Shown here piece by piece: positions 1-64,000 of a stretch of 64,000 nt of DNA (position 1 is the first letter of the stretch; every line of letters begins with the position of its first letter). The notes beneath the pieces are model-generated. The model was not told where the DNA came from. It saw only the letters and a program-made list of their open reading frames with translations, and ran no database searches. Source of the stretch: Chloranthus sessilifolius (lineage: Eukaryota > Streptophyta > Magnoliopsida > Chloranthales > Chloranthaceae). The DNA lies in NCBI GenBank assembly GCA_021018995.1, contig CM037587.1, positions 89,401,251 through 89,465,250 on the forward strand. Reading direction: 5' to 3'. The translations under genes and the position numbers were made by a program.

Positions 1-302
1 AATAAATCGAGACAATAATGGTCAGCAAATGAATGTTGCATTAATGAACATGTGGTGCTTGACGACAAGACATATATTTACATCAAGGTAAAATATAAGA
101 GACTTTAGATAATCAAGATAAAAATCAAAATTGAATAAATAGTACCTAAATCAAAATTTACATTTAACAGATAGAACTGCAATACTAGAAATAACAACAC
201 TCATCCATGGTTTTATTCGTACTACATGTGGCACATGACTAGTATTATATAAAATAAGGTAGCAGACCGTAGAATCTTTAATGATTATTGTTATGTTTAT
301 AT

Positions 303-307
<5 letters not shown>

Positions 308-353
<46 letters not shown>
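308..353. repeat. (AT)n microsatellite at the centre of a palindrome
   Basis: About 46 bp of pure alternating TA. The flanks are themselves inverted: GATTATTGTT plus TTGTAC on the left mirrors GTACAACAATAATC on the right, so the tract sits at the tip of an extrudable hairpin. No protein is implied; the Tyr/Ile reading of this tract is an artefact. Confidence 0.9.
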
Positions 354-358
<5 letters not shown>

Positions 359-589
359 ACAATAATCATTAATCATTAATCATTGACATGAGGTATCTAA
401 TATTCAATTTGTCATAAATAAGCAATCTTATTAGAGATGAATTCAGGTTAATAAAAAAATAAATTGTACTATATAAACTACGAGTTTGTGAGGTTATATT
501 TTACTAGGCTGGGGGCTTGGCTGTTGTTGTTGGCCAGTAGAGGAAGGACCTGCTTCTTGTTGTTGAAAGTCTTGCTGGAACTCCGGGAC

Positions 590-751
590 AATTGTCTACG
601 TGATTTGGCTCAGTCCCGCCAAAACAAGGCCTTTCTCTATTCCACGTCACTTACAATTGTTTACGTGATTTGGCTCAGTCCTGCTAAAACAAGGTATTTC
701 TCTATTCTACGTCACTTACAATTGTCTACATGATTCAGTCCCGCCAAAACA
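590..751. repeat. 65-bp tandem repeat, about 2.5 copies
   Basis: Units start at 590, 655 and 720. Each begins AATTGTCTACGTGATT or a close variant and contains CAGTCCCGCCAAAACA. The first two are full length and differ at a few bases; the third is truncated. The surrounding 370-890 shows no gene I recognise. Confidence 0.85.
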
Positions 752-893
752 TGTCGGGGCGTGTTGACTAAACTTCAACATCAACCTGGTATCTCTACCC
801 AAGTTAAAGCCCCTTCTCTTCTCCTGTTTTGCTGGTTCATAAAATTTGATGGTAGCTAATGCTTATGTGTTGATTACCAAACACTTAATTGTG

Positions 894-1083
894 AAACAAT
901 GAAGGATAGATATCCTTTCCCTGAAGTAGATGAGCTACTCAACGAGTTCAGCGGTGCTACCATATTCTCTAAGTTGGATCTCAATTTGGGATACGTTAGA
1001 TGCGAGTTAATCCTTACGATGTGTAAAAGATGGCGTTTGACATTACAAATGCTCCGTTGTTCTTTCTTGGATTAATGAACAAT
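894..1083 (+). pseudogene. Ty3/gypsy reverse transcriptase fragment (relic)
   Basis: A short stretch reads KDRYPFPEVDELLNEFSG followed by SKLDLNLGY, the conserved block of Ty3/gypsy RT that contains the first catalytic Asp region. After a frameshift a degenerate match to the FG-LTNAP block follows (ITNAP, then LMN). Nothing else of the element is seen and no LTR is attached. The copia element downstream is of another superfamily, so this is an independent older scrap. Frameshifts and stops make it non-functional. Confidence 0.7.
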
Positions 1084-1221
1084 ATCAAGTTAGAAACTTT
1101 ACAGATGCAACTTTAGAAACTTTACAGCAAGTTGAGGGAGCAGTTTGGTAACCTCGAGAAGAAGGTTAATTGAAAATGGGAGAACTTGTATGATAGTAGT
1201 ATAGAGTACACATTAGTTATT

Positions 1222-1864
1222 TGTTAGGTTTAATCTCAGCTGTGAAATTGAGACACTGAAGAGTAGTCTCGGGTTGAAATCGATCGATCGATTCTAGACA
1301 ACAAATTTTTTTATAACTCTCGGGTAGAAATTGATCGGTCGATTTTGGAGAGCGATCTATCAATTATGATCGAACGAGTTTCATGGACTTGGACATTTTA
1401 GTCTTTTAGTGAAGTTTTTGGTCAAAGCTTCCTAACGAGAGTTGGAACCTATAATTAGAATATTATTCTAGGGTTTGTGTGTAGGTTTTTTACAAGGAAA
1501 ACTAGAGAATACTTTAAAGATAAAAAAGGTATTGAAGAATAGCTTGGGGATTGAAGCATCTGATTGAAGCCATTTTTGTGCTGAAATCGTTATTATATTC
1601 CAGCATATTTCTTCTCTGTATCGAAGGATTACATCCTTGTTTATTCAGCATGCTGGCTATTGAAGATCGTGTGAGATCTTGATTGAGAGTGTAGAAGAGA
1701 GTGTGTGCATTGTAAATGCTTTGAAATATAGTGCATATACTTCATGATGTAGCCCTTGATTAGGTGAACCATGTAAATTTCTGTGTTGTGTGTGATTGCT
1801 TTTACATATTTTTATTTTTCCATATTCATAGGGATAGAGAGTTCGATGTCTCGAATTCCTAACA
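1222..1864 (+). repeat. copia 5' LTR
   Basis: 643 bp. It starts TGTTAGGTTTAATCTC; the 3' LTR has TGTTGGTTAGGTTTAATC, so a few bases are missing here. The region 1275-1370 holds several ATCGATCGAT-type palindromes, also present in the 3' LTR. It ends CCTAACA just before the primer site. Confidence 0.9.
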
Positions 1865-1866
1865 AG

Positions 1867-1878
1867 TGGTATCAGAGC
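1867..1878 (+). promoter_or_regulatory. Primer-binding site, initiator Met-tRNA type
   Basis: TGGTATCAGAGC lies 2 bp after the 5' LTR. It is the standard plant copia primer site complementary to the 3' end of initiator Met tRNA. Confidence 0.93.
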
Positions 1879-1893
1879 TAAGTTTACGCTATA

Positions 1894-2691
1894 ATGGCGA
1901 TGAATGCACAATTTGAGATTGAGAAGTTTCCAGGGAAGAATAACTTCGCTCTATGACAAGTGAAGGTCACGGATCTCCTTGTCCAAAAAGGCATTGATGA
2001 TACTCTACTTGGGAAGGAGATAGGGAAGAAGGTAGAGACGTTCGATGGAGAGTGAACTTCTCTTGATAAGAGAGCCGTAAGCACTATCCAATTGTGCTTG
2101 TCCGATGAAATTCTATACAACGTTTTTCATGAAAAGACGACTGTGAATCCGTGAAAGAAGATTAAATCTCTCTACATTACAAAGTCACTGTCAAACAGGC
2201 TCTTCATGAAGAAACAACTCTACACATGTTGTATGAAGGCTGGTACGTGTGTTCATAAGCATTTAAATTCGTATAATAAAATAGTTAGTGAACTACTAAG
2301 CATTGAGGTGAAGCTTGAAGAAGAAGATCTTGCACTTCTCCTACTCATCTCATTGCCTGTATCTTATGAGCACCTAGTGACCACATTAATTTATGGTAAG
2401 GATACCATAGCCATTGAAGAAGTGGCTGCCGCACTTCTTTCAGACGAATTGAGAAAATAATTCGAATCTAATTATGAAGGGACTAGTCTCTTTAGCGAAA
2501 GGGGTCGAAACCAAGATCTCAAAGGAGATAAATCCAGAGGAGATAATAAATCAACTAGAGAAAATAATAGGTCCAAATCTAAGGGTGATAGAAAAGATAT
2601 TATTTGTTACTTTTGTAAACAATTTGGACATATTCGCAAATATTACAAACAGAGATTGAACAAAAATAAGAGGGATGAAGGTACTTCGTAA
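1894..2691 (+). pseudogene. gag: copia gag (nucleocapsid/capsid), broken
   Basis: The start ATG at 1894 follows the primer site closely and gives an N-terminus (FEIEKFPGKNNF) typical of plant copia Gag. The UBN2-like capsid region continues through SLPVSYEHLVTTL near 2350. A CCHC zinc knuckle is visible at about 2605-2650 (CYFCKQFGHIRK), but its last Cys codon is Tyr. There are stops at former Trp or Arg codons (FAL-stop-QVKV, DGE-stop-TSL). Gag would bind the genomic RNA and form the particle; this copy cannot make a full protein. Confidence 0.85.
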
Positions 2692-2760
2692 CTGGTCAGT
2701 GTTGCTAAGTTAGATTTCAGTGAAGATCTACTATGTGCACTATTAGGCCCCAGTTAGGTT

Positions 2761-2961
2761 GATGGAAGATGGATCCTAGATTCAGGGGCATCGTATCACA
2801 TGTGTCCATACCAGGATTGGCTCGACCAGTATAAGGTAATCAATGGTGGGATGATTTTGATAAAGAATGATAGTGTACGTAAAGTAGTGGGTATCAGTTA
2901 TATCATAATAAAGATGTTTGATGGTTGTGTTCGCACTCTTACTGAGATTGGGCATGTGCCT
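2761..2961 (+). pseudogene. pol: copia aspartic protease domain, broken
   Basis: WILDSGASYHMC near 2770 is the copia protease active-site block with the catalytic Asp in DSGA. The domain continues to about IGHVPN. It normally frees Gag and Pol products. The catalytic motif is intact, but the frame upstream and downstream is closed by stops. Confidence 0.85.
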
Positions 2962-4126
2962 AATTAAAAACCAAAATTGACCTCGTTGGGGGCATTGGAT
3001 GAGATAGGATGTTGACTCATCCTAGAATCCGAAAAACTGAAGGTTGTAAGAGGTGCTATGACCTTGATGAGAGGTGAGAAGATGGAGGATCTTTACATTC
3101 TAGTAGGTGATACAATCAATGGCAGTGATGTTGCAGCTACGAAAGATTTCAAGGATCTCTCTGATTTGTGGCACAAGAGACTTGGTTACATGAGTTAACG
3201 TAAGCTAACAGAGCTCATAAAGAATAAGATGATTTTTGATATTCAAGCTTGTAAACTAAAATTTTGTGAAGATTGCATCTTCGAGAAGCAAATGAAAGTT
3301 AGTTTTCATGAAAAACATACTTCGAAGGGGATAATTAATTACATACATTCAGATGTATGGGGACTGACTAAAGTCACTTCAGTAGATAGAGCCAACTACT
3401 TTCTGTCATTCATAGATGATAATTCTATAAATGTTTTGGTGTATACAATTAAGAATAAGTCGGATGTGTTTTAGAAATTCAAGCAATGACAAAGTATGAT
3501 TGAAAAGAAGATTGGTAGAAAGGTGAAGGTTTTCAGATCAGATAATAATGAGAAATACTTATCATCGAATTTCAAAGCTTACTGTAAAAATTAAGGGATT
3601 GTTAGGCACTTAACAGTTCTTTAAAATCCTCAATAAAACTGTATAGCCGAGAGGATGAATAGAATGCTATTAAAAAAAAGCATGGTGTATATTGAATCAT
3701 TGCAGCTTGAGTCATGGGTTCTGGGTGGAGGCAGTGAGCACGACATGTTGCTTGGTCAACCGGTCGCCATCAACGACATTGAACTCAAAAAATACAAATG
3801 AAGTTTGGTATGGAAGACACAGAAGCTACTCTCACTTAAGAGTGTTTGAATGTGTCGTGTATGCGTTACTTCAGGGAAGTGAACGATCCAAGTTGGATCT
3901 TAAATCCAAAAATTGTGTTTTTATTGGCTATGGCCAAGGAATAATAGGTTATCATTTGTGGGATACACAATCTCACAAAGTGGTAGTTGAAAGAGATGAT
4001 ACATTCAATAAAGATGAGTTTTCGATGAAAAGGCGAAAGACAAATCTCAGTCACATGGTGAACCACATGTACAAGTTGATATTGAAAGGCATGAGCAACA
4101 TGAGAAAAATAATAAAGACTCTGAGA
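2962..4126 (+). pseudogene. pol: copia integrase, broken
   Basis: A gag-pre-integrase segment (LWHKRLGYMS, CEDCIFEKQ) supplies the His/Cys zinc residues. The catalytic core shows the first Asp in HSDVWG (near 3351), the second in FRSDNNEKY (near 3540) and the Glu in AERMNR (near 3648). A frameshift follows at the A-run 3669-3677. The C-terminal part continues in another frame with FIGYGQGIIGYHLWD, the usual copia block. About six stops interrupt the frame. Integrase would join the cDNA ends to the chromosome; this copy is dead. Confidence 0.87.
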
Positions 4127-4189
4127 TAGAGCATGATGATATAGTTTCTCAAGACTTGCAGTCATAGGTATCGGTCCCTGCTTAAGCTA

Positions 4190-5300
4190 CCTTGAGAAGG
4201 TCAGAAATGATAAAAAAATGTCCTGAGAAGTTTATAGCTATGGTATCTATAACACTAGCACTTATCATAGAGAATGAGAAACTAAGCACAATTTCAGAAG
4301 CTTGGGTAGATACAAATGTTGTAAAGTGGCAATTAACTATGGAAGAAGAATGACAGTCACTTTTAAAAAATGAGACTAGAGATCTCATGAAACTTTCTAA
4401 ATGGAAGAGAGTCATCGATTATAAATGAGTCTTTCGAAATAAAGAATGTGATAAGGGACAAACTCTGAAGTCCAAAGCAAGGCTAGTTGCAAAGGAGTTT
4501 GCTCAGAAAGAGGGTATCGATTATAATGAGATATTCTTTTTGGTTGTGAAGCATACATTGATTCACACGTTATTGGTTGTGGTTTCTTAGAAAAATTTAG
4601 AACTAGAATAGCTGGGTGTGAAAATAGATTTCCTTCATGGAGATCTTCAGGAAGAGATTTATATGAGATAGTCTGAAGGATTTGAAGCAGAAGGGTCAGA
4701 ATCGCTCATTATAAAAAAATAAGACTATTAGTGGCGGCCAAAACCTGTCGCTATTAACAAAAATACTATTAAGACTATTAGCTACGAGGGTATTAGCGAC
4801 AATATTTTTGTTAATAGCGACAGTTTTGACTGCTGTCAATAGTGTTATTTTTTGTAGTGGCTCATTTACAGATTGAAGAAATCTTTATATGATCTCAATC
4901 AAGCACCTAGGCATTGGTACGAAAAGTTTGATTCATATATGCTGAGCATAGGGTATCACAGGGGACAATATAATTGTTCTATCTACTGAAAAGAGTATTG
5001 TCAAAGGGAGATAATCTTCATAATTCTCTATTAAGATGATATGCTGATAACAGTAAAAAGTAAGGTTGAAATCAACAAGCTGAAGCGATCATTGAGCCAT
5101 AAGTTTCAGATAAAAGATCTTGGTCCAGCTAATAAGATCTTAGGTAAGGAAATCATGAGAGATCATGAAAATAAAGGGCTTTAGCTAACTCAAATGACTT
5201 TTATCCAAAGCTCCTTGAGAAATATAACGTGAATGATGCTAAGCCGGTATCAACTCCTTTATTAGAGCATTTCAAACTCACAAAGAAGATGAGTCCGTCT
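4190..5300 (+). pseudogene. pol: copia reverse transcriptase, broken and split by a MITE
   Basis: Recognisable blocks are SKARLVAKEFAQKEG (near 4470), KIDFLHGDLQEEIYM (near 4625), LKKSLYDLNQAPRHWY (near 4873) and KDLGPANKILGKEI (near 5115). The catalytic YVDDM box reads Tyr-stop-DDML at about 5032. The 153-bp MITE at 4707-4859 sits between the LHGDL block and the LKKSLY block. Several more stops are present. It is the polymerase that would copy the RNA into cDNA. Confidence 0.87.
4707..4859. mobile_element. CACTA-type MITE inserted in copia RT
   Basis: 153 bp with inverted ends: CATTATAAAAAAATAAGACT on the left and the complement of CACTACAAAAAATAACAC on the right. It is flanked by a perfect 3-bp target duplication GCT (4704-4706 and 4860-4862), as expected for CACTA elements. 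The interior holds further inverted TTAGCGACA / TGTCGCTAA segments. No coding. It is similar in ends and interior to the MITE at 28545-28695. Confidence 0.88.
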
Positions 5301-5953
5301 ACACATGCAGAAAGGGAAGACATAAAGAATATTTCCTATGCAATGCTGTTAGGAGTCTGATGTATGCCATGGTGAGTACAGGACTAGATCTAGCACAGAC
5401 CTTGAGTGTGGCTTGCAAGTGTATGTCTAATCCGGGAAGAGAGCATTTGCTTGGAGTTAAATGAATATTAAGATATTTAAAAGATACTGCTGAAAATGGA
5501 TTGATGTTTGAAGGTGGAGATACATGCAAGTTGGATCTTTACGATTACGTTGATTCTGACTATGCTGGTGACCTTGACAGAAGAAGGTCTACCACTGGGT
5601 ATGTGTTCATTTTGGCAGGTAGAGCGATTAGTTGGAAGCCTATACTTTAAGGGATAGTTGCGTTGTCAACTATAGAGGCAGAGTATATAGCTGCTATAGA
5701 AGTCGCTACGAAAGCCTCATGGCTTAAGGGTTTAGTCAGTGAGTTTGGTAAGATTGATGAGAGCACTGATATCTTTTACGATAATCAGAGTGACATTCAC
5801 TTAGCAAAGAATTAAGTTTTTCATGCTAGAAAAAAGCATATAGATACCAAATTTCATTTTATCAGAGATATGATAGAAGATGGAAAAGTATTAGTTGAAA
5901 AGATTGATACGAAAGAAAACGCAGCGGAGATGTTGACTAAACCGGTTACATAA
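5301..5953 (+). pseudogene. pol: copia RNase H domain, broken
   Basis: The frame shows DSDYAGDLDRRRSTTGYVF near 5551, then STIEAEYIAA near 5680 and IFYDNQSDIHLAKN near 5770, the three blocks that carry the catalytic acids of copia RNase H. It ends in ENAAEMLTKPVT and a TAA at 5951-5953, close to the polypurine tract. There are at least two internal stops. It would remove the RNA strand during cDNA synthesis. Confidence 0.88.
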
Positions 5954-6053
5954 AATAAGTTTAGGCATTGCCTAAACTTGATCAACACTTGTCGCAGATG
6001 GTGATGCCCATTGGGGCGGTGACACTGTTGACGATGAAACCTAGGTGGAGAAT

Positions 6054-6732
6054 TGTTGGTTAGGTTTAATCTCAACTGTGAAATTGAGATACTTTGAAGA
6101 GTAGTCTTGGGTCAAAATCCATCGATCGATTTTGGAATCGATCGATCAATTCTGGACGAGAAATTTTTTTATAACTCTCGGGTTGAAATCGATCGATCGA
6201 TTTTGGAAAGCGATCGATTGATTCTGGGTGAACAAGTTTTGCGGATTTGGATGTTTTAGTCTTTTGGTGATGTTTTTGGGCAAAGCTTCCTAACGAAAGT
6301 TATAACCTATAAATAGAATATTATTCTAGGGTTTGTGTGTAGGTTTTCTACAAGAAAAACTAGAGAATATTTTGAAGATAAAAAAGGTATTAAAGAATAG
6401 CTTGGAGATTAAAACATCCGATTGAAGCCGTTTTTGTGCCCGAATCGTTATTATATTCCAACAAATCTCTTCTCTGTATTGAAGGACTACGTCCTTGTTT
6501 ATTCAGCGTGTTGCCTATTGAAGATTGTGTAAGATCTTAATTGAGAGTGCACTAGAGAGAAGAGAGTGTGTGCATTATAAATGTTTTGAAATATAGTGCA
6601 TATACTTTATGGAAGTAGCCCAAGATTGGGTGAACCACATTAATTTCTTTGTGTTGTGTGTGATTGCTTGTGCGCCTTTTTATTTCACTGTCTTCATCGC
6701 GATAGAGAATTTGGTGTCTCGAACTCCTAACA
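6054..6732 (+). repeat. copia 3' LTR with preceding polypurine tract
   Basis: 679 bp, preceded by the polypurine tract AGGTGGAGAAT (6043-6053). It is closely similar to the 5' LTR, with ATCGATCGAT arrays at about 6118-6225. It ends CCTAACA. Confidence 0.9.
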
Positions 6733-7479
6733 AGTTGGAGGTGTCTTTGTTTTAAGAGTGTAGAGCTCATAATATTTAGTTACTAAAGCGTGTATCAATT
6801 TATAAGACGTCTTGTTGTGTGAGTTGATTAAGTGGTCTTGGCCAATAGGTGAGAGGTATTTATCTAAGGGGGGAATAGTAAGGTCCTATCAAGTAGAATC
6901 GGATTTCCAATCCTATCTCATTCATTGTCCTTGGAAATAGGAGAGTTTTGACTTCTTTGATTTTCGCTTTTTATATCATGATGAAACGTAAAGATACTAC
7001 TTGGTAGGACTGACCATTGTCCTATCTAAGGTGTAGAAAGTCATGGTATGAGATAGTAGTATGTGTTTTTTCATAGCGACGAGTTAGTAATATTTAAATG
7101 CGTTTGGTGTCAGAAAATAAGGAGAAGACTCATTCCTTTTTTTCGTAGGGGTGAGGTTTCTCGAGGTAGCTTATCTTCGGGAAAACGCACATTCGTTTCA
7201 AGAGCTGTATAAAATTTATTTTATTCGGGAAAACATATAAAACACATCTTTTTATTTATATGCGGTATAAAATACATTTTAAATGAAAAAAGGATTGATA
7301 ATATATATATATTATTTTTCTCCCGTAGTTTCCATTTTTTACCTTTTTCCGTAATTTTTTCATGTCATATTTTTCTCGTACTTACTTTTTTTTTTCTTTC
7401 TGTACTTGCCCTTGTTTGCCCTTTTTTCTGAATTTTTATCATGCCGTTTTATTTCCGTACTCTGTCTTTGTGACTATGA
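6733..7479. other. Non-genic interval
   Basis: AT-rich DNA with T runs (7385-7400). I see no reading frame of interest, no terminal repeats and no RNA gene. Confidence 0.6.
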
Positions 7480-7673
7480 GCACAATGGATTATGAGATCA
7501 TGTCATACCATTAGATAGCCAGATTTTGATTTTGGGTAGCACTCATCCTAAAATGTGATTTAAGAACCACATTGGATTTATGCCATGATCATATTCATTT
7601 TTTGGAATGTGTGCCACATAAAATCAAAATTTGACCGTCTGATGGTATGCTCAATATCTCAAAATTCTTTATG
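7480..7673. repeat. MITE-like inverted repeat
   Basis: Arms at about 7480-7534 and 7621-7673 are imperfect inverted copies. For example GAGATCATGTCATACCAT on the left pairs with ATGGTATGCTCAATATCTC on the right, and CAGATTTTGATTTT pairs with AAATCAAAATTTG. The loop is about 86 bp. It is not obviously related to the CACTA MITEs. Target duplication not identified. Confidence 0.65.
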
Positions 7674-7936
7674 TGGGAGATTGTAATGAAAGTGGTCTCC
7701 TTCTGCTTACTCAAAGTAGTCAATGAGTTTTAACTTTGGTTAGTGGGGGTATTGAGTCTTTCCCGGGTTAGTAGCAGCCCCCATTATTCATAATCCAACA
7801 AGCTAGTTTGCCTTGCTACTTGCGAAAATTATATACGGTCAACAGTATTTGATAGATAATTTTGTAAACAGTTTATGTGGCATGACATGATTAGCTGTAG
7901 TGTTTGAGCCCTACTGCGTACACAGCCAATGTGCAC

Positions 7937-8024
7937 CATCCTATTACTTGCTTTATTCGCTCGACATTAACTGTATGCAAAACTGTCCACTCCATGACAG
8001 CATCCTATTACTTGCTTTATTCGC
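7937..8024. repeat. 24-bp direct repeat, 64-bp period
   Basis: CATCCTATTACTTGCTTTAT plus TCGC occurs at 7937-7960 and exactly again at 8001-8024. No gene is attached; the rest of 7674-8190 shows nothing I recognise. Confidence 0.9.
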
Positions 8025-8194
8025 ATGCAAGTTGCTATTCCATTGGTCACGACTATTTGCCTTCAAATGGCAAGTGGGTGAAACCCTCTAGAGGAAACTT
8101 TCTATGCCCCCAAAATTCAAATTGCTGTACTTTTTACACACTATCAGGCATATGACTACAAAGAGCCAACTATGGCAGCGTTCACTTCGGCATA

Positions 8195-8502
8195 ATGTTA
8201 AATATTAGGCAGCAAATGGCTAAAAATAGGGGATTCCACTTTCTACCTATTTCTTAGGCGGTCAAATGACATGTCACATCGTCAGAAGCCTCATAGGTAT
8301 TTTTGTTGGAAAATTTACATGATTGACCCTGTTAAATACACCTTTTACGTCAGAGACCCTATATTTTCACCTTTACCTAAATCGACTAGCTTTTAACCAA
8401 ACCATTTCCAGCTAGAACAAAAAGTCTCAAATACCCCTTCTTACACTTTTTATCGTTCTAAATCGTTTAAAATTTTAAAAATTTGCACTTTTTATATTTA
8501 CG
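8195..8502 (+). repeat. Left terminal inverted repeat of the MULE-like element
   Basis: The inverted partner is about 27470-27745. Shared landmarks, read outward to inward, are ATTAGGCAG, GGAAAATTTAC (8308), the GACCCTGTTAAATACACC block, CAAATACCCCTTCTT and TTTAAAATTTTAAAAATTT. Confidence 0.7.
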
Positions 8503-8830
8503 CGATGTGAAGTTGCATCTATTTCGTTTGATTTTAAGGCCATAATATAAAAAGATCGATTGTGCGAAAGATTGACATGAAAAAAAGGTGCTATCGCCTC
8601 TTAAAAAAAAATAAAATCGCCTATTTACCAAATGTGAAGCAACATCTATGTCGTCTAATTTAAAGGCTATAAAGATCGATGGTGTCAGGGATTAACACGA
8701 AACAAGGTGATATCGCCCCTTTTTAAAAATAAACAAAATAAATCAACTATTTAAACAGTCAATATCGACTCTTTAATGAGTCAATATTGATTGTTTAATG
8801 AGTCGATATCGACTCATTAACTCGTCTAAT
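8503..8830 (+). repeat. Iterated subterminal modules and a small palindrome
   Basis: Two direct units (about 8503-8620 and 8627-8735) each read GTGAAG, CATCTAT, GTCTAATTT or similar, AAGGC, AAAGATCGAT, then a GATTGACATGAAA-type end. Related modules recur at 26260-26340 and, inverted, near 26950-27050. At 8768-8822, GAGTCGATATCGACTC and its variants form a compact palindrome. Confidence 0.65.
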
Positions 8831-9959
8831 AGGTGCGCCATGATCTTAAGATCTATCGTGTGGATGATTGGGGTGAAACACGATCTCCATCATCCAATCC
8901 GAAGCAATCAATAGTTTTCAAGGGGTCTGTGACGTGGGCGGTTTCAGAGCATGCGTGGGGGCATAAAGAGGTTGTAACATCCCAAAAAATTTGTCCTTTG
9001 AACAATACGTCTTGGTGTGCGCGCCCGACGGGTCGCACACCGAATAGGATAAAATAATAAAATATTAGTGTGAGTTCAGTTAACTTGTGGTGGATAAGAA
9101 AGAAAAGATCTAAAGTATGATAAGTAACCAGTTGATGTGATGGCATACACCGAGGTACGACGTATTGGCTTAACACAAAACCTAAGTCCTTGGATAAGAA
9201 GTAGAATAATGTGTTTGTATTTCGTATGGGAATCGGAGCCAAACACCTTATGTGATTAAGAAATAACACCCAAGAGGTGTGTTTATGTTTCGCATGAGAA
9301 TCAGAGCCAAACACCTTATGTGATTAAGAAATAACACCCAAGGGGTGTGTTTGTGTTTCGCATGGGAACCGACCCCCCTTTTTATAAGACAAAACAAACT
9401 TCATTTAGAAGCCATACCCGGTTGCAAACATTTGTGGGGTTTTGTGAGTTAGAGAGAGAGAAAGGAAAGAGAAGGGTTTGGGAGAAGAGAAAGAGTTTTT
9501 CTTGAATCCATAGGGTTAATTCACTTGATCATGGTGGCGTTTATGTGAAGTGAATAATTTCGTGAAGGATTGTCTATGATTGTGTTAGCTTGATTGTGTG
9601 CGTGGAGCTCATAGGAGATCGATGTGAGTTTTGAAAACCCATTTTCCTTGCAAAGAGAATGGTGTGTTTTGATCGGCTAAATCATAGTGAGGTTTGTACA
9701 AAGCGTGTGTGGATGATCACTTAACGATCGTGTCAAAATTGTGGAAATTGTGGGGCTTGGAAAGATCAAAACGGGGTTTGGAAACCCATTTGCTTGCTAG
9801 GAAGAAGACGATCCGATCGGGGAGAAAATCGTTGGATTAAAAGTAAAAATTTTGATTTAAGTTGTGATTTGTATGTAGATTAATCCTTAGTTAGATTATG
9901 AGTGGGAGATTTGAAGAAAATGGGTTAAGATTTAAAGAAAAATGAGTTAGAGATGCTTG

Positions 9960-10145
9960 AACCTGATTTTGGATGAAATCTGACGAAACCGTTCGATCGA
10001 AATTAGAAATCGATCGAACGATTTCGTCAAGAGTGAAATCTGAAGGTTTCTGGTCGGTTTGAAAATTGTTCGATCGGTTTTGAAAATCGTTCGAACGAAA
10101 TTAGAAATTGTTAGATCGATTTTAAATTGTTCGAACGATTTTGAC
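9960..10145 (+). repeat. Palindrome array in the solo LTR (TCGATCGA / TCGAACGA)
   Basis: CGTTCGATCGAAATTAGAAA, ATCGATCGAACGATTT and CGTTCGAACGAAATTAG follow one another with 10-30 bp spacers. They are palindromic CpG-containing cores separated by similar AATTAGAAAT linkers. Confidence 0.8.
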
Positions 10146-10874
10146 TGGGCTCGCCGATACTGCTTCAGTATTTTGGCCCGAACATTTTACCCCGAACTTC
10201 GATTGATACAATTCTTATGGCGTTGGAAAGAGGACGAAGAGCTCTATAACTTTTGTGTTTTGACCAACTTATGAATCTAAAGTTTTAAAGGTCAAAATTT
10301 AGGGAGAATGTTGCATCAAATTCTATATTAGCATGAATTTGCCCGTTTCAACCTTGGTTTTGAGAAAACACTTAAATGCATATAAGTTATTAGTGAGTAG
10401 AGTTGATCTTTGATACACCATTGTGTGCTTGTGATATAGATTGAGGCGGAAGGCCATCGATAGGACCTTGCTTGGCTTCGCGCAACCTCAAGATTAAGGT
10501 AGAGAAAACTCGACCTAAATTTATATATTTGACTTGATTCATAATATTAGATTTGTTTGCATGAATATGATGAGTTGATCGGAGTTGGATATGTTAGAAT
10601 TGGAGTCTTATGATTTGGAATATGAACTCGTGAAATCGTGATTCATGTGATAATGTTAGATTCTACATAACGTTTGATATTGTTGAGCTCGACTCGTGTT
10701 TTGAAAGTAAGATCTTGAGATCGCTAGTGACACTCGTGAATCATTTTGACACCCTTGGAACTATGATTTACTCAACGACGCTTGGACTTTTCATATTTGC
10801 ATTTACATTATGAATCCTTTGGATTCTTTGACTGCATCTCTTGGGCCGATACGGCGGCCTATCCGTACACACAT

Positions 10875-11190
10875 TCATATATATGCTGCATATGCATCCC
10901 TTAAAACATCATTGCATCCCTTGGACATCATTGCATCCCTTGGACACCTTGGAATCATTAGACACCTTTGGACATCATTGCATCCCTTGGACACTTTGAA
11001 AACATTGAACACCATTGGACACCTTGGAATCATTGAACACCTTTGGACACCCTTGGACATGATTGCATCCCTTGGACACTTTGAAATCATTGGACACCTT
11101 TGGATACCATTGAACATCGTTGCATCCCTTGGATACTTTGGAAACATTAAACACCCTTGGAAACTTGGAACACCCTTGGACACCCTTGTG
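10875..11190 (+). repeat. Degenerate minisatellite in the solo LTR
   Basis: Repeats of CATTGCATCCCTTGGACAC and CCTTGGAATCATTGGACACC-like units in mixed order, about 20 bp each. They give a long open frame on both strands, which is a repeat artefact. Confidence 0.85.
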
Positions 11191-11545
11191 CTGTTTGTGT
11201 TTGTGTTTGCAAATTCGACATTATTTGTAATGTGTGTGAAATCTTGGATATTCTTAGATAAGTCTAATTGTTTTAGGATTCTTTTCGATTCTTTTGGATA
11301 TGTGTACTTTTGGATAGAATATCATGGTAAAGTTAAATGTTTAAGGTTGAGTTTAGAAATAGAAGAAATTGATGAATGCTTTGAAAAATGTGTTTGAAAA
11401 GAAGGGAAATGATTAAATGATGGTTTTGACTCTTGAATCAAGCTATATTTTCGAATGTTAAATGTGAATTTATGTTGTTTATCCTCTACTGAGCTTAGTT
11501 GTTAGCTCACCCCGACTATACGTCACAGGTGTAGGTTTGGGAGGG

Positions 11546-13328
11546 TGTTGAGAACTAGAAAATACCATCTTCTACCCTTTAACCTAGGCCTTGATAGACC
11601 CTTGAGAGAACAAAATAAGTGTTTTAAGTGCTTGCGTTACAGCTAACAATAAAGACAGGCTTAACTATGAAAGCAGCCTAAAAGTGTCAAAAAGATGATA
11701 ATCCATGTCGATCCAAAGGAAGAAAGAGAAGGGACAACCTCACTAGCTGTCAAAATGCCTGAACTAAAGAGGCAAAGACCTGGTCTCAACCCAGAAAAGA
11801 AATGTGGAGCAATTCGAACAGAAAAATGCACTACAGAGTGCTTTTCGAAAAGAATCTGAACATTTCAAAAAGAACCTGAACTCTGCGAAAAGAACTAAAA
11901 GCTCCAGGCTTAGTTTTTAAAGAGCACCTGAACTCTTCGAAAGGGTGATTGACCTATTCGAAAAGAAGAAAACTCCTTGCTAATGTAACACGAACTTTGC
12001 TAAAAAGAGCTTCAGAGTCACAAGATTTTGAAAAGTCCCCTAATGCATTAAAAAAATCTAGGGACATTCCAGAAGATTCTAAGCATGAAGCGAAGGCATA
12101 TTCCACCCCATGTGAGCACCCGAAGATGAAATCACTTGGCGGGAACTTCTAGAAGCTCTAACAGATTTTCAAATTGCATATGAATTGATGCTTATATGCT
12201 TTGATTGGTGAACGGATCGAGCAATTGATTGGCGTAGCAGAATCTGGATCCTTGTGCTCGACTACCATTGGTTGATACAGATCTGAGCACTTCTGATTGG
12301 TCGATACCCGAGCTAGACACGGGAAAACTATAAATAGATGAACCATTTGCCCAATTTGGGTATCCAGATTTTGAGTTTCATTCCTATTCCCCCATTACCA
12401 AATCAGCTAGTTTGTCTGAAACCCCTGTAATAGCCTAACTTTTACTTGCAATTGAGAGCTGTGAGATACCTCTGTAATTCAAAAGAGAATTGTATTCAAG
12501 ACTACAAATCTGAGAGCTGTTTAAGCTATGCTCTGTAATTGTAATGGTGAATTTGAAAAGGTTGCTGTAAACCGTACATTCTCAATTGGATTCGTGTTAA
12601 GGGTTCCCTCTGATCTCCTTATTGCACTAGACTCCTTTAGATTTACTGTTTCTCATGCAATTTCCCTTGATTCATTAACCCTGTGAGAATTAGTGTTTGT
12701 AACCTAATCTCTCACAGCATTTGTAGTGATATTTCTTGTTCTAAATTAAGGGTTTAGATTAAAGACTATTGGATGGTCTGTGGCCATTGAAGTGAACAGA
12801 CCATAGCCATAAGCCTAAATCTAATCCTTGAGTTAGATTTATTTCTCTTACATCTGTGCTTGTAGCCAGATGAAGATTGGATCACTTCTCATTTGATCTG
12901 CAGCCATTCTCATTGTGTTTCAAGGAACAAATCAAAGTTAGATATTATTTCTCCATTTTTATAAGTTTATATCAAAATTCCCCCAACTCAGATCTGGATC
13001 ATTTAGTTTAACTTTTACTTTTACCATTTAGTTAATGTGACAAATTCAACCTCCCATCTTATGTGCTTTGTAGATAGGATAAGAGGCTAGATCTGGTAGC
13101 TCAGATATGGAGGTTTATCTTGCATTTTAAACAAATTCTCTGTGGACGATCTTTTACTCACTTACATTTAAAACTTGTTACAATTGGCCCTGATCTTGCA
13201 GGCTAATTCACTTCTCTCTGTGCTGATATTTCTTTACTCTTTTTAATGTTCCAGATTCAGTATAACTTAGCAGTTGCAAATCTGTTTTCAAAACACAAAT
13301 AAATCATGCACACTTAGAATCAACAACA
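11546..13328 (+). repeat. Athila 5' LTR
   Basis: 1,783 bp, beginning TGTTGAGAAC and ending CAACAACA. Compared with the 3' LTR it lacks about 86 bp in total, chiefly the segment between GAAAAGTCCCCTAA and ATGCATT (3' LTR about 24272-24350). Its U3 contains TTTTCGAAAAG-type motifs at about 11840-11970, some mutated to TTTTTAAAGAG or CAAAAAG. Confidence 0.95.
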
Positions 13329-13334
13329 AGTTTT

Positions 13335-13352
13335 TGGCGCCGTTGCCGGGGA
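13335..13352 (+). promoter_or_regulatory. Primer-binding site, Asp-tRNA type
   Basis: TGGCGCCGTTGCCGGGGA lies 6 bp after the 5' LTR. It is the standard Athila primer site. Confidence 0.95.
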
Positions 13353-13526
13353 ATATATTTTAAAATAGGTAGACCTAAGTTTTCATTTTTATTTTTACAT
13401 CAGTGCTAAACTATTCTATTGTTTATATCTGTGCAGTTATTCACATCCATTTTGAAGAAGGGAATCTACTTCAAAAGGAATTCTGAAGGTTTGCTATGCA
13501 TAATCTGATTCTCTGTTCTGTGTTGT

Positions 13527-15174
13527 ATGTTTGGTAGGAGGACTCTCAGCCCTGAGATTGTCCCTCTTAATTTAGAAGTTGAAAGGCTATTACGAACCAG
13601 ACAAACAACACAGAATTCTGCTGAAACAGTTACTATGGGTGACGAACCTCGACTTTTGAGGGATTACTTTGCACCTGGTGCTTATAATTCTCCCTTTTGC
13701 ATTCAATTTCCTACTGTTGAAGGAAATTATGAGATTAAATCATCGACTATCCAAATGCTTCCTTCCTTCCATGGGTTGAGTAAGGAAGATCCATACAAAC
13801 ATGTAGATGAATTCTTGTCTCTTTGCACCACATTCAACATAGCTGGAATTGGTCCAGAGGCAACCAAGCTTAGGCTCTTTCCTTTTTCATTAAAGGACAA
13901 AGCTAGAGCATGGTTGTTTATGTTAGCACCAAATAGTATCACTTCTTGGAATGATTTGCAGTGTCAATTTTTAGCCAAATACTTCCCAATGTCTAAAACA
14001 AGCCAATTGAGACAAAGTATTATTTCCTTCTCACAAAACTCAACTGAAACTTTCCATGAAGCATGGAAAAGATTTAAGGAACTTTTAAGGCAATGCCCTC
14101 ATCATCAAATTCCCCGATGGCAGCTTGTTCAAAGCTTCTATCAAGGAATTGATAAAAAAGGTAAGAATATGGTAGATGCTTCCTGTGGAGGCACTTACTT
14201 GTAAAAAATAGTTGAGGAGGTTTGGGACTTATTTGAAGTAATTGGTGAAAACTCAACTCAACAGGAATTGTTATCAAGAGATATTGAAAATCCTGCTAGG
14301 TTGAACAATCAGCAAACCACCAAAGGAAAGATTTATGAGGTGAATGAGTTGGAAAGAAAGATGGATAATTTAACCACAAAGTTTGATAGATTGATGGACT
14401 CACTTAAAAATCCAATGGTTGCAAGAGTAGAGGAGGCATGTCTAATATGCCAGTCCCCTACTCATTCACTTGACCAATGTCCTGCTGCACCACAGTTCCC
14501 AGATCTAGTGATGGAACAAGCTCATGCTGCCCAATCATTTGGACAGATGCAGTCAAATGAATATCCATGGAGAGGGCACCCCAATTTGAGGTGGAGCCAG
14601 AGGAATTATCAATCACAACAGCAGCAGCAACCAAAGAACCAAATGCCTTTATCGTGAATTTTATGCGCAAAATTTTCAGCAGCCCATTCCATAACAACCT
14701 GTACAGCAATCTACTCCAGTTCAAATCCCTTCTAGGTCTCCTTCTTTTGAAGATCAAGTCCTAAATTCACTCCAGAATTTAGGATCTTTAACTCAGACTG
14801 TGAACTTTCACAGTCAGAGCATAAAGAAGATTGAAGAAACATTGGGTCAGCTTTCAAATACTTTGGCTAAAAGAGAGAAAGGAAAGTTACCCAGCCAACC
14901 TTTGAACAATCCCAAAGGATAGTTCATGGTTGGAGAGGCTTCTATTTCACATGAAGAAGTAAAAACTGTGACAACTTTGAGAAGTGGAAGAATTATAAAT
15001 AACAAAGTGGGTATTGAAGAAGAAAAAAGTGAGGAAAATGATAAAGATATGCAGCAGGAGCAGCATAATGTTAGCAGTAGGGGTGCTGATGTACCTCAGA
15101 AAAATAAAAAAAATGAAAAAACAAAATCCTCATTTACCATTTCCTCATGCCATGAAATCTGTATCCCCTTTTGA
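13527..15174 (+). pseudogene. gag: Athila gag, one stop and one frameshift
   Basis: The frame from ATG 13527 runs to 14657 with one internal TAA at 14202. The retrotransposon gag (capsid) domain lies at residues about 75-215, with KDKARAWLFML and the FHEAWKRFKELLRQCPHH block. A complete CCHC knuckle CLICQSPTHSLDQC lies near 14437. At about 14656 the frame shifts and the Gln-rich tail continues (QQPVQQSTPVQIPS, LGQLSNTLAKRE) to 15174. It includes TLRSGRIINN near 14968, the usual Athila linker ahead of protease. Gag packages the RNA. Two or three lesions separate this from a full-length frame. Confidence 0.9.
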
Positions 15175-15865
15175 TAAAGGGAACACAAAAATAGATGAAA
15201 TGATGGGGACTTTCAAGCAAGTCAAGATAAATCTACCTTTGCTTGAGGCAATCAAACAAATTCGAGCATATGCAAAATTTTTGAAAGAAGTTTGCACTCA
15301 CAAAAGACAGTCTAGGATACAGTTATCCAAGAAGGTCTTTGCTGTGGAAAGAGTTAATCAGGAGTTGTCTATTACCACACCTCCTAAACTTCAAGATCCT
15401 GGAATCCCCACAATCCCTTGCATTATTGGGGAACATACCATTGAAAAGGCTTTATTAGATTTGGGTGCTAGTGTCAATCTACTTCCATATTCTGTATATG
15501 AGAAACTAGGTTTGGGAGAATTAAAACCCACTCATGTGGTGTTACAACTAGCAGACAGATCTGAAAGAAAGCCAGTTGGGATGATTGAAGATGTATTGGT
15601 GGGAGTAGATAAATTTTTCTATCCTGCTGATTTTCTAGTTTTGGACATGGAACCCACAAAAAGCAAAACTTCCATCCCGGTCATTTTGGGAAGACCATTC
15701 CTACAGAAATGCTTGCATTCAATGCAGTGTCCGTATTATGGAAGTCTCTTTGAAAATATGAAGGTGAAATTAAATGTTTATAATGCACACACCTCAATTC
15801 ACTCGAGGAATGTTTTCATGTTGATCTATTGGATGAACTGTGGAAGGGACTTTACAATGCTTTAA
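15014..15865 (+). pseudogene. pol: Athila protease region of pol
   Basis: An open frame of 283 codons, overlapping the gag tail in another frame. The retropepsin active site is ALLDLGASVNLLP at about residue 146; Leu in place of Thr after the catalytic Asp is usual for Athila. Downstream are LQLADRS and the second conserved block PVILGRPFL at about residue 224. The frame then shifts and ends, before RT resumes in another frame at 15840. The protease domain itself looks undamaged. Confidence 0.88.
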
Positions 15866-17560
15866 AGGTGAAGATTTAACCACAGATTCTAAAGATGCTT
15901 GGGGAAATTCCGAGGATGAAACATTTTGTACCTCAAAGTCTGAGGAAGTAAATGCAGTGCAAGGAACTCATAATCATACAGCAAGTTTCTCTTCTTGGAA
16001 ACCTGCTATTCTTCCCCTTCCACAAACAGCTAAGGTACCTTTGATACCTTCTTTGATTTAGAATCAAGGTAAAAATTTGAAATATGTGTTTTTAGGAAAC
16101 CATAAATCATTGCCTGCGATTATTTCTTCCTCCCTCACAAAGGAGCAAGAGGAAGAGCTGTTGATTGTTTTGAAACAACATAGAAGGGCAATTGGCTGGA
16201 CTATTGCTGATTTGGGAGGAATCAGTCCAGCTATTTGCATGTATAAAATTCATTTGGAAGAAGATGCAAAGCCTTCTAGGGAAATGCAAAGGAGGCTGAA
16301 CCCTCATATGCAAGAAGTGGTCATGAAAGAGGTTGTTAAGTTGTTGGATGCAGGGGTCATTTACCCCATTTTAGATTCAACTTGGGTTGTGGTACCTAAG
16401 AAATCTGGGATCCTTGTTGTAACCTCGGATTACGGTGAGCTTATGTCAACCAGACAAACAACTGGATGGAGGGTCTGTATTGATTACAGAAAATCAAATT
16501 CAATGACCAGAAAAGACCATTTCCCTCTCCCATTCATTGATCAGATTTTAGATAAGCTAGCAGGAAAAGCTTATTACTGTTTTCTTGATGGTTACTCTGG
16601 TTACAACCAGATTCCTGTGTACCCACAAGATCAGGAAAAGACCACATTCGCTTGCCCTTTTAGCACTTTTACCTATAGGAGAATGCCTTTTGGTCTTTGT
16701 AATGCTCCTGCTACCTTTCAAAGATGCATGTACTCTATTTTCTTTGATATGATTGACCAATTTATGGAGATTTTTATGGATGATTTTTCAATCTATGGAG
16801 ACAGTTTTATCCAGTGTTTACATCATCTCAAATTGGTGTTACAGAGATGTGAAGAAACCAATCTAGTTTTGAGCTGGGAGAAGAGCCATTTCATGGTCAC
16901 CCAAGGCATTGTCCTTGGCCATGTAGTCTCCCACAAGGGCATTGAGGTGGACATGGCAAAAATTAATTTAATTGCGCATTTACCACCTCCCAAAACTGTT
17001 AAACAGATAAGAAGTTTTCTGGGACATGCTGGATTTTACAGAAGGTTCATTAAGGACTTCAGTAAAATAACCAAGCCTCTTTGTCATTTATTGTGCCAAG
17101 ATATCCCTTTTGTTTTCAACAATGAATGCATGAAGGCATTTGAATTCTTAAAAAACTGTTTGATTTCAGCTCTAATATTACAGTCTCCAGATTATTTACT
17201 GCCTTTTGAATTGATGTGTGATGCATCAGATTATGCTTTGGGAGCTGTCCTGGATGAGAAAGGATAAGTCGCCTCATGTCATAGCTTATGCCAAGAGATC
17301 AATGATTGATGCACAGCTCAATTACACAACAACGAGAAAGAGCCGGTAATTGTTTTTGCTTTAGAGAAATTGTCATATGTCTTGGGTTCACAAATAGTGG
17401 TGTTCAGACCACTCGCTTGAAATACCTTCTGTCTAAGAAGGACACCAAACCAAGATTAATCAGGTGGATCCTCTTATTACAGGAATTTGATTTACAGATC
17501 AAAGATAAAAAGGGTGTGGAGAATGTGGTGGTTGATCACCTCTCTAGAATTTTAACTGCT
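15840..17560 (+). pseudogene. pol: Athila reverse transcriptase and RNase H
   Basis: One frame runs from 15840 through a TAG at 16059-16061 and on to 17267. RT blocks are KEVVKLLDAGVIYP, WRVCIDYRKSN, DGYSGYNQI, MPFGLCNAPATFQ and the catalytic FMDDFSIYG near 16773. RNase H begins with LMCDASDYALGAVL near 17213. After a stop and frameshifts (17265-17400) its end continues as TRLKYLLSKKDTKPRLIRW, then VVDHLSRI near 17530. The polymerase part is essentially continuous; RNase H is broken in the middle. Confidence 0.92.
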
Positions 17561-18910
17561 GAGATTGATAGGTTGCCTATCAATGAATCTTTCCCTGATG
17601 AGCAACTTTTTGCTATTGGTATACACACCCCTTGGTTTGCAAACATAGTCAACTTTTTGGCTACTGGAAGAATTCCTCAACATTGGAATAAAATGGATAA
17701 AGATCTTTTCTTCTCAAAGGTTAAACATTTCATTTGGGAAGATCCTTATCTGTTTAAGAGTTGTGCAGACCAAATAATAAGAAGATGTGTCCCTGAAGAA
17801 GAATTTCATAGCATACTTTCTATGTGTCATGAACAGGCCCGTGGAGGTCATTTTAGTGGAAACAAAACTGCTGCAAAGGTTTTACAGTGTGGATTTTATT
17901 GGCCTACACTTTTCAAAGATGCTAAAGACCTTGTAAGTCTTATGCGAAATTGGGCAGCATTTCCAAGAGAAACTCAATACCTTTACAGTCCATTTTGGTA
18001 GTTGAATTGTTTGATATTTTGGGGATAGACTTTATGGGTCCCTTTCCTCCTTCCAATGGGTGTAATTTCATTTTAGTAGCTGTGGATTATGTATCCAAAT
18101 GGGTTGAAGCCACAGCCACTAAAACCAATGATCACAGAGTGGTTCTGAAAATTTTAAAGGATCACATTTTTTCCAGGTTTGGTTTTCCCAGAGCTATTAT
18201 CAGTGATGGGGGAAGCCATTTTTGTAATAAACATTTTGAAGCTTTATTAAAAAAAATACTCTGTGACTCATAGAGTAGCTACTCCATATCACCCACAAAC
18301 CAGTGGACAAGTGGAGATTTCCAATAGAGAAATCAAAGATATACTGGAAAAGACTGTGAAGAAGGACAGAAAGGATTGGTCCTTTAAGCTGAATGATGCA
18401 TTGTGGGCCTATAGGACAGCATATAAAACCCCAATTGGCATGTCCCCATTCAGGTTGGTCTATGGCAAAGCATGCCATTTATCAGTGGAGTTAGAATATA
18501 AAGCCTTTTGGGCTATTAAAACATTGAACATGGATCGACTCACTGGTAATCACAGAAACTACAACTTCTTTGAGTTGGAGGAGCTGAGAATGGATGCATA
18601 CACCAATTCAAGATCTTACAAAGAGAAAGTCAAAGCCTTCCATGATAAAAATTTGTTGAGAAAAGAGTTCACAGCTGGCTCTAAGGTATGGCTATTTAAC
18701 TCAAAACTTAAGTTTTTTCCTGGAAAGCTGAGATCCAGATGGGAAGGGCCATATACTGTCATTCATTCAACTCCTTCTGGGGCTGTTGATATTTTAGACC
18801 CAAGTAATGGAAGAATCTTGAAAGTAAATGGTCAGAGGCTCAAACCATGCATTGAAAATACCCAGGAGCCTGTGCTGCCCATCTATCATCAAGAACCTCC
18901 CCAAATCTGA
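17561..18910 (+). pseudogene. pol: Athila integrase, two frameshifts
   Basis: Three overlapping frames. The zinc-binding His/Cys part has CHEQARGGHFSGNKTA near 17825; the following Cys pair is disrupted (CKSYAKLG after a frameshift near 17930). The core carries the first Asp in GIDFMGPF (near 18022), the second in ISDGGSHF (near 18201) and the Glu in [10 protein letters not shown] (near 18305). The second frameshift is at the run of eight A at 18249-18256. The C-terminal GPY/F-like domain ([21 protein letters not shown] near 18730) ends at TGA 18908. No chromodomain is present, as expected for Athila. Confidence 0.9.
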
Positions 18911-18984
18911 TGGTATACAACTATACAATATATTTTTGTTCCATAGTTTTAGCTTAGTTTTCTTTTTCTCTGTTTTTATTCATG

Positions 18985-19290
18985 TTTGTTCTCTTTTCGA
19001 GAAGTTTAAATATGTGAAAAATTAATTCGCAAAGTAAAAATTGTCTTTTCGCAAAGTTAAATTTACTTTTCGAAAAGAATCTGGATTTGTAACGAACTGC
19101 TCGAAAGCAATGATTTGCTTTTCGAAAAGTTGTTTCTGAAGCTATTAGCTTTTCGAATGGTACTGATGCCATTCTCTGTTGTAAAAAGGACTGTTTTGGA
19201 ACTTTTTGAAAATTTAAAAATGACTTTGCGAAATTAACTTTGAGCATATTTAAACCCTTTCGAAGTAAGGGTTTCATATTCGAAAGCTTT
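18985..19290 (+). promoter_or_regulatory. TTCGAAAAG palindrome array upstream of the Athila extra ORF
   Basis: CTTTTCGAAAAG and variants (CTTTTCGAGAAG, CTTTTCGCAAAG, CTTTTCGAATGG, CTTTCGAAGTAAGG, TATTCGAAAGC) recur about ten times between pol and the extra ORF. CTTTTCGAAAAGAATCTG here (19070 on) is shared exactly with the Athila LTR (24069 on). A TATA-like CATATTTAAACCC lies near 19244. The array ends about 270 bp before the ORF start. Inference: an internal promoter or protein-binding region copied from, or co-evolving with, the LTR. Confidence 0.65.
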
Positions 19291-19561
19291 CTGAGAACGT
19301 CTTGTTCCACAGAAACCCCATTTCTTGCTTTCCTTGCGTGATTTTAGAATTCAGCCACACTTTTCTTCACATTTGTTCGATCATTTGAGCTTTAAGAGAG
19401 GGATTTTAGCTTATGGTCTGGTGGATTTCAGCAAGCAAGCAACACGTTCAACCAAAAACCCTAGATTTCGGTATTTTTCTGCACATTTCCTCTGTTTATC
19501 ATTTGCAAAGTTTGATTTTGTGTCAGCATTTGTTGTGGGCATTTTTATACACAAATTTAGA

Positions 19562-21829
19562 ATGGGGAAAGCTGAAAAATCACTGGCTGCCATGTTCCCA
19601 AAATCTTCTGCTAAGAAAATTAGAAAACCAACCCCAAAAGGAAAAACCAAAACTTCAGCCAAAAGAAAACTATCAATGGATAGAGCTGATAGGATTGAGA
19701 AAGGGAAGAAAGTTAGACATGAGGAACCCATCCCTGCAGCTGCTAGTCCTGAGCCTGAGCTTCCTCCTCTGCCTATGCATTTGGTACTGCCAAATCCATT
19801 CATTGAAGCTCAAAAGCTGATTCCTGAGCTTATTGTGGACGAAACTTTTTCACAACATACGGATCACTATCTTTAAGATACATGAGGGATGCCTCACTAA
19901 GCAATATCCTTACCCCTCTGCCAGAGAAAATTTATTCGCGAATGGTGAAATTATGGTACCAAAACCTGGTAAAAGTGACAGAAAAGGATGCTGATGTCCA
20001 TACTCTTGTTATCTTTATTGATGATTGTGATCTAACTGTCACATATGAAGACATTGGGAATGCTTTGGAGATACCTTTTCAATATGATCCTTCTGGTCCA
20101 TTGGCTGCACCAGAAGCAACCTCCTTCAGAGAAATGGCTGCACATTTAACCCAAGGGATCGTTGGAACTGGACAGTCCATAATGAGGAGAGACCTAGCCC
20201 CTCAATTTTTATTGATGGATTCAATTTTGAGGGGAAGTTTTTATGTCACCGGGCATAGCCAAGAAAGGAGGACACCAATTTTAGAGGCTCTCTTTCATTT
20301 TTCTAAGGGGTAATTTTTCAATGCCCCTATGTTAATTTTTGAAGCCATGGCTGATATTAGTGCCAAGTTGAAAAAGGAACAGAAATGAGCTGGAATCTCA
20401 TTTTGTAGACTGATCACAACCCTACTAAGAGCTAAGTTTGACATTGATGACCAGGAGCTAGTTGAAGTCATAGCTCCTCATACTTTTGGGAAAAAGGCTT
20501 GGACTACAAGCCAAGCAATGCTGAAAAGACTGAGAGAGGAAGGTGAGCCTGCACCTGCAATTGCTACTGAGCCTGCATCTGCAGTTGTTAATGGACCTGC
20601 CATACATGAACCTGCCCCTGCAGCTCCCTTAGAACCGGCTTTGCCAGACCCTGAGGTGACCAGCTCTTTAGCTGCACCCATTCTTGAAGAAGCTGTCCTT
20701 CCTGTGGTGACCAGCTCTTCAGCTGCACCCATTCTTTAAGAAGTTGGCATTTTACCCTCCTCACCTAGTCCAGCTCCTACCACTTCACCTATTCCAACAG
20801 TCCCATCTCCCATACCCACCATTATCCCAATTGCAGATTCCCCCTCTACACCAACCACTCCAACCATACTCACACCACTAATTTCTCCCACCAATGCCCA
20901 AGACTTGGCCACAGATTTTATTGAATAATCTCCTTGCACTCCTCTTCTCCAAAGCCTCTCAAGTTCACCTGCTCCTTCAGCCCACACACCTGAAGTATCC
21001 CATACCCCTGAACCTGAGCCTTTCACTACAGAGGCTTATTCCTCATTGATGGGGTCTATTTTTGAAAACGTTGGGCTTGAACCTGTCCCTATACCTGACC
21101 CTCCTCATTTCACTCACTTGGCTACTTCTCCCTTTACAACCATTTCACCCATTGCACCTCCACCATCCATTTCAGTTTTACCAGCCCCTGCTATGCATGC
21201 CTCCCCCACACCTGAATCTATTAGCCAAATACTTACCTTTCTCCAATCCATCCAAGCCCAACTACAGATCAACAGATAATCTCATGACCAATGACCTTCT
21301 CCAAACCTTAGCCTCCACATCCCACACAACTACCATAACCACTGTACCTGCTGTTGATGACCATGCTACCCAAACTGAACCTGAGGTAGTATTGGTTGAT
21401 CTGTCCACCCTCACCACTACTGCCCATGCTACCCAAACTGAACCTGAAGTAGCTCTGGTTGAGTCCCCTTCACCTCTCCTCACTTTCTCTAATCAAGCTA
21501 ATCAGACCGACCTTGAAGTCATCCTTCTGGACCCCTCTTCTCCCACTCCCACAGCCGGGATACCTTTGGTCCCCTATCATTCCATTCCCATTCTCAGATT
21601 TGCCGCTCTCAAAAGGGCCATGGAAGAAAATCCATATATCTGTAGAGATGTCCTCAAGGGGTTAGCTGATTTGCAAGCTTACATTAGAACCCCTTATGAA
21701 AACCAGATTCGGAAATTGGAGTTATTCATGAAATTTGAGAGAGAGAAAATGAAGGACCTACTGGGTCAAACTTTTCAGATGGTTAGGAGTGAGCAGCACA
21801 AGGTGACCATGTTGCAAAGCATGCCTTGA
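19562..21829 (+). pseudogene. Athila extra ORF (putative plant transposon protein domain), broken
   Basis: ATG 19562 opens a basic, NLS-like N-terminus (KKIRKPTPKGKTKTSAKRK). After a TAA and frameshift at 19874 a second frame from 19882 carries the conserved domain (MVKLWYQNL, LVIFIDDCDLTVTYEDIGNAL, HLTQGIVGTGQSIMRRDLAP). A Pro/Ala-rich linker follows, then, in the first frame again from about 21285, a duplicated HATQTEPEV motif and a helical tail (NQIRKLELFMKFEREKMKD). There are about six lesions. This position in Athila has been called env-like; I see no signal peptide or membrane segment, so I call it an extra ORF of unknown function. A related protein is encoded at 58819-60321. Confidence 0.8.
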
Positions 21830-23760
21830 CCAGAAAAGCGAGGACTACTAGACTTGGAAAGTACATTGGACTCACCAAAAGATCAAATAGAGGAATACAT
21901 CGAAATGCAAAAACACAATCCAGAGAAGGCTAAATCGAGTTCAGACTCAATCGATTCTAGTTCGACTAAAGTGACTCGATCGATCCCATTGAACCAACTT
22001 ATGATACAGATTTTGACCCCAGTTATTAGATCACATTGTACTTATCTGTGTTATGAGTTTGTAATATAAAATTTTGGTTTTTCTTGTGTAATTACTGTGC
22101 ATTTCTGTTTTTTCTTCTTGTCATTATGATTTCTGCTTGATTGTTTCTTTTCTTTGCTTTGGACCAGTGCGGACCTTGCTCACCTTAGGTTTGGGGGTGG
22201 GGCAGAAATGTCAATAATTGAGTTAACATCAATGCAACTTATGATCAGTAGAATTTTTGAAAATGAAGTAATTTCACACATGTTGTTTTGAAAAATGAGG
22301 AAGTTAAAAACTTTTTGAAATTAATTTCTAGTGTAATTCTAATACTTTCATGAAGTGAATGTCAGAAAATTTCCAAAAGAAAATTGATGTTTTAGTAAAT
22401 CTAAAAAGAGAGAAAACAGTGATGATACACCTCAGGAATTTGATAGAAAACCACACCCAATGAGATTTGGGCCTGAAATGTATTCTTTGGAGGTATGAAT
22501 TGGCAATTTTTTTCTGCTCTAGGGACTGATTGAACCTGCTTACTTTCATTAGAAGTTACACATATCCAAATTGAAATAATTTGACAGCAATCATGATATT
22601 AAAGACATGATGTAAGGCCTCCTTTTGGAACAGTTTGAACTTCAAAAATCCTCACCTTTTAAAACTGCCTTTGATACACGCCATTTTAAGCTTTATACAT
22701 CCAAGATTTCTTTAAAACCTCATCAACCTCATTTAGCCTAACCCTCACTTTGAGAATTCAGAAAGGAAAGGAAGCTGAAGAAAGGAGAGTGGGGTATCAG
22801 TTTGGTAAAAAGAAAAATAATTGAAGGCAATGATGTATCAGCAGAAGAAATGTGGCATTCCAGTCAATGTTGCTTTGAAAAAAAAAAAAAAAAAAAAAAA
22901 AAAACCCAAAAAAAAAGAGAAGTCATTTCATTGGAAGTTTGAAAAAGAAAGAGAAAAAGATGGCCACTTTGGCTCTGAAAATTCAAAGAAGAAGATGAAA
23001 TTGTGCTGAAATAAAGAAGGTGTCCATACCACCTCCTTACCTTGACTGACGTTCCAATTTTAAACTCCATTCCACCCTTTATTCTTGATAAATCTCACCC
23101 ATAAGCCACATTACAACCCAAGTTAAAGTCCTTACTGATCAATGATAGATTGAGCTGTCACATGGAGATAAGGATTTGTGTAATCTATGGTGAAAAGAGC
23201 AGTGAATTCATAACTGAAAAGCAATGCCTATGCTCCTGCTTATAGTCCTATTTGAGGGCTGTAATTGCTCTTGAGCTGTGTGAAATAGTACAACCTTAGT
23301 ACTTACATGGTGAGTGAAAATCTTGGAGAGAGTTGGGTTTGAAATCAACTTATTGGGGTAACATCAAAATTGAATTTTCAAATAGAAGGCAAGCTTTTCA
23401 TTAATTTGTCTTGTAAAAACTTTTTTTGACACAAACTGAGTGAATGGTGAAAGGAATTACAGCATAATTTTAGTTTTAAACTGATATTTTCGTGATATTC
23501 CTCTCACAACCTGACTGATGCAGGTGTGAATAATCTGGTTGGATGAAAGTCTGTTTTATCAGAACTGCATTGATCTTAACTGATTTATTGGAGAAGTTTG
23601 TGGGTACCTTCACTGAAAACCCTCAGGAGACTTCACTCCTCCACTAGGGATCACCTAGGGGTTTAAAGGGCTTGTTGCATATGCTAAATGCAACTGTGCT
23701 CCCTACAAAAGTGGCTTTTTACTTTGTTTTTAATTTTGACTTTGCTAAGGGACTAGCAAA
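21830..23760 (+). other. Athila 3' non-coding region
   Basis: 1.9 kb with no credible ORF, containing an A-run at 22878-22903 interrupted by CCC. It lies between the extra ORF and the polypurine tract, a long spacer typical of Athila. Confidence 0.75.
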
Positions 23761-23776
23761 GCTAAGGTTTGGGGTG
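23761..23776 (+). promoter_or_regulatory. Athila polypurine tract
   Basis: GCTAAGGTTTGGGGTG directly abuts the 3' LTR start TGTTGAG. It is the plus-strand priming site. Confidence 0.8.
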
Positions 23777-25645
23777 TGTTGAGAACTAGAAAATATCATC
23801 TTCTACCCTTTAACCTAGGCCTTGATAGACCCTTGAGAGACCTAAATAAGTGTTTTAAGTGCTTGTGTTACAGCTAACAATAAAGACAGGCTTAACCATA
23901 AAAGCAGCCTAAAAGTGCCAAAAAGATGATAATCCATGTCGATCCAAAGGAAGAAAGAGAAGGGACAACCTCACTAGCTGTCAAAATGCCTGAACTGAAG
24001 AGGCAAAGACCTGGTCTCAACCCAGAAAAGAAATGTGGAGCAATTCGAACAGAAAAATGCATTACAGAGTGCTTTTCGAAAAGAATCTGAACATTTCGAA
24101 AAGAATCTGAACTCTGCGAAAAGAACTAAAAGCTCCAAGCTTAGTTTTCGAAGAGCACCTGAACTCTTCGAAAGGATGATTGACCTATTCGAAAAGAAGA
24201 GAACTCCTTGCGAACAGAACCTAAACTTTGCGAAAAGAGCTTCAGGAGTCACAGTACTTTGTGAAAAGTCCCCTAAACGATACGAAATGGTATTCTGGAG
24301 ATTCCTAGCTTTTGCAAGGGTAATTCAGTAATCTTTTTCATGCGTCCCAATGCATTTAAAAACCTAGAGACATTCCAGAAGATTCTAAGCATGAAGCGAA
24401 GGCATATTCCACCCCATGTGAGCACCCGAAGATGAAATCACTTGGCCGGAACTTCTAGAAGCTCTAACAGATTTTCAAATTACATAACAGAATTGATGCT
24501 TATGTCGCCTGATTGGCTGGACCAGATCGAGCAATTCTGATTGGCCAGAACAGATCTGGATCCTTGTGCTCGACTACCATTGGTTGATACAGATCTGAGC
24601 ACTTCTGATTGGTCGATACGCATCTGAGCTAGACCTGGGGAAAACTATAAATAAATGAATCATTTGCCCAATTTGGGTATCCAGATTTTGAGTTTCATTC
24701 CTATTCCCTCATTTCCAAATCAGCTAGTTTGTCTGAAACCCCTGTAATAGCCTAACTTTTACTTGCAATTGAGAGCTGTGAGATACCTCTGTAATTCAAA
24801 AGAGAATTATATTCAAGACTACAAATCTGAGAGCTGTTTAAGCTGTGCTCTGTAATTGTAATAGTGAATTTGAAAAGGTTACTGTAAACTGTACATTCTC
24901 AATTGGATTCGTGTTAAGGGTTCCCTCTGATCTCCTTATTGCACTAGACTCCTTTAGATTTACTATTTTTCATGCAATTTCCCTTGATTCATTAACCCTA
25001 TGGGAATTAGTGTTTGTAACCTAATCTCTCACAACATTTGTAGTGATATTTCTTGTTCTAAATTAAGGGTTTAGATTAAAGACTATTGGATGGTCTGTGG
25101 CCATTGAAGTGGACAGACCATAGCCATAAGCCTAAATCTAATCCTTGAGTTAGATTTATTTCTCTTACATCTGTGCTTGTAGCCAGATGAAGATTGGATC
25201 ACTTCTCATTTGATCTGCAGCCATTCTCATTGTGTTTCAAGGACCAAATCAAAGTTAGATATTATTTCTCCATTTTTATAAGTTTACATCAAAATTCCCC
25301 CAACTCAGATCTGGATCATTTAGTTTAACTTTTACTTTTACCATTTAGTTAATGTGACAAATTTAACCTCCCATCTTATGTGCTTTGTAGATAGGATAAG
25401 AGGCCAGATCTGGTAGCTCAGATATGGAGGTTTATCTTGCATTTTAAACAAATTCTCTGTGGACGATCTTTTACTTACTTACATTTAAAACTTGCTACAA
25501 TTGGCCCTGATCTTGCAGGCTAATTCACTTCTCTCTGTGCTGATATTTCTTTACTCTTTTTAATGTTCCAGATTCAGTATAACTTAGCAGTTGCAAATCT
25601 GTTTTCAAAACACAAATAAATCATGCACACTTAGAATCAACAACA
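23777..25645 (+). repeat. Athila 3' LTR
   Basis: 1,869 bp, nearly identical to the 5' LTR and retaining the segment lost there. At 24040-24290 it carries about ten TTCGAAAAG-type motifs (GCTTTTCGAAAAGAATCTG, ATTTCGAAAAGAATCTG, CTCTTCGAAAGG, ATTCGAAAAGAAG, TTTGCGAAAAG). It ends CAACAACA. Confidence 0.95.
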
Positions 25646-26259
25646 GAGGGCCCAGATTACATACTAAAAGAAGGGAGCTTTCGCACAAGAATTTGTACTC
25701 TGTTCAGGGATTGTAGAATTGTGCTTTGTGGATATGGTGAGTTAAGTTTTGGTACATTCGTGCTAGTGTACACCATTGTTAGGTGATGGTTGGTCATCAC
25801 TGGTGTTTATTTAATTTTGTTCTTGTTGGATTTTAAATCTGAAGGTTTTAATTATGCCATATGTAATAATTGCTTTGATTTCTGTTATTTATGGATGTGC
25901 CAAGTATTCTGTATCAGATTGTGGTTTACTATCTGACGGTTCAGGTTTTCCCATTGGGTTTAGGATGAAAAAAAAAAAAAATTCAAAATTTTAGGTTGGG
26001 AAAATGCGGGCTGTCACAGAGGTACCTTTAAAAGAAAGCCTTACTATTTTGGGGACTTGTGCCATGTGGAAATACCATATCTAGGCCGTTTGATTCAAAG
26101 GCTATGATCTAAATATTTTTAATGCAAAAAACTTGCATGACACATGATTTCTCTTTGATGATTCAATGCAGTCACGACTTTCATTCAAATTATGTAGCAA
26201 GTAATGGCTCCTGCGGTATCACAATGTAAAAATTAATATCGCTTTCTTTCAAACACCAT

Positions 26260-27065
26260 CTATGTTGTCTGATTTGAAGGCTACAATGTAGAGATCAAAT
26301 GTGCCAAAGATTGGCACAAAACATGCTCTCTAACATCTGTTTTTTCACAATTGACTATCAAATTTAATCATTGGTTCAACTAACGAATCGTTACTGATCA
26401 AATAATCAATCGTTATTGCTGGACTAATGAATCGCCACCGATCAAATAAACAATTGTCATCGCTCTTATAAACAATCGCCATAAATAGGATAAGCAATCG
26501 TCATCGATCGGATAAACTATCGCCATCGATCTGATAAAGAATCGTCTTCGCTCAGATTAGATGAAAAGTATTTTAATATAAAATTATTGGTTTATTTCAC
26601 ATTGAACATTGTAGTTGAGTTGGCTGGAGCATTTGGTTTGGAACGGAAAGACCTGAGTTCGATTCGTATTAGCGCTTATTTTGGATGCGGAACTGCGATG
26701 TTTGCGCTCTTTTATTAAGTCTTTTTTTATATGGTGTTTAATAAATGGCGATTGCTTATCAGATCGATAGTGATTGTGTTTCCAATCGATGACGATTGCG
26801 TATCCAATCGATGGTGATTGTTTATCAGATCGATGACGATTGTTTATTTGATCGGTGGCGATTCATTAGTCGAGTGATAACGATCGATTATTTGATCAGT
26901 GACGATTCGTTAGTTGCGCCAATGATTAAATTTGATAGTCAACTGTGAAAAAACAGATGTTAGAGAACATGTTTTGTGTCAATCTTTGGCACATTTGATC
27001 TTTACATTGTAGCCTTTTTTTGAATCAGACGACATAGATGGTGTTTGAAAAGCGGTATTGATCTT
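26260..27065. repeat. Large imperfect palindrome (fold-back core) with iterated ATCG modules
   Basis: The left arm (26260-26560) and right arm (26740-27065) are inverted copies. For example CTAACATCTGTTTTTTCACA pairs with TGTGAAAAAACAGATGTTAG. Each arm holds 8-10 degenerate units of about 21 bp of the form GATAAACAATCGCCATCGATCG. The roughly 180-bp loop contains a tRNA-like sequence. It is part of the MULE-like element. Confidence 0.85.
26605..26680 (+). other. tRNA-derived sequence in the palindrome loop
   Basis: TAGTTGAGTTGGCTGGAGC (26612-26630) closely resembles a tRNA D-arm/A-box (TAGCTCAGTTGGTTAGAGC-like). GAGTTCGATTC (26655-26665) is a T-arm/B-box. The spacing is tRNA-like and the middle resembles an anticodon arm. 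The acceptor stem does not pair well and no CCA or clear anticodon is assured, so it is a tRNA relic or SINE-type Pol III promoter, not a functional tRNA gene. Confidence 0.6.
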
Positions 27066-27469
27066 TCCATTGTGATACTGTGGGAACCATTACTTGCTAC
27101 ACAGTTTGACACCCATTGACTGATTTGATTTTAATGGTCCTGATCATTTTTCATTCCAATCTTTCACATAATGGATCTTGAGATCATAGGTGTGCCATCA
27201 AGTGATAAGTTTTTGATTTCATGTGGTAAACATCTCTAAAAGTGACCTTATTTCAGTTTGATGAGTTCCACACGATGTTAAGATCACTTTTTTAGAATGG
27301 ATACCATGTGAAATCAAATACTAACGGTAGATGGTAAGAGCAAGATCTCAAGATGCATCATATGAAAGATTGGGATGAAAAATAATCTACATCGTCGGGT
27401 TCAAAGCAGCCAATGGAATTCAACGTGGGTGAACTTAAAGATTCAATGGGTGGATTTAAAGGTACTCTA

Positions 27470-27745
27470 TAAAAAAGTGTAAATTTTTAAAATTTTAAAC
27501 TATGTAGAACCATAAAAAGTGAAAGAAGGGGTATTTAAGACTTTTTATTGTAGTTGGAACTGGCTAGACTTGGAGCTGGTCGATTTGGGCAAACATAAAA
27601 ATATATGGTCTGTGAGGTAAAAGGTGTATCTAACAGGGTCGATCAGGTAAATTTCCTTATCTTTTTCAACTCACCTACAAATAGCTGGTAAAAAAAGAAA
27701 AAGTCACCCATTCTGCCTAATGACTATATTTTAGCACCAAAAAAT
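27470..27745 (-). repeat. Right terminal inverted repeat of the MULE-like element
   Basis: Inverted counterpart of 8195-8502. The outermost similarity is near CTGCCTAATGAC (27715 on); the true end is uncertain. Confidence 0.65.
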
Positions 27746-28544
27746 ACGGCTCCAAATTAGATACACCAAGAATACCGAGTGAGCATGGGGTCATACCTAC
27801 AGTCACGGATATGCTTTAGATACCTAGAAATTATTCTTTCTGGGTTTATTATTTAGATTCGCAGAAAGCCATTCTTTATGGGTTTTCTTTACCTCGTCAT
27901 CTTCCAAAGCCCCAGGCGAATCTCTTCTTTTTCATTGCCCCAATGAAGCTATCCGCACTACCCCTCTCCACACGATGTATCGGTTCATCTTCCCTAGGTA
28001 AATTCGTATGATTCTCATCCGTTCAAAGGCTGCTTGAAGCTATCTTGTTAACCAGTGCTAGCTCATGAGCTCTCTCAAACCACCATAAAAGAATATGAAG
28101 CTTCACGGGCATATCATCTCTATTATCGGCTGAGCCCAAGATTCATGATGGGTTTTTTGAAGCAAATGAAAAGATTTTTGGGCAGGATTTTATTTAACAA
28201 ATAATGATTCTTTATATGCCTATTGATTCACTAAATGGCTATAAATTGGATCGTTGGCCTATCTTCTCCTTATGCCAAACCCACAATAGCGAGGTAAGTG
28301 ATTGTGAATTTTCAATCACCTGTTATACATTATTGAGGTTTATAAACAAGTTAATTGTTTGCAAAGTAGGGACCAATTCAATAAGTTACTTATCTTCTTC
28401 TTATCTCCACTGTTTTGGGGACCTGTTTTATTTTTTATTCAAATTTTCTGTGCAACTAGATTGAACACAATTTCAGGCAGTTACGATTAATTGTTGAACC
28501 CAATTCAACTTGATTCCATACTTTGAACCGTATTGAACCTGATT
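27746..28544. other. Non-genic interval
   Basis: No ORF with recognisable similarity, no tRNA and no terminal repeats. It may be an older host-flank segment. Confidence 0.5.
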
Positions 28545-28695
28545 CACTACAAAAATAAGGTCTTTTAGCGGCACTTGCTATTAAGGCAATTTTTGGTAAT
28601 GGCAAGACTAATAGCGGCAGTTTTTTGTAGCGACAGGACTAATAGCGGCAGTTTTTTACAAAAAACTGCCGCTAATAGTCTTATTTTTTATAGTG
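28545..28695. mobile_element. CACTA-type MITE
   Basis: 151 bp with ends CACTACAAAAATAAGG and the complement of CACTATAAAAAATAAGAC. It is flanked by a perfect 3-bp duplication ATT (28542-28544 and 28696-28698). The interior contains ACTAATAGCGGCAGTTTTTT twice directly and once inverted. It has the same family features as the element at 4707-4859. Confidence 0.92.
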
Positions 28696-28782
28696 ATTAT
28701 GATGTTCAATCACTTCAACCCGAGTTGTTGTTCAACCATATCTATTTGTGTCATCCAATGGCTGGATAATAAATTGCACACT

Positions 28783-29224
28783 TGTTGGTACGCCCTTTTT
28801 CTAGGTTCCTTTCGGTCCTCGGAAGAAGTAGCCCAATTCGGTCCACGTGGACTTTGGCGAAGGCGGTGGATAATAAACTAAGAGATATTAAATGCAAAAA
28901 AAAGGTATATTCTGAGCGAAGAATACTTGGTTCGATGCGATCGTCAACTGTAGATATTTATTGACGCTGCAACACGTCGTTGATCATGCTTTACAGAGTG
29001 TGGGTTGACTTCTTTGTTGAACGTCGGCCGGCCGATTTCAACAGTTGTAGGTCGCCTAAGAGTCTAGTTAATCTAGTTTCCTTATCCTACTCTAACTTTG
29101 ACTAATTTGGTTTCCTAGTGCTACTCTTATTCTGTCTAACTTGATCTCCTAATACTCCTCTAATTCTATTTAGTTTAGTTTCCTAGTACTATTCTAATTC
29201 CAATTAATTCACTCTACTTTGATT
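28783..29224 (-). repeat. Tat 3' LTR, only the U5-side 442 bp clearly retained
   Basis: Aligns with 48147-48570 (shared GGATAATAAA, AGAGATATTAAATGCAAAAA, TTTACAGAGTGTGGGTTGAC). Beyond about 29224 only faint matches remain (AAAATATT...). The U3 with its palindromes and the TGTAGACACCCC start are not found here, so this LTR was truncated or rearranged after insertion. Confidence 0.85.
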
Positions 29225-32110
29225 GCCAAGATGTTGTTTGGTGTGCTGGATACTCCGACTAACCTTTCCCGCGAGTACTGATGATTGTCTCTTATGGGAG
29301 GACTACAGTGATTCACGTATCAAGAGAGTCGAATTTTGAAAATATTGGACTTAATATTATCTTACTATATTTTACAAGGAATATCAAGTAGAGGGGGGTA
29401 ATACTTACCTAGTTTATGCTTTGGGTATTCTTGGACGGAGTCGTCATGTGATGGGACATCAGAGAGTTCCCTCTCCTCTTCCTGTTGGAAGTGTATGCTT
29501 TTGTCATGATGGGGCTTGATGTTTATTTGAGGAGGTTCAATTGTCACGATGGGATGTGGTGGTTGTCGCGAGGGGACATTTGTTGAGCTTCCTCCTAGTC
29601 GCGTGATGTGGTATGCTGTGATGGGACGTTGGTGGTTATGCGACATGACTTATTATTCGCGAATGTTGTGATGGGACATTGGGGGTCATATGATGGTTTA
29701 GTTCATCCTTTGGCAGATCTTGGGTTATGATGGGATAGTTGGTTCGAGTGATTCACTGAGATCGTGACAGGACATGTTTGTTTGCATAACCACCTACATC
29801 ATTCGAATTAGTTGTCTTTATCACCTCCTTGACTACTATGCCTCCTGCTAATTTTTATTTTCATATAAAGTCAAAGCCTTCTTATTGGTGTTTATGCCTT
29901 GTCTCTTCGATGTCAAAGATGACTTCCTGCATTGCTTGGGTATTGTCACTATTGTCTTCAAAGTCGAGTCCTCCCAGTGTCGAGGGGTGGCCCTCAGTAG
30001 GTGTGTAATCCTAAGTGGGGAGAATATATCTGATCTCCAACTTAATGAAAGAGAGTAGTCTGCAGCTTATTCCGGCGGATGCTTCACTTGGTGGCAACAA
30101 ATAGATGGATTCGTTTCGTTCTCTGTCGTAGCAGCTTTCATTCGTATTCGTTCGCCATCGGTCTTGGCCAGTGCTTCAATGGGAATTGGGCTTCGGGTGG
30201 AGCTGTCTTGGTGAGGTTTTGCCTGAGGGTTCCTTGGTCGGTGGCCGCGATGGGACTGTGAGGGGTAGGCCTTTCTGGTTTTAACTGTGGTGGGGTGTTA
30301 TTTATGATACTCTTTCTTATGTGCTTTGCTCTTATTACCGTTTCGAGTGTCATTGCGATTTTTCGCGATGGGACTGTACAGGTGATCTTTTTCCTATTTC
30401 ATTTTGATTTTTATTTATTTTATTTTGTTCTTTATTTTGATTTGCTTTATTTTGTTTTATTTTTGTATTGTATTTTATTTTTTATTTGTTTTGTTTTACT
30501 TATTTTATGTTTTTTTATCTTTATTTTTTTTATATTTTTTTGTATCCTATTTCATTTTATTTTTGTCTATTATATTTACTGTGCTTATTGGGGTGGGCTA
30601 AGTCTCTTATTGACTTTAACGGTGTGAGTGACAGGCTACATTTTGGGGATTTGTTTTAGACTATTTTGGATTTTGTTTAAATTTTGGGGTTGGTGGAATT
30701 TGCTTTTGTCATAAAGGAATTTCATGTGTTTATTTAAGGTTTGTTTTTATTCTCTTGTTTTGTGAGTGTGACACTTGTCAGTGGGTGTGTTTTAAATTAG
30801 AGTTAGATGAGTGTGTTGGGTGTTTTAATGTCATTGGTTCATTTATTTTGCCATGGATTGTGGTTCCTTAATTGCTTGGATATTGGATTGTGTTTTGTTT
30901 AAAGGGGGTAAGTGTCTTGTGGTTATTGGTTTATCTCCATTTGCCATGTCTTGTGCTTTGTTTGAAGGGTTAGCTGTCTTGTTTTGATTTAATTAGATAG
31001 GGGATGTTTATGAGTGTGACACTTGTCACATTGTGGTTAATGACTTTTTCATATAAATGAGTGCTTAGGGGTTGGGTTTTATTTTGAATTTTGCTGATTA
31101 TTTTGGACTTGTAATAAATTTTGGCCTTTGAATTTTTATTACTGTCTTTCCTTCCTTTTTATTTTGTTTCCGGAGTGTTGTAATGACGATTTATTTTTGG
31201 GAATGAGCGGTATTGGGAATGTGGAGTAGTGCTCAAAGTGCTACTGTGTTGGGGGAAGAAATGGAAGAGTTAAAGGTGGAGGGAAGAAAATCAAGGAAAA
31301 GAGATGGGTCAGAGTTCTCGTGATCGATCTCAATTGCTCCTTGGTAGGCTCTGTGGATTGACCTTTTGTCAACCCTCCTTTGGTGGCTTCTAAGATTGGC
31401 CTTTCATAGGTGTATTTCTCGGTGCCTGAGTGGCCTTCTGTGAGTTACTCTTTCTTTTCTGCCGGCTAGGGACTTCGCGATGCTGTTGGTTAATAATGTA
31501 ACTTGGAAGATTGCATCATGAGCAACATCTCAAGTAGCAAGGAAAGTGAAGATGAGATTTGTGTCAGAACTTGCTCAGCCTATGCTTCCTCTTCGGGCCT
31601 CTCAGTCATCTCTCCCTTTCTTGTGTATCATCATTTGGGCGCCCTCCCTTGAGTACTTACGGTCTTGAGTGTCTTTGGGTGTTTTATCCTGAATTCAATT
31701 TCTTCTTTCATTTCGGATTGTATATTCAGGGGGTATCCCTCTGATGTGATTTGTAAAAGTTTTTTTCGTATTTGTGAAAATGACTTCATTATTTGGTTAT
31801 TTATTTCTCTTTTACTTTGTTTGGAGTCTAATGAATTTTGGTTTGAGTTAATTCTCGTTTGGTCTAGTTTAGTTTGATGGTGGATTCTTGGGTGCATTAT
31901 AGCTTGGGGATTTGGTTTATGTGCTCAAATGGTCTTCTTCGCAGCGTGTGTGCGCGTGGGTGTGAGTCTTTTCTTGTTTTTGGAGCGTGTATGCTTGGGT
32001 ATGGAGTGCATCTGGTGGGGTGCAAATTCTGTGTTATTATGTGTGCATATAGCCCTGTGTTTCTGCATCCAGCTGCTGTTGGTCCTTGTACATATATTTT
32101 TTTGCTATAA
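29225..32110 (-). other. Rearranged Tat interior near the 3' LTR, with a gag-linker-like relic
   Basis: On the minus strand 29646-29365 reads MSHNHQRPITAYHITRL, then a Pro/His-rich run with PHPIVTIEPP. This resembles the gag-linker start of the same element at 46264-46037 (MPNHNQRSISHITTVDLPS). GATGGGACATTGG-type units recur on + at 29448-29780. 30380-30560 is a T-rich tract. GAGTGTGACACTTGTCA occurs twice (about 30766 and 31014). No intact gene. Confidence 0.5.
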
Positions 32111-32114
32111 CTAG

Positions 32115-32490
32115 GGAATTACGCGTAGTGGAGTAGGTGCTTAATTTAATTTCGCGTATATGCCATAGCGCGTGATTGGGGGTTCAGGGGGTTAATTGCG
32201 CGTACTATGATTGACGCTGAATCCAATTTCACACATGGGGTAATGCGCGTGATTGGAAAGTCGACGGTTCGCCAAAACGGGTGTCTGGGCTTCTCTTGAA
32301 TTCCACGTATCGGCGGACATCCGTGATTCCAATTGCACGCAGCTTGAAGTGCGCAGGTTTGGTTCGTCGTTCACGTGGGTTGACGGAGGTCTAATCGCGC
32401 GCAAGTAGTCTTGCACGTAATTTTGAATCCGCGCAGTTTAGTTGGTGTGTGATTCAATTCCGCGTGGCTTTTGAAGCGCTTAATTGACCG
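32115..32490 (+). promoter_or_regulatory. CGCG palindrome array and promoter of the antisense PMD gene
   Basis: About eight imperfect palindromes of the form AATTNCGCGYA, about 10 bp, RTGCGCGTAATT (for example AATTTCGCGTATATGCCATA then GCGCGTGATT; AATCGCGCGCAAGTAGTC then TTGCACGTAATT). A TATA box CTATATAA follows at 32495-32502, about 170 bp before the ATG. Units of the same form fill U3 of the Tat LTR (49080-49520), where they also precede a TATA box but on the minus strand. Confidence 0.7.
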
Positions 32491-32672
32491 ACATCTATAT
32501 AATCCGAAAAAGTTTCTCATTTGACTCGCGCGTTCTGATTCTTTTGATTTTCTTGCTTCTCTGCTTTCGAGTGCTCTAGTTTCCGTGTCTTTGCGATATC
32601 TTGCAATCCGTCCGTCGGATTTTAGTGATGTTTCTTTCATTTTTCTCCATTTTTTGAGTACTTTCTTGTGGG

Positions 32673-35600
32673 ATGGAGCCTGAGGGTAGCATGATTGTCT
32701 CGGAGTTTGTGCAGATGTTGAGCGGTGAGGGTGCTCCGGAGGTTCCTGCTGCGAGGGGAGAGGTGGTTCCCGCAGTCGCCGAGGAGAGTGTTGAGGTAGC
32801 CGTTGTGGTTGACGAGGATGATATTCCTCCTGGTGATGAGGGCGAGGTTACTCTTGTTGTTGATGGTACCGACCCACCTCAGGTTAGGTGCTTAATACGA
32901 ATCCCGCTAGCAGATGCCTTCGCGACGAACCAGGTAGGCACTCGGAAATAAGAGTTCCTTTATTTTCCTAGGCATTTAGGCTATAATGTAGACTATCTAG
33001 GATATGGAAACCTATTTGTTTTAAGCAGAACTTGCATTTGGTCATGGCTTGCATGCACATTCATGCATCATGCCCGTATATAACTCTAGATCATGTTTAT
33101 TTTGTTGTGTCACTTTTCTCATGTTTTGCATGCCTATTGCAGATTATTGTCATGTTACTTGTTTTCTTTATCACAGCCATCTAGATTATGTTTCTTATGC
33201 TATCTTGTCTTGTAGCTTTTAGGTTATTCATTTTCAATGCATTATCCGATGTGATTACCTTATTCCTTAGTGTTAGTGTTTGCTGTTTTCATCGCGTTTC
33301 ATCGTGCTCTTTTTTGTTATTGTTTTTTTATTGTTGCTATTATGTATTTTGTTTGTTATTATTATTATTGTTATTATCATTTTGGCTACTTTTATTATCC
33401 GTTCACTCTTTCCGTTTATTACCAACTTGCCTGTTGTCAACTTATTTTGCTATTATTGTCATGGTTGGTTACCAATTGTTAGTTACCTATTATTATTATT
33501 GCTATTATTACCATTAGTATCTTATCATTACTCTTATCATTATTATCATTATTATTATTATTATTTTTAATATTATTATTGTTATTAATATTTATTATTA
33601 CTATTATCACTGTCATTGATCTGCTATCAGTAACTTGTATTATTGTCTATTAACCTTATTTTTTGTTAATTCTTATGTACTTTTCATAGTTTCATCTTAC
33701 GTTTTCTTTCTTTGTTTCGTTGGTTGTGCGTTTAGGAGCCCCTCTATTTGTCCATTAGCTCTGTGTGGGTTGAGTCCCATGCATGGTACCGAGCTCTCCC
33801 TACATTCCAGCAAGCAAGACTCGCGTCTTTTGGTTTTGGGCTGATTATGGGGCTCGAGCCTTTCCACCCCGACATTGGTTTAGTCAGGGCCATAGTGGAG
33901 AGATGGAGGGAGGAGCATCATGCCCTACTGTTCCTTGCGGGGATGATGCTTTTGATCCCTGAGGACTGGGTACGTGTGACTAGCGTGAGGTTTGAGGACG
34001 AGCCCGTGACTGGGCAGATGTTGTCTGACTATTAGGTGGCTTGGGTAGAGTTCCTTGGACTAGAGTATCCTTCCAGCGGGTTAGGGTTGATTCAAACCAC
34101 TTGGTTCCTTAATACCTTTGCTGCGGAATTCATTCCCCTGAGATGTCACCCAGAGTCTGCGACGGCGTATGAGGAGCGTCATATGGAGATAGAGGCTCGT
34201 GCCCCCGTGCTAGAGGTAGGGGTTGATACTGATCACGTCATCAGGGCCTTCCTGATGTACTTTTTTGGAGGAGTTCTATTTTCTTCATCCACCCGGGGGT
34301 GTGTTATTGAACTATTTATGTCGCTGCTCGTGGACCTGGATCGAGTCTCTTCGTATGCATGGGGTGCGACAACGTTAGCCCATCTTTATGGGCAGTTATT
34401 TCACCGTGTGAGGGGAGTTGCTACCATCGACAGTTTTATTCCCTTCCCGCAGGTGAGGTTTCAGTTTTCTCTTTTATAAGTCTCTAGGATTAGTCGTCTT
34501 CTTTTAGGGGTTTTATTGATGTGGTTTTGCTTCGTGTTTGGTTAGTTATGGGCGTACAACCATTTTCTCTTTCTTCACCCTAGGGCTCCTCTAGGAATGG
34601 CGCCTACATTTTTGTGTATGTACATGTGGCAGACTTTGATGGGAGATTGCTGGAGGAGTACAGACCTCCAGACTGCGAGATGGCTTTTTGAGGATATGCA
34701 CCTTGGTAAGGTGCGTGTACACTTTGTTTTGTTAGTGTTGTTTCGTTTTGTATCTTCGATTTTACTGACATATTTGTTTTGTTTGTTTTGGGGTTATAGG
34801 TCACTTGGAGACCTTATGGGGATGACGAGGGCACTGATCAGGATATGATACAGTCTGGTTAGGCTTTTTTCAAGCGAGAGGTATGGGTCCCCTGCTTTGA
34901 GTAGGTGGAGCGGATCCACCTCTCTCGAGCTGCGTGCCAGTTGGAACTTCCCTAGGGTCCGGAGCTTCGCCCACGAGTGGCGAAGAAGACTGGTGCCCCT
35001 GGCCACTTTTTTGAGAAGAAGATGTCAGAGAAGTATTTAGATTTTAGGACTAGGGGGACCGAGGTTATAAGGGCTCGTGAAGAGGCAGATGCTCGGGCCT
35101 TCACGAGATGGTTCAAGGAGCTCGGTGGCCGGCTTTTTACCCAATTCCCCTTCCAGGGGAAGAGCTCTTTTGGTGTTTGTGGGCTTGATTTCGTCGGGGC
35201 ATTGAGGGAGAGAGTGGTCGAGTTGGAGCGGGGCTAGCTGAGCCCGGGGGTTTGCCAGGCGTTGGAAGCCCTGCATCTTGCACAGGAGCGGATGGGGAGT
35301 GCCCCCCGTCCTGACTAGGAGATGTTGAGGTCACTGGCGGCCTCCATAGTTGATGCTAGAGCCGCAGAGGATGGTCTGAGGGGTCAGTTGAGGACACTCG
35401 TCGTGCTCAGGTGAGTTTGTTAGCTTATTTTCTTTAGTTAAATTGGGTTCAGCTGGTTTTGTTCTAATAAGTCGTTGTGTGTTTGTGTATTTTCAGGCGA
35501 TGAGGGAGAGCGAGGTCGCCCACCAGGTGTAGTATATCGAGCTGCTTTGGGAGGTGAGCAGTAGGCTGGTTGTGAGGTGGAGGTCAATTTACGCTTAGAG

Positions 35601-36930
35601 ATTGATAGATTGGTGAGTGTTTGTATTTGGTTTTTTAGTTAATCATTAGTGTTGTTTTTTTTAATTATTTCTGATGTGTTTGTTGTCGGTTTTACTTGTA
35701 GAGGGTGAAGCTCTCCACTGCTGGAGTATCTGCTCCATCGTTCGATCCATCCTCGGCTGCATCGTCCAGCCGAGAGGATCCAGTGATAGCCCAGCTTCGC
35801 GCCGATCTAGAGCATTGGGTAAGCTTTACATTTTGGTTGTTTGGTTTTGCTCATTCTATTAGTGATTATTCTTCCTAATATCGCGTTGGAATATTTTCAG
35901 TGACAACTTCCTCAGTACCTCCAGCTGAGGGAGGCTATAGTTGCCTCGTTGCGCCCAGAGAGTTAGGTATAGTAAGGTTTTGGTTTATTTACGCTTATTG
36001 TTTTATCTTGTAGTTTTTGTTTGACGAGTTTGTGTTTGTTGTTTGTTCGTTTCTTGTGTAGGTCATTCCTGACTCTGCTCCTGAGGCTCCCCCTCGGGAT
36101 TCCACCCCTCCACTCCAGGTATATTTAGTTATTGTAGTTATGTTTCCATTTTTTTGTAGTCGTGATGTTATTTGATGCATTTTTACTTGTGTTGTAGTTG
36201 TCTACGTCCGAGGTTCCTCCTCTACCACCTGCCGATCCAATGACTGCCGCGACTGTTGAGTGCCTTCTTCAAGAGCATGCCGAGCTGGTATATTTTCGTC
36301 ACTCTTGATCTTTATCTTATCACGTACGCCTATCTTCTTAGCTTTGCTTCGTGCTTGTGTGTAGGTACGCGAGCTGGAGCAGTCGCATTTGGAGGTGCGC
36401 GTGCCCTGGCCCTCCAAGAGGTCCACAAGATTCCCTCTGATAATATGGAGCATCATCTTCAGGAGGTGACCATGGACCTCGTGGTCGAGTGGAGGACTCG
36501 TACGGCGGAGCTAGAGAGTGCTCGAGCCATAGTTCATGTTGAGATGCAGAAGATGATTGAGCTCTTGCAGCACGAGTTGGCGAGAGTATGAGGCAGAGTG
36601 CGAGGGATGCTCGATCACCTTCCTAAGTCAAGAACGAGGGCTACTGGCTGAGATCCACTGTGTGACCCGTGAGTGAATGAGAGGGCCTATGCTTAGGTCG
36701 ACTCTGCCGTTGGACCCTTATTTGCCTTTGACCCTCTACGCTCACGGTCTAGGCAGGCCTCGAGCCAAGCGAGCGAGGGAGGTTATATAGCCAGACCTTC
36801 TTCTTCCAAGAGGCCTCCATCCACCCCTCAGGCTTCAGCTGAGGCCTCAGTGGACTAGAGTCCTAATTTATGAGCCGATGTGGTTGGAGAGAGTGGTGAG
36901 CATCCCTCGCAGAGGAAGCGCAGGGAGTAA
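32673..36930 (+). pseudogene. Plant mobile domain (PMD) gene, multi-exon, antisense inside Tat
   Basis: At least four larger and several short exons with GT-AG borders. Exon 1 is 32673-32933 (acidic, EVPAARGEVVPAVAEE). Exon 2, 33736-34452, is one frame with a single TAG (34033) and carries the PMD core: VERWREEHHALLFLAGMML, the LIPEDWVRVTSV block, RAFLMYFFGGVLFS and SSYAWGATTLAHLYGQLFHR. Exon 3 is about 34584-34705. Exon 4, from 34800 to about 35411, has VTWRPYGDDEG and a helical region. Later short exons (about 35498, 35701, 35901, 36061, 36199, 36365) encode Pro-rich and coiled-coil pieces. A TAA at 36928 after SGEHPSQRKRRE is a plausible end. PMD proteins include Arabidopsis MAIN and MAIL1, which act in silencing. 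Several TAG codons make this copy doubtful as a protein. Exon joins other than exon 2 are inferred. Confidence 0.8.
33350..33610 (+). repeat. ATT/TTA-rich simple sequence in PMD intron 1
   Basis: Runs of TTATTATTATTG and TATTATTATT form the 3' half of intron 1. Hydrophobic Tyr/Ile/Leu frames here are artefacts. Confidence 0.85.
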
Positions 36931-38700
36931 GGATATGTAGATTCTATTTTTTTGTGTTTTATTATACATACAGGGGGATGCCCCCGGTGACAGATGTAAA
37001 AAGATTTTTGAGATATATATGGTTTTTTGGTTTAGATGTACCTTGTTTCTCCTTGCTCCTCTTTGTCTTATTCTTGTACCTCAGTCATTTGTTGGGATGT
37101 CGTCATCTGTTATTGGGACTAGGATGCTTCTTGAGGTCGCCTCGTAGAAGTTGAAGGTTGCTTCGTATCTGCACATGAGGATAAAGCCATTAGTAATTTT
37201 ATTTTCCCCCGTGCTAATTGTTAAGGTGGGAGGTGTCTTAAACAGGAGTCTGGTAATAGAGGAAGGATCATTGCATTTTTTTTTTTTTTGTATATACTTT
37301 TCATTACAAGGAAAGGAAAGTAATGCAACAGGGATTTTTTTTTGTATCTACTTTTCATTACAAGGAAAGGAAAGTAATGCAACATGGAACGCAAAATATT
37401 GAAATAAAAGTCTAAGCTTAAAACTCTAAAAAAAATGCCCCAGTGTAGGAGCGTGATGGGATCAGCGGCGTGGTATTTCTGACAGTCTTCCTTGGTGCTG
37501 TCTTCGTTGTTCTGCATCTTTCGTATGGACAAGCAGTGGCTTTTGATATAATCCTTCTTCTGAATAAAATAATGCCCCAGTGTCGAGGTGCAATGGAGCT
37601 TTTCCAGTTTTGCGAGTACTTGGGTCTATGAGGAGTCATGTGTGTTTGGTGAGTCAGTCTCGAGGAACATTCCTTAATACTGTTATTGGATTGGGGGAGA
37701 TCATTTGATTATATTAGTGGTATGCTGAGTTTTACCTTTGCGATGAGCATCGTGTTCCGTAGCCTTAGTGGGGGAGGGATGAGTGGTAAGTGGTCAGTGA
37801 TTGCATCCATCATCATTCACAAGTTTTTGGTTCTACCTCTGAGGATATCTTAGGAAAGGTTCTGACTCATCGTCCTAAAGTAAAAGAGGGTGAAAAGGGG
37901 AGTAAGGCTCAATGACTTGGGGAATAGTTTATACCTGACAACTTTAAAAGGGATAGGCAACATTTTTTTTTTCTCGGGTGGTATGCGGTGCCATGATTGA
38001 GATCTCTGTCATGTTTTGGCACCACCAAAGTCTCATATTCTATGGTTAGAAGGAGTTTGTCCTCTTCCCACCACCTTACGATGATATCTAGTAGTGTAAA
38101 GACACCTGGGATGCTCTCGCGACCTGCTTATACTTTCCTAGTATAGTTGCCAAGAATGTCCTCGCAGTTTGCTTATGCTTCCCGAGGCTCATTGACTTGT
38201 TCATTCATCGCATTGCTCTCACTCAAGTATGCTTTTGTTGTCTCTCTTTTGGTCTCTCGCTTTTTTCTGTCTCTTGAAGCATGTATATTTTTTTAAAGTA
38301 GCCTGCTAATGCAAGAATAGTGAGTTTTGATTGAACCTAACATCCTCATTTTTATACTCTAATGCCTCCTCCAATGGCAGGGGAAAAGGGGGTGAGAATC
38401 GGGTGTTACATACGCTTTTAAAGAGGCTAGGTATTCCACTGGTCCTTTCAATCAAATTGCTCGAGTGAGAAGGTGGGTAGTGGGTCAGAAGACTTCGAAG
38501 ATATCCCGAGAAATAAAGATGTACAACCAATGAATGAGTCATGATGACTACGGGAATGGGAAGTATAATTCTTTATGCTTGGCTACGGAACATGGTGATC
38601 ACTATGCTAAGGGTAGTATTTTATCAGGTACATGGCGTTCCACGGGTTAGAAAGTCCTCCCCATCTTGGTTCACTAGTTTGTATGCATTTTTGGGGTACG
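36931..38700. repeat. Spacer between PMD gene and integrase, with a tandem duplication
   Basis: No ORF supported. At about 37266-37386 a unit of about 58 bp is present twice: a T-run, GTATMTACTTTTCATTACAA, then GGAAAGGAAAGTAATGCAAC. The two genes converge here: + strand PMD from the left and minus-strand pol from the right. Confidence 0.8.
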
Positions 38701-38749
38701 CAGTTGTTATAACATACGATCCTTCCCAGTTTGGCCCAAGTTTCCCTTT

Positions 38750-39870
38750 AGGGTAAGCATGCTTGGAGGGCATGATTTTTTTCAAGACCAACTCTCCGAT
38801 TTAGAAGGTTCGCTTGAATACCTTCTTATTGTAGGCCCTGACCACTCTCCTTTGATATACTTGAGCATGATTAGCCTCCCTTAGACTTGTCTCTTTGAGT
38901 TGTTTTAGATGAGCAAAGCGACTCTCCCTTCCTCTATGGATAGCTGATTATCAATTTGGACTCGTAGAGATGATACTTGTATTTCGTAAGGTAAGATTGC
39001 CTCCATCCCATATGTGAGGAGATGAGAAGTTTGGCCAGTGACCATACGAATAAAGGTCTTATAGGCCCAGAGTGTTTCAGGTAATCGCTCAGGCTAGTTG
39101 GCTCCACTGCTTGTCTCCACCGTATATTTTAGAATTCAGATCAATGTTTTATTCATGGCCTCTGCTTGTCCATTTCCCTAAGGGTAGAATGGTGACGAGT
39201 GGTATAGATCAATGCTATACCTCTTGCACAGTTTCTTTATCTTCACTGCGATGAATTGCGGTCCATTATCTGTGATGAACATTCTGGGCACTCCAAACCT
39301 GGAGATGATGTTCCAAATAATAAACTTCACAAGCGTCGAAGCAGTGATTCTAACATATGACTCAACTTCTGCCCATTTGGTGCAGTATTGGGTTGCAGTG
39401 AGGATAAATGTGTGCTTGTGAGTGTTCCCTACTGTGTCTGTGAACAGTTCGATGATGTCGAAGGCCCACATCGAGAACGGCTATGGTGAAGTTATGGGTT
39501 TCAACGGGATTGATGGGGCTTTGATGAGTGCAGTGTGCTCTTGACACTGCTTACAACATTGTACGTATAGATGGCAATCTCTCGTCATCGTCTGCTAGTA
39601 GTAGCCTTGTCGTACAATCTAGTTTGTGAGTCTCTATCTGCCAGCGTGGGCGCCATAGGCACTGGCATGCGCTTCCCGAATTATGTATTGTCCTTTAGCT
39701 TCTGTGACACACCACAACAGTACTCTTTTAGTGAAGGCTTCTTTGTATAGTATCTCACCTAGGATGCATAATTTGGCACTTCAACTTCTGTGACACACCA
39801 CAACAGTACTCTTTTAGTGAAGGCTTCTTTGTATAGTATCTCACCCAGGATGCATAATCTGGCACATCGA
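38750..39870 (-). pseudogene. pol: Tat integrase, broken
   Basis: Minus strand 39471-39178 reads the core with the first Asp in MWAFDIIELF, then ATQYCTKWAEVESY, RFGVPRMFITDNGPQF (second Asp) and YHSSPFYP. A stop is followed by GNGQAEAMNKTL, which supplies the Glu. The C-terminal part follows toward 38750 with many stops. Upstream (39870-39570) the zinc-binding part is disrupted by an 86-bp tandem duplication. Confidence 0.87.
39699..39870. repeat. 86-bp tandem duplication in Tat pol
   Basis: Copies start at 39699 and 39785 (CTTCTGTGACACACCACAAC to GGATGCATAATYTGGCAC) with about two mismatches. 86 is not a multiple of three, so it shifts the frame ahead of the integrase core. It arose after, or killed, the active copy. 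Confidence 0.93.
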
Positions 39871-39999
39871 TTCCTTATGGTCTCCCGTTCGATCTTTATA
39901 GCGTAAGGAGGAATGTGTCGGTGTTTTAGGAAGTTTCATATGTCGAAGTACTAGGGTTGTCTGTCATCGATCGGTGACTTCTCGAATCTGAAGGTTGCG

Positions 40000-40640
40000 A
40001 TGATGGCTTCTTTTATCGTAGGATCCCCTGGGATAGATTGCCCTTTGTTCGTAATAGCTTTTGGTCAAGTTAGCAGTTCCAGTTACACTTTCCAGGTGAC
40101 TTTGTGTGCTGATGCAATCAATTTCTTGATGAACAAGGATTTCGTACTCTGTTTGACTGGTATTTGGATGATTGCGACTAACATACTGAGGGAGTATGCC
40201 AGCTCATTTTCTAATCTCGATATGTGCATAAAGGAAATTCTTTTGAACTTCTTTATTAAGAATTGAGTTGTCTCTAAGTATGCCATTAGTCTTCTTTCTT
40301 TTGTCTTCCACTCTCCAATGACCTGTGATATCACAAGCTTGGAGTCGTCGATTGTCTTCAACTATTTAACGCCCAGTAGTAGTGCTGCTCGTAGTCCGAC
40401 AATGAAGGCTTCATATTCCGTGACATTGTTGGTGATTGGGAAGTTGAGTTGAAAGGCTTTTAGTATGGAAACTACTTCTAGGTTTAGTAAGATTATCTTG
40501 ATGCCTTTCCCTTTGTGATTAAGAGCCCTGTTAAAGCATAGGTTCCAAGAGGTTTTGTCAGGTTCTTCCTCGCGAATCAAGAGTAAGTCTTCGTTGGGGA
40601 AGTCAATACGTACTGGCTCGTTGCTCGAGAGTCGAAGATT
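40000..40640 (-). pseudogene. pol: Tat second RNase H (aRNH), broken
   Basis: Minus strand: SWNLCFNRALNHKGKG (normally with Asp after Phe, here Asn), NFPITNNVTEYEAFIVGLRA with the Glu of the second block, IDDSKLVISQVIGEWKTKE with the third acid and HISRLENELAYSLSML. This plant-type extra RNase H behind the retroviral one is a hallmark of the Tat lineage. The first catalytic Asp is lost and a stop separates the two halves. Confidence 0.9.
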
Positions 40641-40661
40641 AGCGAGGTAATCGACGATCGC

Positions 40662-41003
40662 TTATCCTTTGATTGATTTCTGTGTGTTGTAGGTGATGTT
40701 AAATTCTTGTAGTAGCATATGCCATCGAGCAATTTTTCCAGATGTTGCAGGCTTCTTGAATATGTACTTTAGAGGGTCCATGCGTGAGAGCACCATTATC
40801 CTGTGAGCTTCGAAGTAGTGTCGTAGTTTCGTCGAGGCCCATACTAGTGTGAGACAAGTCTTCTCCATTACAGTGTATTTCAGTTTGTACTTGACCATCG
40901 CCCTATTAAGGTAGTAGATGACCTTTTCCTTCTTCCCGTCTTCATCATTTTGTCCAAGGATTACCCCCATTGCTTTATCATTGGCTGAAACGTAAAGGAT
41001 CAA
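40662..41003 (-). pseudogene. pol: Tat RNase H (first)
   Basis: Open for 113 codons: ILYVSANDKAMGVILGQ (first catalytic Asp replaced by Asn, and Ser-Ala-Asn for the usual Ser-Asp or Ala-Asp box), the EKVIYYLNRAM block, VMEKTCLTLVWASTKLRHYF and DPLKYIFKKPATSGKIARW. It follows RT in the same polyprotein. Confidence 0.88.
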
Positions 41004-41009
41004 GGGCTT

Positions 41010-42230
41010 TCAGGGGATTGGCGGTGATAGTATCTGGGGATTAAGGAGGTACTTCTTGATGTTGTCTAAGGCTTGTTGACACTGATCATCCCATATATAC
41101 TCAACTCCTCCTTTAAGCAGTTTGTAGAAAGGGTCGCATCTATTTGAGTGTTGGGCGATAAATCTCCTAATGAATTGCAGCCTTACTATCAGGCCTCGTA
41201 GTTCCTTGATGTTGCTGGGAGGTGGCTTCTTGAGGATGGCTTTGACTTTCACCGGATCAACTTCGATTCCTCGCTTGCTAACTATGAACCCTAGTAATTT
41301 TCCGAAGGTAACCCCGAACACACATTCTTTGGATTCATCTTTAGCTAATATTTCTCGGATAGTTCTAGCACTAGTCGGAGTGCTTCAGCATGTCCGACTC
41401 GGATTTGTGACTTTACTAATATGTCATCGACGTAGACTTCTATACACTTGTGCATCATGTCGTGAAAGATAGCCATCATAACACATTGATATGTGGCTCC
41501 CGCGTTCTTGAGACTGAAATGCATGACAACAGAGCAGTAAGTTTTCCACGGTGTAGTGAAAGAAGTCTTCTCTTGGTCGCATTCCGCTAACTTGATTTGA
41601 TTGTATCCAAAGAAGCCATCCATAAAGGATAACATCTTATGTCCGACGATATTGTCGACTAGAGTGTCGATGTGAGGTAGCGGGAAGTCGTCTTTTGGGC
41701 ATGCTTGGTTAAATTCCAAAAGTCGATACATACCGTTACTCTATCGTCCTTCTTGGTTATAGGTACTATATTCGCAACCCATTTTATATAGAGGACAACT
41801 CAGATAAATTTAGCCTTGTGTAGCTTGTCGACTTCCTCTTTGACTTGCAGCGCGGTTTGCGGGTCCATCCTTCTTAGTTTCTGCTTGACGGGCTTTGCAT
41901 TGAGTTCCAAGACTAGAAGATGTTCTATTAAACTTGGGTCTAGACTAGGCATATCTTCGTAGGACCATGCGAAAGAGCTGAGGTGGTCTTGGAGGATTTG
42001 AATAATCTATTGTCGTTCCTTGGGGCTAAGTGTTGCACTAATTAGTAGCTCATTGATCTTCTCCTTAGTGCCAAAGTTTATTTCCTCTATCAGTTTCGCT
42101 GTTGCTTGAGTCTGCTCATCGAAGAGTTTGATGACGCATTGGAAGTCTTGTGTTTCCTCAGCGGCTGGTCCTCCTTCATCATCTGTAAGCTCATAAACTA
42201 TAAAATTGCTACGTTGGGGTGGTTAGTTTT
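41010..42230 (-). pseudogene. pol: Tat reverse transcriptase, broken
   Basis: Minus strand from about 42200: EEINFGTKEKINELLISATL, SFAWSYEDMPSLDPSLIEH, KQKLRRMDPQTALQVKEEV, ACPKDDFPLPHIDTLVDN, SFMDGFFGYNQIKLAECDQE and the catalytic box VYVDDILVKS near 41420, all Tat-like. The connection region GFIVSKRGIEVDPVKVKAI and the LRGLIVRLQFIRRFI block end at 41010. There is a frameshift at about 41340 and at least three stops upstream. The polymerase box is intact. Confidence 0.92.
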
Positions 42231-44120
42231 GTGAGAGTCAACCCTTCATCGGTGCAATTGATAATTGCAAAATCCTTAGTAAGGTGTAGATCAAGGCTAT
42301 TCATTCTCCTCTCAAAGTCGTAGAATATCTTGTCAGGTATGGTCACTGTCTTGCTTCTTCATCGAGATGCCCTATGCTTTCGTGAGGGGGTAGTAGTAGA
42401 GTCATACTGAGGAGGATCAGGAGGTGGCCCTGTATCGGCATGACTGATACTTGTAGCTTTAAGGGAGGTGTCGGGTATATTAGGGATGAAGTGTTCCCTC
42501 TCTTTTCCAAGATTTTCTAATGTTTTTAGGTTTTCCATTTTTGAATTTTTAGGTGTTTTGGGGTTTTCTATTTTTTTTTTTTGATGATAAGTATGGTACA
42601 TGGTCGACTTCCTGGAGGGGAATCGACAGGGGCGCTTTCTCTAGTTGAGGAAGCGCGATGACTGTTGAAGCAGTTCATGTGAGTCTTTAGATGACATGGA
42701 CTCATCCTGAATTTGACATTTTTTTTATAGTCCTCGTCTGGTATGATCCTCTTGATGAGTGATGAAGGCGGTGGTCTAGCTGATGATCCTGCTTCTTCTA
42801 CCATGTGAATCGTCTTTCTCTCTGCATCAGCTAGGTAGCCCTTTGGCTCTTCTTCTTGTGTCAGGGATTTTACTTGAACTCCCTGTGATAGCATTAGGGA
42901 TTTTTCTTTTCGCGGACTGTGATTTTGTAGAATAAAATTGCACACTCTATAGAGGGGTTGATCCTGGTATAAGGGGCACAGGCGTCGTTGTGGGCATTCG
43001 TGGAGGAGAGAGGTAGCTTTGAGCTCCTTGAAGAGTGACAAGGTTGGGCCTCCTTCACATGGCCAGGGACTCATTATGAAAATGCATTTCTTGCATGGCA
43101 GATCAATTTTATAGTATTCGCAATCGTATGGCCAGACACATTCCTCACCGGGTCCAGGCTTGGTATAAGGAGTGGTCGATTCTGAGTCATCGTCACTGTC
43201 GAACCCCTCTTGTGGGGCTTCAGGGATTGGGTCTTATCTCGGAGTGATGTAGAGGTTGGATGCATTTTTCGGCTCGAGATACTGTAGTATAGTGGTACAT
43301 GATCTACATCGAGGCTGATATGGGTGGATAATGAGGGGCAATCCCATGGGGATCCCCATCCTCTGGGTAGGCATTCGAGGTTGTTGTTGTTGAAGCTGGA
43401 GTCTTCTTGCTGAGGCTCATCTTCTTCGAGTGAGCCTCACTGATCTTCTTCCAATCTCGTGTGCTCTATTCATTGGGTTTCAGTGTATGTCGGGATAAAG
43501 GCGCACATTCGGTAGCGTGGCTGGTGTGGTTGGGGGATGCAAGGACATTCCCATCCTTCAGGATCGGGGCTAGGGTCACTATTGTTAAAGTTGGACTCGT
43601 CTTCCCCATATGATAGCCTTTGGAGGCCTTGGTTCAATTGCTCTGCCAATTCAAGGGCTGTTAGATCTATCCAGTAGTCTTCATCATCACTTGGCGGTGG
43701 TTGCCATTCTTCCTCTAATGATCTCTAGAATATCTGCAGTTGGGGAGCCTTTGGTGATTGAGGAGCGTCTAGCTCTAGTTCCTATTCAACGTCTATAGTG
43801 GAAATATGAGCATCTTCTACACCAATGGTTTGCTAGATTTCATCCATGATAGCTTTCTGGCATTGTTGCATCATAAACATGCACAGGCTGTAGTAGGGCC
43901 ATTTTGGATAGGGGCATTGACGTGGGCATCGCCAATTTTCAAGTATGTGTTGATAGTCGAAATCATCATCGGAGTTTGAACCCTCATCTCGGGAATGGTC
44001 ATCTTCCCTGAACAAATTCAGATGATCCGTTCTTAGGTGATCCTCCAATTCCATGGCGGGAAGGTTCAGCCAATAGTCTTCCTCATCGCTTGACATCAGG
44101 AGCCAGTCCTCTTTCGCTGG
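42231..44120 (-). pseudogene. Tat pol spacer with diverged Cys-containing repeats
   Basis: Between the G-patch and RT the minus strand encodes acidic DED-rich stretches, each followed by a Cys block. Examples are SSDEEDYWLNLPAMELE then WRCPRQCPYPKWPYYSLCMF (about 44095-43870), and SDDEDYWIDLTALELA then WECPCIPQPHQPRYRMCAFI (about 43705-43490). Two weaker units follow, with ECVWPYDCEYYKIDLPCKKC (about 43165-43080, another frame) and CPQRRLCPLYQDQPLYRVC (about 43000-42940). The function is unknown. Frames are broken by several stops. It could be a metal-binding or scaffold segment of the polyprotein. Confidence 0.6.
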
Positions 44121-44480
44121 TTGTTGAGGCTGGGATGACTGCAGAGATCAAGGATCATTTGGTTCCCGTTCTTTCTTAACCCTTATAGATGTGATATGGA
44201 AGCCTTCTTTGTCGGTTGATCCTCAGTCTTCTATATGCGGCTTAGGTTCTGGAGACTTTTGCCTTTCTACAATAGAGGGTTCCCGAGTCTTGAACAACGG
44301 TCCAACTCCTTTGAGTGGTTTATCTATGTCATCATCGTCTCGATTCAAGTTTGTTAGATCGATGAAGGATTCAACCATCTGTTCAATCTCCATTATCTGT
44401 GGCTTAGTGAAGGACGCTTCTTTTCTCTTCGGCACATTGGCCTTCTCGGTGGTTCCATAAATGAAATGGTCGTACAACGA

Positions 44481-44843
44481 CTAATTAGGAGAGGTTGGCA
44501 GGATGTTGGCTTGTTTGCCATCTGATCGGTAGCCTACTCCTGTGTGCTTATGAACTTTCTTCGGGACGACAGGCCCTATGCGCCGTTGCCTATTCTTGTC
44601 GAGTCCCGTGTGCGGGATGTATCCTAGTTGATACATAATATCCCACCCCTTCATCGCAGTTGGGTTTATGTCATACAACCGTGTGAGGTCAGGGCCTGCT
44701 GTTCTCTTTATTAATTTTTGTCGAGAGGCTAGGAGGGAGGAGGGATGGCTGATTTCTGCTACTGATGCATCGTCGGGAGTCTCCACCCTTTTGATGTGAC
44801 CAGTGGATAGCACCGAATCGCGAGCTATTAGAATGCATGGCAC
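44481..44843 (-). pseudogene. Tat G-patch domain
   Basis: An open stretch of 120 codons contains KGWDIMYQLGYIPHTGLDKN then RRIGPVVPKKVHKHTGVGYR. This is the Gly-spaced pattern of a G-patch, an RNA-binding or helicase-activating motif found after the protease in some Tat/Ogre polyproteins. One Gly (GLGK) is Asp here. It is separated from the protease frame by lesions. Confidence 0.8.
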
Positions 44844-44861
44844 GTAGTCGATATCTATTTC

Positions 44862-45583
44862 CTAGAGGGGTGTGTCAACATATATCCTCATGATAGAATT
44901 CTCGTAGGGGAACTTGATGCATTGGTGGTATGTGGAAGCTGCGGCCTTCATGGATTCCAACCGCTTCCTTCCCAGTATCAGGTTATAGGTACTAGAAGAG
45001 TCAGAACATGGAATGTAACGCCTTTGGTTATTGGCCCGAGTCGAACTTGTAGCTTGATAGTTCCTTTGACGAAGCGTCAAGAACCATCATATGTAATGAG
45101 GGATAAGGATGAAGGTATTATGTCTTGTTCCGTGTACTCGAACGTCTTAAGTGTTGTTATTAGGCAGATGCTGAGTCCTACGCTAGTGTTGACTAGTGCG
45201 TGAGGAACTGAAAATCCTCTGATTATCACCGTTAAGTATATGGGGGTTGAACTTCCCCGTAGCGATTCTTTTGGCATATTCACGTCTGTAAAGGTGAGCG
45301 CTGGTGGTTGTGCCATGACCGAAGTGATCTCATGTAGCTCATCTAAGGTAGTATCCTCGTCTACTCAAGCCTCAGCTAGTGCTTCCATTAACAGTTGGTG
45401 ATGCTCAAGCGACTTCTTGATAAGCTCGAGTATTGATATTTGCGATGGTATTTTCTTGAGGTGCCATAGGAGATCATACTCCCGGCCTGATTCGAGTGTC
45501 GGTTCTTTGTTGGATCGATGTGCCTTGTTTACTGGCTGGTTGGGGTGGGTGAGGGGCCAGAGCTGAAGGTGGAGGAATCTCAT
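44862..45583 (-). pseudogene. pol: Tat protease region, active site lost
   Basis: One frame from 45583 to 45077 with a TAG at about 45367: a pre-protease helix region (EYDLLWHLKKIPSQISILEL), then YLTVIIRGFSVPHALVNTSV. The usual Asp-Thr-Gly-Ala is Asn-Thr-Ser-Val here, so the catalytic Asp is gone. The next frame continues STYNLILGRKRLESMKAAAS, the flap/ILGR block, to 44862. Confidence 0.87.
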
Positions 45584-46036
45584 GAGGCAGAGGAGGCATG
45601 TTAGTCTCTCTCTCTCTCTCTTGTTATCATTTTTGGCGGCTGCGCACTTGTGGCTTCCTTCTCCCGAGGGAATGGTGGTGGTGGGTAGGTGGTCCCTGAC
45701 TTAAGGAGTGGGCACACTAGCTACTGATCTTTGTGCCACATTGTGACTTGCGTCGACGAGGAAGGTAGAGATCAGTGCTTCCTCCTTACTCGATTCTTCT
45801 TCTTGTTGACTCTCTTTGGTAGCCAATCCATGTTCGACCATTGCCTCGGATTCTTATCTTGGGATATTTTGACAGAGCTCATCGATCCATAATAGAATTT
45901 GGGAAGTGTCTTCCTCACCTTCAGGCCTAGAGTCAAACAGGGGAAGTGATGATGGAGCTAGTTCAAGGTTTGGGGGAGTCGACGACTCTAATGGGTGGTT
46001 TTGGAGATAAGGTCTCCGAGCCATGAATGATTGGAT
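45584..46036 (-). other. Tat gag-protease linker
   Basis: Low-complexity, broken minus-strand coding between the gag tail and pre-protease. A (CT)n tract lies at 45602-45620. No separate gene. Confidence 0.6.
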
Positions 46037-47984
46037 TCATATCCTGGTGAAATTTGGATACGATGGAGGATTTGGGGGTTCAATTTGAGTAATCAAAGTC
46101 GAGGGGTGCGACCGAGTGGCTGGGAGTTTAGGAGGTTCAACTAAACCAACTAAGGCATCGGGAGGATTGATGTGGGTGATCAAAGCAGAAGGATGTACGT
46201 GGAGTTGACTAGGGAGATCCACCGTAGTGATGTGGGATATTGATCTTTGGTTATGGTTGGGCATGAGATTGTTAATGATTTCCAGGTTTTGCGGGGGTTG
46301 ATTGTTGTTGGGGTTAGAATTTCGGAGAGACTCTTAGTCAAGTTGGTTTCGATCGTTCATATCGTAAATCATATCTCGTAAGGCCTAACAGTCTTCTAGG
46401 TTGTGACCCATGAATCGGTGCAATGTGCAAAACTTACTATAGTTGAGATGCCCTGGCCAGGGGCGTGGTCGTTCTTATGGGCATTTGATGAGGTTCTGGT
46501 TACTAAGGAAGCGGAAGATGTTAGGGATGGTGTCGAGCAATGGAGGGTAGTGTTCGCGCTTTGGCTGATAAGGGCCCCTGGTATGTTGATTGAAGTTTTG
46601 AGGTGGGGGCACGTTGTTGTAATTTTGAGGGTTGGTTGTCCGATTCTGTGTCGTATTCTGATCTTGGTTTTGGTAGGTGTTTTGATTAGGGTATTGGTTT
46701 TGATTTTGATATTGATTTTGATTTAGATATCGTTGTTGATTTTGACCCTGGTTCTGGTTTGCGTATCGCTGTTGTCCTTGGTTTTGTTCGAGATTTCTTG
46801 GCTGGAAGTTCCTGTTTCTGGAGTTTTGTCCTTGGTTAGTGACTGTGTTGACTTGTTCGGATCCCGAGGCCTTCTTATTGTTCTTTTTTTTTGACTCGCC
46901 GAATGAAGCTCCTTTTGACACTATTGTGGATAAGGCAAGGTCCTCACCCTTAATGTGTCATAGCAGACGGGAGGCTCGGAGATGGAGAGCAGCGAAGTCA
47001 AGGCAGTCCTTATAATAAGAGCACTCCTCAAGGGTTCTTTAGCAGTCCTGGCAGTGAGTTTCCTCCATCGCCCGACAAAGTCTGTAAACTCTTCGTTGGG
47101 TTCTTGTTTCTTAGCCATGAGTCACTAAGGCTAACTGCTTCTTGGATTAGATGCTTATATTGATCGAGGAATTGACTGGCTAAGTCAGCGAACATGTCAA
47201 TCATGTGTAGTCATAATCCGACGAACCAATCGAGAGCTTCTCTTTCCAGTGACCTCTAGAAGTAGTAGATGAGAAGACCTTGGTTGTCATGTATAGGATG
47301 ACAGTCATTGCAGAAGAACGCCAGGTGGTGATTTAGATTCCCCATGCCATTGTACTTATTGAATTTAGGAGGCTTGAATCCTATAGGCATGTTAAATTTG
47401 AGGTCCCGACAGAACTTATCGAATCTAAATGAGGATCCGGGACGCTCTCTCTTAGCCATGTATTCATCAAGAATCTTGGGAAGATCCTCTACCCTTACAG
47501 TGGCGTCGTTCTTGGCAGTTTGGAGATGTGCTCTACTCTGACGATCATTGCTGAAGAGGGTGCGAGTGGACTGTCTTGGTGATGAGATCTGTGGCAATGT
47601 CGAATTCAGAGTAGACGGCAGTCCCCCTTCTCCTTATCGATCTTGTTCCTCTACGTCCCGCTGTTCTTTGATAGTCTCGTATGCGGCGGCCATGCCGCTG
47701 AGTAGTTCTTCGGCTTCATCCCCTCCTCATTGCAATTTTTGAACATTAAGCTCTATGAGTTGTCGGACTATGAAGTTTTTCTCGAGATCGCTTTCTTGCC
47801 TACCATTGTTGTTGCTAGTGCTCGGGGGAGTGAGGGAATTCTCCTCACTGCCAGCCATTTTAATCTCGGGATGCTGTTGGGCCGAGTCATAGGTCGGCTC
47901 TTCGTCGTACATGGGATTGTGATGGTAATCCCACAATAGCGGGTCGCCATTACTAGTCAGGCTTATTCTACGTATTCCCGACAT
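46037..47984 (-). pseudogene. gag: Tat gag, broken
   Basis: ATG at 47984 (MSGIRRISLTSNGDPLLWDY) lies about 140 bp after the primer site. The same frame resumes by 47597 and reaches the capsid block PIGFKPPKFNKYNGMGNLNH with FFCNDCHP. After frameshifts MAKKQEPNEEFTDFVGRWRK (47118) and a Gln/Asn-rich QNQ repeat stretch (46800-46640) follow. KFCTLHRFMGHNLEDC near 46440-46393 is the short His/Cys motif at the end of Tat Gag, and a Pro-rich tail runs to 46037. At least five lesions. Confidence 0.87.
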
Positions 47985-48124
47985 CTCTAGTCTCTAGTAG
48001 ATGTTCATGCACTCTTGAAGAGGTCTCGAAAGCACGAGGGTGTGCGAAGAGTGGCAAAAGATAAAATGACAGAAATATATCAAGAAAACTAACTATCTAA
48101 ACAAAGGTGACTTTAGCGATAAGA

Positions 48125-48144
48125 GGTCCCATCGTGATCACCAG
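48125..48144 (-). promoter_or_regulatory. Tat primer-binding site
   Basis: On the minus strand CTGGTGATCACGATGGGACC lies 2 bases after the LTR end. It resembles the CTGGCGACTCCGCTGGGGA-type site of Tat elements with C-to-T changes. The matching tRNA was not established. Confidence 0.65.
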
Positions 48145-48146
48145 TT

Positions 48147-49724
48147 TGTTAGTACGCGCTTTTTCTGGGTTCCTTTCGGTCTCAGGAAGAAGTGGCCCGA
48201 TTATGTTCATGTGGACTCTAGTAAAGGCAGTGGATAATAAATTAAGAGATATTAAATGCAAAAAAAGGTATATTCAAAGCGAAGAATACCTGATTCGATG
48301 CAATAGCTAGCTGCAGACATTTATTGATGCTACAACGCATTGTTGATCACGCTTTACAGAGTGTGGGTTGACTTCTTTATTGAACATCAGCTGGCCAGCT
48401 TCAACAACTGTGAGTCACCTAAGAGTCTAGTTAATCTAGTTTTCCTGATCCTACTATGACTAATTTGGTTTCCTAGTGCTACTCTGATTCTGTCTAACTT
48501 GATCTCCTAATACTCCTCTAATTATATTTAGTTTAGTTTCCTAGTACTATTCTAATTAATTCACTCTCCTAATACTACTTTAATTAAAAAAAAGGGGGTT
48601 GTGGCCCTTTATGCTAAGGAGGATCGGCCCTGTTTCTGGGTACCCTCCGTAAGCTCCCTCAGGCAAATCGGGTGGCTAAAGGTTATTTTAAAAATATTAG
48701 ATTTTAAAAACTGAATTTGAACTAAGAGCTAAGAATTAGAAATTGATGCTAAGAATTAAGAATTAAAGCTAAGAATTAAGGTCTAAGAAGTGGGATTGAA
48801 AACTAGAAGTATGAACTAGAACTAAAGACTGAGAACTAAGAACTAAGAATTAAAACTAGAAATTAAGAACTAAGAACTAGAAACTAAGGACTAAGAATTA
48901 GAACTAGAAATTAAGAACTGGAACCGGGGAGAGATTACCTGAAGTTGAGCGCTTCTTCCTCCTTCCAGCATCGTAGAAAGAAACTTCAAAATTCCCAAGG
49001 GGCCTAAGCTTGAGAGAGAAGAGGCTTCTATGAGAATTGGTGAGTTTGGGCGTAGGGTAGGGGTCTATTTATAGGTATTGAGCTAATTTCGTGTATGGTG
49101 CCATGTGAACGTATGACCGAAGGTGCTCAATTGAATTTCGCGCATAGTACGATGCGCTTAATTCACTGAGTCGGTCACTGACTTAGGAGTGACCTACCGA
49201 GCAGGTGTCCTAATCTCAGTATGCCTTGGGACTAATTTCACGCATACACCTATGTGTGGAATCCGATTCCACGCAGCGATATCTGCGTGGGATCGGGGAG
49301 GTCGGGAGGTCATGGGAACTAGAGTCTTAGTCCGTGCTTGTACTGATTCCATGTGTGGTCCCACACGTGTAATCGAATTCCAAGCTAGAAGGGATGCGTG
49401 CAATTTGGGACTTTAGATGGTGTACGGTAGTGGAGGTCTGGTCCATTTTGGCTCAATTACGCGCATTATGTCATGCGTTCAATCAATTATGCACATGGGT
49501 TATGGTACGGAATTGAAGAATATCTCGGGCTGGGTCGGGTTCGAGTTTCTGGGTTGATATTTCAACCCATACTTTGACTCTATGCTATGTGCTTAGTATA
49601 TAGTCCCCGTATTTAGGGTTTTAAGGTCTTCAGAGAAGGTTAGTCCTTTTTCAAAAATTGTGGGCAAGGTAGGTTGACTGAACATGTTTGTATACTCCAA
49701 GAGGGCGAAAATGGGGTGTCTACA
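48147..49724 (-). repeat. Tat 5' LTR with U3 palindrome array
   Basis: 1,578 bp; on the minus strand it begins TGTAGACACCCCATTTTCGC and ends ACTAACA. The U3 (49520-49080) carries AATTNCGCGYAT-type imperfect palindromes: AATTACGCGCATTATGTCAT then GCG, AATTTCACGCATACACCTAT then GTGTGG, and CACGCAGCGATATCTGCGTG. A minus-strand TATA box CTATAAATAG lies at about 49063-49072. The transcribed part has an A/G-rich AGAACTAAG-type repeat at 48720-48920. Confidence 0.92.
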
Positions 49725-50364
49725 ACACTGAATCAGACCCACTTGGGTGGGAACATGTTCAAAACCCATACATACCACTAATGCATTTCTTGATGAGCCA
49801 TATATCGATCTAATCTTATCATTCTTATGTTATCTTCGTAAAGAGAAATTGAAGTATTCCCCAACTTTCATTCCACATAACGACAACGTTAAATGTGTTC
49901 GCTTTGGGTTCGTGTTTATTGCTTTTATTTTCAGTGATATTTTAGCTTATACATATAAGAAAAAAAATCTTTCTTTTTCGTGTGTGTCGGTTCCATATTT
50001 CTCCCTATGCTAAACTTAAAACTTCATGGGTGCTTATCGTCCTACATGAAAAAAATATACACTAGCTTCCAAGAAAATCAAAGTCGAACAATTCTCGTCC
50101 ATTTGAAGGGCGATGCACATTACTTTCCATCACTAGCCCGTTTAGATGATTTTTAGCCCCCTCTACGGATGTAAAAAATCGGAACTTCAAATGAATTGAA
50201 TGGGCATATACTATTGCTTTAAATGACGAAAAATGCAATAGGTGTGTGATCACAAACGTGTAAAAGGAAGTTCAAATTTCCATGTGATCAATTACAAAAA
50301 CTAATTCGTAAAGGAAACTATAACTTTTAGAACACTGCAGATATAAATAGTCAAGTCAAACAAT
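49725..50364. other. Non-genic interval
   Basis: Right flank of Tat, starting with the ACACT duplication. No recognisable gene. Confidence 0.5.
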
Positions 50365-51320
50365 ATGGGCACTCCACCCCCAGGACTAAAGCGTAGTCAC
50401 CGCAAAAACTATTCCTGGACATATGGGTTGGAAGAACTCATGGTCGCTGAAATGGTCGTTCAGTGTCAAATGGGGAGAAGGATTCCTAGCGAAGATGACA
50501 CCCTCCATGCACTGGCTTGGGAGGAGATGGTAGCCAAGCTAAATTCCTTACTCGAGTTTGAGGTTCGGGGGCTGTGCCTGTGAAAATAACATATGTACAA
50601 TCATTTGCGAGTGATTAAGAGGCACTTTCTTGTGCAAAGGAACTTCTACGCCAAGTGGATTTGGAATGAACCACGAGCTATGGACAGTGACGGCTGAACA
50701 ACCCGTGTGCTTAGCTATGAGGCGGTAATTATCAAATATTCACTTTGTATAAATTTGTTCGGTATGAATTTTAATGATCATATCCTTAAATGCTGCTCTT
50801 ACGACGGGTAATTATGGAACATGCAGGGTCATCCATTGGCCAAATTTACCGCACCAAACACCTTCAAGATTGTGAGTCTCTGCGTCATTTTTTTTGACAG
50901 TATAGCTGATGGCAGAGGCCAATTCCATGCTGATAACATTAGCACTCAGGATTCCCATGAGACCACTAGATTGAGTGATTCGCTGAGTCCCATTCCTGGA
51001 AGCCATGGCTCATATCCACTGGTGTACGTTACAAATTCCGAAGAAAGTGATGAAGGGTCACCCTACATTGCAGAGAGCATTCCTTGTGTGCCCAAGCACT
51101 TACATGCGAGCTGGGGCCTCTAGCTCACATTGAAAGAAAGTGAAGGAGTATCAACCATTGAGGCAATTGAGGGTTACACCAAAGAGTTTCGGCTATTGAG
51201 GAACATGCCATCATTGACCATAATTGATTACTTCATGAAAGCGAAGATGATCTTGGAGTTTGAGTACATTAGTAATTTTATCGACTTACTGATAAAGGAC
51301 TTGCCGAGACCTTTATAGCC
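50365..51320 (+). pseudogene. Myb/SANT-like DNA-binding ORF, relic
   Basis: Three frames in series: MGTPPPGLKRSHRKNYSWTY then EELMVAEMVVQCQMGRR (50365 on), a middle piece with HPLAKFTAPNTFKIVSLCVI (50824 on) and a C-terminal piece EGVSTIEAIEGYTKEFRLLR to 51320. The pattern resembles the Myb/SANT-like proteins that accompany plant PIF/Harbinger transposases: helix-rich start, the HPxAKKF motif, variable acidic middle. It lies 200 bp upstream of a transposase of that family on the same strand. Several stops, and perhaps introns, break it. Confidence 0.6.
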
Positions 51321-51529
51321 CTGGATCCTAGTCACAGGTTGACCTTCCTTAAATGGATGTTCCCAAGATGACCTACTTGCTTTAATTTGTAGTTGTTAAC
51401 TGTTGGTTTTACTTTTTGGATCACGAATGTCGTGGCACATCTTTTCTTTTGAGCATTGCTATCGTAAGTTTACTCGTAAATGACTATTTCCTTCTATCTC
51501 AAAATATGCAGTTGTGTTAACGATAATGG

Positions 51530-52840
51530 ATGGTATTGACTTGGAAATAGAGGTTGAAATTATGAATGTCAGTAAACTAATAATGCTTACTTCTTGCTAC
51601 TATGTTAGTTTACTGAGAGACAGTAGGACACGAGTGCACACATCAATACTTATACGTCATGCATTCGGTCAGGAAACAATCAATGGGCATGGGCATAATC
51701 CTTTCGTCTTATTTCAAATGTGGACCCCTATCTTCCTAGAGTTATGTTCATTCCTACAAGATAGGGGGCTACTATATCATACAAGACATTTAATGGTGGA
51801 AGAGCAAGTTGCGATATTTTTATGAACTTTATCTCACCACTCTAGGAATCGCTTAACCCAAAATAGGTTCCACTCCTCCAGAGTTAGAACACAATAGATT
51901 CTATAATCCCCATTTTAAGATAAAGTTGTTAGTGCATTATCCAATCCTTACGTAAATATTTGTGTCATCTATACCTAAATTGTTTGTTGGGCATCCCAAA
52001 ACTGTGTAGGAGCAATTGACGGAACCTATGTTCTAGTTTGGGTTCCAAAACAAGAACAGACATGTTATCGCAATCATAAGAACTTTTGTGCACAAAATGT
52101 GTTGACAGCTGTCTCCATGGACATGATATTCCAATATGTCATTGCTAGTTAGGAAGGATCCGAAACCGACTCAAGAGTTCTAGCTAACGCAATATCACTT
52201 ACTATCCCAATTGGAAAATACTACCTCGTTGATAGAGGTTATGCTAACATGCTTGGCTTTATTACACCATACCTTCGAGTTCGATATCACTTAGGTGATT
52301 TTAACAGCTCCTCCATTGGGAATTATTTAAAAAATGTCACTCACAGTTAAGAAATGTCGTTGAACACACGTTTCGTGCTCTCAAACAATGCTTTCCAATC
52401 CTCAATGTACAAGCCAAACATCCAATTATGACTCAAACAAAGATTCTTATCGCATGTTGTGTACTGCATAATTTCATACACACAGTAACAAGTAAATCCT
52501 TTGTATGTAAGAAGACTCGATGTGGGGATAAACACCAATCACAAGGCATGGGACGATCCAAAGAGTACTTGGTCATGATCAAATTTGTAAGCCTACTTGG
52601 ATATTGAGCATTTATCTGTAAGAACTGAATTCCTTACGATGGATAGTTGCAACTCCGCCAAGTATCGCGATGATGGCTCAACTTCTTAGGAGTTGCAGAA
52701 CATGAGGGCATTGGATGTAGATGATGACAGTCTTTTGAGTGAGAATGAAAATCGGGAATCACCAACAAGGGCTAAACGTGAAATTGTAGGACAATGTCCT
52801 GAGGCCATTGCATCATCCCTTTGGGAAGAACATCGTCGTT
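51530..52840 (+). pseudogene. PIF/Harbinger transposase (DDE_Tnp_4 type), relic
   Basis: The N-terminal part has MWTPIFLELCSFLQDRGLLY then MVEEQVAIFL (51720-51825), the usual plant Harbinger start. The catalytic core has the first Asp in GAIDGTYVLVWVP (52012 on), the second in [14 protein letters not shown] (52222 on) and the Glu in NVVEHTFRALKQCFPILN (52356 on, after a frameshift), then HPIMTQTKILIACCVLHNF. One TAG interrupts between the two Asp blocks. A ragged acidic tail runs to about 52840. It would cut and paste the element. Terminal inverted repeats and the usual 3-bp TAA/TTA duplication were not located. Confidence 0.85.
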
Positions 52841-53030
52841 AATGTATGTTAAATACCAAGACACACTCATTGTAGTTTCATTAATGGAAATCTTCGTCAG
52901 TCGCTATCCCTAAGCATAATTGTCTTAATCTCTACAACTCATAGCCACAAATATGTAAAATTTTTCCTACTTATTTATTTATAGTCACAATACTATGATT
53001 AATTTTAACACCTTTTAATCACTATTATAG

Positions 53031-53848
53031 ATGAACAAATATTATAAAATATTTGTTGGTCATGCACCTGAAATTTATCAAACATGGGAAGAGGCGCGAG
53101 AACAAGTGAGTGGCTACTCAAGCGCTTGGCACATCGCTGTTAACACACTTGAAGAAGCGATTGGGCGGTATAATAGATACCACAACATACCACATAGTGA
53201 ACGGGAGATGGTCCATCCTGCCATGAATTCTCATCGCCAGCTACTTTGGCTCTTGGGAGTAGTTGTCTTTATTTTCGTTTTGTTTTTTTTTGTATAATTG
53301 AACAAGTGACTGATGTGACATTGATTGAGATGAATAATGTAATCTTAAGACCTCGACTTTGCTTTAATTTTAATGTTTGAACTTGAACCACGAATGTGAT
53401 GTCTTTATTAGGATTATACCATCCTTAAGTAATGTTAAATCATGTTCTTTGTAATTGTCAATTTCTTTTTAATCTTGCTTAAGATCATAAAAATACGTGC
53501 AGGCATGGTTGAGTTAGTTGAAACATGCATGTCAAACCCTATTACACCCTCAAGGTGTGTTCCCCTAGAAATCATAGACGTGGCGGCGTATGTAATGTCT
53601 GGGAGTAGTATTACAAACCCCCTCCCCCAAAAGATTTCATTGATATATCAAGCTCGGATGAGGAAGCCGATGAGCAGCATGAAGTGGATGATGCAGAAGA
53701 TGTAGACGGCGTTGATGAAGAAGCCGCCAAAGAAGAAGATGATTCAGAGGACAATGGAGGTAATGATCTTGTTGATGGAGATTATGTGCATGTGAACAAT
53801 GAAGATGATGACAGTGACGATTCAAACTCATCGTCCCTCACTTTGTAG
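53031..53848 (+). CDS. RNase H1 N-terminal (viroplasmin-like) domain protein with acidic tail
   Basis: From ATG 53031, MNKYYKIFVGHAPEIYQTWE then EEAREQVSGYSSA and TLEEAIGRY match the hybrid-binding domain of RNase H1 (Cauli_VI/viroplasmin family), which grips RNA-DNA hybrids or dsRNA. The frame ends at 53297 with a hydrophobic run that is probably intron read-through. After a TGCAG acceptor near 53501 a downstream frame gives an acidic tail (IDISSSDEEADEQHEVDDAE to DDSDDSNSSSLTL, stop near 53848). The catalytic RNase H domain is absent. It lies 190 bp after the Harbinger transposase on the same strand and may be part of that element or a captured host fragment. The exon join is inferred. Confidence 0.55.
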
Positions 53849-53916
53849 GCAACATTAGTAGAGCCTGCTTAACAAGTCATTGTAGTATGATATATTTATG
53901 TTTTCTGATTTTTTAG

Positions 53917-54222
53917 TGCACATTAAGTATTTGACGTAAATACCGTGGCTATGTAGTCAACGGTTAAAATAATGCCATTAGTCAAGCCTGCTTAATTAGA
54001 TGTGCTGCTCTAGATGATCCTTGGCACTATTTTTGGTATGCCTTCATGTTTTCTTAATGTGTCACTATGTACCGCTGTAGTAGGGTTATGCTTTGTCAAA
54101 ATTAAATAAGATTGTGTCCATTGGATATAAAGCAATATATGGTTCACTTGTCAGATGTGCACATTTAGTATTTGAGGTAAATACCGCCGGCTATATAGTC
54201 AACGGTTAAAATAATGCCATTA
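53917..54222. repeat. 65-bp direct repeat, 240 bp apart
   Basis: GTGCACATTAAGTATTTGAC through AGTCAACGGTTAAAATAATG (53917-53980) recurs at 54157-54222 with a few changes. No LTR or coding feature is attached. Confidence 0.85.
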
Positions 54223-54639
54223 TTGAAATATGAATCACTACAATGGATCGTAATGGCGTAGATGATGATCACTTAAAAATTCATCGAATTTGGATGTATC
54301 TGCAGTAGGGGACGGATGGGTGTAAATTGAATGGTTTAGATGATTCCTGAGAAACCACCAATTTTAAACCAAACTCGCAAGGGTCGTTCAATTGGCCATA
54401 AAGTGAAATGCTACCCAAAAAGTGTATTTTACAAGGTTGTTTTACTTTTAAAGAAACAATTATTTTATTAGTTAAAGTATTACTTTTACTAAATTTTTGT
54501 ACTTTACGTTTACGTGGAAAGTGTACCATGTAGACAAATGGAATACGTCGAAGTGAACGTAACCTATGTGTCCCCAAATTCATGTGGTGGCAATGAAGTA
54601 ATGCACTTAATGTGTACTGAGAAGGCTGTAAGCATGTGA

Positions 54640-54815
54640 AAATATAAAAAAACCGTTATGTATCGTCCAGCTCCAAAACTGATATGGACCGGACGATACA
54701 TATTGATTTCGGACCGGTATTTTTGGTTTTTAGTATGGGAGGCACCAATATGGTTCCTTGAATGTATCGTATCAGTGAACTCCAAAACCAATACATATCG
54801 GTATCGGATGAGATT
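54640..54815. repeat. Degenerate TATCGG/CGATAC repeat
   Basis: TGTATCGT then CTCCAAAACTGATATGGACC (54658 on) and again TGTATCGTATCAGTGAACTC then CAAAACCAATACATATCGG (54762 on). A minor repeat; the rest of 54223-55214 shows nothing recognisable. Confidence 0.5.
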
Positions 54816-55214
54816 TTGACTCATGGCTGTAAGTGAAAACTTGCCTACACCATGGATTAACATGCATTCCATGAAAGAAAAAAGGCCCCTCGCATCCTCT
54901 GTTAACCCTTGTTCATAGTTTTAATTTTTAACGAATATATTTTGTCTACTCTCTCATAGGTAGTGTAGAGTTCATGAAAAACAACACATAAGAATCATAT
55001 CTAATTTCAATTATAACAATTTGAAGGTTGAAACATTCTTACCCACATGGATGAGAAGCCATTCTGCTACTTGTACATGACCGATTATTCCACTTGTGAA
55101 CGTAAATATGAGCACTATTAGCTTCCTTCTTTGAAATGCTTGATTGACCAAAATATTAGTTTAAAGTTGTTAGAAAAATGGAAAGACTATTAAAAAATGG
55201 GATCGTAAATATTG

Positions 55215-55815
55215 TGACCACTCGGACCCAAATATTGTCCAATTCTGGCTTAGGTTTCCGCCCCAATTTTGCTCCTAGCATAGGTGTTACGTATCGCCGT
55301 CCTTACCCAAAACATGTCCCAGACCTCACAACTGAAGATATTTGCTGGCTCTAAGGTTAAGTCCCCTCCCCAGTTTTGTCTGTGGAATGGGCTTAAGTCC
55401 CCACCCAGAACGCGTCGTTATATGTGAGGGTCAGTTGCACCTCATAGCTAAGGCTCATGACAAGTCTCTATCCGATGTGGTACTATCACAATCTCCCCGC
55501 CTTATTGAAGAGTCGTCCTCAACTTTGATACCATTTTGAGACGACCCGGACCCACATGCCATTGATATTATCTAGTTCTGGGCTTAAGTCCCCACCCTGA
55601 TTTTTCTCCTGGCATAGGCGTAACGCATTGCCGTCCCCACCCAAAACGCGTTGTTACATGAAAGAGCCGGTCACACCTCATAACCCAGATTCAAGACATC
55701 AGTCTATCTGATGGGAGATATTACAAACCCCCCCCCACCTTATAAAAGAGCCATCCTCGGCTTTGGTACCATCTATGACGACCCTGACCAGACTATGATA
55801 TGGTCCGATTTTGAC
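55215..55815. repeat. About 320-bp tandem repeat, 2+ copies
   Basis: Unit 1 (about 55215-55535) and unit 2 (about 55538-55775) share GGACCCA, TTCTGGGCTTAAGTCCCCAC, CATAGGCGTAACG or variants, GCCGTCC and CACCTCATA. A third start (GACGACCCTGACCAGACTAT) begins near 55776 and is cut short. Similar GACCCGGACCCA repeats are common in plant genomes; the class is unknown to me. Confidence 0.75.
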
Positions 55816-56134
55816 CTTACAATTCTCTATCCGATGTGGGATTATTATAAATATAGAGGGAATCCATCCAAGGCACGAAGAATTTTAGTGTCTTTAAACC
55901 AATATCCACCAAGGATTCCCAGCAAACTGATTCCAAAATCCAAACTAACTGATTTCGTTTTCTTGTTTAGCATTGGTGAATCCATCCATGCTTGTCCAAA
56001 CACCAAAAGATCACCAATAAAGTTATGATAAAACTTTTAACTAAAAGTCATAACGACAAAAAACAAAAATTTTTGAATCAAGAAACTGCGTAGGGAACGG
56101 GTGCTTTGAATATTAATGAAGTGGTGTTTAGACA

Positions 56135-58629
56135 TGTGACAGCTCGGATTTTCTGCACCCGAAAATCCATTCCATCAGGATCATGCTCTGGATGATCCCC
56201 ACGACAAATCACAGAGTGTCTGCTCATCTAGTGGAAATCAGAGCAGACACTGTCCAGTAGTGGCAGATCGAGTCATCATATATGGATTTAAGAGAAAGAA
56301 AGAATAAACAATGCATATTTATAAGATAAAAGAATATACATTCTCCAAAAAGGAACCAAGAAGAACCACTGGTGATGGACATCCATCACCCAAAACAATG
56401 GTTCCTAATAGTGGTTCCTACAGAATGTATAACAATACAAGTAAACACAACATTTATAATAATAAGTACAGATGGTGGCCACCAGGCACACAAATAATCT
56501 AGAATTCAGTACGAAAACTAAAAAAGTACAAACTAATACCCAGACAGCTAATAGAACTCGTCAGTTGGGGTATCGGTATCCTCCTCCTCAACCTCAGCCT
56601 CCGGATTAGGCTGGTAGTCAGGATCGCTCTCTGTACCGGGCTCTAGCATCAGAACCTATTAATGCTATAGAAAACAAGGTGAGCTATATCTAAGCTCAGT
56701 AGAAGAATCACAGCTAAAATTGTATTGAAAATATAAGACATGATTTACAGGTAATATCTTAAACAGATAATCAAATCAGAATATGCAGACATGATAAATT
56801 AGATGACATGTACTGAGTTTTTAAAGAACAGAACAGATGCTATTATTATATAATTTGTGACTTAAATCATGCATATTTCTAACTTAAGAAACTCCTGTGA
56901 ATATATAACACGTGGTAATCAGGTATATGCTGATAGGAAATCCCAACCAATCGTCGTTCATATGAACAATTTTTAGAGTGCAACAATGCCTCATCTATGG
57001 AGTGCAATTGTGCCGAGGGATTATTGAAGCAGATGCATGATTGTGCCAGGGCACGGATATACCGCCGAGTTAGTGGGGATCATCTGGATTAAATACTTAA
57101 AATCACATACACACATATGACCTCAAGAATCAGATATCAGAAATCAGAAACAGGCTTCAGAACACAGAAATCAGAATACAGGAATCAGAGATGATAGAGA
57201 TTGATTGATATGCAAATATGCTTTTAAAATAGAAAATCAGGATACAGATGTGCAGGAATCATGAAATCATATTCAGATATATTTTTAGGTTGGATTTCTC
57301 CTACCTTAGATCAGACCTCTTTCTAAGCAAATCCAAAGCTTTTCAAAGCATCATGGTCTGATCCTAAACTACAGACATAGTACACTAAGTGTCAGACATG
57401 TCAGGATACTAACTGGCATAGTGCCCAGTAGTATTTTGTCCACAAAACTAAAACAATAGAAAAATAGGGGTGATTGATCGATCAATCCATCACCTTGATC
57501 GATCAATTGTCTTCCTTGATCGATCAATCATCTTATTTAACTCACACTGATCTAAGTAACTTGATCGATCAATCTTCTACATTGATCGATCAATCCCTCA
57601 ATTTGATCGATCAATCCAGACGGACTTTAAAATTTCAAAAATACCGCCCCTCTGTTTGTATAACTTTTATATAATTTTGATCGATCAATCTCTAAATTGA
57701 TCGATCAATCCTCCTCATTGATCGATCAATTTCCCCATTGATCGATCATTCTTGCCTTTTGATCGATCACATCATTGTGATCGATCAGCCTTTCTTATTG
57801 ATCGATCAATTCCAAATTTAATCGATCAACCTTCAGAATTGATTGATCAAACTCCAAATTGATCGATCAATGCTCATCGGGCATCGAACTTCCAGAAAGC
57901 TCACTTACTGTTCCCATTAACTGGTTATACAAATTGATCGATCAATTCTTTACCTTGATCGATCAATCCCAGTATTGATCGATCAACTCACTGCCTTGAT
58001 TAATCAATAATGACAGTTTTCTGTCATTAATGGCGGTCACTTGTTTTGACCTATTTTCACCATTGATCTTTAATGGTTTCTAACAACCATTTATACATAT
58101 CTATTTTGCACATTTAGAACAGCAAATCTGTGGCTCCGCTTCAACACGTAGCAACAGCACACCACCTTGCAAAGTAAATACGATGTACCGACGTTGGTCC
58201 CACGCTTTCGAATCGAGCAATCTCGACCCAATATTTCTTCTAACTGTGGTTTCTCAAAGCAACCACCCAAACCTTAACCTAGCTACCGATCTTTCAGGGA
58301 AAAGAAGAAGAAGGAGATGCAAGACATATATCCCAACCTTCTTCCTTCTCTTATAAGCTATGAAACAAAAATATCTTTGATATTTCTGTTTTACTTGAAC
58401 TTAAGCTCCGGTGTGGAGCACCTACACAGTTTCTATGGCGTGCCACACCTCATCAAGGGTTTACATGACTCGGACTTAAACGAGAAATCACACATGACTT
58501 CGCTCTACCACAGATTAATATTATCTTTCATAATATTAAATTAAATATTTTTTAATTTGTCTTTATTTTTATGTCGGGCACGTATATTGAAGCAGTAGGT
58601 TTCTTGTTCAGAATTTTAGGGCTATTACA
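56135..58629 (-). repeat. Tekay 3' LTR
   Basis: 2,495 bp. On the minus strand it starts TGTAATAGCCCTAAAATTC and ends CCGAGCTGTCACA. It is preceded by a polypurine tract. It contains the TTGATCGATCAA array (57471-58013). Confidence 0.88.
57471..58013. repeat. TTGATCGATCAA array in the Tekay LTR
   Basis: About 17 exact GATCGATCA cores and a few variants at irregular 15-60-bp spacing, most with TTGATCGATCAATC. The identical motif recurs at 60524-60833 in the same element. Confidence 0.95.
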
Positions 58630-58645
58630 TTATCCCCCCCTTAGA
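58630..58645 (-). promoter_or_regulatory. Tekay polypurine tract
   Basis: On the minus strand CTAAGGGGGGGATAA directly precedes the LTR start TGTAATAGCCC. Confidence 0.85.
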
Positions 58646-58818
58646 AATTTTTGTCCTCGAAAATATCAGGGAGGTGTAGTCAGAGGAATGGTGTGCTCTA
58701 AGGCTAACAGTCATAGCAAAGCAGAACGAGCAGAGAAATACATCATGCAAAAACAAGGATGCATGCAGAACAGAATGTATATTGAAAGCAGAATAAAATA
58801 CATACACAGATATAATGA

Positions 58819-60321
58819 TTAAAGAACACAAATAATAGCATAGGAAGTACCTGTCGGGGCATTGAAAGGTCCGGCCTCGTCAAGTGCAGGTCTGCTGGGG
58901 CGAGGTGGCTGGGTATTGTAGTCACGAGGATCCACGGTATGCTGACGAGCATGAGCGATCATCGGCGTCGATGTGGTGGTATACAAGTGCTGCATCACGA
59001 GCTCGTGCATGCCCACATGGTAATCCAACCAGCGATGAACCTGATGCTGAAACTCCTCCATCTTGTCCAGCCGCTCGTGGATACGCCGGTTGCCCTCAAT
59101 GAGCTCACGAAGCATCGCTTCCATATCAACGGTGGAAGGAGTAGGTCCACACGACGTAGAGGCACAGGCAGGTCGGCGTATAGGGGTAGGTCGAGGAGAT
59201 ATCGTCGGTTAAGGTGGCTGATTAGGCTGGGCCTCCCCCTCACCAGGAACTCTCTTTGGCTACACGGTGCCCTCCTCAACAGCAAGCTGCGCTGGCTCTT
59301 CACCCTTCGAAACTGAAGGATTCTCCTCCTCTCCCTCAGGCAACCATTTGACCAAAAGGTTATAACTCTTAGTCCAGTCTTTTAATTGAAACACTTTCAT
59401 GTTATTGGTCAACCGAGGCTCACTGGGAGCCAAGCTATACGCCTCTCTCAAGGCCACATAGTGCTCAACCATCTTAGTGATGAGGCGAGCATAAGGCATC
59501 TGCTTCTTTGAAGCAACCTTGGTCTTCTTTGACATCATTTCTTTGGCATTGATCATGCCATCAAGAACCAAATCGGCAACGGAGAACCAACGGTCCTCAA
59601 AAGCCGAGAAGAGCGCCTGTTGCGCAATGCCGCTCCGTGCGGACTTGTACAAAAATGGGTTGAGGGCACACTTGATAAATGTATCAAGCATCCACAACCG
59701 GTTGGGGAGTTGAGCTCAGGTAATGGATTGCCCTAATCCATGCTGACCTTGGGTCATTTTGGTGACCACGTTGTGAAATGCGACGTCCTTGATGTACGGT
59801 GGCGCCAAGCCACAAGTCTCAATGTACACCGAAGTGCACTGTAGGGCAGCCGCGACATGAAACTGGTTGAATTTATACTCAAACCCATCAATCGAGGTGA
59901 CAAGTTGCTGTCGGTTGTCGCCCCGACGGAGGTTTTGGAAGAAAAGCTTCACGATTCAGGGACAATAATAATCGTGAAAGGACTCCAATAAGGGTTTCAA
60001 CCCTAGCCTTTTGATGTAGTCGATGGCCCAAGTCATTTTGGGCCGATCCTTAAAAAGCATAGAGGCAAAAACATATTCGGATAGGAAGGTTTTGGAGCCC
60101 ACCACTGATTTGGGGCTTCACATTGGATTTGGAGCGGTAGGGGGTTCAAAAGAGGGGGACACCACGTTCTCAACAGGTACCACCGGTAGCTCAAAGGTTG
60201 GTGCGACTGGTTCAGCGTGCGGCACTGATGCACGAACTCGGGATGTGGGGATTTTGCGCAACGCATTCTTTGTTCGCGGCCCCATAGCGTAATAAGGTTC
60301 AAAAAGGCACAAAAAACCCAA
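58819..60321 (-). pseudogene. Extra ORF of the Tekay element, Athila-like transposon protein
   Basis: A single frame of about 500 codons from ATG 60321 (or internal MGPRTKNALRK, 36 nt later) to 58819. It has in-frame stops near 60118, 59950, 59716, 59260 and 59190, so only a handful of substitutions break it. The order is: basic N-terminus; conserved domain with VTSIDGFEYKFNQFHVAAAL, the MTQGQHGLGQSIT block and RLWMLDTFIKCALNP; MPYARLITKMVEHYVALREA; Pro-rich linker; coiled-coil tail (MEAMLRELIEGNRRIHERLD). MTQGQHGLGQSIT aligns with LTQGIVGTGQSIM of the Athila extra ORF at 19562-21829, and the overall architecture is the same. Function unknown. Confidence 0.8.
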
Positions 60322-60523
60322 ATTTAAAGGAGGTTAGGGTTTATCGATTTGGCCGAGTGAAATCCGAGCTAAATTCGTGCGGAGAGGAGTTTAGGTAGCT
60401 AGAAATCACCTCGAAAGGTTGCTTGAACGTAAAGCAAATGAGAACCCCGTTGAACGATTGAAAACTTTGATCGTGCAAATGAGATTTAAAAAACCCCAAT
60501 CGTTACTTAAAATGATAGGGTTG

Positions 60524-60833
60524 ATTGATCAATGCTTAAATTGATCGATCAATTCTTAAGTGAAAATATCCTAGCCGATACCTTGATCGATCAATCCCTC
60601 AAAATTGATCGATCAATGTCAAACTTAAACTGCCCTATCTCGACAGCCTTGATCGATCAATGCACTTACGTTGATCGATCAATCCATAAAATTGATCGAT
60701 CAATCTTCACTTTTGATCGATCAAACATTCTAAAATAGCCTATGGTTCAAACCCAATTTGATCGATCAATCTTATATATTTGATCGATCAAGGTCTAAAT
60801 TTGATCGATCAAGCCACCAATTTGATCGTTCAA
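60524..60833. promoter_or_regulatory. TTGATCGATCAA array upstream of the Tekay extra ORF
   Basis: About 10 exact GATCGATCA cores plus two variants. It begins about 200 bp upstream (minus strand) of the extra ORF's ATG at 60321. The stretch between is AT-rich with AAACCCTAACCTCC-type leader sequence and a TTTTTTAAAT box. Same motif as in the 3' LTR. Confidence 0.75.
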
Positions 60834-61032
60834 TCCTGACAGCAAGCTATCCCTTAAAATTTTAATGTCGTTAATGCTTTTCAACTTCATTTCGAAGATA
60901 AGGAACTATGATAGCTCATATACCGAACCCGTACAAGCAAAGTATACTATTCAAAACATGTGTGCTAACATTTGATAAGCGTATAATCTCGATGACGAAA
61001 TTTAAACGAAAATCGTGAAAGTACCTTCCATG

Positions 61033-62570
61033 TTAGGTAAACAAACGCGAGTATTGCTCACGGATCTTGGCTTCGTGCTCCCAAGTAGCTTTCGAAGCTG
61101 AATGATTATGCGACTTTATGAGCACAAGTGGAATCAACTTGGTCCGCAAAACCTGGTCCTTACGATCCAAAATCTCGACCAGTTCCTCAATCACGGTCAG
61201 ATCCTCCTGTAACTCAATCGGTTGGAAATCCAACGCATGAGTCGGATCTGGCACTTATCGCCGTAGCATGGAAACATGGAATACGTTATGCATGCTCGCC
61301 AACTGTGGTGGCAAAGCAATCCTGTACGCGACTTCGCCAACCCGTCCGTGTACTTCAAAGGGTCCAATATATCGAGGACTCAGCTTTCTCCATTTTCCAA
61401 AGCGCATCACGCCCTTTGTTGGCGATATTTTCACAAATAGCTTGTCTCCCACCTAAAAATAAATGTTAATTACATAGCTAATTGATTTAACTAGGGAATC
61501 GTAAGTTTCTTGAATGCTTCTAAGTATACCTGAAACTCAACGTGCGTCCGATGAAGATCGACATAGCTCTTGTGACGACTTTGAGCAATCCTCAATCTTT
61601 CGCGGATCAACCAAACTGTCTCGGTTGCACTGTCCGTGATATCAGGTCCCAAAACAAGCTTCTCACAGACTTCTTCCTAGTTTAAAGGAGATCTGCACCA
61701 TCGTCCATACAATGCTTCATACGGCGCCATCCCAATACTGGACTGATAGCTGTTGTTGTAAGCGAACTCAATCAGAGGCAAATGCTGATCCCATGAACCA
61801 TGAAAGTCCAACATGCATGCACGTAACATATCCTCTATGATCTGGTTCACTCTCTCAGTCTGCCCATCTGCCCGAGGATGAAATGCTGAGCTAAACTCCA
61901 ATCTAGTACCCATGCCTTCTTAAAATTATCGCCAGAATTGAGACGTATAAAGCAGATCTTGATCATACACAATGCTGACCGGTATGCCATGTAACTGAAT
62001 TATTTCTTTCATGTACAGCTCTGTAAGCTTGCTTGCTGTATACATAGTGCAGTACGACAGAAAGTGTGCAGACTTAGTCAGTCTATCTATAATGACCCAG
62101 ATGGCATTGTTTTTCCTCAATGTACTCGGCAATCCCAATATAAAATTCATAGAAATGGCTTCCCATTTCCACTCTGGCACTGGTAAAGGTTGCAACAACC
62201 CTGCTGGGTTTTGATGGTCTACTTTCACCTGCTGGTAGACCAAAGATCGAGAAACCTAATCCGCAGCATCTTTCTTCAATCCTCTCCACCAAAAGCTTCG
62301 CTTGAGATCTTGGTACATCTTGGTACTCCCAGGATGCATAGCATATGTTGATTTATGCGCTTCCTCCAAAATAGTATCCTTTAGATCTTTATTAGCAGGT
62401 ATGTACATCCAATCTCTAAATAACAAAGTACGATTATCCTTGATGGAGAATTCAAGTCTGATCCCGTTGATCACATCCTTTCTAATGGCCATTAGCTCAT
62501 CATCAACCATATGGAGCTTATGCACATTATCAAATAACGTAGGCCGTATCACAATGGTAGGCATCAATGC
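61033..62570 (-). pseudogene. pol: Tekay integrase with C-terminal chromodomain region
   Basis: His/Cys zinc part near 62350-62290 (HPGSTKMYQDLKRSFWWRGL). In the core the first catalytic Asp is Asn (ISMNFILGLP near 62145); next come IVYDQDLLYTSQFW near 61950 with the second Asp and DGQTERVNQIIEDMLRACML near 61875 with the Glu. The GPY/F module is LSPRYIGPFEVHGRVGEVAY near 61385. The chromodomain region reads EELVEILDRKDQVLRTKLIP then ATWEHEAKIREQYSRLF and ends at 61033. Stops near 62250, 61920 and 61255. A 77-bp intron-like segment splits it at 61453-61529. Confidence 0.88.
61453..61529 (-). other. Candidate 77-nt GT-AG intron in Tekay integrase
   Basis: On the minus strand the coding reads VEFQ ending in CAG, then GTATACTTAG through to TTATTTTTAG, then GTGGGAGACAAG (VGDK). 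Removing 77 bp restores the contiguous Tekay motif VEFQVGDK in phase 0; leaving it in shifts the frame. The segment is AT-rich with a T-rich 3' end, as in a plant intron. Confidence 0.75.
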
Positions 62571-62589
62571 CCTTGAACCTTTGACGTCT

Positions 62590-63100
62590 ATTAGTGTATC
62601 TCACAAGGCCAGGTCCTCAAGTAGATGCCACCTCTGTACTCTGGTAATAAGATGTGCCAATTGAGCAGAAGACTTTCTGCTTAAGGCATCCGCCATAACA
62701 TTGGCTTTCCCAGGATGATACTGGATGGAATAGTCATAATCCTTTAAAAACTCCATCTATCTGCGTTGTCGCATATTTAAATCCTTCTGGGTGAAAAGAT
62801 ACTTGAGACTCTTGTGGTCGGTGAAGATGTCGAATGTCTCACCGTATAAGTAGTGCCTCCAGATCTTCAAAGCAAAGATCACCGTTGCTAACTCTAGATT
62901 ATGAGTCGGATAATTCTTCTCGTGTTTCTTGAGCTGTCTAGAGCCATACGTGATAACCTTCTTGTGCTGGTTAAGGACACAACCCAAACCACTGTAAGAT
63001 GCGTTACTGTATATAGCAAAACCTCCTCTGCCAGAAGGTATAGCTAGCACTGGTGCTGTAGTCAGACACGCCTTAAGTTCTTGGAAACTCTTTTCACACT
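62590..63100 (-). pseudogene. pol: Tekay RNase H
   Basis: Open from 63050: [20 protein letters not shown] (first catalytic Asp replaced by Asn), the [20 protein letters not shown] block with the acid pair in [20 protein letters not shown], and [20 protein letters not shown]. It continues past a stop to [18 protein letters not shown] near 62690. Confidence 0.9.
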
Positions 63101-64000
63101 GATCAGTCCAATCAAACTTAGCATTTTTCTTTGTGAGCTGAGTAAGTGGACTTGATAGTTTGGAGAACCTTTCTACGAACCTCGATTACTGTTCTCGGTT
63201 GTTCCCAATTCACTACTACTTCAATTTTTGTTGGATCAACTGTTATACCATTAGCAGAGATGATATGACCCAAGAAACTAACTTGGTCCAGCCAAAACTC
63301 ATACTTACTGAGCTTTGCATACAGTTTGTGATCTCAGAGGGTCTGTAAAGCCACGTGCAGATGTCCTTCATGTTCCTCCTTGGTCTTGGAATAGACAAGA
63401 ATGTCATCTACAAAGACAACCACAGACTTATCCAAGTGTGGTTTAAACAGTCGGTTCATTAGGTCCATAAAATATGCAGGTGCGTTCGTCAATCCAAATG
63501 GCATCACCAAAAACTCATAGTGCCCATATCTGGTTCTGAACGCCGTCTTCTCGATATCCTCTGCTTTGACTCGTAGCTGATGATAACCCAATCGTAAGTC
63601 AATCTTTGAAAAGAACCTCGCTCCTTATAACTGATCAAAGAGATCATCTATTCTCGAAAGCGGGTAACGATTTTTAATCGTCAACTTATTCAACTGGCGG
63701 TAATCGATGCACAGACGCATCGAACCATCCTTCTTCCTGACAAATAGTACTGGTGCTCCCCAAGGAGACACACTAGGTCAAATGAACCCTTTGTCAAGCA
63801 GTTCTTGCAGTTGCACCTTTAATTCTTGCAATTCTGTGAGAGCCATCCAATACAGAGCTTTAGATATTGGCTCAGTACCTGAAACTAGATTTATCGCAAA
63901 TTCAATCTCCCGAGCAGGTGGTAGTCCTGGTAAATCCTCGGGAAACACGTTGGGGTACTCACAAGCAACGTGAATATCAGATATCACATTTTTTCTTCCC
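63100..64000 (-). pseudogene. pol: Tekay reverse transcriptase (enters from right edge)
   Basis: [20 protein letters not shown] near 63720, [20 protein letters not shown] near 63605, [20 protein letters not shown] near 63500 and the catalytic [16 protein letters not shown] near 63420, then [19 protein letters not shown] near 63270. At the right edge [20 protein letters not shown] is the protease-RT junction. There are three stops (near 63780, 63630 and 63333). The polymerase box is intact. Confidence 0.92.

Follow-up and report, generated by a model that had tools for sequence, protein, structure and literature searches.

Organization of the three retroelements

We analyzed a window of 64,000 nt from Chloranthus sessilifolius (GCA_021018995.1, CM037587.1, positions 89,401,251–89,465,250, forward strand). 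It holds three elements carrying LTRs and pieces of RT, RNase H or integrase, and for these we retain the lineage labels Athila, Tat and Tekay of a preliminary description. The Tekay-type element contains RT, RNase H and integrase zinc-binding pieces. The preliminary description had claimed that each element carries a motif array both in its LTR and before an extra ORF, and all three pairs were found in place (Table 1).

Table 1. Positions of LTRs, motif arrays, TATA-like sequences and extra genes in the window
Element	Feature	Position	Strand	Basis or detail
Athila	5' LTR (approximate)	11533–13328	+	self-BLAST with 23765–25645, two pieces, 95.7 and 93.6% identity
Athila	5' LTR array, CTTTTCGAAAAG-like, 8 sites	11810–12035	+	motif count
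Athila	array before extra ORF	18993–19290	+	motif counts
Athila	TATA-like CATATTTAAACC, upstream array	about 19245–19256	+	by eye
Athila	extra ORF, broken, Transposase_32-like	19562–20736	+	pieces 19562–19873, 19828–20310, 20389–20736
Athila	3' LTR (approximate)	23765–25645	+	self-BLAST
Athila	3' LTR array, final site with 4 mismatches	24041–24289	+	motif count
Athila	TATA-like GCATTTAAAAACC, 3' LTR	about 24352–24364	+	by eye
Athila	second TATA candidate ACTATAAATA, 3' LTR	near 24645	+	by eye
Tat	left LTR, partial, without array	28782–29218	-	self-BLAST, 85% to 48146–48570
Tat	array before antisense extra gene, bipartite palindromes	32117–32486	+	motif counts
Tat	TATATAA box past the array, about 176 bp ahead of the extra-gene ATG	32496–32502	+	
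Tat	extra gene, antisense to element	32673–34845	+	exon 1 ATG at 32673
Tat	extra gene pieces	33736–34032, 34036–34476 (PMD); 34546–34845 (further piece)	+	
Tat	5' LTR	48146–49725	-	array about 49085–49514
Tat	5' LTR TATA CTATAAATAG	about 49065–49074	-	by eye
Tekay	LTR array of TTGATCGATCAA, 20 sites, mostly 20–21 bp apart	57474–58007	-	motif count
Tekay	3' LTR start	near 58629	-	contains array 57474–58007
Tekay	extra ORF, broken	58822–60285	-	pieces 60121–60285, 59959–60117, 59719–59955, 59263–59715, 58822–59208
Tekay	array before extra ORF, 12 sites	60521–60833	-	motif counts

The fragmentation of the Tat extra gene probably reflects introns plus damage. The LTR array of Tat is visible in the right LTR only, because the left piece stops short of the part that holds the array. 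At both Tat places, the LTR and the extra gene, the array is followed by a TATA box.

Clustering of the LTR motifs before the extra genes

In each of the three elements the LTR motifs cluster ahead of the extra ORF, compared with the rest of the element and with shuffled sequences; an equal density elsewhere, named in advance as counter-evidence, is thus not seen. The Athila motif CTTTTCGAAAAG (up to 3 mismatches) was found 8 times in the 5' LTR array, 10 times in the 3' LTR array and 7 times before the extra ORF, at a density of 1.05 per kb in the rest of the element; its total of 39 compares with a mean of 15.8 and a maximum of 26 in 20 shuffles. For the Tekay motif TTGATCGATCAA (up to 2 mismatches) there were 20 sites in the LTR, 12 upstream of the ORF and 0.32 per kb elsewhere, 34 in total against a mean of 0.85 and a maximum of 5 in shuffles. 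The Tat motif AATTNCGCGYAT (up to 3 mismatches) gave 13 sites in the LTR, 18 before the extra gene and 2.53 per kb in the rest, with a total of 82 (shuffles: mean 65, maximum 74). This loose form is common throughout the element and is unusual in its clustering only.

When each LTR-derived motif was sought inside its element, its matches were in every case densest in the stretch that precedes the extra ORF. The Athila word TTCGAAAAG, taken from the LTR and searched with the LTRs excluded (up to 1 mismatch, either strand, so that a full palindrome may score twice), placed 13 of its 17 interior matches in 306 bp at 18993, a clustering seen in none of 200 dinucleotide shuffles. Likewise, 12 of the 14 interior matches of the Tekay LTR motif fell in 316 bp at 60521 (0/200 shuffles, LTRs excluded). 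In the case of Tat, the preliminary description had placed both arrays correctly, but the motif itself turned out to be a bipartite palindrome of 30 bp. The spacing between its facing half-sites is mostly 18 bp, with 13 and 31 bp also present. With this form, which was derived from the arrays themselves before the interior search, 9 of 10 internal sites (up to 6 mismatches, LTRs excluded) were located at 32117–32456, while 50 shuffles gave a mean of 0.42 and a maximum of 3.

Sites in the Athila LTR are spaced by 20, 21, 29, 31, 32 and 41 bp. A Rayleigh test of the Tekay spacings gave no clear peak at 10.5 bp, the best periods being 11.95 and 13.7.

Of the 45 arrays listed by a motif-free scan, those of Tekay took ranks 1–3 and those of Athila ranks 6, 9 and 16. 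The Tat array before the extra gene came at rank 13 and that in the LTR only at rank 29, and unrelated arrays lay in between. Exact motif counts in the genome reached 65226 against 317 in the backwards control and 11860 against 337 (206- and 35-fold); the bipartite Tat form was counted 220 times against 0. Chance or low complexity as the origin of the arrays was rejected on the shuffle and clustering tests.

Arrays in other copies of the elements

The arrays proved to be distinct between families, as previously claimed, and to recur in other copies. Other Athila copies carry the upstream array in 3/3 cases and the LTR array in 2/3. In the copies L082 and L083, 31-bp units are expanded in tandem. 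Distances between the first 50 exact Athila sites fell at 4.9–5.1 kb (8 pairs), 7.4–7.5 kb (4) and 12.4–12.6 kb (9), near those of the window layout, pairs within one element being non-independent.

At up to 1 mismatch, 28 of 29 other Tekay copies contain the array upstream and 28 of 29 contain it in the LTR piece; the exceptions are L045, without the upstream array, and L042, without LTR sites. Over all 30 aligned Tekay loci the majority base accounts for 89.7% in motif columns, 76.1% in spacers and 76.2% outside (p 2e-13). For the 25 of 30 loci with at least 9 sites the values were 95.7% against 79.8%, and since this selection favours the motif we prefer the figure for all 30.

Other Tat copies possess the upstream array in 7/10 cases, exactly those in which the first exon was found. 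These seven combine exon 1, a TATA box at -158 to -181 and 3–11 motifs within the 700 bp upstream of the ATG (shuffle mean 0.6, maximum 3; L065 has only 3). The remaining copies, L062, L063 and L070, have the extra ORF and no array, and the first exon was likewise not found in them; thus, their entire 5' part seems to be lost or displaced. Copies with the ORF and no array, named in advance as counter-evidence, do exist (1/29 Tekay, 3/10 Tat), this 5' part being seemingly lost or displaced in those of Tat.

It should be mentioned that the Tat arrays vary. The unit of array and TATA box is doubled in tandem in L067 and L068, one motif of L068 lies downstream of the TATA box, and the last motif of L066 stops some 250 bp short of it. 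On the LTR side, L079 and partly L076 are dominated by another word, ATTGTTTCAG (14 and 5 matches), and the CGCG motif forms small clusters only.

The extra proteins and their relation to motif type

The division of the extra genes into two protein families, also proposed earlier, is borne out. The Athila and Tekay proteins are homologous (hhalign 98.3%, E 1.7e-14), and the Tat gene encodes a plant mobile domain (PMD, PF10536): the window piece scores 44.8 bits at a cut-off of 34.9, and all 11 Tat extra-gene pieces match at E≤0.1. Transposase_32 (PF20167) matches 6 of 13 Athila/Tekay proteins at E≤0.1 (best E 1.3e-8), the match of L033 reaching 17.1 bits, below the cut-off of 45. Over 45 pairs in each case, restricted to open pieces, the median dN/dS values were 0.24 and 0.21, which indicates that the extra proteins are under constraint.

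A search of the Tekay protein against a 5.8-billion protein set gave 5371 candidates, none at E≤1e-3. No PDB sequence matched the extra proteins at E≤1; for PMD there was one match at E 0.87, taken as chance. Structures predicted without alignment for two window pieces (mean pLDDT 34.7 and 47.7) were too poor for searching.

Comparison with DUF1985, the domain of VANC proteins, suggests that the Tat PMD is perhaps a distant relative of it, the link being weak. Of 12 segments of DUF1985, 8 are matched by the PMD model at E≤1, the best at 1.1e-5 and still below the cut-off of the model. In the other direction, the DUF1985 model matches 3 of the 11 segments of PMD at E≤0.1, the best at 0.0036 and likewise below cut-off. 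The hhalign comparison gave E 0.0014 with a probability of 17.7%; a shuffled control of a different protein pair reached E 0.022, and in single segments such scores are matched by unrelated models (DUF6580, E 0.002). Profile comparison revealed no link of the Transposase_32-like Athila/Tekay proteins to PMD or DUF1985. The VANC precedent cited in the preliminary description is thus somewhat strengthened for Tat, but not for Athila and Tekay.

In retroelement classification, Athila and Tat are the lineages closer to each other. The motifs of Athila and Tekay, whose extra proteins are homologous, are TCGA-centred palindromes, and the PMD element Tat has a different, bipartite motif grammar. The LTR of a fourth relative (L064) carries CTCGC-TCGA-GCGAG; by eye, the array of this LTR lies about 450 bp past a TATA-like sequence that is close to where the LTR begins. 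In these four families, motif type goes with extra-protein family.

Possible function of the arrays

The preliminary description had proposed that transcription of the LTR and the extra gene is coordinated. Since the arrays are real, family-distinct, recurrent and present at both places, joint control is the natural reading of the paired arrays, and they very probably represent a shared promoter module. Each array would be the control region of two promoters, that of the LTR, producing gag-pol RNA, and one that serves the extra gene separately. The repeated palindromes would be occupied by a dimeric DNA-binding factor, which would drive both promoters simultaneously or hold them open against silencing. 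We infer transcription from the extra-gene promoter, binding as a dimer, the identity of the binder and the direction of its effect.

We consider it most likely, at about an even chance, that the factor is, or includes, the extra protein itself; that motif type follows extra-protein family, the constraint on the extra genes and the PMD–DUF1985 similarity count in favour. The protein would then act on its own promoter and on the LTR in an autoregulatory loop, each family having its own site set and matched protein. Against the proposed loop speak the copies that lack an upstream array or LTR sites (L045, L042), the other repeated word on the LTR side of L079 and L076, the motif positions in L066 and L068, the place of the LTR array in the fourth family and the Tekay spacings. 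Host factors would account for the palindromes and phasing just as well.

Host transcription factors could bind the arrays instead, the extra-gene promoter having acquired the same host sites and with them shared tissue or stress expression. This is a real possibility, though clearly short of an even one. All the promoter anatomy fits it equally, further arrays not tied to any owner are present in the genome, and plant LTRs are known to rely on sites of host factors, as in Tnt1, where the BII boxes of U3 are described as binding defence-induced factors (PMC3316501). However, four distinct motifs, each far above control, and their agreement with extra-protein family in the four families speak against it.

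It is improbable that each family simply gained its upstream array through the copying of an LTR piece to a place before the extra gene, with no binder other than the normal LTR promoter machinery. By eye, the sequences past both arrays are loosely alike in Tekay (CCCTATNTTTT) and in Athila (GCAT, then TTAAA), but the spacers of the two Tekay arrays are unlike by eye, so that one simple LTR duplication per element is not supported; moreover, the Tat gene is antisense and the retained feature is motif geometry. That the arrays lack a regulatory role and are a by-product, be it of tandem-repeat expansion, of low complexity or of siRNA-related repeats, is very improbable: the tandem units of the two Athila copies would fit it, but the Tekay motif columns are more conserved than the spacers, spacings and orientations are mixed, and array position relative to the TATA box is constant in seven Tat copies.

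Returning to the self-encoded binder, a wider proposal can be made tentatively, with somewhat less than an even chance of being right. Self-targeting transcription circuits of plant LTR retrotransposons may have arisen at least twice, with unrelated protein families, each extra protein reading its own private array in LTR and promoter, with protein and array diverging together. PMD and the VANC domain would then belong to a single ancient class of proteins for TE self-recognition, and host genes with a PMD, MAIN and MAIL1 among them, would be tamed relatives.

Comparison with known systems

The BII boxes of Tnt1 are served by host factors, and we know of no extra gene in Tnt1 carrying sites of this type. 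Several extra genes of plant elements likewise lie between pol and the 3' LTR, in sense or antisense orientation, namely Grande gene23, Retand TRP28 and the Athila/Tekay aORFs. An own promoter was reported for gene23 (PMC7264820). For TRP28 a regulatory DNA-binding role was proposed, and about half of the Retand elements show tandem repeats (PMC11963269). Of Ogre elements, 57% carry a PMD (PMC6317226), and discussions have raised the idea that extra ORFs play a role like that of VANC (PMC11728184, PMC12844716). No motif array common to an LTR and an extra-gene promoter is described in the accessible parts of the literature searched, which included few subscription papers.

VANC is a TE-encoded DUF1985 protein accompanied by dense arrays of family-specific short motifs in the non-coding parts of the element (PMC5735166). 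The elements described here similarly carry dense family-specific arrays in their own non-coding DNA; however, VANDALs are DNA transposons and these are LTR retroelements, and YAGTATTAY, the motif of VANC21, is not a palindrome and keeps to a single orientation, whereas here palindromes occur at the LTR and extra-gene promoters.

In foamy viruses, the accessory gene for Tas lies near the 3' end and has its own internal promoter, and Tas binds DNA both in this promoter and in the LTR (PMC4929722). The sequence anatomy of the plant elements appears to fit such a circuit, in which an internal promoter shares the sites of the LTR, and the best reading is that one factor, most likely the extra protein, would act on both promoters, as Tas does. 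Unlike the Tas gene, the extra gene of Tat is antisense, and to our knowledge Tas sites do not form long palindrome arrays.

What the extra ORFs of plant Ty3/gypsy elements do is a long-standing question, and a private motif at both the LTR and the extra-gene promoter gives each extra protein a predicted, testable target. If the reading is true, self-encoded transcriptional control or anti-silencing would extend beyond VANDALs and foamy viruses to the abundant LTR elements of plants.

Retroelements of the window and their extra genes

The window was placed on contig 4 of the genome (2.17 Gb, 32 contigs), and its three retroelements are listed in the table under the lineage names Athila, Tat and Tekay, which are labels from the preliminary description. 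Pfam pieces of gag, protease, RT, RNase H and integrase zinc-binding domains were found in the Athila-type Ty3/gypsy element, and pieces of RT and integrase in the Tat-type element; the third element contains RT, RNase H and integrase zinc-binding pieces. Besides these, we noted an Rfam snoR71 match (14005–14110, minus strand; 58.8 bits with a cut-off of 40) antisense within the Athila gag region, a minisatellite-like GGACACC repeat array (10743–11188), and an inverted repeat (26185–27109; 87%) whose two arms contain arrays with a period of 22 bp and which resembles a terminal-inverted-repeat element bearing motif arrays. An LTR-like pair (1217–1867 and 6053–6735; 82.6%) with GATCGAT-type repeats near 5974–6227 is possibly an array-bearing LTR without an extra ORF.

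Location of the elements and of array-associated features in the window and in other Tat copies (L-numbers)
Feature	Location	Strand or orientation	Basis
Athila-type Ty3/gypsy element	LTRs 11533–13328 and 23765–25645		self-comparison and Pfam
Tat-type element	right LTR 48146–49725, left LTR piece 28782–29218	minus	self-comparison and Pfam
Third (Tekay-type) element, 3' part	LTR from about 58629	minus	
Tat extra-gene promoter, window	array end about 32486, TATATAA at 32496, extra-gene ATG at 32673		
Second array and TATA unit upstream of the PMD promoter	L067 2520–3490, L068 2435–3300	along PMD	
Repeated word ATTGTTTCAG, LTR side of Tat copies	L079 727–1337, L076 13–208		

The extra proteins of Athila and Tekay are homologous and weakly similar to Transposase_32 (6/13, best 1.3e-8), while that of Tat is a plant mobile domain (PMD) protein, in agreement with the two unrelated extra-gene families described preliminarily. 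Median dN/dS was 0.24 for the Tekay extra gene (10 open pieces of 30 loci, 45 pairs) and 0.21 for the PMD exon of Tat (45 pairs among 10 pieces free of stops), the selection of open pieces biasing both sets toward young copies.

Arrays in the LTRs and before the extra genes

In the strictest array test the motif was taken from the LTR and searched for in the element interior only. Of the 17 interior matches to the Athila motif TTCGAAAAG (≤1 mismatch, either strand; 10.4 kb searched), 13 fall within 306 bp from 18993, and of the 14 interior sites of the Tekay motif TTGATCGATCAA (≤2 mismatches; 5.4 kb searched), 12 fall within 316 bp from 60521; neither cluster was equalled in 200 shuffles each. 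The Tat motif is composed of two half-sites AATTNCRCGYAT placed face to face at a distance of 18 bp (21 cases); the next pair follows after 13 bp (6 cases), or a 31-bp period is seen (8 cases). These values combine LTR and promoter arrays and come from 14 hand-picked arrays, taken from the window and from eight further copies. This bipartite form (≤6 mismatches) occurs eight times in the Tat LTR and 10 times in the 17.7 kb interior, nine of the latter at 32117–32456. Since the loose half-site is common throughout (82 vs. a shuffle mean of 65) and the LTR array is inconspicuous in a scan without preset motif (rank 29 of 45), the telling feature of Tat is the paired geometry and not half-site frequency. 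Thus, the earlier claim that each LTR motif is arrayed again before the extra ORF holds for all three elements.

The distance between neighboring Athila sites is 20, 21, 29, 31, 32 or 41 bp in the LTRs, compared with 20–22, 26, 27 or 30–32 bp before the ORF. Tekay sites are mostly 20–22 bp apart, with additional gaps of 42–46 and 70–72 bp in upstream arrays, and a periodicity scan of the Tekay spacings did not single out 10.5 bp. It is plausible that the Athila and Tat sites are phased on one helix face.

Distribution and conservation of the arrays in other copies

The search for the Tekay extra ORF scored 150 of 24,571 candidate places, and the best 30 were taken, including the window's own, so that close relatives are over-represented. 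An upstream array (4–15 sites, ≤1 mismatch) was revealed in 28 of the 29 other loci, and sites in the LTR piece likewise in 28 of 29 (≤1 mismatch). For Athila (150 scored of 40,418 candidates; four taken, one being the window's own), the upstream array was present in all three other copies and the LTR array in two of the three stretches at the expected distance, the remaining one having landed on other sequence. Among the first 50 exact Athila sites on contig 1, distances of 4.9–5.1, 7.4–7.5 and 12.4–12.6 kb recur, the corresponding distances in the window being about 5.0, 7.2–7.3 and 12.2 kb; site positions alone reveal the Athila layout.

The Tat PMD search scored 150 of 6,277 candidates, and 18 of the 20 upstream flanks examined contained one or more clusters of at least three half-sites. 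Ten flanks end short of the extra-gene promoter and were left out of promoter counts. Among the other 10 copies, the upstream array was found in the seven in which exon 1 was recognized (3–11 sites in the 700 bp preceding the ATG, nearly all upstream of a TATA at −158 to −181 present in all seven) but not in the three without exon 1 (0–2 sites). In L067 and L068, the two copies for which a longer stretch was read, a second array and TATA unit lies about 1 kb farther upstream and precedes a short unit; by eye, the window seems to retain its 3' part near 31713, without array. CGCG-type arrays adjoining a recognizable LTR end are clear in copies L065, L070 and L077, while L079 and partly L076 have the word ATTGTTTCAG in place of a strong CGCG array. 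Scattered copies of GCGATGGGAC were observed near the left LTR side (29450–29766 in the window and flanks L061–L080), 13 of the 20 flanks having at least four (≤1 mismatch), and a further array, roughly ACCNNTCGANNGGT at intervals of ~31–33 bp, in two places (L063 1242–2018; joined L063/L010 6184–6721). In the Tat LTR, CTATAAATAG directly follows the array end. TATA-like sequences were seen by eye after both arrays of Athila and Tekay, and the Athila LTR has a second TATA candidate.

Across the 30 aligned Tekay loci, mean majority was 89.7% in motif columns (170), 76.1% in spacers (212) and 76.2% outside (267), with a one-sided p of 1.8e-13 for the motif columns that is optimistic because columns are non-independent and repeats help the aligner match up motifs. 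When the window copy was dropped and a different reference used, the values were 90.4, 76.1 and 77.0%. The least conserved portion of the motif is its central CG.

A fourth family was found within a Tat flank (L064, 1–2120; contig 3, 35705363 onward), with a Transposase_32-like ORF (29% identity to the Tekay and 33% to the Athila extra ORF) and, after it, an LTR that carries CTCGCTCGAGCGAG palindromes. A 14-mer of this palindrome has 11,123 genome sites vs. one for the backwards control. A second array before the extra ORF is suspected, since distances of 5.6–5.7 kb (four pairs) and 2.6–3.0 kb (two pairs) among the first 50 sites would fit. The LTR array of this family lies downstream, not upstream, of a TATA-like sequence.

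Possible factor and comparison with known systems

The most fitting interpretation of the arrays, which are constrained and resemble protein-binding sites both in the LTR and before the extra gene, is that they are putative targets of one factor that would act on both promoters. That this factor is self-encoded, i.e., the element's extra protein, appears to us an evenly balanced proposition; it is favored because motif type tracks extra-protein family in four families, because self-recognition predicts a private motif for each family, and because foamy-virus Tas (PMC4929722) and VANC (PMC5735166) are known examples of such proteins. Recognition of the arrays by a host-encoded factor is a tentative, somewhat less probable alternative, considered because plant LTRs employ host factors, as described in PMC3316501.

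Segments of DUF1985, the VANC domain, are abundant in the genome (150 scored of 4,046 candidates, all those listed being above the cut-off). We compared 12 of them (L085–L096) with 11 PMD segments. The similarity was weak in both directions: the PMD model matched eight of the 12 at E ≤ 1 (best 1.1e-5) and the DUF1985 model three of the 11 at E ≤ 0.1. Hhalign gave E 0.0014 (probability 17.7%), and the window PMD piece matched a home-made DUF1985 profile at E 5.3e-5. Unrelated models reached E 0.002 in a single segment. These sequence comparisons suggest that PMD and DUF1985 are likely distantly related, and the plant mobile and VANC domains may form one superfamily.

According to the parts of the literature consulted, extra ORFs are already known, one of them with its own promoter (PMC7264820), and a regulatory (PMC11963269) or VANC-like (PMC11728184, PMC12844716) role has been proposed for them; LTR enhancers (PMC3316501) and VANC arrays (PMC5735166) have also been described. 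The same parts of the literature on VANC and extra ORFs, together with the titles and abstract openings surveyed, give no account of an array common to the LTR and the extra-gene promoter in LTR retrotransposons; therefore, to that extent, this sharing of one array appears to be a new variation on known components.
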